A DNA stretch of 64,000 nt from Owenia fusiformis (lineage: Eukaryota; Annelida; Polychaeta; Sabellida; Oweniidae): assembly GCA_903813345.2 (NCBI GenBank), contig CAIIXF020000003.1:27297248-27361247 (forward strand), in the 5' to 3' direction. The position numbers and the translations under genes were made by a program. How positions within the stretch are numbered: the first letter of the stretch is position 1; every line of letters starts with the position of its first letter. Below the pieces are notes generated by a model, which was given only the letters and a program-made list of their open reading frames with translations, did not search any database and had not been told where the DNA came from. Below are positions 1 through 64,000 of the stretch, in pieces.

Positions 1-254
1 TAGAACTTAAATTAAATTTTCAAAGTTGATAAACACTTTTTAAAACCACATTTCTAGATATAACTTTACATGAAGATATCACAGAATTTTGAATTTTTAA
101 TGATGTAAATCAAGATTATTTCTACTCGCATCTAGTATATTTATCATAGATGGAGATTGAAATGAAATAATCTTAATATTTTAAAAATTGAACCCTTCAA
201 AGACTGTATCTTAATTTTTTTTACAAAGCCATCTATTTTGTATTAAAATACATA
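1..254. other. AT-rich non-coding sequence, no gene seen
   Basis: No reading frame or RNA gene is visible. Positions about 185-236 resemble the dispersed sequence seen near 24,390-24,440 and 37,990-38,050 (a 'gaacccttcaaagactgtatc'-like core followed by 'acaaagcc'), so this stretch probably includes a decayed copy of that repeat. Confidence 0.4.
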
Positions 255-811
255 CAGGGTGGTAAATCGGAAACCCTGCATTTTCCCCATATCTTTCTCA
301 TTTTAAGAAATTACTCCCTGATATCTCACACATTTGTAAATCATTCAATTTCCTATTACCCTATCATATTTCATAACCATCAGACTGATAGTCACAATTC
401 TACAGCACTTTGAACAACATGCTTCAGGTTTGGCCATCATAGCGCTGTAGGCAAACCTGCAGTTGTCAGTGATCCAAATGCATTCCTCAGCAGGTATGGC
501 CTGGATGATACAGATGATCTCACTTTTGAGGTCTGCAATTGTCCTGAGGTCATTCTTATACACTCTGTCTCTGCCATATCCCCATATGTAGGGACATTTT
601 GGACTACATACTAGGTTGGTCTACAGCGCCATAGTGGCCAATGGGAATGTACCTTAAAGTGCTGTAACACTGTGACTATCAATCAGATGGTCATGAAATA
701 TGGTAGGCTGGTAGGAAATTGAGGGATGTACAAATGTGCAAATTTATTTGTTAAATTAATAAAGATATTAGGAAAATTTTATAAGGGTTTCCAGTTTTTT
801 TGACCACCCTG
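255..811 (-). mobile_element. Mariner-like miniature element with fold-back arms
   Basis: The ends are inverted (CAGGGTGGT at the left, ACCACCCTG at the right, followed inward by matching 'ggaaaccct/agggtttcc') and are flanked by TA on both sides (253-254 and 812-813), the Tc1/mariner target duplication. About 65 bp inside each end (around 350-418 and 648-716) also match as an imperfect inverted repeat. The element therefore looks like a deleted transposon carrying two inverted copies of its transposase 3' region. It sits just upstream of the first coding exon of the plus-strand gene. Confidence 0.8.
345..599 (-). pseudogene. Mariner-type transposase C-terminal remnant
   Basis: On the minus strand an open frame reads WGYGRDRVYKNDLRTIADLK and continues about 60 residues to a stop at 345. 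The W-G-Y..RDRVYKN..RTI.DLK pattern is the segment after the last catalytic acidic residue in insect and marine-invertebrate mariner-type transposases. The catalytic DDE/D region and the N-terminal DNA-binding domain are absent, so this is non-functional. It lies wholly inside the TA-flanked element at 255-811. Confidence 0.65.
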
Positions 812-932
812 TATATCTTTCAATGCAATGGTAAGTGTTCTATGAGTTATTCTCTGGATATTGAGTAAGTTTGTGCAAGGAATTATTCTTTTCATAGTAC
901 ATGTACTTATAAGCTACAGTATACTGTAAAAT

Positions 933-1067
933 ATGGCTGCACTGAGAAAACTTGTTACAAACAATGTAAACAAATTCAGTTTTGCAATATGTTCAATAAT
1001 AATGTTGTATGTGTTGTTCTTACACTTCTCATATGAGAGAGGACTGCCAACAGATCAAGGATTCAAG
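933..1067 (+). CDS. Exon 1 of the HD-like membrane protein (signal anchor)
   Basis: ATG at 933 opens 45 codons ending at the donor AAG|GTAAAT (1068). It encodes the cytoplasmic tail, the transmembrane anchor and the start of the stem. It is the only in-frame ATG before the anchor. The following intron runs 8.5 kb to 9578. Confidence 0.8.
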
Positions 1068-4000
1068 GTAAATAAAAATGTGTTTATTTGTATTTGTATA
1101 TTTATTCAACCACCAATTTGGTGACAATACTTTCATTTTTACAACATATTTACATTACAAAAGACAGAGTAATAAAAAGTATTATTTACACAATGCTACA
1201 TTTATCTATTGACTAATAGTTCCTTCAGTTTTACATTTCTATAGTTATACATATTGCATATCATTTTGCAGCTATGGAACTTAATGGAAAAATCCATTTC
1301 AACATTTATACCTGGTATTTCTTGTAATCCCATCATGGTATAAAACCTTTTAGTTTCTGATCTCATGTAAGAGTTATCAAAATCTAGTTAAACAAGTTTT
1401 GCCTTCATTGTATTTTTAAACAAACATCTTAATCTAGTAAAAACATTGCACTGTTTTACAAAATGTATTAAGTCACCAACTCCAGCATTACAAAGAGTAC
1501 ATTTGGAAGCATTCATTTTTAACAATAGGTGCTCTTTTGCTCATAGTCCACCAAGCATTCACTTTGAACTTGGAACATACAATTCTAAAAACATTAAGTT
1601 TGTGACTTAACATAAGGAGTATTTTCCATCTTTCAATTACTAGCTTATAAACATTAGTTTTAGATTTCTTTTTCCATATTTCCTTTGAAAGGATGATGTT
1701 TTGTTCAATAACATTAATTATCATATCATTCAACTCATACTTGATAAAGGTTTGTAACATGTTATATACAATACTCCTGTTCATAATTACTCCCATTATA
1801 TTATCTTTGATTGCATGCATTCTCAGGAAAAACAGTTTACTGCAGATTGAACTTGGATTTAGCATTACAATTGACCTAAAGAAGTATATTTTACGAAGAT
1901 CTGTATAAGCGCTGAGTTCTAACCATCCTAAACAACCCAAACTAGCAATATCTGGTGTATTCATGGGTAATTTCTGAATTCTTTCGGCTATTTGCCTTTG
2001 TGCATCATTTAACAAATCAAGCTCAGCTTGTTTAAAATACAACACCTCACAGCCATAGAGCATTTTTGGGACTGCGACTGCCCAGAATAATTTTGATAAT
2101 TCAAGGGGATTTTGAATACTCTTTTCACATCTCACTCCACAGAGGGCAAAAAGGGACCTCCTTCCCTCACTTATCTTCTTATTTACAGTCTCAATTTTCA
2201 TAGTTACATCTGTATTTAATGTCACCCCAACATGTTTGTAAGAGTTAACAATATTTACTCTATTATATCCTAGATAAAAACAGGGTTCCCTACTCCTCTA
2301 CAAGTATTATTAAGAATCATGATAGCACATTTCTTTATGTTAAAATCAAATCTCCAGCACCTGGAGAATCTATATGCAATATCTATCGATGTTTGTAAAC
2401 TTATTCTGTGGAGTCCAAGGGCCACTAAATCATCAGCATATCCTAGAGCACCTATTGTTACATCATACATTTTACACCAATTTTTGTTCAGCATATCTAA
2501 CAAGGGATCAATGAAGTACTGATACATTAACAAAGATGACTTTCCTCCCTGCCGCATACCTAGTCTAGATATGAACCCGTCATAAAATTAACCATTAATT
2601 CGAGCAACATCATGACATGAGGAATACAAATTCCTTAAAATTCTTCAACATTTTCCTTTAATGCCAACATGACTAAAAATTATATCCTATGGAATATCCC
2701 ATTTAACCATACAGTATCATACGCTTTCCTTGTGTCAAAATACATAATATATACTTCTGAACCCATTTCCATGAAATAACTCATGGCTTCTTGTAATGAA
2801 AATGCGACATACAGTATAAGCATGACATATTCTGATTTCCTGCAAATTGATAAATTGATGGTGATCTTATCACATTTAGCTGTTGCAAAACTCTTATTCT
2901 TCTGAGTATTGTAGCATCAAATAATTTGCATATTGTGGTTTGAAAAGTTATCCTCCTCTGGTTATCCATTGATAATTTATCAAGATTGCCACCTTTGAAT
3001 AATGGTACAATAACACCCTTCCTAAAATTAAGTGGGATATATTCAATTTTTAAAATAAAATTAAAAATGACTGCTTAGAGATTATATAAGGCTGGTCCTG
3101 CATGTTTAATATGCTCGTAATCATAATATGCTCGTAATCGTTAATCAAATATGCACAACCTAAGTGAGCATAGAAAATAAATTCATAGATTTTGGAAGAA
3201 TATGAAATATCAATATATGTATTGTAATTATGGTAGACAGACCACTGTTTGCAATGTCAGACACAAAAATTGCTGAATTTTCTTCTTTCTTTATTATATA
3301 CCTAGAATAATGATTAACCCTAAAGTAATAATCTTGATAATACAATGCACTGAAAACTCAAATATGTTGACAATCTACATATGTATCATCGGACTCAAAT
3401 AAGGAATCAATCGCTTAATTTTTTCTGGGGGCATACAGAAATATGATGCAGAATATATGGTATTACTTTTTGAAATGTCTCTTTCAATCCAACTTTGTTT
3501 TTAAAGGAAAACATTTTGGATGTTAATTCCCTTATATGGTCATGCAGGCTCATATATCATTATATATTCAATCATCATCTCCACATTCATCATTTGTATT
3601 TTCAAGTTTTCAGCAGCTCTAAAGTGATAAAGTTGTCTATCAAAACCAAAAATATAATTCAATTTGCTGTTGTTTTATTTGCTATAACTGATTAAATGAC
3701 TCTAAAATTCACTTGCCAAATTTATCAATTCAACTCCATACAGAAAATTGTGAGGAGTGATTCCACCTCAAACTTTAGTAACATGATCATATATTGTACA
3801 AAATATTTTGAAGTAGCCTTGCCCAAGTCGGTCTCTTTTACTATCTTGATTTCTATTATGCCTTGTACCAAACAGAAAGCCACGTGCTTTACCGACTCAA
3901 TGTTTATGTCGGTAAAATTTGACCAATCAACGACGGCCCTGCAGCGTTAGCTCATTATTACGCACGGTCAAAAACAAGTAAACTTTTCGCCGAGACTTTT

Positions 4001-7000
4001 CACGAACAAATCTTGCATGAATTCATCATGAAAATACAAATATTTTATCAGATAAATATCAATCAGAGTTTAGTGGATGCCGGAGCATCGATCGGTAACC
4101 AAAGGTGAGAAAATTTCAACAATAAACGTTGAAACGATCGCTGAATTCAAATGAACATGTAGGCTGAGATTCAATCACTGATCGATGACTACATGACCCG
4201 CTACATTGGACTACTAGGTCTTGCATTTTCATCGCGAAATCAGTTTTAAATCCATTGCATGATTTAATTTATATTAATGACTCTTACATTCCCTATCTAC
4301 ATTTAATTACATAATATATTGTAACTCTAAATAAACGATCGATCAGATCATTGAATTTCAAGTTGTAGACGGGAAGATTGCTTTGCTTATGCAGGTCAAC
4401 CTGATAACGTTTTGGTTGGTCAATCAGCCTGAAGTCACACGTCGTGTCCACGTGTATATCTGTCAATCAATAAGGTTTCGCGATACCCCTGATAGCGTAG
4501 GTAATCTCGAAACCGTTGAACATCTCAGCATAATATCAGCGGAGATGTATTGGATTGTACAAGGCGGTAATAATTCAAGATCAGATAAGTAAAAAAATAC
4601 CGACTTGGGCAAGGCTAATTTTGAAGCAACTGCGTGACATATACACAAATTTCAAACCAAATGCGTGACATATACGTTATTCGCATGAAAAGTCAGAACG
4701 GAATGCGTTTGCTTTTTTTTGGCTTTTGTTTTTTTACCTATTGGCATTTTACAAAAAAACATTTTTTTCTAAATAACAACATAATGCGTGATTTGTGTTA
4801 CATTTTATCAAACACGCAAAATTGATGTGTGATTTCAATTTTTCCAGCAAATGCATGACAATCACGCCTAATGCGTGAGGATTGACAGGGCAGTATCTCA
4901 AACTTTAATGACATCATCTTAATTGTTGACTAATTCCACCTTAAGCTTTAGTGACAAGATACTTGAATTGTTGACTGGTTGCACCTCAATCTTAAAGTGA
5001 CATAATATGAATGGTTAATATTTCAGTGAAACGCCTCGATTTGTGGAAACTGGTGACCTATGAAAGTGAACTGTTGACAATACCAATCAATCACATTTCA
5101 ATATGTGCCCATACCAATTAATTTGTACAATATTATTGGCAGTTACATGTAAATAACACCACAAAGCCATACCAAATGTCAAATAGGGACCCAATACCAA
5201 ATTAAATGTCCAAATATAGGACCAAATATCTGGGAAACAATCAAAATCAACCTCAATTTTTATTCACTATCAAAGAGGATGATGTTTGAATATGACTATT
5301 CACCATTCATTGAAGGCTGCTTGGCACCTTTCACCTGACTGTGACCAATGACAATTCTGCAATAAACTTTGTAAAATATATAAAATGTGTAAGCACTGGA
5401 GATTTATAACAGTAAATAAAATGAGTATTTGCTATTCATACCAAGTTTAAGATTGAGTCTATTGCCAAAGTAGGGTGGGTTGTTCTATTATGAGAAATCT
5501 AACAATTTTAAGCAGTGTAAAAACTAAATCATATTAAAAGAATTCCATTATATATAAAACTCACTGACCATAAGATTCAAAGGTGTGGGTTGGGTGTGGT
5601 ATGAGTGTTGTTTAGAGATGGTATAAGAGCAGTACAGGTATGGATGATATGAATAAAAAGTGTGGTCTAAAAATGTGGGAAAAGTGTGGTCTTTAAGTCA
5701 ACAAACCTAAAAATGTTTACATAAGTTATAACAACAATTAGTCCATAGTATGACTTCCAAATATGAAGGATCCGTAGCACACTATAGCGCAGCAACATTT
5801 GAAGCAATATTTATGAAGGTGTATATGTCTTGATTCTTTTAAAACACCATTTGCTGAAAAAACTTCCGGCTTTCGGGTCGAAAAATGTCTTTCAACACAA
5901 GGGGTCAAAAAACGTAAATATTTTGATTCGAACTTTTATACATTTTATAAGACACAAACCGTTATTCTAAGCATACGAACAAAAAATACATTATCATAAT
6001 GTTAAAATACTCTATAATTTTATTGTATATGTAGATGTTTAATTAGTGTAATTACGCAAGTGTATTTTTCAGATTTTGTTTTATTTTCCAAATATGAGCC
6101 AAGCCGATTCAACAAAATAAATGGAATATTTAGATAATTTATGATTGGGAACATCTTAGTTTTCTTACAATTTAAAACATTTTATTACCAGAATTTTTCT
6201 ATATAATCGCAAGGGGTCTAACAAAAAATTATTGTTCCTGTTTTATAAAACATAATACAGTAACAAATAGGTATGATTTATATCTAATTAAATGTTACGG
6301 GGGTATTGGAATGTTCAAATATTCCAAGGGCATGTCTGATAATCAATTAGAGTAATATGCAATCGAACGCCTTACAATTCTTCCTCGACGTTACTTGTGG
6401 ATATCATCAAGTTTTCTGATGGCTGTTTCTTTTTTGACCTTACTGCTGGATACAATCAAATTTTAGGAAGATAATGATAACGATTTTTCTCAATTATTTA
6501 TAAATTCGACCAAGTTTTGATGGTTGTTTTATAAGCAACTGAGCTATATCTAACTACGAGAAATAGAATTTAAGCTGTTGTACCAATTAGTCAAGGAAGA
6601 GCAATAGGCCCTCCTTTATTGACAATACTCACCGCTGAATTCAAGTCCATATCTCAAAACGTATTGAGACCCATTTTGTGAAAAACTATCATAATTTAAG
6701 CATTTGTCATTCTAATATAAAAGTGATTCATTTATCTAATTAATACCTGAGAAATAATATAAAACGTCAATACACTGATTACATAATTTTCTGGTATTAA
6801 TAAGAAAAATAACCTCAAACTCATAGCTTAGAAACCCAAATCAATTATTTAAAATCATTTTGCATTATTTTCTGTTGCATCATGTACTCCAAATTGTGAA
6901 AAATTGGGATTTTATTTTTCGGTAATTTTTTGACCTTTGCTAATGGCAGGGATAATTCAGCCTAAAAGCCGGAAGTATATTAAACGGTTAAAATAAAAAT

Positions 7001-10000
7001 TATAAGGGAACATATGTAGGTTTGTTAATGTTAGGTCAAATATCGCTGCGCTATAGTGTGCTACATGTACCAGCTCCTTTATTATACGTCCTAGAGATTT
7101 CATACCATGGACTAAATTTTCAGTTCCACAGCTAGGACAAAACGAGTTTACTCAGATCTAGCTCAGATATAGATATAATGAAATTTGGCATCCAAGATCC
7201 ATCATTAAACTTATAATTATTAATCAAATGATGAATTATTATCAAATAATTATTAATCATACTGAAAAAGGGACTCATTGAAGTGACGAGCCTGAACTGA
7301 ACATACAGAGGCAATCGGAACATGCTATCGAGATAGATACAGAAAAGTATCATTTAAAGCTCTGTAGATGGATTGAATTATCAGTTAAACCTCCTTACAA
7401 ATCTGAAATATGGTCCCCAAGCACAATGATGTACATTACAAATGTTTACCATAAAGCAAAGATATGTAAGACCTTCACTGAAAATGATAATAATAGAAGA
7501 AAAATACTTTGACCAGTTCACAAAATAAGATCACATGATTATGAATATAAATATCTCCCAAAAAATGCATCAACTTGGGTTGTTGCTTTAGAACAACCTA
7601 CTATCAACCTTTGGTATCAACTTAAGATGTGTTTTTCAGAATCTAAAATTTCACTAAAACTGCTTTTAATAATCTGTCCATATAACCGTAGCTTTAAGGT
7701 TGATTAAGTACAAAATATATCATGGAAAATATACTGAAATTAAAGTTAAATAAAAAAAATCACATTGCTAGGTTACCTCATTCGCATGAATATAGGGTTT
7801 TCGAAAATATATTTAGGACTCAATTTGTCCACAAAGCACATTCTGGAATGTGTAATAACAAGTTTACTGACTTATTGAACTATTGTTTTTATAAACATAT
7901 CAGCAAAGTCCTTTTCCTATTTAATCATTAGATTTAGACTCTTGATTACAATTATAATGTTATAATTAAAATATAAAAATGCATGCATATTAAAATTAAC
8001 ATTGGATATAATTCAAATAAATTCACTAACTACAGGTATGCCTGGACTATATTAATTTTAACATTATTGATTACATATATTTGTACAGCAGACACATCCT
8101 GTTATTCTTTAATTAGTCGTATAGTATAATAAGATTAGTCAGTTCAGTCAATATAAGCTTCCCTTTAGAATAACTAATTTAAAATACTTTGTTTTATATT
8201 CATGCAAACTTCTGATCTACCTAAATAGAAAAGTCAAGCATCATTCATTTAACTCTAACCCTAATGTCATTTTACTGAAATATACTGTTTAACCTCAGTC
8301 AGAGTTTAAAATGTATATGTGATCAAATTAACCCGTCTCCCCATGCTTCAATCATACAACATTCTCATAGTTGCCACATGCGTAATGGAATATTTGATAG
8401 AAGATGCATAAAACAATTAAGATACCAGAATAACAGGTAAAACAGACTTATCATGTACAGTAAATCCAAAAATATATTTAACAAGCATTAACCCTTTTAA
8501 CCCCTATTAACAATATGGTAACCTTAAATCATATTAAAGTTAATGTCCTGCTCCTCCATAGTTTCAGGAACACCTTGAGTGTCAAAACAGGTGACCACAA
8601 CCACACTTAAACATATCTTAAGTGGTAAAAATGTGGTTAAAAAGGTAATCTTTTAACCACATGAACCACAAGCGTTTTTTCTTAAGGGATTATCATAAAT
8701 TGTTGTCCAATTCCATCTCAACCTTTAGTAATATGATCATAAATTGTTGACTGATTCCACCTCAAATTTTATTGACTAATCATGAATGGTTGACTGGTGG
8801 CACCTCAAACTTTAGTGACATAATCGTGAATGGTTGACTGGTGGCACCTCAAATTTTAGTGACTAATCATGAATGGTTGACTGGTGGCACCTCAAACTTT
8901 AGTGACATAATCATGAATGGTTGACTGGTGGCACCTCAAATTTTATTGACTAATCATGAATGGTTGACTGGTGGTACCTCAAACTTTAGTGACATAATCA
9001 TGAATGGTTGACTGGTGGCACCTCAAATTTTAGTGGCATAATCGTGAATGGTTGACTGGTGGCACCTCATACTTAAGTGACATAATCATGAATGGTTGAC
9101 TGGTGGCACCTCAAACTTTAGTGACATAATCGTGATGGTTGACTAGTGGCACCTCAAATTTTAGTGACTAATCATGAATGGTTGACTGGTGGCACCTCAA
9201 ACTTTAGTGGCATAATCGTGAATGGTTGACTGGTGGCACCTCATACTTAAGTGACATAATCATGAATGGTTGACTGGTGGCACCTCAAACTTTAGTGACA
9301 TAATCGTGAATGGTTGACTGGTGGCACCTCAAATTTTAGTGACTAATCATGAATGGTTGACTGGTGGCACCTCAAACTTTAGTGGCATAATCGTGAATGG
9401 TTGACTGGTGGCACCTCATACTTAAGTGACATAATCATGAATGGTTGACTGGTGGCACCTCAAACTTTAGTGACATAATCATAAATCTTTGACAGGTATC
9501 ATCTCAAAAAGTCATTACTGGTTCATACATATTGCTTCCTCTCTCAAATGAAGTTAATGTTTTGCTTTTTTATTATAGGTTGGGTACAGAGACCAACGTT
9601 CTCGGCAAGTGGCTATCCAAACCTTCAATTCCACATCAATACATACAGAGTTATGGTTGCCACAGACAATCCCAGAAATACTTAGAAAGTTAACACTTTT
9701 GAGGGATATGTATAAATATACAGACGCTGATGTAAAAATGATCATTGAAACACTACGATTCGCTAAAGATGAAATGTCCGGCTATATGAGGAGGTCAGGA
9801 AGGCCTTACTTTCAGCACTGTATAGGTATAATATAATATTCAGTTAATTAAGCCTCAGTCACATTTGCTCTCCAGCAGGCATACAACGGCTTTCACAAAA
9901 TTGATATAGAAAATCTACATCATATTTCTTATCCCTATATTTTATGATGCATGCATGTATTTCATGATTTACATGATTTGGGGAAGCTACAACTGCCATA

Positions 10001-11859
10001 CATTTGCCCATGATCAAATATGACTGAGGCATTACATGTCAATAAAATCACTGTAACAAAACATTATCGACCTCATAAAAAGAGACAGATTCCAAATCCT
10101 AAATGCAGGTTCCGATAATGGTAGCTAATTAACATGATGTGGTGACATAAAAACAAGTCATTTTGCAAAATAACTACCATATTAGGTGTGTCATGCCTCC
10201 TAATATCAGTAAATAGCTACAATAGCCTAAAATTGTTTGCTTGCTTTTCAAATGGAAAAACATACTTCGGAATGTCAATAGAAAAGATCACAAGAGGCAA
10301 AATGAATAAAAACAACAGAAACATGATTAAAAATTTTGATTTTAACAGCTATATATTCCACAAAACAACAAGCAGTTTTTATACAAAACAAATACAAAAG
10401 ATTGCCTATTGCCAGTTGCTGATAAAATTGCATAATAATAATTTTATTTTCAGGTATGGCAGGTTGTCTGCTTGATGTAGGGGCATCACTTGAACTTGCT
10501 CTATCTGCATTGGTCCACTCTGCTTATGTATTTGGGAAACAGGCACAGGTAGGGAGAAATAGATTTGATTTCTGGTATATGAGATATTATCTAGTCATCA
10601 AATTGCATCACATGTTATAATAATTAACATGTTCTGATGGTGATAAAAGTCAATAAAACTTAAGAGTAAAATAAAACGATTTTAAATAATAAAAGAGAAT
10701 TTGTACCAATTTTTCTATAAAAGAATATGATACAATGATTTATACATGAGATCTTAACGATAAACGGTTTATTGTCTCATTTATAGGATCTAACAAATGC
10801 TGATGATATATGCGAATTACGAAAAAGAGTAGTGGAAGATGTTGGACTGGGGGTAGAATACTATTTATGGAGTTACACAATCTTTCCTCGCCCAAATCTA
10901 GGTGACAGTGCAATGTGGATTGCAAGAGAAGGTATAGAACGGGGACTACACAAGACTTCAAAAATGTTTCCAAGGCTAAGAGGTTCTCTTTTGGGTCACC
11001 TTTGCAATGAACTTGATGAGTTTTACCACTTTGATCAAAGGTGAGTACTTTTGACAGAATTGTATTATTACGACATTTTATGGAAAAAGCATTCACTCTC
11101 TAAAAAAGTCACCAAAGGGATGGGAAAACTGAAAAGCATTAAAAAGCTGCCATAACAGGAAAAACAGCAACTCCTCAGGGGTTTGTTTTTTGGTATGATT
11201 GTAACCTACTATTTTGAGAAAATCAGTGTCTACTTTTAGACGAACTTACAGCCAAATTGAAAGTTACGACAGTTCCAAAATCAGACCCCTGAGTAGCAAA
11301 TTCCAACAAACATGGAGCAGGCTACCTGGTCATACATAACTATTTAAAATAAAAATTTTGACCTAACTTGAAACAAAAAGTCAGATCTTCCCATATTCCA
11401 TCTGAAGATCAAGAGTGCCTAATCAGAACTTCTTACAATCAGTCAAGACAATTATTTTCATAATACACTTCTCCTTATTCTTACAGGTTTGGACGTAGTC
11501 GTTATAGAAGTCAAGCTTTCAGAGAAAATGCAACTTACGTGTTAAACAAACTGGGATACCCTGGATTAGCAGATAAGCTGAACACTCTATTTGCCAAACA
11601 CATCCAATTGGACAATCCTGCTACGGAATCTGAGAAACAATATAAAATGACAGAGGAGAAATTTGCTAAAAAATTTTACAAGGTGTTTAAATCATCATTT
11701 AAACAGCATTACGGACCTGGCCCAAGAAAATTTCATCGAATTGTGGACTTTGATAAAATTGATGAGCATCATATATTGGCACACTTTGATGACCATTATG
11801 GACAACTCGAGAACCTTTGCCCTGATATACCACTTTATGAGCCTCCTGTGAAAGTATGA
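933..11859 (+). CDS. Type II membrane protein with HD-like (DUF6817-like) domain, five exons
   Basis: Five exons join in frame with GT-AG introns: 933-1067, 9579-9825, 10454-10548, 10787-11040 and 11487-11859. They give 1,104 nt and 367 residues, with intron phases 0, 1, 0 and 2. Residues about 17-33 form one hydrophobic segment after a basic N terminus, predicting a type II (Golgi or ER) signal anchor. Residues 118-155 read SGRPYFQH, then LLDVGAS, then LVHSAYVFG. His125 and His149 are 24 apart, the same spacing as the first two HD-domain histidines of RelA/SpoT hydrolases. However, the HD aspartate is Ser150, as in the 'FHSiYGT' motif I recall for DUF6817 proteins. Metal-dependent hydrolysis is therefore doubtful and the function is unknown. 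The rest is soluble and helix-rich, ending at TGA 11857-11859. The gene model is firm; the family assignment is tentative. Confidence 0.85.
1130..3110 (-). pseudogene. Degraded non-LTR (LINE) reverse transcriptase
   Basis: Read on the minus strand, pieces in shifting frames follow the order of a non-LTR reverse transcriptase. First comes GVIVPLFKGGN and RRITFQTTICKLFDATIL (about 3,030-2,880), then IMYFDTRKAYDTVW (about 2,740), the catalytic GYADDLVALG (about 2,440), then a 245-residue C-terminal part (2225-1488) with PKMLYGCEVLYF and QRQIAERIQKLP. Frameshifts and stops break it, and no endonuclease domain is visible upstream of about 3,110. It is therefore 5'-truncated and dead. It lies antisense in intron 1 of the membrane-protein gene. 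The clade is not resolved. Confidence 0.8.
3111..3760. other. Intronic AT-rich sequence, nothing recognised
   Basis: Short open frames occur but none resembles a protein or keeps a plausible coding character. I see no repeat edges here. Confidence 0.4.
3765..5020. repeat. Diverged copies of the 44-bp minisatellite, split by an inserted element
   Basis: One copy at about 3,765-3,795 and three at about 4,890-5,015 carry the 'cacctcaaactttagtgacat' and 'ttgactg' core of the large array at 8.7-9.5 kb. Between them sits the TA-flanked element 3816-4615 and a stretch (4,616-4,885) in which 'aatgcgtga' recurs about five times. Confidence 0.6.
3816..4615. mobile_element. 800-bp TA-flanked miniature element, family 1
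   Basis: Terminal inverted repeats GCCTTGCCCAAGTCGGT and ACCGACTTGGGCAAGGC are bounded by TA duplications (3814-3815, 4616-4617). No transposase is seen. Short relatives occur at 25,908-25,981 and 53,519-54,092. Confidence 0.85.
5020..5736. other. Intronic sequence, no gene seen
   Basis: No coherent coding frame or RNA gene. It lies between the decayed minisatellite copies and the inverted-repeat element at 5738. Confidence 0.4.
5738..7115. mobile_element. 1.4-kb element with imperfect long terminal inverted repeats
   Basis: The left end has TTAGTCCATAGTATGA (from 5738) and GTAGCACACTATAGCGCAGC (about 5776-5795). The right end has their complements (GCTGCGCTATAGTGTGCTAC near 7,043-7,062, then TCATACCATGGACTAAA). 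A third inverted pair, ACTTCCGGCTTT and its complement, lies further in (about 5,863 and 6,967). No coding frame is found between the arms, so it looks non-autonomous. The outer edges are approximate because no target duplication was identified. Confidence 0.6.
7116..8690. other. Intronic AT-rich sequence, nothing recognised
   Basis: Contains small AT palindromes around 7,200-7,260 and short stop-limited frames only. No homology to a known gene is apparent by eye. Confidence 0.4.
8697..9505. repeat. 44-bp minisatellite with higher-order structure
   Basis: About 18 copies of a ~44-bp unit with core 'gaatggttgactggtggcac' followed by 'ctcaaactttagtgacataatc'. Variant units (gactaatcatg, ggcataatcgtg, catacttaag) recur in the same order in the blocks starting near 9,120 and 9,296, giving a four-unit, ~175-bp higher-order repeat. 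It ends about 75 bp before the exon 2 acceptor. Confidence 0.9.
9579..9825 (+). CDS. Exon 2 of the HD-like membrane protein
   Basis: Acceptor TTATTATAG|GTTGGG and donor ATAG|GTATAA. The exon encodes 82 residues plus one base and includes N-glycosylation motif NST and the first HD-like histidine (RPYFQH). A minisatellite ends roughly 75 bp upstream of the acceptor. Confidence 0.85.
9826..10453. other. Intron 2 of the membrane-protein gene
   Basis: Non-coding by exon junction evidence; no repeats or RNA genes noticed. Confidence 0.6.
10454..10548 (+). CDS. Exon 3 of the HD-like membrane protein
   Basis: Acceptor ATTTTCAG|GTATGG and donor CACAG|GTAGGG. This 95-nt exon completes the split glycine codon and encodes LLDVGAS and LVHSAYVFG, the second HD-like helix where the expected HD pair is HS. 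Confidence 0.85.
10787..11040 (+). CDS. Exon 4 of the HD-like membrane protein
   Basis: Acceptor TTTATAG|GATCTA and donor CAAAG|GTGAGT. It encodes 84 residues plus two bases, including a tryptophan- and arginine-rich middle part and an LCNELDEFYHF helix that would form the end of the domain. Confidence 0.85.
11487..11859 (+). CDS. Exon 5 (terminal) of the HD-like membrane protein
   Basis: Acceptor TTCTTACAG|GTTTGG restores the frame by completing an arginine codon, and the exon runs 373 nt to TGA. The product ends in a charged helical segment and a Pro-rich tail. Confidence 0.85.
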
Positions 11860-12029
11860 GTCTCTTGTGAAAGAAGCAGCAGAGACTAGAAAGGGAAAAT
11901 TGTTATAAGCAAGCAATCTTTTCAGAAAACCTGCCAATGTTTCCTTAATATAATTTAGTTTTTGAGAACAATTTGAGATATCCTGATGAACTATTGATAT
12001 AGTTTATATTGTTACACTATTTAAAGAGA

Positions 12030-12035
12030 AATAAA
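12030..12035 (+). terminator. Polyadenylation signal AATAAA
   Basis: Canonical AATAAA 171 nt after the stop codon of the five-exon gene; the first such hexamer downstream on the plus strand. Confidence 0.6.
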
Positions 12036-12199
12036 TTGTACTAAGTTTCATGGTTGGTTTTAGTTCCTGAAACTGACATTAATCAAACAGAGTGAAGCGG
12101 GAGGAATAAACATGACCAACTAGAAAAACATCAGTTCCACAGAGTAGCTGGTCCTACCAAACAACACATTATTTCATTATTAAATCACTCATAATTTGA

Positions 12200-12560
12200 A
12201 CAGGTGCTAGTATTTCTTCTTTTGACAAAATCTACACCCATGAGATGATATGACACCATCTTAGAAACTCCTTTTTGGGTAGAGGCTCTATACCCAAAAT
12301 ACCTCATTGTTTAAAATTTAGACTAAATCCAATAAATGGTGTCTGAGTTTCATGGATAGATGGCAGACATCTTGAATTGAGAAGCCATATTGGAAATTCC
12401 TTTTCATTTTAAGCAAGGTCCAATTTCCATAAGATAATAGCCTGTATTTTGACAAAATCCAACATGTGATATTGGAGTTATCAAAAATTACATTCTTCAT
12501 GAAAAATGGGGGCCATTTTGAAAGTGGTGGCAATTTTGAAAATTCCTACAATCCTACTGT
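12200..12560. repeat. Diverged copies of the ~147-bp 'gccattttgaaa' repeat
   Basis: Shares the phrases 'ggagttatcaaaaattac', 'atgaaaaatggggccattttgaaa' and 'gagcctctatgccc'-like text with the array at 18,480-19,230. Too diverged to define unit edges. Confidence 0.5.
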
Positions 12561-13693
12561 CCCAACTTCTTTGGTGCAGCTAAAGGTGTCGGGGTTTATC
12601 AAAAAGTCAGATATAAAAGATTCTTGAAACATCAAACTGTAAAACCAATGTATACCTTCGACAATATGAAATTCCTTGTTAGATAAGGAAAATAAATAAA
12701 ATTAGTACCGTGGGTACTGGGCTCACATGGTGTCGCTCAAAAGTGAATGATGGCTAAAATGACAGAAATTAAAAAAAAAACGGAAATAATTTTTTGATGA
12801 TTTTTTGTAACAAAATTATTTCATACAACTACTCTTAACAAAGACATGGCTTTTTACAATGCAGGACACCTGGAATAATTGAAAAATAAAACTAATTACC
12901 AACTTATTACCAACTAATTTACAACTAATTATCAACAATTCTGCTGGCAATTGGAATTAAAGTTAAGCGTTAATTAAATCAATGATAATTATGGCCTAAT
13001 TATCAGTAGCAAGTTCAACGTAAATTAACTTACAATAATGCTGATTTATGATTTTTAGTTGATAATTAAGATATGAAATGTTTGAGGGTGATAGTAAGTG
13101 GTAAATTAAAATGTTTTTGTTCTGAAGTAGATTATTGGTTGATAGTTAACATATAGGATGATTATAATGATAATTAGTAGTAAATTAGGCCCATGATTTA
13201 GAAATACAAACCCCCTAAGTTTAATTTCAAGATGGTGGAAAAAGAAAACATGTGAGAGATATTTCTCTCATAAAATTGAGAATTACAACGGGAATTGTGC
13301 GTATACTACCATGAAATTTGGTCAACATTATTATAAGGGTATGTAGAACATGAATACAATGTATGTTAAATCTTATTCACACTTCTGTCTGAAATGTTTT
13401 GAATTTGAAAATCTTTTTGAATCAGATCATATAATATTAATCCTAAAATGCAATTTAGGTACTAACATGGGTTACCTATATTTCACAAGTAATCCAAATG
13501 TGCTCTTCTAAATAATGATTGTTAGATCAAAGACATTTCAAAACAAATTTTTGATTGTATCTGTTACGTCCTTATTATGTAACATTATAGTCTAATGTTA
13601 ATGTGTTCTGATTTTAATTGTTGATGGCAATAATGATGTTTTCACATGCTTTTCATGAATCTTAAAAATTTGCAAAATAGAATAGCTTTAAAA

Positions 13694-13915
13694 AAGAGGG
13701 GGAGAAACCCCAGGGTTCAAAGATGACATACGCTTATAATGTAAATCTGTATTGAGATGACATCGTCGCTGATTGGTTTAGCGAGTCGATCGTTGATTGG
13801 TTTAAAACTAGGTCAATTTGAAAACCAAGATGGAGGGTACGTTTTAGACAAAAGGAGGTGTGCGAAGGAGGAAATCGTATGTCATCAATTGAATCATGGG
13901 GTTTTCCCTCCTCTT
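13694..13915. mobile_element. 222-bp miniature inverted-repeat element
   Basis: About 40 bp at each end are inverted: 'aagagggggagaaacccc' then 'gatgacatacg' at the left, 'cgtatgtcatc' then 'ggggttttccctcctctt' at the right. No target duplication was resolved. It lies inside the 3.2-kb insertion. Confidence 0.6.
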
Positions 13916-14130
13916 GCTGTGAAATTTCAATAGTTCAAGTTCAATGTTGTCTGTTCTGAAAGATCCTAATTAAAGTGTCTGTTCGATGCTCATGGGGTCA
14001 AAATACAGTTTATACACGTTCTAAATGAAGTAAATACCACTAACATGTCAAACCAGGTACCGTTCTTGTAAATATTTTTATAAATGTGAAATTTGATGTT
14101 CAAAATCGGGAACACAATGTCAAATGCAAT

Positions 14131-14611
14131 CATGACATCACGAACAGAACGGGTTTTGAATATGTTGTTGGAGTTCATAATCTCCGAACGTGCTCATAAA
14201 GTGTTAGTGTAATTGATTGCAACTGCATTCAATGAAGTGAGGAATTGATTCAGAGATGACTACTTTGGAACCACGTTTTTTCCTCCAACAAACAAAAAAT
14301 ATAATACCTAAATTAGAGCTTCCGATCCAGCGGTGCGTTTTCACATAGCTAGTCATGCAGAATTACTTTCTGGCCAGTCAGAACACAATATAGAAAATAA
14401 ACACGCTCAGTTGAAAGTATTACATAACTCAAGCTGTCTAAAATCTTGTAACCAAAAGGCATTGAACCATGAGGTGATTTCGGTAAGCGTTACTCCTTTC
14501 TGGCCAATCAGAACACAGTATAACATGAACACTTTTGAATTTACATTCGAGTTGCATAACGCATTGCCGTTAAAAATCCATAACCGGTTCTGTTCGTGAC
14601 GTCATGTTTTT
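14131..14611. repeat. Inverted repeat around a duplicated CCAAT-like segment
   Basis: 'catgacatcacgaacagaac' at about 14,133 is inverted at about 14,587-14,610 ('gttctgttcgtgacgtcatg'). Between them 'tttctggccagtcagaacac' at 14,368 and 'tttctggccaatcagaacac' at 14,498 form a direct repeat. No gene. Confidence 0.45.
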
Positions 14612-14772
14612 TCCCGGGAAAACTTATTTTGCCACTAATGAACAAAAGGAATGAGTTGAGAGTCTGTTGGAATACTATTTTTACTTACCAATATCTGTTT
14701 AATCTATTGTAATGAGAAAAAATAAAAATAAATTACCGAATTAGCACTTTAAAGTGCCCGATAAACTATAAA

Positions 14773-14842
14773 ATGCGCATGCGTCCAGGTGTTGATAAAC
14801 TATAAATAGCGAAAATCCAGGGTTTGTCACCACAAGGTAAGT
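14773..14842 (+). promoter_or_regulatory. Possible promoter-like cluster (NRF1-like site, TATA box, splice donor)
   Basis: TGCGCATGCGTC (14,773-14,784) resembles an NRF1 palindrome, TATAAATA (14,801-14,808) a TATA box and CAAG|GTAAGT (14,833-14,842) a strong donor. The TATA-to-donor distance leaves almost no first exon, and no downstream exon was found, so this may be coincidence. Confidence 0.2.
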
Positions 14843-17124
14843 CAGGACGTGTTGAGAGAACAGCTAGTGTTGATATTGAATTTATATGTAGCCAGATAAG
14901 TTTCCTTATTGAAATTACATATGGTTATTTGCAATACTTTGTAGGTGCTAAATAATAAAATATTTAGAGTATATATGAGAGAAATTGGTCATTTCGAACC
15001 TGTTGAAAAGTGGCTCTCGGCTACACCGGAGAATTTACTTCCATGAGTACACACATACATGTGGGGTTCCCCAAGAGGAACGCGACAAGGTGACCTGGCA
15101 TCAAATGTGCGACTAAATGCTACTATCGAGAAGATAAAATAACGAATACGACAATAAGTTATTGCATGTGACAATTCCGAGCCTTCATCTCACCGAAGTA
15201 TTTTGAGGTGAAAATAGGATTTTTGTTTTGATACATGGATTCAGATGAACGTAACTTTATTCTGACAACTAATCAAAACTGAACAAAATTGATTGTACGT
15301 AACAGACAATTTATTGTTTTACAATGTTTTGATTGGCCAAACGAATGAAACCAACAAATTATGACATGTAAAATGACAATTTTGAAATGAAAAATTAAAA
15401 GTGACAAACACAACCTCCCTATCCACTCTTTGGGAGCCCTAGTAAATTAGTAATATGTACATGCAGCAGTGGTAGTGTACAGCTTATTATCACACTACGC
15501 TTTGTATTCTAAAGCCTGTTATTTGTAATAACACTGTTCACTCAACGTATGTTTTGTGTGTGGGCAGTCAACGATAATCATTGTTTTATCCCGGTTATAT
15601 GACCTCGGCAATTATAACAAAACCGTACTAAACGAAAAAACGCAAATAAGAGAAAGCTTTCACACACATATAAAAAATGAACTAGTCTAATCCGCCAGTA
15701 TAAACTCTGTGCTATACGTAGCCGGGTCAGGCGCACACTTTAAGATGAATATTTCGTCACAAAATAGTTCAAGATGAAGCAAAAATCTCCGAGTGAAGAG
15801 AAGCAAAAAAGAAGCGAGTCATTTTTGAGATGTCACAAATCTGACTTAAACCTAACTTTCAACTAATTATCAATAGTAAGTTAGGTGATAATTAGAGATT
15901 AACTTACATCAAACTTACAACTAACTTTCAACTAATTTACGTAAATAGCTCATTTGCATATTGATGGTAGTTAATCGTTAATTAAGTTGCAAATTAAGCG
16001 TTAATTAAGTTGATAATTAGCTCATTTGCATGTGAATTTTTACACCTAACTTTCAACTAATTATCAATAGTAAGTTAGGTGATAATTGGAGATGATTTTC
16101 CATAGGCTTTTTTCAATTCGTAAAGCTAGGAAATGGCCCAAAAGTGAATTTCACAAGACAAAAATGGTGGCCGTTTTTAAAATAGGCGAGCTTTTGAAGC
16201 AGGAGTCACAGGTTTTTTTTCTTTATTGATGCTGAACAAAAATATTCTAAAACAGGAATCCAATCTACAAAAGATTTAAAAAGAGCCAAGTGTTGACAGA
16301 CAGAGGTTTTAAAACTTGCCACTATCTTGGACTGACTGAGAGACAGATGGACAAATCAATGTTAACTAAAATGGCTGAAAATAAAAAAACGGATATGATT
16401 TTTTGCCGATATTTTGTAACAAAATTATTTCATACAACTACTATTTACAGTGACATGGCTTTTTACAATGCAGGACACTTGAAATAATTTGTAAAGCTAG
16501 GAAATGGGCCAAAAGTGAATTTCGCGAAACAAAAATGGCAGCCATTTTGAAAATAGGCGAGCTTTTGAACCAAGAGTCATAGGGGAGTTTTTTGTATTGA
16601 TGTTGAACAAAAATAACTTAAAACGGGAATCCTATCGACAGAGGTTTTAACCCAAATGGTCCAAAAGTGGATTTCGCGAGACAGATGGACAAATCAATGT
16701 TAACTAAAATGGCTGAAAATAAAAAAAACTGATATAATTCTTTGCCAATTTTTGGTAACAAAATTATTTCATACAACTACTCTTTACATTGACATGGAAT
16801 TTTACAATGCAGGACACCTGAAATTATTTGTAAAGCTAGGAAATGGGTCAAAAGTGAATTTCGCGAGACAAAAATGGCGGCCATTTTGAAAATAGGCGAG
16901 CTTTTGAACCAGGAGTCATAGGGGAGTTTTCTGAATTGATGTTGAACAGAAATAACTTAAAACGGGAATCCTATCGACAGAGGTTTTAAAACGTGCCACT
17001 ATTGTTGACGGAAAAGTGTTTTTTTTTAGTCAGATGGACAAATCAATGTTAACTAAAATGGCTGAAAATAAAAAAACGGATATACTTTTTTGCTGATTTT
17101 TTGTAACAAAATTATTTCATATAA

Positions 17125-17637
17125 GGGGCGGGGTCAAAATATCAATGTTCATATGGAGACGAAAGTAATTTCGTTTGGACAACAACCCCCCCCACCCCCC
17201 CCTCTAGACGAAAGCTTAGGTCACTTCAAAAAACATTGATTTTCAGTGACTGTCAAATGATTTGGAACCCGTGATTACATTGATGAACATGTTACCTTTA
17301 TACACCGATGATATACTATAGCGTTCGCAATTTAACTGCATTGAACTCTTCAAAAGGAGGAGGGAAAAGTACGGAATTTATTTGAAAAATGATCGAATTA
17401 TATCGTCTTTATCTACCGATATTTTGGACCTATTACACAAAAAAGCTCACGAACTATTGAAAACAAGCCTTTTTATCAGAACATAGCGCCAGAAAAAGTG
17501 GGTAAGTCCAATTATTTTTTGTATATCAGATCCGAATTATCGATGTTTTTTTGGTCAACGAAAGTGCCCAAAAACCCCCTCCCCCTCGCGAAAGTACTTT
17601 CGTCTCCATATGAACATCGATATTTTGACCCCGCCCC
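17125..17637. mobile_element. Harbinger-like miniature element (513 bp)
   Basis: Near-perfect ~45-bp terminal inverted repeats begin GGGGCGGGGTCAAAATAT and end in the complement. They are flanked by TAA on both sides (17,122-17,124 and 17,638-17,640). A 3-bp TAA/TTA duplication with G/C-rich termini is typical of PIF/Harbinger. The insertion splits a copy of the ~360-bp repeat, whose empty site is visible in neighbouring units. There is no transposase. Confidence 0.85.
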
Positions 17638-18007
17638 TAACTACTCTTTACATTGACATGGATTTTAACAATGCAGGACACCTGACATTATTTGTAAAGC
17701 TAGGAAATGGGTCAAAAATGAATTTCACGAGACAAAAATGGCGGCCATCTTGAAAATAGGCAAGCTTTTGAACCAGGAGTCAGAGGGGAGTTTCCTGTAT
17801 TGATGTTGAACAAAAATAACTTAAAACGGGAATCCTATCGACAGAGGTTTTAAAAAGTGCCACTATTGTTGACGGATGGACGGACGCACGCACAGACAGA
17901 CAGACGGACAAGTGAGCGATTGCAAAAGCTCACCATGTGGCACACCCTGTAGACGTTCTTAAGATGCAAAATGTTTAGAAATGTGTTGCTTAATAAGAGA
18001 TACTAAC

Positions 18008-18147
18008 CTTTTCTTAGGATCAAACATGAACAGGAAGTTGAGTAGTCTGACACCGGCATCAGACAGCCAAGGGAATGTATGACGGAGATTATTGTATGGT
18101 TGTTTTTTCAAGCTAAAGTGCTCTAAAGCAGGAAGCGACTGGAACCC
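18008..18147 (-). CDS. CDK10: CDK10 exon: C-lobe, most 3' exon found
   Basis: The acceptor reads ...TTCAG|GGGTTCCAG and the donor AAGAAAAG|GTTAGT on the minus strand. The exon encodes [32 protein letters not shown] and [13 protein letters not shown], matching the end of the CDK10 kinase C-lobe (QPYNNLKHKFPWLSEAG in vertebrates, from memory). The final arginine codon is split after two bases. The next exon (the TA.DCL.S.YF segment and C-terminal tail) was not found between here and 12,060. Confidence 0.9.
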
Positions 18148-18479
18148 CTGAATAATACATAACAAAACAATATCAATATAGCAAGTTTCATTCATCTGCA
18201 CCATCTTCCAGCTTATGGTCATATGTTAAGATGTCTCAGACATAACTGTAATACATCATTGTAAATACCATCCAAAGTTACATTATGGCGCAGAATATTA
18301 TCCACAAAGAACGCAAGAGGTATGCAAACATATGAATCATCCTGTACCACATTCATATGACTACAAGACACAAAGTGGCAAATATAAGAGCAAAATGGCT
18401 TCATTGTGAACTAGAGAAACAGCAACTCCACTGAGTAGCAAATCCCACCAAACAAAACATGTTTTGATAAATAGCGGCC

Positions 18480-19230
18480 AAATAAAATTTGAGCCAAATC
18501 CATCCACTAGTATTTGAATTATCAAAGATTATGTTTTTATGAAACATGGTTGCCATTTTGAAATTCAACTGTCATCTTTAGATTTAGAGCTCCTATGTCC
18601 CAAGGCATCAGCATATAGAATTTGATCCAAATCCGTCAACTGGTACTTGAGTTATCAAGGATTACATGTTTAATGAAAAATGGCGGAGATTTCAATAAAT
18701 AGCAGCCACCTTGAAAATTTATTCTAAAGCAGAGCTCCTTTATCTCTGGGCATCAGTAAATAAAATTTGAAGCAAATCCGTCCAATGGTATTTGAGTTAT
18801 CAAAGATTACCTTTTTTATGACAAATGGCAGCCATTTTGAAATTCAGCTAACGCCTTTGAAATTTTTTCTGAAGCAGATCTCGTGTTTCCCTAAACATCA
18901 GCATATAAAATTGGAACCAAATCCATCCACTGGTATTTGAGTTATCAACGATTACGTTTTTTTTAGAAAAATGGTGGCCATTTTGAAATTCAGTGGCCAT
19001 CCCGAAAATGTCTTCTTGGGCAGAACTTCTTTGTCTCTAGGCATCAGCATATAGAATTTGAACCAAATCCATCAACTGGTATTTGAGTTATCAAAGGTTA
19101 CGTTCTTTTATGAAAAATGGCGGCCATTTTGAAATTTAGCTGCCATCTTGAAAATCCCTTCTCGAGCAGAGCTCTTATGTCCCTAGGCATCAGCATGTAA
19201 AATATGAACCAAATTCATTCAATGGTATCG
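18480..19230. repeat. ~147-bp tandem repeat in a CDK10 intron
   Basis: Six copies start with 'ccaaatccatcaactggtat' at about 18,497, 18,622, 18,772, 18,917, 19,064 and 19,209. They also contain 'aatggcggccattttgaaat' and 'ccctaggcatcagcatataa'. Related copies lie at 12.2, 37.0 and 61.5-62.2 kb. Confidence 0.85.
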
Positions 19231-19424
19231 AGTCTTGCAAGTAACAGAATTTCTGTGAGCAAGTAATTACCTTTCTTTTCAGACACAATCTTGAACACTG
19301 GATCCTGGTTAAACACACTATAAACTTGTGTATCGATCACTTTAATTTTTTTTAACTTTTTTCCATTTTTATCAATTTTGATCTTTTCATCATATACAAT
19401 ATATAGTACTAATGTATCACTCAC

Positions 19425-19548
19425 AGGCCAGATGCTTTCATTAGGTGTACCAAGTAGTTCTACAATCAACTCTAGTTGGTGGATCTCAGATTTACCAGGC
19501 ATTAGAGGATGGTGGGCCAGCAGTTCTCCTAGAATACAACCTGCAGCC
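19425..19548 (-). CDS. CDK10: CDK10 exon: CMGC insert region
   Basis: Acceptor ATTACAG|GGCTGC and donor GGCCT|GTGAGT on the minus strand. The 124-nt exon completes the split Trp codon of DMW and encodes [41 protein letters not shown]. The GCI..ELL....L.PG.SEI.Q and GTP...IWP motifs are diagnostic of CDK10/CDK11-type kinases, and [12 protein letters not shown] favours CDK10. Phases on both sides join exactly to the neighbouring exons. Confidence 0.93.
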
Positions 19549-19985
19549 CTGTAATAGAAGAAACATTTCTTAAGGGCCTAGATTTTTCAATTAATTATAT
19601 CAAGTAAGAATATTTGCTTTAATCAGTCTTTGTAACATGCAACACAGGTCTGTCAGACACTTTAGAAAAAGGGGTTGCATTTTCACAGCTTTTTGTATGA
19701 TTTCAGAGATAATTATAATGATTCAGGTCACGATTGATTAATTCACCTTTATAATTACTTCATAATTAGTCCCTTCCCGAAAATGTATAAACACAGTATA
19801 AAGTTACAAAGATCATTGTACTAAATTACAAATTTAGAACTGACTGTTGTAGTATAACATTATTTCTCTGAGGATTTTTTCCCCAGGGGATATTTTTTGC
19901 ACCCCCCCCTTCATCGCCATTTTACCATGATTTTGAGTGAAGTGGGGCTAATCTTGCACACTTTCACCCATGTATGAAAACTTAC

Positions 19986-20115
19986 CACATGTCAATAGCA
20001 GTGGATTGGTCCTTTGAGCCTAGTAATAACTCGGGCGCCCTGTACCATAGTGTAACAACCTTGGGTGTCATTGGCTTCATTGGGAACTCAAACTTTCTAG
20101 CAAGACCAAAGTCAG
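19986..20115 (-). CDS. CDK10: CDK10 exon: DFG, activation segment and APE
   Basis: Acceptor TTTTATAG|CTGACTTT and donor GACATGTG|GTAAGT on the minus strand. It encodes [40 protein letters not shown] and IDM(W). DFG binds metal, the threonine in PKVVTLWYR lies in the P+1 segment, and APE closes the activation segment. [20 protein letters not shown] is essentially the CDK10 signature. CDK10 is a cyclin M-dependent serine/threonine kinase. Truncated copies of this exon occur at 37,484, 42,908 and 51,258. Confidence 0.95.
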
Positions 20116-20204
20116 CTATAAAAATAGAGTAATATTCTTTTAGTCCTATTATTATTATTTCAATAAATGAAACAATGAAAAAATTACAAGACATGTCCCC
20201 ACCA

Positions 20205-20470
20205 ATACAATGGGTGATCCTACGTTGAGTTTTCATCCTGAATGCCCAACACTAATCAGTTGAAGAGGCAAGATTTCAGGACAAGAAATCAAAAATTGCT
20301 GCCTTAACTAGAATGCCCAATTGAAGTTAATCAGTTGACATTTTCATACAAAGAATCATCCCTGAAATTATGAAATGGATCCATCAAATGGTTCACCTGG
20401 AAATGCGTAGACAAGACTTTACAGGCAAGATTTTAGTACAGAACTCCGTTACATGTTGACAGTAAAATTT
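20205..20470. repeat. Diverged outlying copy of the ~161-bp repeat
   Basis: Carries the same order of phrases ('gaatgcccaa...actaatcagttg', 'catccctgaaattatgaaat', 'cgtagacaagac', 'caagatttt') as the array at 21,650-22,940. It is separated from that array by the dispersed element at 20,584-21,575. Copies of this segment recur at 37,690-37,775, 43,030-43,280 and 51,370-51,620. Confidence 0.6.
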
Positions 20471-20583
20471 GAAGTCAGTCTAAATAGTACTTGGTAAGTT
20501 AATGGAAGTTGTAAGAATTTGTTACAGACACCGACAAGAGAGACTATATAACATTATGTCACAACTTTTGTCTAAAATAAAAT

Positions 20584-21575
20584 ATGAAGGACCCACGGTC
20601 CTGTGCTCACACAGTTTGGAACCTTCAGAGGAATGTATATACTGACTTTCAAACAAAAATATTGATTTGGATTTGTAGTCTCGAACTTTGAGAAACTTAG
20701 ATAGCACAGTTGTGTGACCTAGTTTGATGACCTTTGACCTTGAAAATTTTACTAAGTCAGAGCTCAGTAAGGTCTTTTGTGATTAAGCTGACCAAAATTT
20801 ACATCCAAAAATCAATTTGAAAAATCAACTTTTTTGACCTTTCGAAGGCCACTGAAGGTCAACTAAAGGTCAAATCCTAAAACTAATGTCAGATTTGAAC
20901 TTCTGGAAACTTGTAGATGATTTTCCAAAAAAAAATTGGTCAAATTGAAGCAAGTTGAAAAATTTTTTGACGTCAAATATCTCAAAAACTGTAAAAATTT
21001 GATACTGACATATATTGAGCAATATGTAGGGAATGCTTTAATCTAGAAATGATGTAATTCATTGCAATAAATGATCAAGTATAAGGCAAACTTTGAGAAA
21101 CTTGTCAATCACAAAACCTGCCATTGACTTTATACATGAGAAAGTTTCCTGAAAAGTCCTACTTTTTGTCAAATTTTATAGAGTAAACACTAAAAACTGT
21201 AATTCCAAAAGCTTTGAAATCTTCAGAGGACATAAGTTGCATATACAGCAACTACTAAAAGTTATTTGAAAGTTCTACTTCAACAAAGTGTCTAGTATTT
21301 ACAGAAAATTTGACTTTTTGATGTCAAAATCCGCAATTTCTCGGAAACCGGGCGAACTTGGGAAATGGCGATGATAGGTCAAAAAGGCATTATGGATATG
21401 CATAAAATGAATGTGGCTATGACTCAATCCGAATAGCAGTTTTAATTTGTGCGGCCAATGTTGACGGACGGACAGACCAACGGACGGATGGACGGACAGA
21501 CGGACGGACCAACGGATGGACCAACAGACAGACGGACGCCTGGTCGATCCCATAGGCTCACTGTGTGAGCCAAAA
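20584..21575. mobile_element. ~1-kb dispersed element with GACG-rich end
   Basis: Begins 'gaaggacccacggtcctgtg' and 'ctcacacagtttgg', and ends in a GACG-type array (about 21,462-21,535) followed by 'ctcactgtgtgagcc'; the 'gctcacacagt' termini are inverted. A near-complete second copy is at 35,615-36,560, and the first 80 bp recur at 27,967-28,048. No coding frame is seen and the class is unknown. Confidence 0.7.
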
Positions 21576-21649
21576 AATGGCAGGCTTTGTAACAGCTAGC
21601 ATGAAGAAATAAGCCACACGGTGAACAGAATCGCACCCTTGAACAGAAT

Positions 21650-22940
21650 ACACTTTTCGGGATGGAAAATCCAAAATGGCCACCTTTACATTTACCCAGA
21701 ATGCCGAAAAACTAATGAGTTATAAACTTTCATAGGTAGAAACATCCCTGAAAATTTCAAATGAATCCCTCAAACGGCTTGGCTGGAAACCTGTAGACAA
21801 GCCTTGACAGACACGATTTTAGGATGGAAAAATCCAAAATGGCCGCCTTAACATTTACCAAGAATGCCGAAAAACTAATCAGTTCTAAACTTTTATAGGT
21901 AGAAACATCCCTGAGAATTTCAAATGAATCTCTCAAACGGTTTGGCTAGAAACCTATAGACAAGCCTTGACAGACAAGATTTAAGGACGGAAAATCCAAA
22001 ATGGCTGTCTTAACATTTATCCAGAATGTCGAAAAACTAATCAGTTCTGAACTTTTATAGGTAGAAACATCCCTGAGAATTTCAAATGAATCCCTCAAAC
22101 GGTTTGGCTGGAAACCTGTAGACAAGCCTTGACAGACAAGAATTAAGTACGGAAAATCCAAAATGGCCGCCTTAACATTTACCTAGAATGCCGAAAAACT
22201 AATCAGTTCTAAACTTTTATAGGTAAAAACATCCGTGAGAATTTCAAATGAATCCCTCAAACGGTTTGGCTGGAAACCTGTAGACAAGCCTTGACAGACA
22301 AGATTTTAGGACGAAAAATCCAAAATGGCCACCTTAACATTTACCAAGAATGCCGAAAAACTAATCAGTTCTAAACTTTCATAGGTAGAAACATCCCTGA
22401 GAATTTCAAATGAATCCCTTCAAAGGTTAATGGCTGGAAACCTGTAGACAAGCCTTGACAGACAAGATTTTAGGATGGAAAATCCAAAATGGCCACCTTA
22501 ACATTTACCCAGAATGCCGAAAAACTAATCAGTTCTAAACTTTCATAAGTAAAAACATCCCTGAGAATTTCAAATGAATCCCTCAAACGGTTTGGCTGGA
22601 AACCTGTAGACAAGCCTTGACAGACAAGATTTTAGGACGGAAAATCCAAAATGGCCGCCTTAACATTTACCAAGAATGCCGAAAAACTAATCAGTTCTAA
22701 ACTTTCATAGGTAGAAACATCCCTGAGAATTTCAGATGAATCCCTTAAACGGTTTGGCTGGAAACCTGTAGACAAGCCTTGACAGACAAGATTTTAGGAC
22801 GGAAAATCCAAAATGGCCGCCTTAACATTTACCCAGAATGCCGAAAAACTAATCAGTTCTAAACTTTCATAAGTAGAAACATCCCTGAGAATTTCAAATG
22901 AATCACTCAAACGGTTTGGCTGGAATCCTGTAGACAAGAT
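21650..22940. repeat. ~161-bp tandem repeat, about eight units
   Basis: Units contain 'ggaaaatccaaaatggccgc', 'gaatgccgaaaaactaatca', 'catccctgagaatttcaaat' and 'ggctggaaacctgtagacaa', with starts near 21,662, 21,825, 21,987, 22,149, 22,312, 22,476, 22,638 and 22,800. The array ends in a C/G-rich 'cgcccgcccgcccggc' at 22,950-22,967. Confidence 0.9.
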
Positions 22941-22974
22941 TATTCGGGACGCCCGCCCGCCCGGCAAACTGATT

Positions 22975-23360
22975 ACAATATAGCACCTAAGGGTGTGATA
23001 AAAACCCAGTAAATTGACCAAACACATTTGTAACACAGTGGTGTGAATTACATACAATTAATTAAGTCCCATGTGCAATTCAAGAATATCCAACTTAACT
23101 TGTCAGTGCCTCAACAAAACGTGTTAATTTTCTATAATCAAGATAACTACAGTGCACGTTTTTTGACTTGAAAATATATTATACAAAATATACATCACAG
23201 TAAAAATGAGTTAATAAATGAGTGCATTATTAAACCTACACATCGCTTTAAAATGCAATATGTTGACATACATTGTTTCTTCATTTCTAAGCTCTAATAT
23301 AAAGTTTATGTAAATAAAAATTGTTTTTTCTGCGTAATATCAAAGAACAATCATTTAGTT
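22975..23360. repeat. Unit sequence shared by all amplified units
   Basis: The segment with 'cagtaaattgaccaaacaca', 'gtgtgaattacatacaatta' and 'attaagtcccatgtgcaatt' recurs at 43,435-43,570, 51,780-51,915 and 61,040-61,180, and partly at 34,490. It marks the same place in each duplicated unit. Non-coding. Confidence 0.7.
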
Positions 23361-23374
23361 AAAAAATAAAAAAG

Positions 23375-23443
23375 TTTGTGCAGGATTTGAACCTGAGCCA
23401 CCTGCATGCTGAGCGAACATTCTACCACAAGGCCACCGAGTTA
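23375..23443 (-). repeat. tRNA-Ala(AGC)-like pseudogene or SINE head
   Basis: On the minus strand an A-box-like TGGCCTTGTGG (23,425-23,435), an anticodon arm TTCGC-TCAGCAT-GCAGG with AGC in the loop, and a perfect B box GGTTCAAATCC (23,383-23,393) appear in tRNA order. The acceptor stem does not pair, so this is not a functional tRNA. Confidence 0.55.
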
Positions 23444-23959
23444 TTATGAAAGTTTGAAGTAATTAAACGCTACTTATATCGAATGCTATAATTTGGAAGT
23501 GACGTCACGTTCTTAATTTACAAACCTTCCCAAAATCATATCGTCGTCACCAATCAAAGCAATTCAATGAACAATCTTTGAAATGACACATTTATCGTAA
23601 GTATTTATACACAAGATTTGCCCCATTTGTTCATCATTCTATAATCTTTCATTAAGCTCAAAATGATAAAGTTCACCCCCGAAACAACCCAAGATTGCGT
23701 TTTGGAGCGATGTGCAGGTTTAAGTTTACATGAATCCCCAAGTGGGAGGAGGCAAATTTCAATACGAGGGCTAACTACATTTTCATATATGGTAGTTAAC
23801 TCTCAGATACCATCTTCCCCTGTCAACTATATGAAAAATGTTGACACCATTGACACATTTTCAAGAGTTCTCTTAACACAACAGGCTCCAAGTTTTATGA
23901 CTTTTAATAACCTAAATGAGATATGTATTAAAGTGAACAACTTGTGGGCTTGTGGATTA

Positions 23960-24510
23960 GACTTCAATCCTGCTGTACTGCAGGGCTTTGTATAAAAAAC
24001 CTCATACCCACCTACCCACATATGTTGGACATGATACAGTCTTTGAAGGGTTTAATTTTAAAGTTTATTTAGTTTAGTTTTTAGTTTATTTAATCTTAGT
24101 TAATGATGAATTATAGATGCATTTGTAACGACCCTTGATAGCAAGTTGCTACTACAGACCAGCTGGGTTCGATTCCCACTCGGGGCATCTTTTAGCACAC
24201 TTTCTTTCAATTTCTTTATCTGGCTTGTTGGACCTAAGCTCGCGGTTGTTAGTTAGTTATTCCCCTGGGGCGCCCCCGGGTCATTACACATTACAATGCA
24301 CCCATATGCCTTTATTTATGGATCTGTCATCTGTCTAGTCATAAAATAAAGCCGGAATTTAGAATTGTTAATAATAAGAGCTATTTTGAGATTTAAAAAT
24401 CTTTAAAATTAAACCCTTCAATGACTGTATCATGTCCCACTTAGGTGGGTATAGGTGGGTATGAGGTAGGAGGTTTTTTATATAAAGCCGTATTGCAGTC
24501 GTACTTGTAT
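23960..24510. repeat. Inverted arms enclosing a SINE-like element
   Basis: The left arm (about 23,960-24,066: 'gcagggctttgtataaaaaa', 'cctcatacccacctaccca', 'gacatgatacagtctttgaa') is the inverse of about 24,387-24,510. The arms flank the tRNA-derived sequence at 24,119-24,362. The right arm with its SINE recurs at 37,780-38,110. Overlapping open frames (23,663-23,995 plus; 24,368-24,712 minus) have no recognisable product. Confidence 0.6.
24119..24362 (+). repeat. tRNA-derived SINE-like element
   Basis: An A-box-like 'gatagcaagttgc' (24,137-24,149) and a perfect B box GGTTCGATTCC (24,166-24,176) followed by CCACTCGGGGCA look like the 3' half of a tRNA. A ~160-bp tail with the palindrome 'cccctggggcgcccccggg' and an AATAAAGCC end follows. 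A copy truncated at its 5' end is at 37,773-37,985. Confidence 0.65.
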
Positions 24511-25907
24511 TTGATGACTGTCTACAGCTGACTAAAGCTTCTTTAGGGATTCTCTGGCAAAAAAAATTATTTGGTTTTGTTGGCTCATTGTTAATGGATT
24601 CCCAGATCTCAGTAGCTTTTGCAATACTCTTTCCTGCCCTTATTAAATCATCCCATAACCTGTTAACGACCACCTTATATTCCTTTACCAAATTGCTGCA
24701 TAACAGCTTCATTATATTCCTCTATATTAGATGTATTTTTATGAAATTTCTAAATGAAATGTCCACAGAAACATGAGGAAAATTCCCAGGAATTTAATAT
24801 TTAGAATTAGAATTACATAGAATATGTAACAGTATAAGCAAGATCTTCTTCTGATATGCGTCATAATAACGTCCACTGCGAAACGTTGGCTGTTTAATTC
24901 ATTACTTGTTTGATCAATTTGATTGGGGTCTTTAATCAAAAAAGCAAAACACCACCTGTATGTGTGTTAGTCACTTAGGTAACAGACACAGAGTAACCAA
25001 AACAGTTTACATGGCAGTTCACATTACTGCCTGAAAGAACAGTCACTATTGAGAGCCATAAAAAGAAGTTTTAGAAAGCACTCAAACTTTCACCAAATGC
25101 AACAAGACTTCACGTGAGAAAAATGTGTTTAGTGATAAATCATTGCCTGACTCTAGAATACATAGAAAAGGAGTTCATTGAACACATCCTGCACTTCTAT
25201 AGAATGAATTAAACAACTATTTTCACGACTTTCAAATATGGTGTTTTCAAATTCAAAAATGTTTTGCCTTGGCATCTATCCACATGAAAACTTTTTGAAG
25301 GCTCTATATTTCTTTAAGCTGTGTATACTGTAGCTAAGTATTTTTATAAATGAGACCCCATCGATAAGTAATAATAACCAAAAATTCAAACTTTTAATGT
25401 AAAAAATGTAAAATGAAACATTTAGAGAAATCTTTCAGACAAATATGTCTTATTAGTTTGTTTTTCAATTCTTTTTGTCTTATATTATCCCAGAACTTAC
25501 ACTTTACTTTTGTATCACCCTGTGAAACAAATATTTAAGATATATAACAGATTTCAAATCTAGAATATTTCTCGAAGCTGCTTCACTTAACTGATGAAAA
25601 ATGCCTGAAAGGAGCATCAGAAACAGACAAGTTCATATTTTAAAGTAATAAAGATCTTTAGAAATAATATAAAAAGAAAATAACTGATGATTTTAACATC
25701 TGGTAAGTATATTTTTATATATATATTTTTGTACCTAGAAAAAGGTGCGATATTGGCGTCAGTGCATTTCAGTCTATTCTAAAGGCCCTACCTACTGAAA
25801 ATGTTGACTAATTTGACTAAGATTGACAAATTAATGGTTTTTAAATCTAAGAAGCAGTGTTACTCTGTTCATCAAAGGTTAATATCAAGGAGGGTTCATG
25901 AACAAAC

Positions 25908-25981
25908 AGCCAAGTGGTCTCTTTTACCTATCTTGGTAATAATCCAAGATCAGATAAGTAAAAAATACTGACTTGGGCAAC
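25908..25981. mobile_element. Short relic of the family 1 miniature element (unit A)
   Basis: Retains 'gtctcttttacctatcttgg' and 'taaaaaatactgacttgggc', a short form of the element at 3816-4615. The equivalent sites in units B (about 39,390) and C (about 45,975) are empty; unit D has a copy at 53,519. Confidence 0.65.
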
Positions 25982-26232
25982 TAATAAACAAACCTTGACA
26001 GAGATCCTTGGGTTAGTTGGTTTACATTTCATCAAATTTTTTCATTTTGCTGAAGATTCTCAAACTTGCCTGACTTCACATTGGGTATGGTAAGATTTAG
26101 TATTAATTGCTCAAATCCTTATTAGAAGAATATTTCCTTCATTAATTCAAGTTTGATTACTTTGATTTTGTGATTGCGGTTATAGCAGTGACCTGATTTG
26201 AAAGGGAAAGAAAGTAAAATGGAAGCATATTG

Positions 26233-26345
26233 TCAGGAATCACGAATGTATTTTCAGGAATCACGAAAATGATTTTCAGGAATCATGAAAGTATTTTCAG
26301 GAATCATGAAAGTATTTTCAGGAATCATGAAAATGTTTCAAGGAA
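26233..26345. repeat. ~22-bp tandem repeat, unit A (about 5 copies)
   Basis: Core 'ttcaggaatcatgaaagtat' repeated. Equivalent arrays in the other units differ in copy number. Confidence 0.85.
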
Positions 26346-27005
26346 GCATGGCATTGTTTGTCTTGCAATCTAGTTTCACTTTCTGAAAAAAGTTAAGTGC
26401 AGAAATTCTAACAAATTTATTAACATTAAAAATATATAAGCACTAGTGCCAAAGGGAAAGGACTAAACTTTGTAATGGAACTTAGCAAGAAAAAGCAAAC
26501 TCTAAGTGCATACCAGTCAAGAAAAACAAACCCCATATAGCCAAAACCATGATCTAACTTGAAAAGAAACAATGTCTAATACCCCCTTTCCCCCCACCAT
26601 TCAAGAACCAATATCACAATCCAAGACCAGAAGATCAAGGGACATTTCAATCATACTGAAGTCATTACAATACATGTTGAAGGAAAAATAATTGATAGAA
26701 ATTGATAGCCAATACTCATAACCTCAAAAATAGTTGTAGATACAAGTACTCATACAAGATGGGGCATTCAGTCTCAAATGATGTGGGATAGATAAAATCC
26801 AGTCTCCAAGTCCATAAGCGTTTCAAAGGGTCAACATCCATTCACAAAAGCCGTTGCCATAATCCATAAAACACAATAATTCGCAATGGTCATCAGGAGA
26901 AAACAATGGCTGGTTTCAATCCCTATTTCTCAACCATTAATGCCATAGCCGGGATCCACCTAAAAAGGTGCCAAGTGAAAATATTGTGAGTTCAGAGCCA
27001 ATGTC

Positions 27006-27972
27006 TTAAACAATTCCTACATCCTTCAGCATCTCAAGTGGTAAAACTTGAAACTTAGAAATTAATGATTTGTATTTTTCAGCAAAGTCCAGAAAGTATT
27101 TCTTAAGATTTATACAAGTATAACCTTGACCTAACAGTTTGATCACTAAAGTATTGTGTCTTGATTTAATGTCTAAATATTTAGAGCATGCCCTGCCATA
27201 TCTAATAAGCTGGGATACATAGACCCCATATGCTGGGTTTAATGGAATATTACTATCTAAATGGGGAAAATTCACAATATCAAAGTTGAAATCATCTCGT
27301 TTATCATACAACTGACAATATAGACTGTTGTCTTGTTCAATGTTAATGAGAAGGTCAAGATAAGGCGCATTTATGTTCGATTCATTGGTCTTTTTTAACT
27401 CTAACTCGGAAGGGTATATCTCATTTACAAAATCTTCAAATCCAGGGTTGTCCAAACACAACAGGTCATCTATATACCTATCTGTTTTATTAAAAAGTTT
27501 AGCTATGTGGAGTTTTGTCTTATCTTTCATCATCGTTTGCAAAAACTTATATTCATACGAGAATAGAAAAAGGTCTGCCAAAAGAGGAGCACAATCTGTT
27601 CCCATTGGTATTCCTATATTTTGACGTAAAACAGTATTTCCAAACTTAACATAAATGTTATCAATCAAAAAGCCTAAAATCTCACAAAGTTGTATTGCAG
27701 TAAAAGAAATATTTTTTTCATGTTGATCACTAGAAAAGAAAGCTCTATTTGAACTACAATTTACAAATTTAAATCTACCCTTCATTGTGTTTTTAAGGAT
27801 ACCAACTATTTCCTCTTTCAATTTGTTATGGGGAATTGATGAGTAAAGTGTGGAAAAATCCCATGTGGAAATACATTTAACTTTTGAATAATTTGGTTGA
27901 TCAAATTAAGATAAAAGGTCCTTCGAATTTTTAAGGATCCACATATGATGAACTCCAGAATTTCTAATGAAG
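27006..27972 (-). pseudogene. Penelope-like reverse transcriptase, motif A to C-terminal part
   Basis: An open frame of 271 residues (27,821-27,006) has GIPMGTDCAPLLADLFLF (residues 70-87, motif B), RYIDDLLC (115-122, the catalytic YxDD), YLDLLINIEQ and then the family's QLYDKRDDFNFDIVNFPHLD and AYGVYVSQLIRYGRACSKYL. Upstream, in the same frame but after one stop, STWDFSTLYSSIPHNKLKEE is motif A. The pattern is that of Penelope/Neptune-type elements found widely in fish and invertebrates. No GIY-YIG endonuclease was found downstream. The internal stop and loss of the N-terminal part make it inactive; the family assignment is from memory of these motifs. Confidence 0.75.
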
Positions 27973-28049
27973 GACCCACGGTCCTGTGCTCACACAGTTT
28001 GGAACCTTCAGAGGAATTTATATCCTGACTTTCAAACAAAAATATTGGT

Positions 28050-28920
28050 AATACTGGGGGCCCCTGTATAGCTTCTGGAAGTCACCATATAGCTTCTAGG
28101 GGCCATTTGGAGCCCCTGTATAGCTTCTGGAGGCTACTAGGGGTCCCTGTATAGCTTCTGGAAGTCACCATATAGCTTCTAGGGGCCATTTGGAGCCCCT
28201 GTATAGCTTCTGGGGGCTACTAGGGGTCCCTGTATAGCTTCTGGGGGCTCCTGTTTAGCTTCTTGGGGGCACTGGGGGGCCACCATATACTTTTTGGGAG
28301 CCACCGTATAGCTTCTGGGGGCCCCTGTATAGTTTCTTTGGGCCATTTGGGGCCACCGTACAGATTCTGGGGGCTACCATATAGCTTCTAGGGGCCACTG
28401 GATGCCATCCTATAGCTTCTGGCGGCTACTTGGGGCCACCGTATAGCTTCTGGGTGCCATCATATAGCTTCTGGGGCCTACCATATAGCTTCTTGGGGCC
28501 ACTAGGACCCCTGTATAGCTTTTGGGGGCCACTGTAAAGCTTCTTGGAGCCACTGGGGACCACCATATAGCTTCTGGGGGCTACTAGGGGCTGCTGGATA
28601 TGCTTCTGGGGGCCACCATATAGCTTTCCGGGGCCACCATATAGCTTTAAGGGGGCACTAGGGGCCACTGTATAGATTCTGGAGGCTACTGGGGGCCCCT
28701 GTATAGCTTCTGGAAGTTACCATATAGCTTCTAGGGGCCATTTGGAGCCCCTGTATAGCTTCTGGGGGCTACCATATAGCTTCTGGGGGCTACTAGGGGT
28801 CCCTATATAGCTTCTGGGGGCCACCTTATAGCATCTTGAGGCCACTGGGGGCCCCTGTATAGCTTCTAGGGCCACTGGGGTCCATGGTATAGCTTCTGGG
28901 GACCACTGGGGGCATTTTTT
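28050..28920. repeat. GC-rich ~25-30-bp minisatellite
   Basis: About 30 irregular units of the type 'tatagcttctgggggccac' with 'cctg' or 'ccat' variants. It lies inside what remains of a dispersed element copy (start at 27,967) between the two reverse-transcriptase parts. Its minus-strand frame reads as KLYGGPQ-like repeats but has no gene context, so I treat it as non-coding. Confidence 0.85.
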
Positions 28921-29621
28921 ATTTGAACCTTGAAAATTAATCTATTTGCCAGATTTGGTTGCTGTCGAGGTGGGGTAAAATGAAATTATAATTTTTTTTC
29001 AAATTCATGTGACTATCTCAAAAGCAGCACTTTTTTACCTATGGAGCATAACCTTTTCAAGAAGTGTTATTTTAGACCACCTTTTTAAAGAAAGTGAAAT
29101 GTAAAACCTGATTATTAAGTGATGTTACCATAGCAACTGAAATGTTAGATATATTACATAAACCATATGATGAATTATTTCATCTTTACTTCTAATCATG
29201 TATATATCAGATCGTATATACTTCAGATGCTTTAAGAATCAAGAATATGAAGAAAATTATGAAAATCAGCAAACAAAATAATGCATTTCTACGGTAACAA
29301 ATAGTGTCTATTTCTGTTGCTATAGCAACAGATCAAGATTTTTTCTTAATTTTTGTCACATGTGTCAAGCATCATACTAAAACCAATTCCTGAAAATTTC
29401 AAGTTAATATATTTATTAGTGTCTGAGATATGAGGGTGTCTTATAATACCCCCTGTATATTTTATCAGGGGGGTATAAGAAATGCTCTGTAGAGAGTTGC
29501 CCAAGGGTGCCGCTCCGGCATCCAATGGTTTTGAGGTCCAAACCCTATATTAATGCTGATAAGTTAAAAAAACATTGTAATCCGAAGAAAACGATTAGCT
29601 TTCAAGTTTCTGCCAGACTAA
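28921..29621. other. Non-coding sequence between array and retroelement part
   Basis: No coding frame. Text such as 'tgaccttgaaaatt' resembles the dispersed element at 20,584, and 'taatgctgataag' is unique. Nothing else is recognised. Confidence 0.4.
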
Positions 29622-30560
29622 ATTGATGTGTAAAGTAAAGTGTGAAAAAATCCCATGTGGAAATACATTTAACTTTTGAATAATTTGGATGATCAAATTT
29701 AGATAAAAGGTCCTTCGAATTTTTAAGGATCCACATATGATGAACCCCAGAATTTCTAAAAATGGCATTACAGTAAGACTCCCTATTGTTTTTAACAGCT
29801 TGGAGACACCTAGTCAATAGCCCAGAAACCTTTTTAGTAGAACAAACTCTAGAACCAGCAATAAATCTAGATTTATAAGGGTCTTTATGTAATTTAGGGA
29901 TCCAATAAATTTTGAGCAAATGTTCTTTTTTCTCTGTTGGTTTGATCTTGTGTTTAATCAAGAAGTCTAAATGATTTTTGACTATTTCAACTTCATTAGC
30001 ATCTACCTTAACATACCTTTTATTACTTGCATTTTTATTTGAAATGTCCAATTCTGTCATAATAATAGCCAAATAGATTTTTTTACATATAATTAACGTT
30101 ATTTGAAGCTTTGTCTGCTGGGACTAAAACAAATTCTTCATGAAAATTTTCTAAATATTCAACAACTTGAGGGTCATCTAATATCTTGTCATTAGATTCA
30201 AACTTTTGACCTTTAAGTTTAATTATTCTACTATTAACAATATCTTTGACTTTAAGTATCCACTCATCTAATCAAGATTTATCCGCATGCTCACGTCTAA
30301 CCAAATCCTTAGCATATTTTTCAACAGCATCAACATTTTTTTTTTATTAAATCTCCATAAAATTTGATCTGTTCACGAAATTTAGGACCTTTTTTAAACA
30401 GATTTTGAAGCTTAGTATTAGATATAATATCTAAGTTACCTGTGAAAATATGTTTGTGGGGTTCATATTTAAAATCAGAATCCTCACAATTACAAACCAT
30501 ATCATCAAAATCAGTGTTGTCAAAAAAGTGGACATGATTTTTTCAGTGTTTTCATCTTAT
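29622..30560 (-). pseudogene. Penelope-like reverse transcriptase, N-terminal part
   Basis: The minus-strand frame 30,072-29,602 encodes IYWIPKLHKDPYKSRFIAGS, KKVSGLLTRCLQAVK and GVHHMWILKNSKDLL, the fingers region before motif A. Further upstream NTDFDDMVCNCEDSDFKYEP and FTGNLDIISNTKLQNLFKKG belong to the same protein in a shifted frame. It overlaps by about 130 bp (29,622-29,758) with the end of the other part (27,836-27,966). Confidence 0.7.
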
Positions 30561-30690
30561 ACATAAATTGAGGATTTTGACAAATGGTAGCTTCAGTGGA
30601 CTGGAGACAGTTGTAACAGGGCGGTAATGGAATACTGTTAAAGGTCCCAAGTAAAGTTTGAAAATATGTTTTTAACAATCATTTACTGTT

Positions 30691-32115
30691 TTTTTTACTG
30701 ACTTTAAATATTATTTTAGAGATTTTAGAAAAATCACTGTCCACTTTTTATTTCTCACATATTCAAGGGACAAGTCTCAGTGTGGAGAATAGTCTCCTGG
30801 GCTAGTAATTTCAATTATGGGTGACCAAAATTAAGCTGAAAGCAATGGATCGCATGAGTTTTCCCTATGGGAAAATAACATGGAAAATATTGTTTTCCAC
30901 TTTATCTAAAATGTGCATTATTCCTTTTGAAGGGTTAGCTGTGTCGAAACATAATAATATTGATGCAACAAAAGTTGAAAAAGCAGGGGGTGAAAGGGGT
31001 TGAAAATCAGGACAACGTTTAAGAAAAAACGTGTGGGTGGGTTGTTTGCACCTTCCAGTGTCTGAAAGTCGAAATTATTTTATCATCTCTATGAGTACTT
31101 TTCCTGGAGAAAAAGCATTGGCCTGAAATATGCACCTGTTTAAATCCTCAGAAAATATAAAAATCCAACATATAACAGTCCAAAATCTGTTGCGATACTT
31201 TCCGTGCTCCTTTTATCTAAATCACAACTGAAATAGTAATTTACACATAAAGTAATTTTGTTTCATAAAGAATGTACTAGTATAGTATTTGAATGTGGCA
31301 CCTGAATCAGTAATGTGGCAACTGTTTTATTCTACTGAATGTGGCAATATTTAAATGTTTTGTGACATATTTTGGCCCCCCATGACTTTTCACGAGCCAC
31401 TAAATCACGACATCATAATTCTGAGAGTTTTATTATATATTTAACCTGAAATTTCATTTAAGGTACAACTGAAATAGTGATTTAAACTTGAAATTTTATC
31501 CAAAGCACAACTGAAATAGTAATTGAGACATAAAGTTATTAATTTGATTTTATAACGAATGTATTTGAACATGTCATCTAATAAGTAATACTGAAAGTGG
31601 CAATATTTAAATGTTTTGTGACATATTTTGGCCCCACATGCATGACTTTTCACTGGCCCAACATGGCCCATTTTCGTCCACTGAATCATGACGTCATAAT
31701 TATGAGATGTTTTGTTATTTATTTACACAGCAATCATGTGGTTGCTATAACATTGTGATTACCAAGAAATCAATAAACCAGAACTATAAATAAATAAATA
31801 TGTTGTCAATGATCATCTGGGATCGAATCTGACTGATCCATTAATTTCATAACTGTTTTTATATAATGTTATAAGAATATTAGCAGTAATTTATCATTTA
31901 TATCAATGGAAATTGCGAGAACTTTGGGTTGGGCTTACAATGCCTAAAACCATAATTTTATAGACTGATGCAAGTTGAGAAAACTTATTTCAGTTGTGCT
32001 TTAATGGTCAAATCACAGTAAAGAAAAATAAAATACCCAGCATTCTTTTAGTTCAGGCTCAAAAAAATGCTAAGTTCTATTTAATTAAAAAATTGCATGA
32101 TTTTTTTATTTCGTA
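30691..32115. other. Upstream region of gene A
   Basis: Shares text with the upstream regions of B, C and D ('gcaatggatcgcatgagttt', 'ccctatgggaaaataac', 'gcaggggg'). It contains only two copies of the 42-bp repeat (about 31,455-31,520) that is expanded before C and D. No separate gene is seen. Confidence 0.5.
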
Positions 32116-32159
32116 GGACTGGCTTGAGAGGGACAATCAACAACTAAAACCCAATCGAA

Positions 32160-33752
32160 ATGCTTCTCGCTGCTAAGAAGGGACATTTTGTCATACTTAA
32201 CACATTACTTAACATACTCGTGACAACTTACGAAGCAACTCACTTACGCTCTGCACCATCATCATCAAGAAGCAATTTACAAAGTGAAGAAATGATCCCC
32301 AAAAAGAGTATTAGTATTTCTCAAGCAGAGAGAGCTTGCAAAGAACACCATCCCAATTGGAAAAACAATGAAACACCAATGTTTTGTGATAGTTCTTCTT
32401 GCAAAAATAACTGTGGCAGTACAGGACAATGTTCTTGCGATCTAGATTGCTTTCATTATGGTGATTGCTGTTCAGATCTCACTGAATCATGTTCAAATAT
32501 TTTGCAGAATGGAATGAAGATACTAAACATAGATAACAGTGACAGAGACAAATATGAATGTGTAGCGATAAACGGAACGATGTTTGTGTATCTGGTATCT
32601 AGTTGTGATGCAGCACATCATGGATCATCTCTGGAGGTCTCGTGTAAAATTCCACAACATGATAATGATGAAATTATGCCTCAAACCCCAGCTGTAGATC
32701 CAGAAACAGGTGTTGTCTACAAGAATATTCACTGTGCAAGATGTAACAATGTGAAAGAGCCAAAACTGTGGGCAATAGAGACAGTATGTGAAAAGAAAAT
32801 ATTAACAGATCATAACATGAAAAATCCTGATATGAACTTCATTACAAAGATTCTTACGTCAAAGTTTTGTTTTTTAAGCTTCGTAGCACCAAATTATGCC
32901 AGAGTGCGAAGATGTGTGCCTACTGTATATAAATGCCCAAGCTGTGCTAATGAAACATTGAGTCAGCTCTGCGCAACTTCAGGGCTTCACCCTGTTCAAG
33001 CTCCAACAGATGAGCCAAATCCTGTCCCTGGGATTGTGTACCATAACAAGTTTTGTTGGTTTTGTGCCAACCCCACAGATTTGAATGGACGAGCTTGCCG
33101 CATAAATCTGGGGTACAGAAGTCCAGCACAATTTAAATTGTTCTCATTTCAAATATTAGTTGATGTTTCTGTAGATAACAAAAGAAGCCTTAATGTTCGT
33201 CCTTCTTGGGGAATTCAGAGTGTTGGGTTTGAACTTGAATGTGAAACTGAATCAAGATGTATGGCAGTAGCTTGTCCTGATGGTTATATGAAAAATGGGG
33301 AAAGGTGTGTTATGACAGGGAAATTAGTGCACACCATTTTAAGTGCAACATCATTGGATGAAAAGGAAGTTGACAAACAGACTGAGACTATGGAGAATCT
33401 TCTACAAGATACATTCATTCCTACAGGTTACATAGATTATAGTCATACTAGTGATCCTCCTGTAGATTATCAATCATCAACTGTCACAATAATATTGAGA
33501 TTCAATGTATCATTCCCTGGTAATGCAACAAATCTTGAGGTCCATAGAAATATGAGAACTAAATATGAGACATTTGTAATGCAAGCAGAGGAGGGAGACT
33601 TGTCTGAGATGAATATGACTTATGAGATACTGCCCTCAGAAGTAAACAATCCAGAAACAATTCTAGATGAGATAAACAGTACAACCTCAGCCTCATGTGA
33701 ATCCATCTGGCCACTGTTTATTGCAATCATAATTATGACATTTGTCTTGTAA
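32160..33752 (+). CDS. Somatomedin-B-domain secreted/GPI-anchored-type protein, copy A
   Basis: A single open frame of 530 residues. An in-frame TAA just upstream supports the ATG at 32,160. Residues 10-26 are a signal-peptide core. Residues 81-111 fit a somatomedin-B domain: C-x3-C-x5-C-x-C-x3-C-x5-CC-x6-C (Cys 81, 85, 91, 93, 97, 103, 104, 111). A second cysteine-rich part has CARCNNV (192-198), CPSCANET and CWFCANP, resembling ectodomains of molluscan adhesion/Methuselah-like receptors. Several N-glycosylation sites (NGT, NET, NVS, NAT, NMT, NST) fit an extracellular protein. The C terminus, SIWPLFIAIIIMTFVL then stop, looks like a GPI-attachment signal or single anchor; no seven-helix region follows. 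TTTCGTAG at 32,110-32,117 may be a 5' UTR splice acceptor. A polyadenylation-like AATAGA lies downstream. Function unknown. Confidence 0.85.
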   Translation: MLLAAKKGHFVILNTLLNILVTTYEATHLRSAPSSSRSNLQSEEMIPKKSISISQAERACKEHHPNWKNNETPMFCDSSSCKNNCGSTGQCSCDLDCFHYGDCCSDLTESCSNILQNGMKILNIDNSDRDKYECVAINGTMFVYLVSSCDAAHHGSSLEVSCKIPQHDNDEIMPQTPAVDPETGVVYKNIHCARCNNVKEPKLWAIETVCEKKILTDHNMKNPDMNFITKILTSKFCFLSFVAPNYARVRRCVPTVYKCPSCANETLSQLCATSGLHPVQAPTDEPNPVPGIVYHNKFCWFCANPTDLNGRACRINLGYRSPAQFKLFSFQILVDVSVDNKRSLNVRPSWGIQSVGFELECETESRCMAVACPDGYMKNGERCVMTGKLVHTILSATSLDEKEVDKQTETMENLLQDTFIPTGYIDYSHTSDPPVDYQSSTVTIILRFNVSFPGNATNLEVHRNMRTKYETFVMQAEEGDLSEMNMTYEILPSEVNNPETILDEINSTTSASCESIWPLFIAIIIMTFVL

Positions 33753-34800
33753 GACATTTTTTAAATTGTTGGAGGTCTGATCTGGTAAGGAGCGTGTACA
33801 CTGTACAATAGTAGTAATGAAGCATGATTTTTTGATTGAATAGATGACAACCACACATTCTAGTCTGAGAAAAATGCAAATTCTGCATGAAATCCCAAAT
33901 TCCGCGATAAATTCTGCAAACAACGGCTTCATCTGAAATTATCAAAAAAATACAGGGAATTCAAATTTCATAACATGTTAGACGTTATCTTTTAGCGCAA
34001 AAGGCGCAAAAAAGGCTTTTGAGAATTTTAACCATATTTCAAATGAATATGACAAATGACGGTATAAGGTGTCAAAGTGAGTGACAAATATGAGATGAGG
34101 TGGTTGATTGGAAAAATCAAGTTTTCCGTGAAATTATGTGCAAAAAATTAAATTCTGCAAAAATTCTGAAAACCATTATTCTGTGATTGTCCGCAGCGAC
34201 ACAAAGTCACAAATATCTAGTATGCATGTACAACATGTATATAGATAAGTGTCCTTCTTGGTGTCATAACCTTTACAAATATGTAATAATGAAAAGTGAA
34301 AATAAAATATTTTGAAATTGAGTGGATTGAAAATTGAGTTAAATAATCTGGTTGAATGATTATGAGAGGCATAGTAATCCCTCACCCTTGCTAACTTACA
34401 TCTGTTATAGCATGTGTTGCAATAACACATTGTCCCCATAAATAAGCTTTTAAATGCACCATTTCTCTTATATGATATCTTTTAAATTGATTAAATCCCA
34501 TGCGCAATTCAGGAATATCCAACTTAACTTGTCAGTACCTCAAAAGTATAATTTTCTATAATATAAGTAAAGTGAACATCTATTGACTCAAAAAAATATT
34601 TCATCATCAGCAGAAATGAGTTTTAAAATGGAATAAATTTTAAATTCATGGAGTAAATCACATAAATAGTATGCCCAAATGCCAACAGGAAAGTACCAAA
34701 ATGATTACAGAACACATAACATAACATAACCGCACTTCCCCCACCATTCAAGTACCAATATCACATTCCGAGACCATAACACCAAAGGACATTTCATTCA
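33753..34800. other. Downstream region of gene A, shared with unit D
   Basis: Contains 'aaattctgcatgaaatccca'-type text and, at about 34,320-34,440, a stretch nearly identical to 58,640-58,755 after gene D. Units B and C lack it. No gene. Confidence 0.6.
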
Positions 34801-35067
34801 TACTGAAGTAGATCTTGAAGAAAGAATTTAAAATTGACTACCAATACTCCTGACATCAAAAATAGTTGTATACAAGATAGAGATGTGGAAAAGACAAAAT
34901 CCAATCTCGAAGTCCATAAGTGTATCAAAGGGTCAACATCAAATCGCAAGGCCGATGTCACAATCCATTGCAATATTTCACATGATCATGAGGAGAAAAC
35001 TACAGGTGGTTTTGATTCCTATTTCTCAACCATTAATGCCATAGCCAGGATCCACCTAAAAAGGTGC
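34800..35067. repeat. Copy of the Penelope-like element 3' portion
   Basis: Matches 26,690-26,985 ('ccatagccgggatccaccta', 'ctcaaccattaatgccatag', 'caaagggtcaacatc'). The upstream stretch from 34,500 matches 61,140-61,490. Confidence 0.6.
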
Positions 35068-35614
35068 CAACCTTAGAGTGTGTGTGAATCTGTATGGAGT
35101 GTGCGGATGTCCGTACTCAGGGACTAAAAACAGGCTCAAACAAAGTTGAAATACACGCTAAACAATATTCCATATGTTTGCAAGTCTAGCTATGTAACAT
35201 ATTCTATATTGCAAATACTTATTCAAGATATTACTCGTAAGGTATATTTTCATTTGATGTAGTTTTGAGTATATATATTGGATAAATATTGAAAACATAC
35301 TGCATTATTTATCAGACCAATACATATAAATTATCAATATGTAGTGGATGATTGTACACCAAGATACGTACATGATTACATGCACAACTTATTGGGTACA
35401 TGTATATGTATATGTATAATACATTGTATGTGCCATATATTGGTGGACTGTGAAATGCTACATCTCAAGATAACCAAAATGTGCCGCGCATGTATCGAAA
35501 ACGGAATGGGTAGATACAGATTAGTTCTAAATTTTTTATAAAACTGACATCATGTGGCTATAGTACTCTGATACTTGCTTATTTCTGCGTAACAACAAGT
35601 GAGCCTACAACCAA
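35068..35614. other. AT-rich sequence, nothing recognised
   Basis: No coding or RNA gene is visible. It separates two repeat copies in the CDK10 intron. Confidence 0.35.
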
Positions 35615-36560
35615 ATGAAGGTGCTCACACAGTTTGGAACCTTCAGAGGAATGTATATACTGACTTTCAAACAAAAATATTGATTTGGATTTGTAGTCTC
35701 GAACTTTGAGAAACTTAGATAGCACAGTTGTGTGACCTAGTTTGATGACCTTTGACCTTGAAAATTTTACTTAGTCAGAGCTCAGTAAGGTCTTTTGTGA
35801 TTAAGCTGACCAAAATTTACATCCAAAAATCAATTTGAAAAATCAACTTTTTTGACCTTTCGAAGGTCAACTAAAGGTCAAATCCTAAAACTAATGTCAG
35901 ATTTGAACTCCTGGCAACTTGTAGATGATTTTCAAAAAAAAATTTGGTCAAATTGAAGCAAGTTGAAAAATAACTTATTTTTACTGTTTTTTGACGTCAA
36001 ATATCTCAAAAACTGTAAAAATTTGATGCTGACATATATTGAGCAATATGTAGGGAATGCTTTAATCTAGTAATGATGTAATTCATTGCAAGAAATGATC
36101 AAGTATAAGGCAAACTTTGAGAAACTTGTCAATCACAAAACCTGCCATTGACTTTATACATGAGAAAGTTTCCTGAAAATGAAGAAGTCCTACTTTTTGT
36201 CAAATTTTATAGAGTAAACACCAAAAACTGTAATTCCAAGAGCTTTGAAATCTTCAGAGGACATAAGTTGCATATACAGCAACTACTAAAAGTTATTTGA
36301 AAGTTCTACTTCAACAAAGTGTCTAGTATTTACAGAAAATTTGACTTTTTGATGTCAAAATCCGCAATTTCTCGGAAACCGGGCAACTTGGGAAATGGCG
36401 ATGATAGGTCAAATAGGCATTATGAATATGCATAAAATGAATGTGGCTATGACTCAATCCGAATAGCAGTTTTAATTTGTGCGGCCAATGTTGACGGACA
36501 GACGGACCAACGGACGGATGGACGGACCAACGGACGGACGCCTGGTCGGTGAGCCAAAAA
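35615..36560. mobile_element. Second copy of the ~1-kb GACG-ended element
   Basis: Nearly identical to 20,606-21,560, from 'gtgctcacacagtttggaac' to 'gacggacgcctggtcg', with small indels. Its 5' 'gaaggacccacggtcc' is missing. Confidence 0.75.
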
Positions 36561-36577
36561 GTACAAAACAGATACGT

Positions 36578-36655
36578 TCCTTCAGAAATCGAACCCACAA
36601 CCTGCCACACTTGAGGCGACAATTCTGCCAATAGACCGTTTGGACCGTGGTCAAT
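36578..36655 (-). repeat. tRNA-like sequence (SINE or tRNA pseudogene)
   Basis: Minus strand: GGTCTATTGGCAGAAT (A-box region), an anticodon-like GTCGC-loop-GTGGC, and B box GGTTCGATTTC (plus 36,585-36,595). The stems are imperfect, so a functional tRNA is unlikely. Confidence 0.45.
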
Positions 36656-36854
36656 TAAAATTACAGAAGCAATGAGACAGTCTAGTTGCAAGCATCGAAA
36701 AACCATGAATTACTTTTTAATGCATGAAATGTTCAATACATACACCCCTTCAAAACGAATAAACCCTTCTAATCCGAAAAAGCAAACACTTTGATCAACT
36801 CAACTAATTCTATTGAGTCCCTTTAAGCAATTCTGACATCCCTTGTATATTTTA

Positions 36855-36962
36855 GAAAAGCCTAAAAAGTATTTCTTAAGCTTTTTACAAATCCTTGGCC
36901 TAAGAGTTTTATCACTAAAATATTATGTCTTGACTTAAAATTTAAATATTTTGAGCATCAGC
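36855..36962 (-). pseudogene. Fragment of Penelope-like reverse transcriptase
   Basis: The stretch 'aaaagtatttcttaag' to 'ttaaatattttgagca' matches 27,095-27,190, the C-terminal part of the reverse transcriptase, with several changes. Confidence 0.6.
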
Positions 36963-37340
36963 CATTTCGAATTGAGTAGCCATCTTGAAAATTCCTTCTT
37001 AAATAGAGTCGCATGTCCATACAGCATCAACTGATATTTATGCTATCAAAAATACCTCAAGCAGAGGTACCAAATCATTCAACCGATATTTGAGTAATCA
37101 CCCAGACAAATGAAAGGAGAGATGGATGGACAAAAATACAGATGCACCTAGGCCAAGAATATGGCCCCACATTATGTGATGGGGACATAAAAATGACATC
37201 TTTTATCATGATCATGGTGTAGATATTAATGTTATTGTTGAAGGTGTTATTTTATGCCTCACCTATTTTTAAGCATCCTCTATTTTAAATTGAAACTTTT
37301 AAATCCCCGAAAAGTACAGATGTTCGTAATATACTATAAT
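36963..37340. repeat. Partial ~147-bp repeat and tail, shared with 62.06-62.48 kb
   Basis: The phrases 'tgagtaatcacccagacaaa', 'gaaaggagagatggatggac' and 'atggccccacattatgtgat' also occur at 62,060-62,480, showing that the downstream parts of units A and D are homologous. Confidence 0.6.
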
Positions 37341-37483
37341 ACTTTAAGTTATTGAATGATTTGAAGTGCAATACAGAATATATTCTGTTCAAGAAATTTT
37401 GTATTGGCACGAGACAAAGTCGAGAGACAAAATATAGAGACAGAATATATCCTGTATTGTTCTATGTTCTCTGTAAGTTTCAT

Positions 37484-37583
37484 GATCCTAGTAATAACTC
37501 GGGCGCCCTGTACCATAGTGTAACAACCTTGGGTGTCATTGGCTTCATCGGGAACTCAAACTTTCTATCAAGACTAAAGTCAG
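37484..37583 (-). pseudogene. Broken copy of the CDK10 DFG exon (start of unit B)
   Basis: About 100 bp match the first 100 bp of the CDK10 exon at 19,986-20,115, including its acceptor AG. DFG has become DFS and the following GLAR reads SLDR. The copy stops at the codons for LLLG, so the last ten codons and the splice donor are missing. It cannot supply a working kinase exon. Confidence 0.9.
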
Positions 37584-37772
37584 CTATAAAAATGGCGTAA
37601 TATTCCTTTAGTCGGACCTAAAAGTGTTAATATTGCAAAACACTTTTTCACACAAAATATTTCAAAAAATTTTGCAACTATGAAAAAATGATAAGACATG
37701 TCCCCACCAATACAATGGGTGAGCCTACGTTGATTTTTCATGCCCAACACTAATCAGTTGAAGAGGCAAGAT

Positions 37773-38110
37773 TTCAGCTGGGTTCGATTCCCACTCGGGG
37801 CATCAAATTTAGCACACTTTCTTTCAATTTCTTTATCTGGCTTGTTGGACCTAAGCTTGCGGTTGTTAGTTAGTTATTCCCCTGGGGCACCCCCGGGTCA
37901 TTACACATTACAATACACCCATTTGCCTTTATTTATGGATCTGTCATCTGTCTAGTCATAAAATAAAGCCGGAATTTAGAAATGTTAATAATTATCGCTA
38001 TTTTGAGATTTAAAAATCTTTAAAATTAAACCCTTCAATGACTGTATCATGTCCCACTTAGGTGGGTAGGTGGGTATGAGGTAGGAGGTTTTTATACAAA
38101 GCCGTATTGC
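37773..38110. repeat. 5'-truncated SINE copy plus right inverted arm
   Basis: Starts within the tRNA-like part ('gctgggttcgattcccactc') and continues as in 24,160-24,500, with the left arm and A box missing. Confidence 0.7.
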
Positions 38111-39635
38111 AGTTGTATTTGTATTTGATTTTGGATTTAATAAATGTTGGCAGAACGTAACAATTTGGGACAATAACACTCTATAATCAGAATGTAGTTA
38201 ATTACTTGACATCAATATTTTGCATTGGTCCCTTGGTCAATATCAAAAGGATTCATAATTAAACCTGGAGTAGAATTACATAGAATATGAAACAGTATAA
38301 GCATGATCTTCTTCTGCTATGCGTCATAATAACGTCCACTGTGAAACGTTGGATGTTTAATTCATTACTTCTTTGATCACTTTGATTGGGGTTTTTAATC
38401 AAAAATGCAAAACACCACCTGTAAGTGTGTTGGTCACTTAGTTTACATATACAGAGTGACCAAAACATTTTACATGGCAGTTCACATTACTGCCTGAAAG
38501 AACAGTCATCACTGAGAGCCATAAAAAGAAGTTTCAGAAAACACTCAAACTTTAACCAAATACAACCAGACTTCACGTGAGAAATACATGTTTAGTGATC
38601 AATCATTGCCTGACTTTAGAATACATAGAAAAGGAGTTAATTGAACATATCCTGCACTTCTATAGAATGAATTAATCAACTATTTTCACGACTTTCAAAT
38701 ATAGTGTTTTCAAATTCAAAAATGTTTTGCTTTGGCATCTAACCACATGAAAACCTTTTGAAGGCACTTCTTTTTGCAAAAACATATATACAAACTATAT
38801 TTCTTTAAGCTGTGTATACTGTAGCTAAGTATTTTTATAAATGAGACCCCATTAATAAGTAATAATAATAACCAATATTCAACCTTTTTAATGTTAAAAG
38901 TGTAGAATGAAACATACAGAGAATTCTTTCAGAAAAATATGCCTTATTAGTTTGTATTTCAATTCTTTTTGTCTAATATTATCCCAGAACTTACATTTTA
39001 CTTTTGAATCACCCTGTAAAACAAATATTTAAGATATATAACAGATCTCAAATCTAGAATATTTCTCGAAGCTGCTTCACTTAACTGATGAAAAATGCCT
39101 GAAAGGAGCATCAGAAACAGACAAGTTCATATTTTCAACTCAAGATCTTTAGAAATAATATAACTGATGATTTTAACATCTGGTAAGTATATTTTTATTG
39201 TACCTAGAAAAAGGTGCGATATTGGCGTCAGCTTGTTAAATATGTGATCAAGTGCATTTTAGTCTATTTTAAAGGCCCTACCTACAGAAAATGTTGACTA
39301 ATTTGACTAAGATTGACAAATTAATGGTTTTTAAATCTAAGAAGCGGAGTTACTTGATTCATCAAAGGGTAATATCAAGGAGGGTTCATGGACAAACCAT
39401 AACATAGATCCTTAGGATAGTTGGTTTACATTTTATTAGATTTTTTCATTTTGCTGAAGTAATGGGTCTCAAAATTGCCTGACTTCACATTGGGTATGGT
39501 TCGATTTAGTATTAATTGCTCAAATCCTTTATTAGAAGAATATTTCCTTCATAATAACTTTGATTTTGTGATTTGTTATAGCAGTAACCTGATTTGAAAG
39601 GATTTGAAAGGGAAAGTAAAATGGAAGCAATATTG

Positions 39636-39765
39636 TCAGGAATCACGAAAGTATTTTCAGGAATCACAAAAATGATTTTCAGGAATCATGAAAGTTTTTT
39701 CAGGAATCACGAAAATGATTTTCAGGAATCATGAAAGTATTTTCAGGAATCATGACAATGTTTCA
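39636..39765. repeat. ~22-bp tandem repeat, unit B (about 6 copies)
   Basis: Same 'tcaggaatcatgaaagtatt' core as in unit A, with one more copy. Confidence 0.85.
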
Positions 39766-39947
39766 AGGAAGCAGAGCATTGTGTGTCTTGCAATCTAGTT
39801 TCAATTTCTGAAAAAAGTTAAGTGCAGAAATTCTAACAAATTCATTAAAATTAAAAAAGTAGACATGCTTTTTCAGTGTTTTCATCTTATATATAAATTG
39901 AGGATTTTGACAAGTGGTAGCTTTGGTGATCTGGAGACAGTTGTAAC

Positions 39948-40382
39948 TAGTGGTGCAACTCGAATGCCAGTACCCGCCACTCACTCGTTGAACCTGTCCA
40001 AGATAGTTACTCGAGCACGTTTTTTCAAACTCGAGTAGGCATGTTTTATTATGAAGTGTTTTAAACCCCGGGAATGATCATTTTTGGATGCACTGAACGA
40101 AACAAAGTATCGATTCCGGAAAAAAATGAAAATATTTAAAAACAAACACAATTATGGCATGAATAACTACATTTATTCTCATTAAATTGATACAAACTAT
40201 ATATAACATCAATAACATATAGAAGAAACGAAGAAATTGTATCTATTTGGTCTTCAAACAGTAGACTAGGTGAGTTTTTTTTTTTTTTAATTTTTCCCTC
40301 ATTTTTGCGAGTGGTACTCGATTACAGTGGCATTTTCACACTTTCTACTCGAGTAGCATTTTTCTTGCGAGTTGCACCACTA
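39948..40382. mobile_element. hAT-like miniature element (435 bp), unit B
   Basis: Terminal inverted repeats TAGTGGTGCAACTCG and CGAGTTGCACCACTA lie between perfect 8-bp duplications GTTGTAAC (39,940-39,947 and 40,383-40,390). The uninterrupted target 'gacagttgtaacaggg' is present in units A, C and D. An 8-bp duplication with TAGNG-type ends is the hAT signature. No transposase. Confidence 0.93.
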
Positions 40383-41063
40383 GTTGTAACAGGGTGGTAA
40401 TTGGTTATGGACTACTGTTAAAGGTCCCAAGTTAAGTTTGAAATATGTTTTTAACAATCATTTACTGTTTTTCATGACTTTAAATATTATTTTAGAGATT
40501 TTAGAGAGCACTGTCAGCTTTTTATTTCTCACATATTCAAGCGACAAGTCTCAGTTTGGAGAATAGTCTCCTGGGCTAGTAATTTCAAATATGGGTGACC
40601 AAAATTAGGCTGAAAGCAATGGATCGCATGAGTTTTCCCTATGGGAAAATAACATGGAAAATATTGTTTTCCACTTTATCTAAAATGTGCATTATTCCTT
40701 TTGAAGGGTTAGCTGTGTGTCGAAATATAATAGTATTGATGCAACAAAAGTTGAAAAAGCAGGGGGTGAAAGGGGTTGAAAATCAGGACAACATTTAAGA
40801 AAAACATGTGGGTGGGTTGTTTGCACCTTCCAGTGTCTGAAAGTCGAAATTATTTTATCATCTCTATGAGTACTTTTCCTGGAGAAAAAGCACTGACCTA
40901 ACATATGCACCTGTTTAAATCCTCAGAAAATAGAAAAATCCAACATATGACAGTCCGTCAGGCTCAAAGAATGCTGAGTTCGATTTAATTAGAAAATTGC
41001 ATGATTTTTTGATTTCGTAGGACTGGCTTGAGAGAGACAATCAACAACTCAAACCAAATCAAA

Positions 41064-42650
41064 ATGCTTCTCACTGCAAAGAAGGGACATTTTGTCATAC
41101 TTAACACAATACTTAACATACTCGTGACAACATACGAAGCAACTCACTTACGCTCTGCACCATCATCATCAAGAGGCCATATACGGAGTGGAGAAATGAT
41201 CCCCCAAAAGAGAACTAGTATTTCTCAAGCAGAAGGAGCTTGCAAAGAGCACCATCCCAATTGGAAAAACAATGAAACACCAATGTTTTGTGATGGTCTT
41301 TCTTGCAAAAATAACTGTGGCAGTACAGGACAATGTTCTTGTGATCTAGATTGCTTTCAATATGGTGATTGCTGTTCTGATTTTACTGAATCATGTTCAA
41401 ATATTTTGAAGAATGGAACGAAGATAATCAACATGGATAACAGAGACAAATATGAATGTGTAGCGATAAACGGAACAATGTTTGTGTATCTGGTATCCAG
41501 TTGTGATTTGGCCCATCATGGATCACACCTGGAGGTCTCGTGTAAAATTCCAGAACTACATGATGATGATGAAATTATGCCTCAGACCCCAGCTGTAGAT
41601 CCAGAAACAGGTGTTGTCTACACAAATATTGACTGTGCAAGATGTAACAATGTTAAAGAGCCAAAACTGTGGGCAATAGAAACAGTATGTGAAAAGAAAA
41701 TATTAACAGATCATAACATGAAAAATCCTGATATGAACTTCATTACAAAGATTCTTACGTCAAAGTTTTGTTTCTTCAGCTTCATAGTCCCAAATTATGC
41801 ATGGGTGCGAAAATGTTTGCCTACCAAGTATAAATGCCCAAGCTGTGCTAATGAAACATTGAGTCAGCTCTGCGCAACATCCGGGCTCCATCCTGTTCAA
41901 GCTCCAACAGATGAGCCAAATCCTGTCCCTGGGATTGTGTACCATAACAAGTTTTGTTGGTTTTGTGCCAACCCCACAGATTTGAATGGACGAGCTTGCC
42001 GCATAAATCTGGGGTACAAAAGTTCAGCACAATTTAAATTGTTCTCATTTCAAATATTAGTTGATGTTTCCGTAGATAACAAAAGAAGCCTTAAAGTTCA
42101 TCCTTCTTGGGGAATTCAGAGTGTCGGGTTTGAACTTGAATGTGAAACTGAATCAAGTTGTATGGCAGTAGCTTGTCCTGATGGTTATATGAAAAATGGG
42201 GAAAGGTGTGTTATGACAGGGAAATTAGTGCACACCATTTTAAGTGCAACATCATTGGATCCAAAGAAAGCGGACAAACAGACTGAGACTATTGAGAATA
42301 TTCTACAAGATACATTCATTCCTACAGGTTACATAGATCATAGTCATAGTAGTAATATCCCTGAATGGTATCAACCAACAACTGTCATAATAATAATGAG
42401 ATTCAATGTATCATTCCCTGGTAATGCAACAAATCTTGAGGTCCATAGAAATATGAGAACTAAATATGAGACATTTGTAATGCAAGCAAAGGGAGACTTG
42501 TCTGAGATGAATATGACTTATGAGATACTGCCCTCAGAAGTAAACAGTCCAGAACCAATTCTAGATGAGACAAACAGTACAACCTCAGCCTCATGTGAAT
42601 CCATCTGGCCACTGTTTATTGCAATCATAATTATGACATTTGTCTTGTAA
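41064..42650 (+). CDS. Somatomedin-B-domain secreted/GPI-anchored-type protein, copy B
   Basis: Single open frame of 528 residues from ATG 41,064 (the frame is open further upstream, but only this ATG aligns with copy A and precedes the signal peptide). It has the same layout as copy A: signal peptide, somatomedin-B cysteine pattern, CARCNNV, CWFCANP, N-glycosylation sites, and a C-terminal hydrophobic tail ending IIIMTFVL. It shares SNIPEWYQPTTV and IENILQDTF with copy C, where A and D have SDPP.DYQSSTV and MENLLQDTF. An AATAAA signal lies at 42,692-42,697. It lies antisense to CDK10 within the same intron-sized gap. Intact; function unknown. Confidence 0.85.
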   Translation: MLLTAKKGHFVILNTILNILVTTYEATHLRSAPSSSRGHIRSGEMIPQKRTSISQAEGACKEHHPNWKNNETPMFCDGLSCKNNCGSTGQCSCDLDCFQYGDCCSDFTESCSNILKNGTKIINMDNRDKYECVAINGTMFVYLVSSCDLAHHGSHLEVSCKIPELHDDDEIMPQTPAVDPETGVVYTNIDCARCNNVKEPKLWAIETVCEKKILTDHNMKNPDMNFITKILTSKFCFFSFIVPNYAWVRKCLPTKYKCPSCANETLSQLCATSGLHPVQAPTDEPNPVPGIVYHNKFCWFCANPTDLNGRACRINLGYKSSAQFKLFSFQILVDVSVDNKRSLKVHPSWGIQSVGFELECETESSCMAVACPDGYMKNGERCVMTGKLVHTILSATSLDPKKADKQTETIENILQDTFIPTGYIDHSHSSNIPEWYQPTTVIIIMRFNVSFPGNATNLEVHRNMRTKYETFVMQAKGDLSEMNMTYEILPSEVNSPEPILDETNSTTSASCESIWPLFIAIIIMTFVL

Positions 42651-42907
42651 GACATCTTGGATAGTAGTAATGGAGCATGATTTCTTGATTGAATAAATGA
42701 CTGACAACCACACATACTAGTTTTCTGCATGATAAAAATCAAAATTCTGCATGAAAAAGTCAAATTCTGCATGAAATCCCAAGTTCCGTAATAAATTTTG
42801 CAAGCAAGCAAGCATCTGAAATTATACAAAATTGTGGTTAACTGGAAAAATCAACTTTTCCGTGAAATTATGTGCAAAAAATCAAATTCTGCAAAAATTC
42901 TGTAATC

Positions 42908-42935
42908 CAAACTTTCTAGCAAGACCAAAGTCAGC
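42908..42935 (-). pseudogene. 28-bp relic of the CDK10 DFG exon (start of unit C)
   Basis: The minus strand reads the codons for ADFGLARKF after an AG acceptor and then leaves the kinase sequence. The flank upstream on the minus strand (42,936-43,380) continues to match the CDK10 intron at 20,116-20,560. Confidence 0.85.
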
Positions 42936-43965
42936 TGTAAAAATGGTGTAATGTTCTTTTAGTCCTAACATGTTACATTGCAAAACACTTTTTCATAGAA
43001 AATATTTCAATTAATTTTGTAACAATGAAAAAATTACAAGACATGTCCCCACCAATACAATGTGTGGTCCTACGTTGAGTTTTCATCCTGAATGACCAAC
43101 ACTAATCAGTTGAAGAGGCAAGATTTCAGAACAAGAAATCAAAAATTGCTGCCTTAACTAGAATGCCCAATTGAAGCTAATCAGTTGATATTTTCATCCA
43201 AAGAATCAACACTGAAATTTTGAAATGGATCCATCAAATGGTTCACCTGCAAATACGTAGACAAAACAAGATTTTTACATGTTGAGAGTAAATAGTACTT
43301 GGTAAGTTAATGGAAGTTGTAAGAAATTGTTACAGATGCCAACAAGAGAGACTATAACATTATGTCACAACTTTTGTATAAAATAAAATAAAATAAAAAT
43401 GCCAGGCTTTGTAATAGCTTAATGAATAAAAAAAAACAGTAAATTGACCAAACACATTTGTAACAAACAGTGGTGTGAATTACATACAATTAATTAAGTC
43501 CCATGTGCAATACAAAAATATCCAACTTATCTTGTCAATGACTCAACAAAACGTGTTAATTTTCTATAATTACTTACAGTGTACGTTCTTGACTCGAAAA
43601 TATATTCTACATAAAATGAATGCATTATTAAGTTTACATGAATCCCCCAGAAATAAACAATTAAATGAACCTCGGGGATGGCTAATGGGCCGATGCAAAA
43701 GTTCAATGTAGGAGAGGTAACTATATTTAATACATGTAGTTAACTCTCAGATACCCCCTTCCCTCAGATACCTCCTTCACCAATAACCTGTTAATAACCA
43801 TCTAATATTCCCTTTTCAAAAAGATGCATATCAACTTCATTATATTCTTCTATTTTAGATGTATTTTTATGAAATTTCTCCATGATATATGATATGAGGG
43901 ATTTAATAATCAATATCAGTAGAACTGAGGTAACTATATGGGACAATAACACTACCTATCAGAAT

Positions 43966-44782
43966 CAGTGTTTTTCCTAAGCGTCGGACCATGGGACATC
44001 TCTGATGATGTTGACCCAGGACTGACGATTTATTCCAACCAACCAGTCCACAAGACTGTCCAAGTCCGATGGTTAAGATTTGCACCAAAGTCTTACCTCA
44101 AACATCAGTCCGATCGTTGAACTTCATTTACTCAAGATTTTACTCATTATCACATCGAAAATCTTTAAAACAGACAGGATTTTTTGAAATATTTTTTGAG
44201 TTTCAGGTCTGCAAACGAGGATAAATTGTGTAGCATAATCTATCAATAACTTCGAAAAACTGTTTTCTGATTGGTCGAAATGAATTGTGGGTAGTGACCA
44301 TATGGTATTTCGTTCGATGTAAAATTTCTGATTATGGAAACAAATTAACCGGGAATTCCAACACGGGGACTTCATTACTGTCCACTAACTATTAAATAAA
44401 TATAATTATAATGAGAAATTATATGGGGATTCATAAATTGATCGAGTAGGATAAATAGAGGTTAAAACAAACTAAATTTGTTTTCGTCCAGTGAAGCAAA
44501 AGTAATTTCCGGTTCCTGTATTAATTTTTTAAATTTCTTTTTGAGTTATAATGCTATACATGTAAATCATACATAGTTATCCTTTAGGTAAGTGCCAATA
44601 CATAAAGTTCTGAATTCGAAGTAACTTTAAAATTTTAAGGACTGGTTGGTTTTCATTTGGACCTGTGATGTAGCAGAAGTTACAGGTCCAGATGACTGAT
44701 GATGCTTAGCCTGGACTGGTTGAAATTTTGATATTGCCAGTCCATTGGTCCTGTGATTTATATTTGCTTAGGAAAAACACTG
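43966..44782. mobile_element. hAT-like miniature element (817 bp), unit C
   Basis: Ends CAGTGTTTTTCCTAAGC and GCTTAGGAAAAACACTG are inverted and flanked by 8-bp duplications ATCAGAAT (43,958-43,965 and 44,783-44,790). Unit D shows a related empty site near 52,310. Repeated 'ggactggttg'/'caaccagtcc' motifs fill the interior. No transposase frame. Confidence 0.93.
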
Positions 44783-46231
44783 ATCAGAATGTCAGAAATA
44801 TTTTGCATTGGTCCCTTGGTCAACATCAAAAGGATTCATAATTAAACCGGGAGTAGAATTACATAGAAAATGAAACAGTATAAGCATGATCTTCTTCTGC
44901 TATGCGTCATAATAACGTCCACTGTGAAATGTTGGATGTTTAATTCATTACTTGTTTGATCACTTTGATTGGGGTCTTTAATCAAAAAAGCAAAACACCA
45001 CCTGTATGTGTGTTGGTCACTTAGTTAACAGATACAGAGTAACCAAAACATTTTACATGGCAGTTCACATTACTGCCTGAAAGAACAGTCACCACCTAGA
45101 GCCATAAAAAGAAGTTTTAGAAAACACTCAAACTTTAACCAAATGCACTTCAAGCGAGAAATATGTGTTAAGTGATCCGTCATTGCCTGACTCTAGAATA
45201 CAAATTGAAAAGGAGTTCACTGAACATACATGTATCCTGCACTGCTATACAATGAATTACACAACTATTTTCACAATGTTCAAATATGGTGTTTTCAAAT
45301 TCAAAAATGTTTTGCCTTGGCATCTAACCACATGAAAACTTTTTGAAGGCACTTCTTTTTGCAAAAACATATATACAAACTATATTTCTTTAAGCTGTGT
45401 ATACTGTAGCTAAGTATTTTTATAAATGAGACCCCATCAATAAGTAATAATAACCAATATTCAACCTTTTTAATGTTAAAAATGTAGAATGAAACGTACA
45501 TACAGAGAATTCTTTCAGAAAAATATGCCTTATTAGTTTGTATTTCAATTCTTTTTGTCTTATATCATCCCAGAACTTACACTTTACTTTTGTATCACCC
45601 TGTAAAACAAATATTTAAGATATATAACAGATCTCAAATCTAGAATATTTCTCGAAGCTGCTTCATTTAACTGATGAAAAATGCCTGAAAGGAGCATCAG
45701 AAACAGACAAGTTCATATTTTCAACTCAAGATCTTTAGAAATAATATAACTGATGATTTTAACATCTGGTAAGTATATTTTTATTGTACCTAGAAAAAGG
45801 TGCGATATTGGCGTCAGCTTGTTTAATATGTGATCAAGTGCATTTAAGTCTATTTTAAAGGCCCTACCTACAGAAAATGTTGACTAATTTGACTAAGATT
45901 GACAAATTAATGGTTTTTAAATCTAAGAAGCGGTGTTACTTGATTCATCAAATGGTAATATCAAGGAGGGTTCATGAACAAACCATAACAGAGATCCTTA
46001 GGATAGTTGGTTTACATTTTATTAGATTTTTTCATTTTGCTGAAGTAATGGATCTCAAAATTGCCTGACTTCACATTGGGTATGGTTCGATTTAGTATTA
46101 ATTGCTCAAATCCTTTATAAGAAGAATATTTCCTTCATAATTCCTTCATAATAACTTTGATTTTGTGATTTGTTATAGCAGTAACCTGATTTGAAAGGAT
46201 TTGAAAGGGAAAGTAAAATGGAAGCAATATT

Positions 46232-46380
46232 GTCAGGAATCACGAAAATGATTTTCAGGAATCATGAAATTATTTTCAGGAATCACGAAAATGATTTTCA
46301 GGAATCATGAAAATATTTTCAGGAATAAAAAATGATTTTCAGGAATCATGAAAGTATTTTCAGGAATCATGACAATGTTT
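46232..46380. repeat. ~22-bp tandem repeat, unit C (about 7 copies)
   Basis: Same core as in units A and B, with one unit shortened ('aggaataaaaaatgattttc'). Confidence 0.85.
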
Positions 46381-46649
46381 CAAGGAAGCAGAGCATTGTG
46401 TGTCTTTTTTCAATTGTGATCTAGTTTCAATTTCTGAAAAAAAGTTAAGTGCAGAAATTCTAACAAATTCATTATAAAATTGAAAAAGTAGACATGCTTT
46501 TTTCAGTGTTTACATCATATATATAAATTGAGGATTTTGACAAGTGGTAGCTTTGGTGGTTTGGAGCCAGTTGTAACAGGGGTGGACTACTGTTAAAGGT
46601 CCCAAGTAAAGTTTGAAAATATGTTTTTAACAATCATTTACTGTTTTTC

Positions 46650-47025
46650 TACCATTTGCATTCGTTTGACTTCACTTCTTAAAAGAGAGCTTCGTCTTCA
46701 CTCTTTCAAACTAAAATAAACCTGTGAACTCACCGCGCCAATCAGTGTTCGTCGGCCAAATTCGACCGACGTTCTATATATGGTCATTCCTTGTGACGTC
46801 ATCGTTGAGCCCAGAATTGACCAATGACATGCGCATATTTAATTAGAACACATTTGGCGTATGTTTCTTCAAGCTCACTGAATGGTGGAAGAAAGGCCAG
46901 CGCATAGGTCAGAAGTGATTTATTACCCAAACTGTCACCGATACCTATCGTGGGGGCGGGGCTACTATACTGTAATATGGTCTCTACTAGGCAGAGTGTA
47001 GTTTAACTAGACTCTGTACGCAGGG
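46650..47025. mobile_element. 376-bp insertion with 11-bp target duplication
   Basis: TACTGTTTTTC occurs on both sides (46,639-46,649 and 47,026-47,036) and once at the same place in unit D. The insert has no clear inverted ends or poly(A). It carries a CRE-like TGACGTCA (46,794-46,801), a TATATATG stretch and a GC box-like GGGGGCGGGG (about 46,951). Class unknown. Confidence 0.7.
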
Positions 47026-47046
47026 TACTGTTTTTCATGACTTTAA

Positions 47047-47741
47047 CCTTTAGCGTGCTGCCGGCGGACTCGTCCGCCGAGACTAAAATGTCTCTCACAA
47101 CTGCCGGCGGACCCGTACGCCCGATTTCAAACTTTTAAAAACTTTACTTTTTCGCGCCATTCGTATTGTCCAATTAGATTGCCCGATTTATTCAGTGCCT
47201 AACATGACTTCCTGTTGACCTAGAAATGGCGATATTTCGAAAAATAATTCTCAATTCAACAATTTAAACAGTGTTTTAGTCGTTTTTAGTGAACGAATCG
47301 TACAAAATGGTGGACAAATACGATCACAACGAAAATGTGGAGGAAATAGATTACGATTTCGAGCTCTTTAGGCTCTTGGAAGCCGATAACGGTCATCGAA
47401 AATAGAAACTAGAATATTTTCTGAATTGAAAAATTGAACATTCGATCGCTGCAAATTCAGATTTGGATTCTGACCAGACGAAGAGGCGGAGCGACGGATT
47501 CCGGAGGAGTATTCATGGTATATTTATGCCCAGTCGTGTTAATGTACGAAAAAATTCATGAGAACATTTTTTTTCATGAGCCAGGCCACTGTATCTTCCC
47601 TTTGTGAAAATTTTATCCAGATTCATTCAGTAGTTATTGAGATATTAATTATTTAGTCCAGGCATATCATTTTTTGCACTCTTTGAAAAATAAGCCAGTT
47701 GCGTGGGATATATTTGCTGAAATAAGGCAGCATGGTAAAGG
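47047..47741. mobile_element. piggyBac-like element (695 bp)
   Basis: TTAA flanks both sides (47,043-47,046 and 47,742-47,745). The ends CCTTTAGCGTGCTGCC and GGCAGCATGGTAAAGG are inverted with two mismatches. Inside, an ATG at 47,307 opens MVDKYDHNENVEEIDYDFEL before a stop, reminiscent of the acidic N terminus of piggyBac transposases. The catalytic part is absent. The uninterrupted target is seen in units A, B and D. Confidence 0.88.
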
Positions 47742-48439
47742 TTAAATGTTATTTTAGAGATTTTAGGAAAAACACTGTCAGCTTTTTATTTCTCACATAT
47801 TCAAGGGACAAGTTTTAGTTTGGAAAATAGACCCCTGCGCTAGTAATTTCAATTATTGGTGACCGAAATTAAGCTGAAAGCAATGGATCACATGAGTTTT
47901 CCCTATGGGAAAATAACGGGTTAGCTGTGTGTCGAAACGTAATATATTGATGCAACAAAAGTTGAAAAAGCAGGGGATGGAAGGGGTTGAAAATCAGGAC
48001 AACATTTTAGTAAAAACCTGTGCTGAAAGTCAAAATTATTTTATCATCTCTTTGAGTACTTTTCCTGGAGAAAAAGGATTGGCCTAACATATGCACCTGT
48101 GTAAATCCTCAGAAAATAGACAAAATCCAACATATGACAGTCCGAAATCTGTTGCGATACTTTCCGTGCTCCTTTTATCTAAATCACAACTGAAATAGTA
48201 ATTTAGACATAAAGTAATCAATTTTATGTGATAAAGAATGCACTAGTATTTGAATGTCATTTGAATCAGTAATGTGGCTACTGTTTTATTCTACTGAATG
48301 TGGCAATATTTAAATGTTTTGTTACATATTTTGGCCCCCACATGACTTTTCATGAGCCTAACATGGCCCAATAGGTCCACTAAATCATGACATCACAATT
48401 CTGATGGTGTCGTTATTTATTAATAACCTGAAATTTTAT

Positions 48440-48835
48440 TTATAGTACAACTGAAATAGTGATTTCAATGTGAAATTTTATTTAAAGTACAACTGAAATA
48501 GTGATTTCAATGTGAAATTTTATTTAAAGTACAACTGAAATAGTGATTTCAATGTGAAATTTTATTTAAAGTACAACTGAAATAGTGACTTAAACTTGAA
48601 ATTTTATCTAAAGCACAACTGAAATAGTTATTTTATTTAAAGTACAACTGAAATAGTGATTTCAATGTGAAATGTTATTTAAAGTACAACTGAAATAGTG
48701 ATTTCAATGTGAAATTTTATTTAAAGTACAACTGAAATAGTGATTTCAATGTGAAATTTTATTTAAAGTGCAACTGAAATAGTGATTTCAATGTGAAATT
48801 TTATTTAAAGCACAACTGAAACAGTAATTTAGACA
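48440..48835. repeat. 42-bp tandem repeat upstream of gene C (about 10 copies)
   Basis: Unit 'gtacaactgaaatagtgatt' then 'tcaatgtgaaattttattta', with one shortened unit near 48,625-48,650. It lies about 0.6-1.0 kb upstream of the copy C start codon. Confidence 0.9.
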
Positions 48836-49410
48836 TGTAATCAATTTTATTTCATAAAGAATGTATTTGAACATGTCATCTAATCAGTAATGCTGAATGT
48901 GGCAATATTTAAATGTTTTGTGACATATTTTGGCCCCCACGTGCATGACTTTTCACTGGCCCAACATGGCCCATTTTCATCCACTTAATCATGATGTCAT
49001 GTGGTTGCTATAACATTGTGATTACCAAGAAATCAATAAACCAGAACTATAAATAAATATGATGTCAATGATCATCTGGGATCAAATCTGACTGATCCAT
49101 TAATTTTTATAACTGTTATAACTGTTTTATATACTGTTATAGAATATTAGCAGTAATTTATCATTTATATTAATGGAAATTGCAAGAACTTTGGGTTGGG
49201 CTTACAATGCCTAAAACCATATTTTTATAGACTGATGCAAGCTGAGAAAACCTATTTCAGTTGTGCTTCAGTGGTCAAAAGAAAATACCAAGCATTCTTT
49301 TAGCTCAGGCTCAAAGAATGCTAAGTTCGATTTAATTAGAAAATTGCATGACTTTTTGATTTCGTAGGACTGGCTTGAGAGGGACAATCAACAACTCAAA
49401 CCCAATCAAA

Positions 49411-50999
49411 ATGTTTCTCGCTGCAAAGAAGGGACATTTTGTCATACTTAACACAATACTTAACATACTCGTGACAACATACGAAGCAACTCACTTACGC
49501 TCTGCACCATCATCATCAAGAAGCCATATACGAAGTGGAGAAATGATCCCCCAAAAGAGAACTAGTATTTCTCAAGCAGAAAGCGCTTGCAAAGAACACA
49601 ATCCAAATTGGAAAAACAATGAAACACCAATGTTTTGTGATAGTCTTTCTTGCAAAAATAACTGTGGCAGTACGGAACAATGTTCTTGCGATCTAGATTG
49701 CTTTCAATATGGTGATTGCTGTTCTGATTTTACTGAATCATGTTCAAATATTTTGAAGAATGGAACGAAGATACTCAACATGGATAACAGAGACAAATAT
49801 GAATGTGTAGCGATAAACGGAACAATGTTTGTGTATCTGGTATCCAGTTGTGATTCGGCCCATCATGGATCACCTCTGGAGGTCTCGTGTAAAATTCCAG
49901 AACTACATGATGATGATGAAATTATGCCTCAGACCCCAGCTGTAGATCCAGAAACAGGTGTTGTCTACACGAATATTGACTGTGCAAGATGTAACAATGT
50001 TAAAGAGCCAAAACTGTGGGCAATAGAAACAGTATGTGAAAAGAAAATATTAACAGATCATAACATGAAAAATCCTGATATGAACTTTATTACAAAGATT
50101 CTTACGTCAAAGTTTTGTTTCTTCAGCTTCATAGTCCCAAATTATGCCAGGGTGCGAAAATGTTTGCCTACCAAGTATAAATGCCCAAGCTGTGCTAATG
50201 AAACATTGAGTCAGCTCTGCGCAACATCCGGGCTCCATCCTGTTCAAGCTCCAACAGATGAGCCAAATCCTGTCCCTGGATTGTGTACCATAACAAGTTT
50301 TGTTGGTTTTGTGCCAACCCCACAGATTTGAATGGACGAGCTTGCCGCATAAATCTGAGGTACAAAAGTTCAGCACAATTTAAATTGTTCTCATTTCAAA
50401 TATTAGTTGATGTTTCCGTAGATAACAAAAGAAGCCTTAAAGTTCATCCTTCTTGGGGAATTCAGAGTGTCGGGTTTGAACTTGAATGTGAAACTGAATC
50501 AAGTTGTATGGCAGTACTAGCTTGTCCTGATGGTTATATGAAAAATGGGGAAAGGTGTGTTATGACAGGGAAATTAGTGCACACCATTTTAAGTGCAACA
50601 TCATTGGATTCAAAGAAAGCGGACAAACAGACTGAGACTATTGAGAATATTCTACAAGATACATTCATTCCTACAGGTTACATAGATCATAGTCGTAGTA
50701 GTAATATCCCTGAATGGTATCAACCAACAACTGTCACAATAATAATGAGATTCAATGTATCATTCCCTGGTAATGCAACAAATCTTGAGGTAGATAGAAA
50801 TATGAGAACTAAATATGAGACATTTGTAATGCAAGCAGAGGGAGACTTGTCTGAGATGAATATGACCTATGAGATACTGCCCTCAGAAGTAAACAGTCCA
50901 GAACCAATTCTAGATGAGAGAAACAGTACAACCTCAGCCTCATGTGAATCCATCTGGCAACTGTTTATTGCAATCATAATTATGACATTTGTCTTGTAA
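49411..50999 (+). pseudogene. Somatomedin-B-domain protein, copy C, with one-base frameshift
   Basis: The coding text aligns throughout with copy B. Near 50,279 the 'ccctgggattg' of A, B and D reads 'ccctggattg' here, a missing G in a GGG run. The first frame (from ATG 49,411) ends at 50,331 after the somatomedin-B and CARCNNV regions, and the second frame carries the rest to 50,999. The upstream product would lack the CWFCANP half and the membrane tail. A three-base insertion adds a leucine codon at about 50,516 (MAVLACPDG). AATAAA is at 51,041. It is either a recent pseudogene, a truncated secreted form, or a sequencing error; everything else looks intact. Confidence 0.75.
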
Positions 51000-51257
51000 G
51001 ACATCTTGGATAGTAGTAATGGAGCATGATTTCTTGATTGAATAAATGACTGACAACCACACATACTAGTTTTCTGCATGATAAAAATCAAAATTCTGCA
51101 CGAAAAAGTCAAATTCTGCATGAAATCCCAAATTCTGTAATAAATTTTCCAAGCAAGCAAGCATCTGAAATTATCACAAAATTGTGGTTAACTGGAAAAA
51201 TCAACTTTTCCGTGAAATTATGTGCAAAAAATCAAATTCTGCAAAAATTCTATAATC

Positions 51258-51285
51258 CAAACTTTCTAGCAAGACCAATGTCAGC
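51258..51285 (-). pseudogene. 28-bp relic of the CDK10 DFG exon (start of unit D)
   Basis: Same junction as at 42,908, with one further change in the codons after DFG/GLA. It marks a B/C and a C/D boundary of identical structure. Confidence 0.85.
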
Positions 51286-53518
51286 TGTAAAAATGGTGTA
51301 ATGTTCTTTTAGATCTAACATGTTACATTGCAAAACACTTTTTCATAGAAAATATTCCAATTAATTTTGTAACAATGAAAAAATTACAAGACATGTCCCC
51401 ACCAATACAATGTGTGGTCCTACGTTGAGTTTTCATCCTGAATGACCAACACTAATCAGTTGAAGAGGCAAGATTTCAGAACAAGAAATCAAAAATTGCT
51501 GCCTTAACTAGAATGCCCAATTGAAGCTAATCAGTTGATATTTTCATCCAAAGAATCAGCACTGAAATTTTGAAATGGATCCATCAAATGGTTCACCTGC
51601 AAATACGTAGACAAAACAAGATTTTTACATGTTGAGAGTAAATAGTTCTTGGTAAGTTAATGGAAGTTGTAAGAAATTGTTACAGATGCCAACAAGAGAG
51701 ACTATAACATTATGTCACAACTTTTGTATAAAATAAAATAAAATAAAAATGGCAGGCTTTGTAATAGCTTAATGAATAAAAAAAACAGTAAATTGACCAA
51801 ACACATTTTTAACAAACAGTGGTGTGAATTACATACAATTAATTAAGTCCCATGTGCAATACAAAATAACCAACTTATCTTGTCAATGCCTCAACAAAAC
51901 GTGTTAATTTTCTATAATTACTTTCAGTGTACCTTCTTGACTCGAAAATATATTCTACATAAAATGAATGCATTATTAAGTTTAGATGAATCCCCCAGAA
52001 ATAAACAATTAAATGAACCTTGGGGATGGCTTATGGGCCGATGCAAAAGTTCAATGTAGGAGAGGTAACTATATTAAATAAATGTGGTTACCTCTCAGAT
52101 ACCCCCTTCCCTCAGATACCTCCTTCACCAATAACCTGTTAACGACCATCTAATATTCCCTTTTCAAAAAGATGCATATCAACCTCATTATATTCTTTTA
52201 TTTTAGATGTATTTTTATGAAATTTCTCCATGATATATGATTTAATAATCAATATCAGTAGAACTGAGGTAACTACTATAGTATATGGGGCAATAACACG
52301 ACCTATCAGACTGTCAGAAATATTTTGCATTAGTCCCTTGGTCAACATCAAAAGGATTCATAATTAAACCTAGAGTAGAATTACATAGAAAATGAAACAG
52401 TATAAGCATGATCTTCTTCTGCTATGCGTCATAATAACGTCCACTGGGAAATGTTGGATGTTTAATTCATTACTTGTTTGATCACTGTGATTGGAGTCTT
52501 TAATCAAAAAAGCAAAACACCACCTGTAGGTGTGTTGCCCACTTATTTAACAGATACAGAGTAACCAAAACATTTTACATGGCAGTTCACATTACTGCCT
52601 GAAAGAACAGTCACCACCTAGAGCCATAAAAAGAAGTTTTAGAAAACACTCAAACTTTAACCAAATGCAACCAGACTTCAAGCGAGAAATATGTGTTTAG
52701 TGATCCGTCATTGCCTGACTCTAGAATACAAATTGAAAAGGAGTTCACTGAACATATATGTATCCTGCACTGCTATACAATGAATTACACAACTACTTTC
52801 TCAACGTTCAAATATGGTGTTTTCAAATTCAAAAATGATTTGCCTTGGCATCTATCCACATGAAAACTTTTTGAAGGCTCTTCTTTTTGCAAAAACATAT
52901 ATACAAACTATGTTTCTTTAAGCTGTACAGTATATGTACTGTAGCTAAGTATTGATATAAAAGAGACCCCACTAATAATAACCAATATTCAACCTTTTTA
53001 ATGTTAAAAATGTAGAATGAAACATACAGAGAATTCTTTCAGAAAAATATGCCTTATTAGTTTGTATTTCAATTCTTTTTGTCTTATATTATCCCAGAAC
53101 TTACACTTTACTTTTGTATCACTCTGTAAAACAAATATTTAAGATATATAACAGATCAAATCTAGAATATTTCTCGAAGCTGCTTCACTTAACAGATGAA
53201 AAAATGCCTGAAAGGAGCATCAGACACAGACAAGTTCATATTTTCAACTCAAGATCGTTAGAAATAATATAAAAAGAAAATAACTGATGATTTTAACATC
53301 CGGTAAGTATATTTTAATTGTACCTAGAAAAAGGTATGGTATTGGTGTCAGCTTGTTTAATGTGTGATCGATTGCATTTTAGTCTATTTTAAAGGGCCTA
53401 GCTACCGAAAATGTTGACTAATTTGACTAAGATTGACAAATTAATGGTTTTTAAATCTAAGAAGCAGTGTTACTAGATTCATCAAAGGGTAATATCGAGG
53501 AGGGTTCATGAACAAATA

Positions 53519-54092
53519 GCCTTGCAAAAGTCGGTCTCTTTTACTTAACTTGGTAATAATCCAAGATCAGATACTGTAAAACGGGTATTGTTAGCAAGGG
53601 GTAATTGTTAGCGATTGTTACCGATCGCTACAGTTTTGCTAAAAATTCAATTCGCTAAAATAAACCGGGTTAAAATAAACTGGGCGCTAAAATTTGCAAA
53701 TCCACGGGAAACTACATGAATACTAGTATTTAAGGAGCTTTTCGTTCAGTGCTCAACTTCCGGTTTGTAATTTGAAAAAGGTAAATATTTTTAAATCGTA
53801 TGTTTCTTTCAATATCTGAAGGATAAATAGCCATGCATCAGTGAAATAGTATTAGTAGTAAATATAAAGATAAAAGGTGTTAATTGAACACGGTTCAACA
53901 ACCAATGATATTGCTTAAATTCTCCCGTACCATAAGTGAGCAAAGGATCACTTTCAAAATCAAAGTCTATAATCATCATTACGCTAAAAATTTCCCGCGC
54001 TAAAGCCCCATAAAATTGAAAAATCGCTAAAATTTCCCGGTGTCAAAATTACCCGTTTTACAGTAAGTAAAAAATACCGACTTGGGCAAGGC
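53519..54092. mobile_element. Family 1 miniature element (unit D) interrupted by another
   Basis: The ends GCCTTGCAAAAGTCGGT and ACCGACTTGGGCAAGGC are flanked by TA (53,517-53,518 and 54,093-54,094). The body is split by the insertion 53,574-54,063. Confidence 0.85.
53574..54063. mobile_element. TA-flanked miniature element nested in another (490 bp)
   Basis: Inverted ends CTGTAAAACGGGTA and TACCCGTTTTACAG are flanked by TA (53,572-53,573 and 54,064-54,065). The uninterrupted host sequence 'gatcagataagtaaaa' is seen at 4,579 and 25,953. Non-coding. Confidence 0.9.
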
Positions 54093-54359
54093 TAATAAAC
54101 AAACCTTGATGGAGCTCATTGGGTTAGTTGGTTTACATTTTATCAGATTTTTTCTTTTTGCTTAAGTAATGGGTCTAAAAATTACCTGCCTGTCTGGGTA
54201 TGGTTAGATTTAGTATTAATTGCTCAAATCCCTTATTAGAAGAATATTTCCTTCATAATAATAATTCAAGGTTGATAACTTTGATTTTGTGATTGGTTAT
54301 AGCAGTGACCTGATTTGAAAGGAATTTGAAAGGGAAAGAAAGTAAAATGGAAGCAATAT

Positions 54360-54507
54360 TGTCAGGAATCACGAAAGTATTTTCAGGAATCACAAAAATA
54401 ATTTTCAGGAATCATGAAAGTATTTTCAGGAATTATGAAAATATTTTCAGGAATAACAAAAATGATTTTCAGGAACCATGAAAGTATTTTCAGGAATCAT
54501 GACAATG
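54360..54507. repeat. ~22-bp tandem repeat, unit D (about 7 copies)
   Basis: Same core as in units A-C. Confidence 0.85.
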
Positions 54508-55534
54508 TTTCAAGGAAGCAGAGCATTTTGTGTCTTGCGATCTAGTTTCAATTTCTGAAAAAAGTTAAGTGCAGAAATTCTAACAAATTCATTATAAAAT
54601 TGAAAAAGTAGACATGCATTTTCAGTGTTTACATCATATAAATAAATTGAGGATTTTGACAAGTGGTAGCTTTGGTGGTTTGGAGACAGTTGTAACAGGG
54701 GTGGACTACTGTTAAAGGTCCCAAGTAAAGTTTGAAAATATGTTTTTAACAATCATTTACTGTTTTTCATGACTTTAAATGTTATTTTAGAGATTTTAGA
54801 AAAAAACTGTCAGCTTTTTATTTCTCACATATTCAACGGACAAGTCTCAGTTTGGAAAATAGTCTCCTGGGCAAGTAATTTCAATTATTGGTGACCGAAA
54901 TTAAGCTGAAAGCAATGGATCACATGAGTTTCCCCTATGGGAAAATAACAAGGAAAATATTGTTTTCCACTTTGTCTAAAATATGCATTATTCCTTTTAA
55001 AGGGTTAGCTGTGTGTCGAAACGTAATATATTGATGCAACAAAAGTTGAAAAAGCAGGGGATGGAAGGGGTTGAAATTCAGGACAACATTTAAGAAAAAA
55101 CCTGTAAGTGGATTGTTTGCACCTTCCAGTGCTGAAAGTCAAAATTATCATCTCTATGAGCACTTTTCCTGGAGAAAGAGCATTGGCCTAACATATGCAC
55201 CTGTGTAAATCCTCAGAAAATAGACAAAATCCAACATATGACAGTCCGAAATCTGTTGCAATACTTCCTGTGCTCCTTTTATCTAAATCACAACTGAAAT
55301 AGTAATTTAGACATAAAGTAATCAATTTTATGTGATAAAGAATGTACTAGTATTTGAATGTGTCATTTGAATCAGTAATGTGGCTACTGTTTCATTCTAC
55401 TAAATGTGGCAATATTTAAATGTTTTGTTACATATTTTGGCCCCCACATGACTATTCATGAGCCTAACATGGCCCAATAGGTCCACTAAATCATGACATC
55501 ATAATTCTGAGAGTTTCGATATTTATTTAACCTG

Positions 55535-55930
55535 AAATTTTATTTAAAGAACAACTGAAATAGTGATTTCAATGTGAAATTTTATTTAAAGAACAACTGA
55601 AATAGTGATTTCAATGTGAAATTTTATTTAAAGTACAACTGAAATAGTGATTTCAATGTGAAACTTTATTTAAAGTACAACTGAAATAGTGATTTAAACT
55701 TGAAATTTTATCTAAAGCACAACTGAAATAGTAATTTTATATAAAGTACAACTGAAATAGTGATTTCAATGTGAAATGTTATTTAAAGTACAACTGAAAT
55801 ATTGATTTTAATGTGAAATTTTATTTAAAGTACAACTGAAATAGTGATTTCAATGTGAAATTCTATTTAAAGTACAACTGAAATAATGATTTCAATGTGA
55901 AATTTTATTTAAAGCACAACTGAAATAGTA
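55535..55930. repeat. 42-bp tandem repeat upstream of gene D (about 10 copies)
   Basis: Same unit and internal shortened copy as upstream of gene C (48,440-48,835). Only two copies are seen upstream of A and none upstream of B. Confidence 0.9.
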
Positions 55931-56483
55931 ATTTAGACATGTAATCAATTTTATTTCATAAAGAATGTATTTAAACATGTCATCTAATCAGTTATGCTGA
56001 ATGTGGCAATATTTAAATGTTTTGTGACATATTTTGGCCACCACATGCATGACTTTTCACTGGCCCATTTTCGTCCACTTAATCATGATGTCATGTGATT
56101 ACCAAGAAATCAATAAACCAGAACTATAAATAAATATAATGTCAATGATCATCTGGGATCCAATGTGACTGATCAATTAATTTCATAACTGTTATAACTG
56201 TTTTTATATACTGTTATAAGAATATTAGCAGTAATTTACCATTTATATTAATGGAAATTGCGAGAACTTCGGGCTTACAATGCCTAAAACCATATTTTTA
56301 TAGACTGATGCAAGCTGAGAAAACCTATTTCAGTTGTGCTTCAATGGTCAAAAGAAAATACCCAGCATTCTTTTAGCTCAGGCTCAAAGAATGCTAAGTT
56401 CGATTTAATTAGAAAATTGCATGATTTTTTGATTTCGTAGGACTGGCTTGAGGGGGACAATCAACAACTCAAACCCAATCAAA

Positions 56484-58067
56484 ATGTTTCTCGCTGCTAA
56501 GAAGGGACATTTTGTCATACTTAACACAATACTTAACATACTCGTAACAACATACGAAGCAACTTACTTGCGCTCTGCACCATCATCATCAAGAAGCAAT
56601 TTACGAAGTGGAGAAATGATCCCCAAAAAGAGTACCAGCAATTCCCTAGCAGAAAGAGCTTGCAAAGAAGGGCATCCCAATTGGAAAAACAATGAAACAC
56701 CAATGTTCTGTGATAGTCTTTCTTGCAAAAATAACTGTGGCAGTACGGGACAATGTTCTTGCGATCTAGATTGCTTTCAATATGGTGATTGCTGTTCAGA
56801 TTTCACTGAATCATGTTCAAATATTTTTAAGAATGGACCGAAGATACTAAACATAGATAACAGAGACAAATATGAATGTGTAGCGATAAACGGAACAATG
56901 TTTGTGTATCTGGTATCTAGTTGTGATTCGGCCCATCATGGATCATCTCTGGAGGTCTCGTGTAAAATTCCAGAACATGATGATGATGAAATTATGCCTC
57001 AAATCCCAGCTGTAGATCCAGAAACAGGTGTTGTCTACAAGAACATTGACTGTGCAAGATGTAACAATGTGAAAGAGCCAAAACTGTGGACGATAGAAAC
57101 AGTATGTGAAAAGAAAATATTAACAGATCATGACATGAAAAATCCTGACATGAATTTCATTACAAAGATTCTTACGTCAAAGTTTTGTTTCTTCAGCTTC
57201 ATAGTCCCAAATTATGCCAGGGTGCGAAAATGTTTGCCTACCGAGTATAAATGCCCTAGCTGCGCTAATGAAACATTGAGTCAGCTCTGCGCAACTTCCG
57301 GGCTCCATCCTGTTCAAGCTCCAACAGATGAGCCAAATCCTGTCCCTGGGATTGTGTACCATAACAAGTTTTGTTGGTTTTGTGACAACCCCACAGATTT
57401 GAATGGACGAGCTTGCCGCATAAATCTGGGGTACAGAACTCCAGCACAATTTAAATTGTTCTCATTTCAAATATTAGTTGATGTTTCCGTAGATAACAAA
57501 AGAAGCCTTAAAGTTCATCCTTCTTGGGGAATTCAGAGTGTTGGGTTTGAACTTGAATGCAAAACTGAATCAAGATGTATGGCAGTAGTTTGTCCTGATG
57601 GTTATATGAAAAATGGGGAAAGGTGTATAATGACAGGGAAATTAGTGCACATCATTTTAAGTGCAACATCATTGGATCAAAAGGATGCAGACAAACAGAC
57701 TGAAACTATGGAGAATCTTCTACAAGATACATTCATTCCTACAGGTTACATAGATAATAGTCATACTAGTGATCCTCCTGAAGATTATCAATCATCAACT
57801 GTCACAATAATAATGAGATTCAATGTATCATTCCCTGGTAATGCAACAAATCTTGAGATCCATAGAAATATGAGAACTAAATATGAGACGTTTGTAATGC
57901 AAGCAGAGGGAGACTTGTCTGAGATGAATATGACTTATGAGATACTGCCCTCAGAAGTAAACAATGCAGAAACAATTCTAGATGAGATAAACAGTACAAC
58001 CTCAGCCTCATGTGAATCCATCTGGCAACTGTTTATTGCAATCATAATTATGACATTTGTCTTGTAA
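56484..58067 (+). CDS. Somatomedin-B-domain secreted/GPI-anchored-type protein, copy D
   Basis: Single open frame of 527 residues from ATG 56,484, preceded by the same TTTCGTAG|GACTGG context as the other copies (56,433-56,446). The signal peptide, somatomedin-B cysteines, CARCNNV, CWFCDNP (CANP in the others), N-glycosylation motifs and hydrophobic C-terminal tail are all kept. In its variable segment (SDPPEDYQSSTV, MENLLQDTF) and its AATAGA downstream motif it groups with copy A. It is intact, antisense to CDK10, and of unknown function. The family resembles receptor ectodomains without a seven-helix part. Confidence 0.85.
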   Translation: MFLAAKKGHFVILNTILNILVTTYEATYLRSAPSSSRSNLRSGEMIPKKSTSNSLAERACKEGHPNWKNNETPMFCDSLSCKNNCGSTGQCSCDLDCFQYGDCCSDFTESCSNIFKNGPKILNIDNRDKYECVAINGTMFVYLVSSCDSAHHGSSLEVSCKIPEHDDDEIMPQIPAVDPETGVVYKNIDCARCNNVKEPKLWTIETVCEKKILTDHDMKNPDMNFITKILTSKFCFFSFIVPNYARVRKCLPTEYKCPSCANETLSQLCATSGLHPVQAPTDEPNPVPGIVYHNKFCWFCDNPTDLNGRACRINLGYRTPAQFKLFSFQILVDVSVDNKRSLKVHPSWGIQSVGFELECKTESRCMAVVCPDGYMKNGERCIMTGKLVHIILSATSLDQKDADKQTETMENLLQDTFIPTGYIDNSHTSDPPEDYQSSTVTIIMRFNVSFPGNATNLEIHRNMRTKYETFVMQAEGDLSEMNMTYEILPSEVNNAETILDEINSTTSASCESIWQLFIAIIIMTFVL

Positions 58068-58757
58068 GACATCTTGGATAGTGGTAATGAAGCATGATTT
58101 TTTCATTGAATAGATGACTTACAACGACACATACTAGTTTTCTACATGATAAAAATCCAAATTCTGCATGAAAAAGTCAAATTCTGTGTGAAATCCCAAA
58201 TTCCGTAATAAATTTTGCAAACAAGCAATCATCTGAAATTATCACAAAATTACAGAGAATTCAAATTACGTAACATGTTAGACGTTATCTTTAAGTGCAA
58301 AAGGCTCAAAAAAGATTTGAGGATTTTAACCATATTTCACATGGAATCCTCACACCAGTTTCTGATGACAAATGACTGTCTTAGGTGTCAAAGTGAGAGA
58401 CAAATATGAGATGAGGTGGTTAACTTGAAAAATCAAGTTTTCCGTGAAATTATGTGCAAAAAAATCAAATTCTGCAAAAATTCTGAAATTTAATATTCTG
58501 CGTTTTTTCTGCGGCAACACGGAATCAAAGAATTCTAAAATGTGTGTACCACATGTATGTAAATGGATAATGTCCTTCTCTGTGTCAAAACCATGACATA
58601 TATGTCATGAAAAGTTAAAATAAAATATTCTGAAATTCAGTGAATTGAAAATTGAGTTAAATAATCTGGTTGAATGATTATGAGAGGCATAGTAATCCCT
58701 CACCCTTGCTAACTTACATCTGTTATAGCATGTGTTGCAATAATACATTGTCCCCAT
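58068..58757. other. Downstream region of gene D, shared with unit A
   Basis: Near-identical to 33,753-34,440 over most of its length, including 'gaatgattatgagaggcata' and 'gctaacttacatctgttata'. No gene. Confidence 0.6.
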
Positions 58758-61105
58758 AACACACTACCCTACCACGTGACCACGTTTAAAAGGGAAACAG
58801 GGTACAGCTAAGTTGCAAATGGAGGATGTGGGTTTAATTCCATATTTCTGAACGTAAAATACATTTTACATTTATTTCTAGTGTTCTACCAGACATAGAA
58901 TTGATTCATCAAGCAGTTTGTAGAATATTGTTAGCAAAAACCACTATAGGCAAAGATAGATTATAGTGGGCGCAGTGAAGCAAAACTTGAATGCAATACA
59001 CGACACATTTCAGTAAATCTATCAACGTACAGGGAGCATGTAAGTTTCCCTTCGAAAATGTTCCATAAATATGTAAAAAAAAACTGTGTGTCATCGTGTT
59101 AGATGTGGATACGTTTTTTAGTATGTTATTCAACTGTATTTTTGTGAATTAATTGTTTTTCTAAAAATCTTATGATGCATAAAAAGTCGTCCCAGAAATG
59201 TATCTTTACTTTGCCGTAAGGCATAACATATTGTGAAACATTTTTCTTCTTGTCACAAAGAGGATAATGTTTGTTTCGAGATGTCTTGTCATGAGCGTTC
59301 CATGAATGAATGCAAAATCACTGGAGCAGATACCATCCAAAAACATCTGACATTCAACATGTCAGATAAGACTATATCGATCTGGTATTAGTTTTTTTAC
59401 AATAATAGAGAAATACGACGTCATATCAGCGCTACAACAAGTCGTGAAGAAATGCTCTCAAGTTGTGGCATGACTGTATTTTGAACAAAATATTTTAAAT
59501 GATCGGTTTTTGAGGACGGTAGTGAATTAGACCATTCAAGGGGTTATATAGAAAGATTCTTCACATGTAGTTCAGGCAATTTTAATTATTCTGAATAGCG
59601 GATAGTCATTAACACTGATAGCGGATAGTCATTTATTATTAACGTGTTCATATTTAATTTCGTTATTTTATTTCAATTTGATACCCTAGTAACACGTATA
59701 ATCTAGCGTTCTTGTTAATTTAATAACTAAAATGCATATACGACCTGAAAGCTTGTGTCTAAATCTACAAAATAATGTTTACTTTATGCCGATTAAATGA
59801 CAATATTGATGACACCTCAAAGAATCAACAGGCGGCCTTTTAGCATTACTTTCACTGTTTGCAACGTAAATGTACATGAGATGGGACATAGTATGTCTGT
59901 ATAATCAACTTACTTTCTCGCTCCCTGTACTATTGAACAATTTACATTCCTTGTACCCTGTATTGATCAACTTTTGCAACTGTGTACCGTGTACTATGAC
60001 ATATCAAATATTTTAAAATTCAAAACGATATTACAGTAAAACCTGTCCGATGGAATACCTCTCTGTAGGGAAAACCTATGAACAAGGAATGCTTTTCAAA
60101 AGAACCAAATATTTTTCCATTGACTTACATGTTAACGGACCCTCTCTGTAGGGAAAACCTGTGAACAGGGAACAAGGAACACTATTTTGGGGCAAATTAT
60201 GAAAATTCACCTGTGAACAAGGAATATGGAATATTGGTGACACTGTATATTCCATTATTTTTCAGAGGTGTGAAAGTCTTAAGCCAATATCTGAATATAG
60301 AAAGCTTGGATTAATATGATTGAGATTAAGATAAGCCAATTGTTTATAAGATGTAGCATCCCACCCACTGTTAATTACCCTGATTTATTTTAAAACTAAT
60401 ACTAATCTGTTTGTTACTTATTATCATGACACCAATTCTCCTTTCAAAAACTTATTACATCAAATCAGTTGTGATAATCTAGGGACTGACACAATCGTTT
60501 TATGGAGATAACAGATAGTAAGTACATGGTCATGTTGAGCATAATCTCTTTAAATCTTTTACTGATCCAACTTCTAGATTATCAATAATATAAAATAGGG
60601 TTGATGAAACTTGAAATTCAGTTCTTAGCAATATATCTCTACACATCATATCAATGATTACATCAACTAGACATCATCAGATGCTAGAAGCAGCTAAAAT
60701 CAACAAGGGGAGAATGTAACCAAGTATGGAGTTGGCATTTGTACAATCAATCAATATATATATATATATATATGCTTATTCGGCAATTTTGAGTTTGCTG
60801 AAAGTGCAGCCCCTCTCTGTAGGGAAAACCTATGAACAAGGAAACTTTCCTCCAGTCCCAATAGCATTCCCTGTTCGCAGGTTTTACTGTATTTACATTC
60901 TTTCTTCAACTATCATATAACTTGGAACATGGACTTTACTATTGCACAACTAAAGTTCAGCAAATCTTGGGATATTGTGCAATATTTTCAAAAGTGAAAA
61001 TATTAAATGGCCGGCTGTGTAACAGTTAGCATGTATACAAAACAGTAAATCTACCAAACACATTTGCAACAAACAGCAGGGTGAATTACAAAAAAAAATT
61101 AATTA
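58758..61105. other. 2.3-kb segment present only downstream of gene D
   Basis: Homology to unit A breaks at 'attgtccccata' (58,757) and resumes near 61,110. Apart from the miniature element at 60,034-60,889 I see no gene or RNA here. Confidence 0.55.
60034..60889. mobile_element. TA-flanked mariner-type miniature element (856 bp)
   Basis: Ends CAGTAAAACCTGT and GCAGGTTTTACTG are inverted and flanked by TA (60,032-60,033, 60,890-60,891). 'ctctgtagggaaaacctatg' followed by 'aacaagga' recurs three times inside (about 60,060, 60,125 and 60,815). No transposase. Confidence 0.85.
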
Positions 61106-61490
61106 ATTATATTAATTAAGTCCCATGTGTAATTCAAGAATATTCAATTTAACTTGTCAGTGCCTCAAAAGTATAATTTTCTCTAGTAAATGGTATTGTG
61201 AACATCTATTGACTCAAAAAAATATATCATCATCAGCAGAAATGAGTTTTAAAATGGAATAAATTTTAAACTCATGGAGTAAATCAGATAAATATTATGC
61301 GCAAATGCCTACAGGAAAGTACCAAAATGGTTACAGAACACATAACATAACATAACCACCCTTCCCCCACCATTCAAGTACCAATATCACATTCCGAGAC
61401 CATAACACCAAAGGACATTTCATTGTTACTGAAATCATAACAGTAGATCTTGAAGAAAGAATTTAAAATTGACTGCCAATACTCATGATT
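61106..61490. repeat. Unit sequence homologous to 34,500-34,850
   Basis: Shares 'aaaatatatcatcatcagca', 'aagtaccaaaatggttacag' and 'attccgagaccataacacca' with unit A downstream sequence. Confidence 0.7.
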
Positions 61491-61499
61491 ACATTTTTA

Positions 61500-62320
61500 C
61501 AAGAAAATGAGCAGCCATCTGCAATATTCCTTCTTGACTAGAGTCCTATGTTTCTAAAGCATCAGCATGTAAAATCTGAACAAAATTCATCAACCAATAT
61601 TTAACTTATCAAATATTGCATTAATGATGAAAAATGGTGGCCATTTCAAAATGAGCAGCCATATTGAAAATGCCTCCTTGAGCAGAGCCTACAATATTTG
61701 GACCAAATCCTATAATTTGGTACACAAACGGTATTGAAGTCTTCAAAAAACATATTGATGAAACATGTTGGCCTTTTTGAAATTCAATGGTCACCTTGAA
61801 TATTGTGGCCTATTGTGGTTCCTTGAGCAGAGCTCCTTTGCCTATAAGATATAAGCCTACAAAATTTGGATCAAATTCCATAATTTGCTCCATAAATGGT
61901 ATTCAAGTCATCATAAAAATAACATATTTTCTGATGGGCAATTTGGAATTCAGTGGTAATCTTGAATATTTTTTCTTGAAAAGAGCTCCTATGTTCCCAG
62001 GTATCAGCATATGAAATTTGAACTAAATCCGTCGACTGGTATTTGAGCAGCAATTTTGAACTAATGGTCAATCAGCCATTTTGAATTGAGTAGCCATCTT
62101 ATATTGAAAATTCCCTCTTGAATAGAGCTGCATGTCCCTACAGCATCAACTGATATTTATGCTATCAAAAATACCTCAAGCAGAGGTCCTAACCTGATAA
62201 GGCATAAGCCTATACAATTTGAACTAAATCATTCAACCGATATTGAGTAATCACCCAGACAAATGAAAGGAGAGATGGATGGACGAACAGACAGACGCAC
62301 CTAGGCCAACAATATGGCCC
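61500..62320. repeat. ~150-bp 'gccattttgaaa' repeat array and GACG-like tail
   Basis: About five diverged units of the family at 18,480-19,230 ('gagcagagctcctttgccta', 'gcatcagcatgtaaaatctg'). It ends in 'ggatggacgaacagacagac' and 'atggccccacactatgtggt'. Confidence 0.7.
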
Positions 62321-62510
62321 CACACTATGTGGTGGGGACATTAAAATGACATCTTTAATCTTAATCATGGTGTACCAAATTATAAATATTAATGTAATTG
62401 TTGAAGGTGTTATTTTATGCCTCACCTATTTTCAAGCATCCTCTGTCCGTCAGTAGAAGATTTGAAACTTTTAAATCCCTGAAAAGTACAGATGTTTGTA
62501 ATATTTAGAG

Positions 62511-62622
62511 GTTATGTCACTATGACGTGAAATATGCCTGAGTTCTCCCAATATAGGCCGACCTTGGGAGGCTCTATATTTGGGCAAGAACGAAGGCATA
62601 TTTCACGTCATAGTGACATAAC
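62511..62622. repeat. 112-bp hairpin with 29-bp perfect arms
   Basis: Arms 62,511-62,539 and 62,594-62,622 ('gttatgtcactatgacgtga' plus 'aatatgcct' and complement) are perfectly inverted. The loop contains a further weak inverted pair. A second pair, 'gtattacatgcct' (about 62,627) and 'aggtatgtaatac' (about 62,809), lies outside. Probably part of a fold-back element. Confidence 0.85.
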
Positions 62623-62885
62623 TGATGTATTACATGCCTTTGTTCCCATGGTTACTTTGTATCAATGACGTGACGTCATGATATTATCATGGTTATTAAA
62701 GAAATCTAATATCAAAACGAGGTAAGCGGGCTATATCGGGGTAATCGGGCAATATCGGTGGATATAGCTCGCTAACTTTCCCATTGACTTCCATACAAAT
62801 GCTTCGCTAGGTATGTAATACACTATAATATAATACCCTACAATTCACTATAATATAATATACATTGCATAATTTTCGTTATATA

Positions 62886-62930
62886 CAGGTTGGGCCAAAA
62901 CTGGGACACTTATGAATTTTATTTACAAGA
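62886..62930. repeat. Possible solitary mariner-type end
   Basis: 'tacaggttgggccaaaactg' followed by 'ggacactta' resembles a mariner inverted end next to TA. No matching right end was found. Confidence 0.3.
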
Positions 62931-63353
62931 GAATTATACAAGTATTATGGCGATATACTGTATACATGATATAGTATAACATTTCAAAGTTGAAGTAATT
63001 ATATGGCTTTTGATGGGTGTATAATTTTACCTGTGTATAATGAAGTTGTCATGGAGATATGTGAGACCCCTACACAGCTGCATGAAGATACATTTCACCT
63101 AGAAAAATATTAAACATCTACCTGTAGGTGAAAAATTGAAAAGTCAATACTTATGATGAACCACTGGTTAATCTAAGGGCATCATGAATTACAAATGATC
63201 AATAAAAGAAAATCAAAGAATATTAAGATGACTAACAAAGAGGAGGTCTGAGCAAAATGACATAAAAATCTTAGAAAAAGGCTCATGATATGAGATAATG
63301 TAGCTATTAGGTATTTCTCTATCTGGTTTAACTTTGGATGTACAATGAAGTAC

Positions 63354-63435
63354 CTGAGCCTCTGAGAATGGAGCTTGCATATTGTCCAGTAGACTTGCCA
63401 GATCTTGTTCACAGTACTCCATCACCAGGAACATA
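63354..63435 (-). CDS. CDK10: CDK10 exon: kinase hinge region
   Basis: The minus-strand acceptor TTCTTGCAG|TATGTTC and donor GCTCAG|GTACTT enclose 82 nt encoding [20 protein letters not shown] and [29 protein letters not shown] is the hinge and alpha-D region of CDK10, so this exon belongs to the same gene as those at 18-20 kb. N-terminal exons must lie beyond 64,000. The next exon expected (starting VKCI..., with the HRDLK catalytic loop) was not found in the 43 kb to 20,115. Either it is missing from this assembly or haplotype, it was overlooked, or the gene is broken. Confidence 0.9.
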
Positions 63436-63487
63436 CTGCAAGAAATGTAACATGTATATAACGAGAAATATAGCACTTTTGAGATCA

Positions 63488-63930
63488 GAGACACTTTATA
63501 ATTCAGCATAGGCTGATACATTATTGAAAAACATTTATGACATCAGAGATACTTTTATTACAGTCTGTAACATGTAACTCATTTATGACATCAGAGATAC
63601 TTTTATTACAGTCTGTAACATGTAACTCATTTATGACATCAGAGATACTTTTATTACAGTCTGTAACATTATTGTAACTCATTTATGACATCAGAGATAC
63701 TTTTATTACAGTCTGTAACATGTAACTCATTTATGACATCAGAGATACTTTTATTACAGTCTGTAACATTATTGTAACTCATTTATGACATCAGAGATAC
63801 TTTTATTACAGTCTGTAACATGTAACTCATTTATGACATCAAAGATACTTTTATTACAGTCTGTAACATTATTGTAACTCATTTATGACATCAGAGATAC
63901 TTTTATTGCAGCTTAACATTATTGTGACTC
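63488..63930. repeat. ~55-bp minisatellite
   Basis: About seven copies of 'aactcatttatgacatcaga' then 'gatacttttattacagtctg' then 'taacat', with units alternating between a shorter spacer ('gtaactc') and a longer one ('tattgtaactc'). It lies just upstream (on the minus strand) of the CDK10 exon at 63,354-63,435. Confidence 0.9.
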
Positions 63931-64000
63931 ATGAACGTCATCAAAGATTTACAGTGTTGTTACATTATTGTGTGTTATATCATTAATATAAACTGTTATC

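Follow-up and report, generated by a model that had tools for sequence, protein, structure and literature searches.

The 64,000-nucleotide stretch of the annelid Owenia fusiformis genome analyzed here (contig CAIIXF020000003.1), referred to as the window, carries four related copies of a gene encoding a somatomedin-B (SMB) domain. A CDK10-like gene on the opposite strand has a 42-kb intron that holds all four copies (Table 1). The original prediction that they lie between CDK10 exons was correct and can be narrowed to one single intron by the exon positions on the minus strand, which were located with a CDK10 query sequence. The further prediction of four genes of ~530 codons stands for copies 1, 2 and 4, both in coordinates and in protein features, and fails for copy 3, in which a one-base deletion near 50277 relative to copy 2 splits the reading frame into a 306-amino acid frame (49411-50331) and a second frame running up to 50999. 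Against copy 2, the second half of copy 3 has a dN/dS of 1.04, a value derived from ten changes only. Copy 1 is composed of a signal-like start, an SMB domain, a cysteine-rich middle region, a juxtamembrane part and a hydrophobic tail ending at the stop codon. Its ATG is preceded by a T-rich tract and an AG at 32115-32116 that by eye resemble a 3' splice site, an arrangement likewise seen by eye in five relatives. Transcripts of the window genes may therefore be spliced; the upstream exon was not located. The window also contains decayed copies of parts of the CDK10 DFG exon. One of them has DFS in place of DFG and lacks the donor end of the real exon; the other two sit behind copies 2 and 3, respectively.

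Table 1. Positions of SMB gene copies and CDK10-like sequences in the window
Feature	Position	Strand	Basis or remark
Likely 3' splice site and ~43 bases of 5' UTR before copy 1 ATG	32115..32159	+	Read by eye
Intact coding exon of copy 1 (530 aa)	32160..33752	+	
SMB domain of copy 1, residues 80-112	32397..32495	+	Pfam 8.0 bits, under cut-off
Last 16 residues of copy 1 before the stop, an uncharged hydrophobic tail	33702..33749	+	GPI-signal-like
Intact coding exon of copy 2 (528 aa)	41064..42650	+	
Copy 3, broken	49411..50999	+	Split frame
Intact coding exon of copy 4 (527 aa)	56484..58067	+	
Three CDK10-like exons on the 5' side of the long intron	63437-63351, 63098-63030, 62489-62421	-	
CDK10-like exons on the 3' side of the same intron	~20115-19985, 19547-19425, 18147-18007	-	
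Decayed copy covering most of the CDK10 DFG exon, with some flanking sequence	37483..37777	-	DNA 80% identical
Decayed copy of ~300 intron bases plus the first ~27 bases of the adjoining CDK10 DFG exon	42908..43267	-	86%
Decayed copy like that at 42908..43267	51258..51617	-	84%

The predicted somatomedin-B cysteine pattern is present. Copies 2, 3 and 4 score 23.2, 27.0 and 23.2 bits, over the Pfam cut-off of 23.1 bits for SMB (PF01033), and the relative C1:20922364 reaches 43.6 bits. Copy 1 fails on score and nevertheless has all eight SMB cysteines in place. A signal peptide had also been proposed, and signal-peptide-like starts were found by a hydropathy rule, which like the GPI rule described below is home-made rather than a trained predictor, in all 15 loci tested, compared with 40 of 690 internal methionines. 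The test covered 15 of 20 loci with upstream DNA, leaving out L005, L008, L009, L019 and L020.

The description of the locus as a four-copy cluster greatly underestimates the size of the family, since a search of the genome itself gave at least 104 SMB matches. Sixteen of these share a frame with a class-B seven-transmembrane (7TM) domain (7tm_2), found 1.1-1.5 kb further on; the frame is uninterrupted in 15 and carries an internal stop in one. The distance from the end of the SMB domain to 7tm_2 is 1195-1249 nt in ten of the 16 frames, 1108 nt in one and 1498-1543 nt in five. In copy 1 the tail begins ~1206 nt after the SMB domain, and family frames without a 7TM domain stop at about the point where TM1 starts in most of the receptors (~1.2 kb past SMB). 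Seven of the 16 7TM frames were matched directly by the copy 1 query, for example at 28% over query positions 77-469. The middle region has 16 invariant columns, 13 of them cysteines, in the 34 rows aligned from 80 available; 11 of those rows come from the 7TM frames, so that 11 of 16 receptors align with tail-type middle regions with the cysteines invariant. The proposed receptor-ectodomain-like character of the window proteins is thus supported. GPS or GAIN domains were found neither in the four window proteins (Pfam, E≤5) nor in any of the six 7TM paralogs scanned of the 16 (E≤0.1), all six of which match SMB and 7tm_2. The Methuselah_N ectodomain (PF06652) was not among the Pfam matches of the window proteins or of the relatives scanned. 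Besides SMB and 7tm_2 there were only weak matches below cut-off; copy 2, for example, matched SPATA48 at 14.5 bits. A search for the mollusc hemocyanin domain (PF14830) gave no match, and the controls were equally without a match.

Neither the 270-residue cysteine-rich middle nor the juxtamembrane part has a credible relative in Pfam or the PDB. A middle-region profile (34 of 80 rows) gave three PDB matches with E values of 0.28-0.84, which we take as chance, and a profile of 89 frames recovered, among the 60 of 61 matches listed, only the SMB stretch (EndoU, ENPP, vitronectin and SUSD2) and adhesion-GPCR helices. AlphaFold2 models of copy 1, made with the three intact proteins of the window (pLDDT 27), and of the juxtamembrane region with the four window copies (pLDDT 52, all-beta) were too weak to be used for a fold search. 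We also considered a SEA-like ferredoxin fold for the juxtamembrane part and found no support for it: the weak model is all-beta, the juxtamembrane profile A4 (38 of 72 available rows) matched two PDB chains at E≤10, neither of which bears the name SEA, and the 15 Pfam families listed for members of that profile do not include SEA.

As predicted, copies 1, 2 and 4 end in a hydrophobic tail with the stop codon directly after it. The hydrophobic run in the window copies is 12-16 residues long and is followed by no further residue, and these three copies pass a GPI rule that combines an omega site, a spacer, a hydrophobic tail and the lack of a cytosolic part. The rule is passed by 45 of the 73 family frames fetched, which are related rows and not 45 independent cases and which include L081, whose stop lies outside the stretch fetched. 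Controls passed far less often: 129/2190 internal cuts (6%), 269/2190 shuffles (12%) and 11/146 unrelated window frames (8%). The earlier suggestion that the proteins may be GPI-anchored is therefore favored as a prediction from sequence, and we consider GPI anchoring of the window copies quite probable. The proteins could instead be secreted, or be very short single-pass proteins, with the hydrophobic end being vestigial or anchoring them weakly in the membrane rather than serving as a GPI signal. The 28 frames that fail the rule point in that direction, 24 of them through 6-14 trailing residues after the run, often including basic ones as in L062, L067 and L069, so some family members may indeed be short single-pass proteins. 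We regard this as an unlikely account of the family, because the window copies have no trailing residue, a run of 12-16 residues is short for a usual single-pass helix, the whole rule is passed by the majority of frames, and hydrophobic C-terminal ends recur in very diverged members. Derivation of the tail from a truncated TM1 is unsupported, though not shown to be false. There is no clear likeness between tails and TM1: for 70 of the 73 tails (L032, L068 and L081 left out), the mean best score was 23.34 against TM1, compared with 22.43 (sd 4.57) for shuffled sequences, and 24.34 against TM5, compared with 22.97.

The family tree places the intact window copies in a deep clade of 39 rows, all tail-type; across the whole tree, 65 of 81 rows are tail-type. 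The free tree requires two changes for the 7TM rows, and a single clade of all 7TM rows is not rejected (p-AU 0.127). The tree is unrooted and compatible with either gain or loss of the 7TM part, so that the tail-type genes may have lost it or may never have had it. Eight pairs drawn from the intact copies and their relatives have dN/dS values of 0.32-0.51, with ω≥1 in at most 1/1000 bootstraps, which indicates that the intact copies and their relatives are under purifying selection. These data bear on the improbable scenario in which the window genes are decaying receptors, that is, truncated 7TM-receptor pseudogenes multiplied by tandem duplication. The fairly high dN/dS among the intact window copies (0.36-0.51) is compatible with decay, and the eight closest members include two broken ones (copy 3 and C3:32936124), which makes decay a part of family turnover. 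Against general decay, the ~530-codon frames are intact in three window copies, and relatives at a dS of ~0.5 also keep intact frames with a dN/dS of ~0.4; the tail-type form predominates in the tree; and the window holds no 7TM remnant, the best of 14 7TM queries reaching only E 0.11 and the window proteins having no Pfam match to 7tm_2. A splice that skips the stop and joins a distant 7TM exon, making the genes ordinary receptors, might be read into the likely 3' splice site 43 bases before the ATG and is the least probable explanation of all, since ectodomain and 7TM domain share one uninterrupted frame in nearly all 7TM paralogs and since, among the 7tm_2 matches listed, which are a lower bound, none lies within 100 kb downstream on the same strand of any of the 81 places without a 7TM part and none lies on the window's contig (C3). 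The claim that the window genes have no seven-helix part agrees with all of these searches.

The 7TM side of the family is of an already known kind. SMB-bearing Methuselah-like receptors have homologs in Nematostella, amphioxus and acorn worm (PMC4768249), and the 7TM paralogs in this genome likewise combine an SMB domain with a class-B 7TM region. The 7TM domain is missing from the window genes and from most of the relatives fetched, and the 270-residue middle has no credible Pfam match. Expanded SMB-fronted class-B families are likewise described in invertebrates, as the PARF1 receptors of Schmidtea (12 SMB-bearing receptors; PMC3261222) and the SMB/Kringle adhesion expansion of amphioxus (PMC2246102); the accessible portions of these papers describe GPCRs and do not mention GPI-ended paralogs. 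The original prediction had such ectodomains fronting 7TM receptors in molluscs. The present genome is that of an annelid, and SMB-fronted class-B receptors are reported for a sea anemone, amphioxus, an acorn worm and planarians. We recognized no description of the tail-type family in the literature searched, and the word "somatomedin" is absent from the main text of an annelid paper (PMC10192322). A comparable arrangement is found in the CEACAMs, where, according to PMC2832619, one ectodomain family occurs on signaling receptors and on GPI-anchored paralogs, and the GPI signals are thought to derive from stop codons in a transmembrane exon. The CEACAMs are mammalian proteins with an unrelated Ig fold, in contrast to the window family, for which a TM1 origin of the tail is unsupported. 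Reck is a GPI-anchored protein that works together with the adhesion GPCR Adgra2/Gpr124 and, unlike the window genes, is not presented in the abstract (PMC5200908) as a paralog of a receptor ectodomain.

The most likely interpretation is that the window genes are paralogs of SMB-bearing Methuselah/adhesion-like receptors and encode binding proteins with a GPI anchor. Their products would be members of a large secretory-pathway protein family in which the ectodomain of an SMB class-B receptor is combined with a GPI-attachment signal that replaces the 7TM domain, a reading to which we assign a probability of roughly 0.6. The hydrophobic tail would be removed in the endoplasmic reticulum, a GPI would be put in its place, and the anchored proteins would then reside on the outer leaflet. 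More speculatively, the SMB domain and the cysteine-rich region might bind the same class of extracellular ligand as in the 7TM relatives, which would make the proteins non-signaling co-receptors, ligand traps or adhesion molecules. Coupling of their role to the ligands of the 7TM paralogs is a tentative proposal, and a decoy role is a guess. It is conceivable, though doubtful, that the family forms a CEACAM-like, two-tier recognition system, in which a few SMB class-B signaling receptors are accompanied by several-fold more, tandemly multiplying GPI-anchored ectodomain copies. These copies, built on an undescribed cysteine-rich module, would trap ligands or act as co-receptors, with a function in immunity, self-recognition, chemosensation or reproduction. 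If our interpretation is correct, a receptor ectodomain would exist in one animal genome in far more lipid-anchored than signaling versions, and an undescribed cysteine-rich extracellular module would be common to 7TM and tail-type proteins. Receptors and their GPI-anchored paralogs would then have evolved in parallel in an invertebrate, and the idea that such paralogs act as decoys or co-receptors could be tested in an animal other than a mammal.

The best account that the sequence allows of the four plus-strand somatomedin-B (SMB) genes in the window is that they encode GPI-anchored ectodomain paralogs of receptors that combine SMB with a class-B seven-helix (7TM; Pfam 7tm_2) domain. A Pfam SMB search (E≤0.001) of the 498-Mb genome gave at least 104 matches, a lower bound because copy 3 alone of the window copies is on that list, and 46 of the 104 lie in 17 groups under a 60-kb rule. 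Three matches to Eryth_link_C, the haemoglobin-linker domain of annelids, also occur in this genome, in keeping with an annelid source. With copy 1 as protein query, 82 matches were found (81 of 124 candidates scored), the closest relatives outside the window being on contigs C4 and C9 and further along the window's own contig, C3, on which the window spans 27297248-27361247. SMB is followed by 7tm_2 in the same frame in 16 matches; C1:21155593 was left out of these, its 7tm_2 lying 8 kb off in another open frame. Fifteen of the sixteen are one uninterrupted frame as fetched and L087 has a stop at TM1; copy 1 hit seven of them directly and eleven are rows of A5, the alignment of the cysteine-rich region behind SMB. 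Ten paralogs have 1195-1249 nt between SMB and the 7TM domain, five have 1498-1543 nt and the remaining one has 1108 nt. In copy 1 the SMB end is about 1206 nt from the hydrophobic tail, which thus starts approximately where TM1 starts in most of the receptors. By sequence comparison the tails of the family resemble TM1 no more clearly than they resemble other helices. A domain scan of ten frames found SMB and 7tm_2 in all six 7TM frames and SMB alone in all four tail-type frames; neither GPS nor GAIN was found in the six 7TM frames.

The original prediction that the window genes have no seven-helix part was supported: with 14 7TM queries drawn from the paralogs, the strongest match in the window had E 0.11, and the same queries recovered the control receptors L082 and L039, self matches counted, with E values of 1e-24 or lower. 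Among the matches listed, themselves a lower bound, there is no 7tm_2 on C3, and 81 places that lack an in-frame 7TM have none on their strand in the 100 kb that follow. These places, fetched in part, come from the SMB genome search and the copy 1 search and include copy 3 and other broken loci; a few SMB matches, namely small frames, C1:21155593, C1:16998076 and the divergent L055/L077/L079/L081 group fall outside them. That SMB subgroup (C3 and C9; about 450-500 aa) has a different middle region; in the fetched stretches a hydrophobic end is seen in L081 only and a stop in none of the four.

From the C-terminal ends we infer that the window proteins are held at the membrane by GPI. A home-made rule, which asks for an omega triplet, a spacer and a hydrophobic run without charges, followed by no more than five residues, was applied to 73 of the 97 family loci. 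Excluded were the 7TM rows, 16 in number, and eight loci whose frames are fragmentary, broken or open (L008, L009, L019, L037, L055, L061, L077, L079). The rule was passed by 45 of the 73, including L081, which has no stop in the stretch fetched, and by 129/2190 internal cut points, 269/2190 shuffled ends and 11/146 unrelated window frames of at least 60 aa; the counts are not independent because many rows are near copies. In 24 of the 28 frames that fail, the hydrophobic run is followed by 6-14 residues, frequently including basic ones; three others fall short on the omega triplet only, and L032 lacks any run. In L068 the run is weak. At the other end, 15 of the 20 loci with upstream DNA were tested and every one of these 15 has a signal-like start, versus 40/690 internal methionines.

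The middle region, a stretch of roughly 270 residues that follows SMB, appears to be an undescribed module. Across 34 representatives, out of 80 available, 16 of its alignment columns never vary, and 13 of these are cysteines. Among them are the CARCN pair and, of the CWFC pair, the first cysteine; the second one is nearly invariant. Profile and member searches turned up no convincing relative of the middle or juxtamembrane region in Pfam or PDB, and the best 60 of 61 whole-frame profile matches in PDB covered SMB stretches and adhesion-GPCR helices only. Internal repeats enlarge L023 (PPLEQIPDQ-type), L092 (GENIESS-type) and L096 (a long, cysteine-containing, CRQCDNSTT-type array). In L020, L093, L094 and L095 (C11 and C4) the ectodomain lies in two frames with the break behind the SMB half, which suggests an intron gained or kept there.

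The tree (81 rows, 306 columns) omits sixteen of the 97 loci: L008, L009, L019, L037 and L061 as broken or fragments, L020 and L093-L095 as two frames, L023, L092 and L096 as repeat-swollen, and the divergent L055, L077, L079 and L081. Copy 3 is absent. Copies 1, 2 and 4 form a clade of seven with four close relatives (support 100/99.9) within a clade of 39 rows, all tail-type (99/96). The 7TM label has to change twice, once for a clade of 14 rows and once for L039 with L074, but a single clade of all sixteen 7TM rows is not rejected (p-AU 0.127). Deep joins are unsure because many long branches meet. Loss and gain of the 7TM part are not separable, since the tree has no inferred root.

Four genes of about 530 codons, each with a single coding exon, had been predicted; copies 1, 2 and 4 are intact, and the frame of copy 3 is split where one base present in copy 2 is missing. 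Copy 3 may be genuinely null or may reflect a mistake in the assembly. dN/dS is 0.36-0.51 among the intact window copies, 0.32-0.35 for copy 1 or 4 against the C3:32.95-Mb copy and 0.40-0.46 in three pairs with a C4 or C9 copy, with w≥1 in at most 1/1000 codon bootstraps for these eight pairs. Against copy 2, the first half of copy 3 gives 0.31 (w≥1 in 5/1000) and the second half 1.04, on ten changes only. Other pairs reach 0.77 (two C11 copies).

By eye, six copies (L001-L004, L006 and L007) have a T-rich tract ending in AG about 43 bases upstream of the ATG, and four of the six are nearly the same over that stretch. The tract looks like a 3' splice site, with a first exon that would be non-coding. 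An in-frame stop between this putative site and the ATG of copy 1 makes that ATG the likely start. Unlike the window copies with their likely splice acceptor, four of five loci inspected by eye (L014, L015, L016 and L018, not L017) have a TATA-like motif some 55 bases upstream of the ATG.

Features of the window, with positions in window coordinates
Feature	Position	Strand	Remarks
SMB copy 1	32160-33752	plus	intact, 530 aa
SMB copy 2	41064-42650	plus	intact, 528 aa
SMB copy 3	49411-50999	plus	one-base deletion near 50277, then three-base insertion ~50515
SMB copy 4	56484-58067	plus	intact, 527 aa
CDK10-like exons, 5' side of long intron	63437-63351, 63098-63030, 62489-62421	minus	tblastn, splice ends read
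CDK10-like exons, 3' side of long intron	about 20115-19985, 19547-19425, 18147-18007	minus	tblastn, splice ends read
Decayed CDK10 DFG-exon copy	37483-37777	minus	most of exon; DFG reads DFS; without real exon's donor end
Decayed CDK10 stretch, behind copy 2	42908-43267	minus	exon's first ~27 bases and adjoining intron only
Decayed CDK10 stretch, behind copy 3	51258-51617	minus	exon's first ~27 bases and adjoining intron only
Mobile-element-like frame upstream of cluster	27006-27821	minus	weak reverse-transcriptase match, 16.4 bits, under cut-off
Mobile-element-like frame upstream of cluster	29602-30072	minus	no Pfam match at E≤0.01

The CDK10-like exons were located by tblastn with a human CDK10 kinase region as an approximate query. 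As predicted, the SMB genes lie between CDK10 exons on the opposite strand, all four in one ~42 kb intron (62421 to 20115). Three decayed stretches in this same intron resemble its next, activation-loop (DFG) exon at 80-86% identical DNA, and part of CDK10 was therefore probably carried along in the duplications. We see no reason to tie CDK10 to the function of the SMB genes.

In Nematostella, amphioxus, the acorn worm and planarians, SMB is described on Methuselah-like or adhesion-like receptors (PMC4768249, PMC2246102, PMC3261222). We recognised no 7TM-less, GPI-ended SMB family in the open-licence literature searched. The best functional parallel to the window family is the CEACAMs (PMC2832619), and a second is Reck with Adgra2 (PMC5200908). 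As a proposal, the tail-type proteins would act as a ligand trap or co-receptor.
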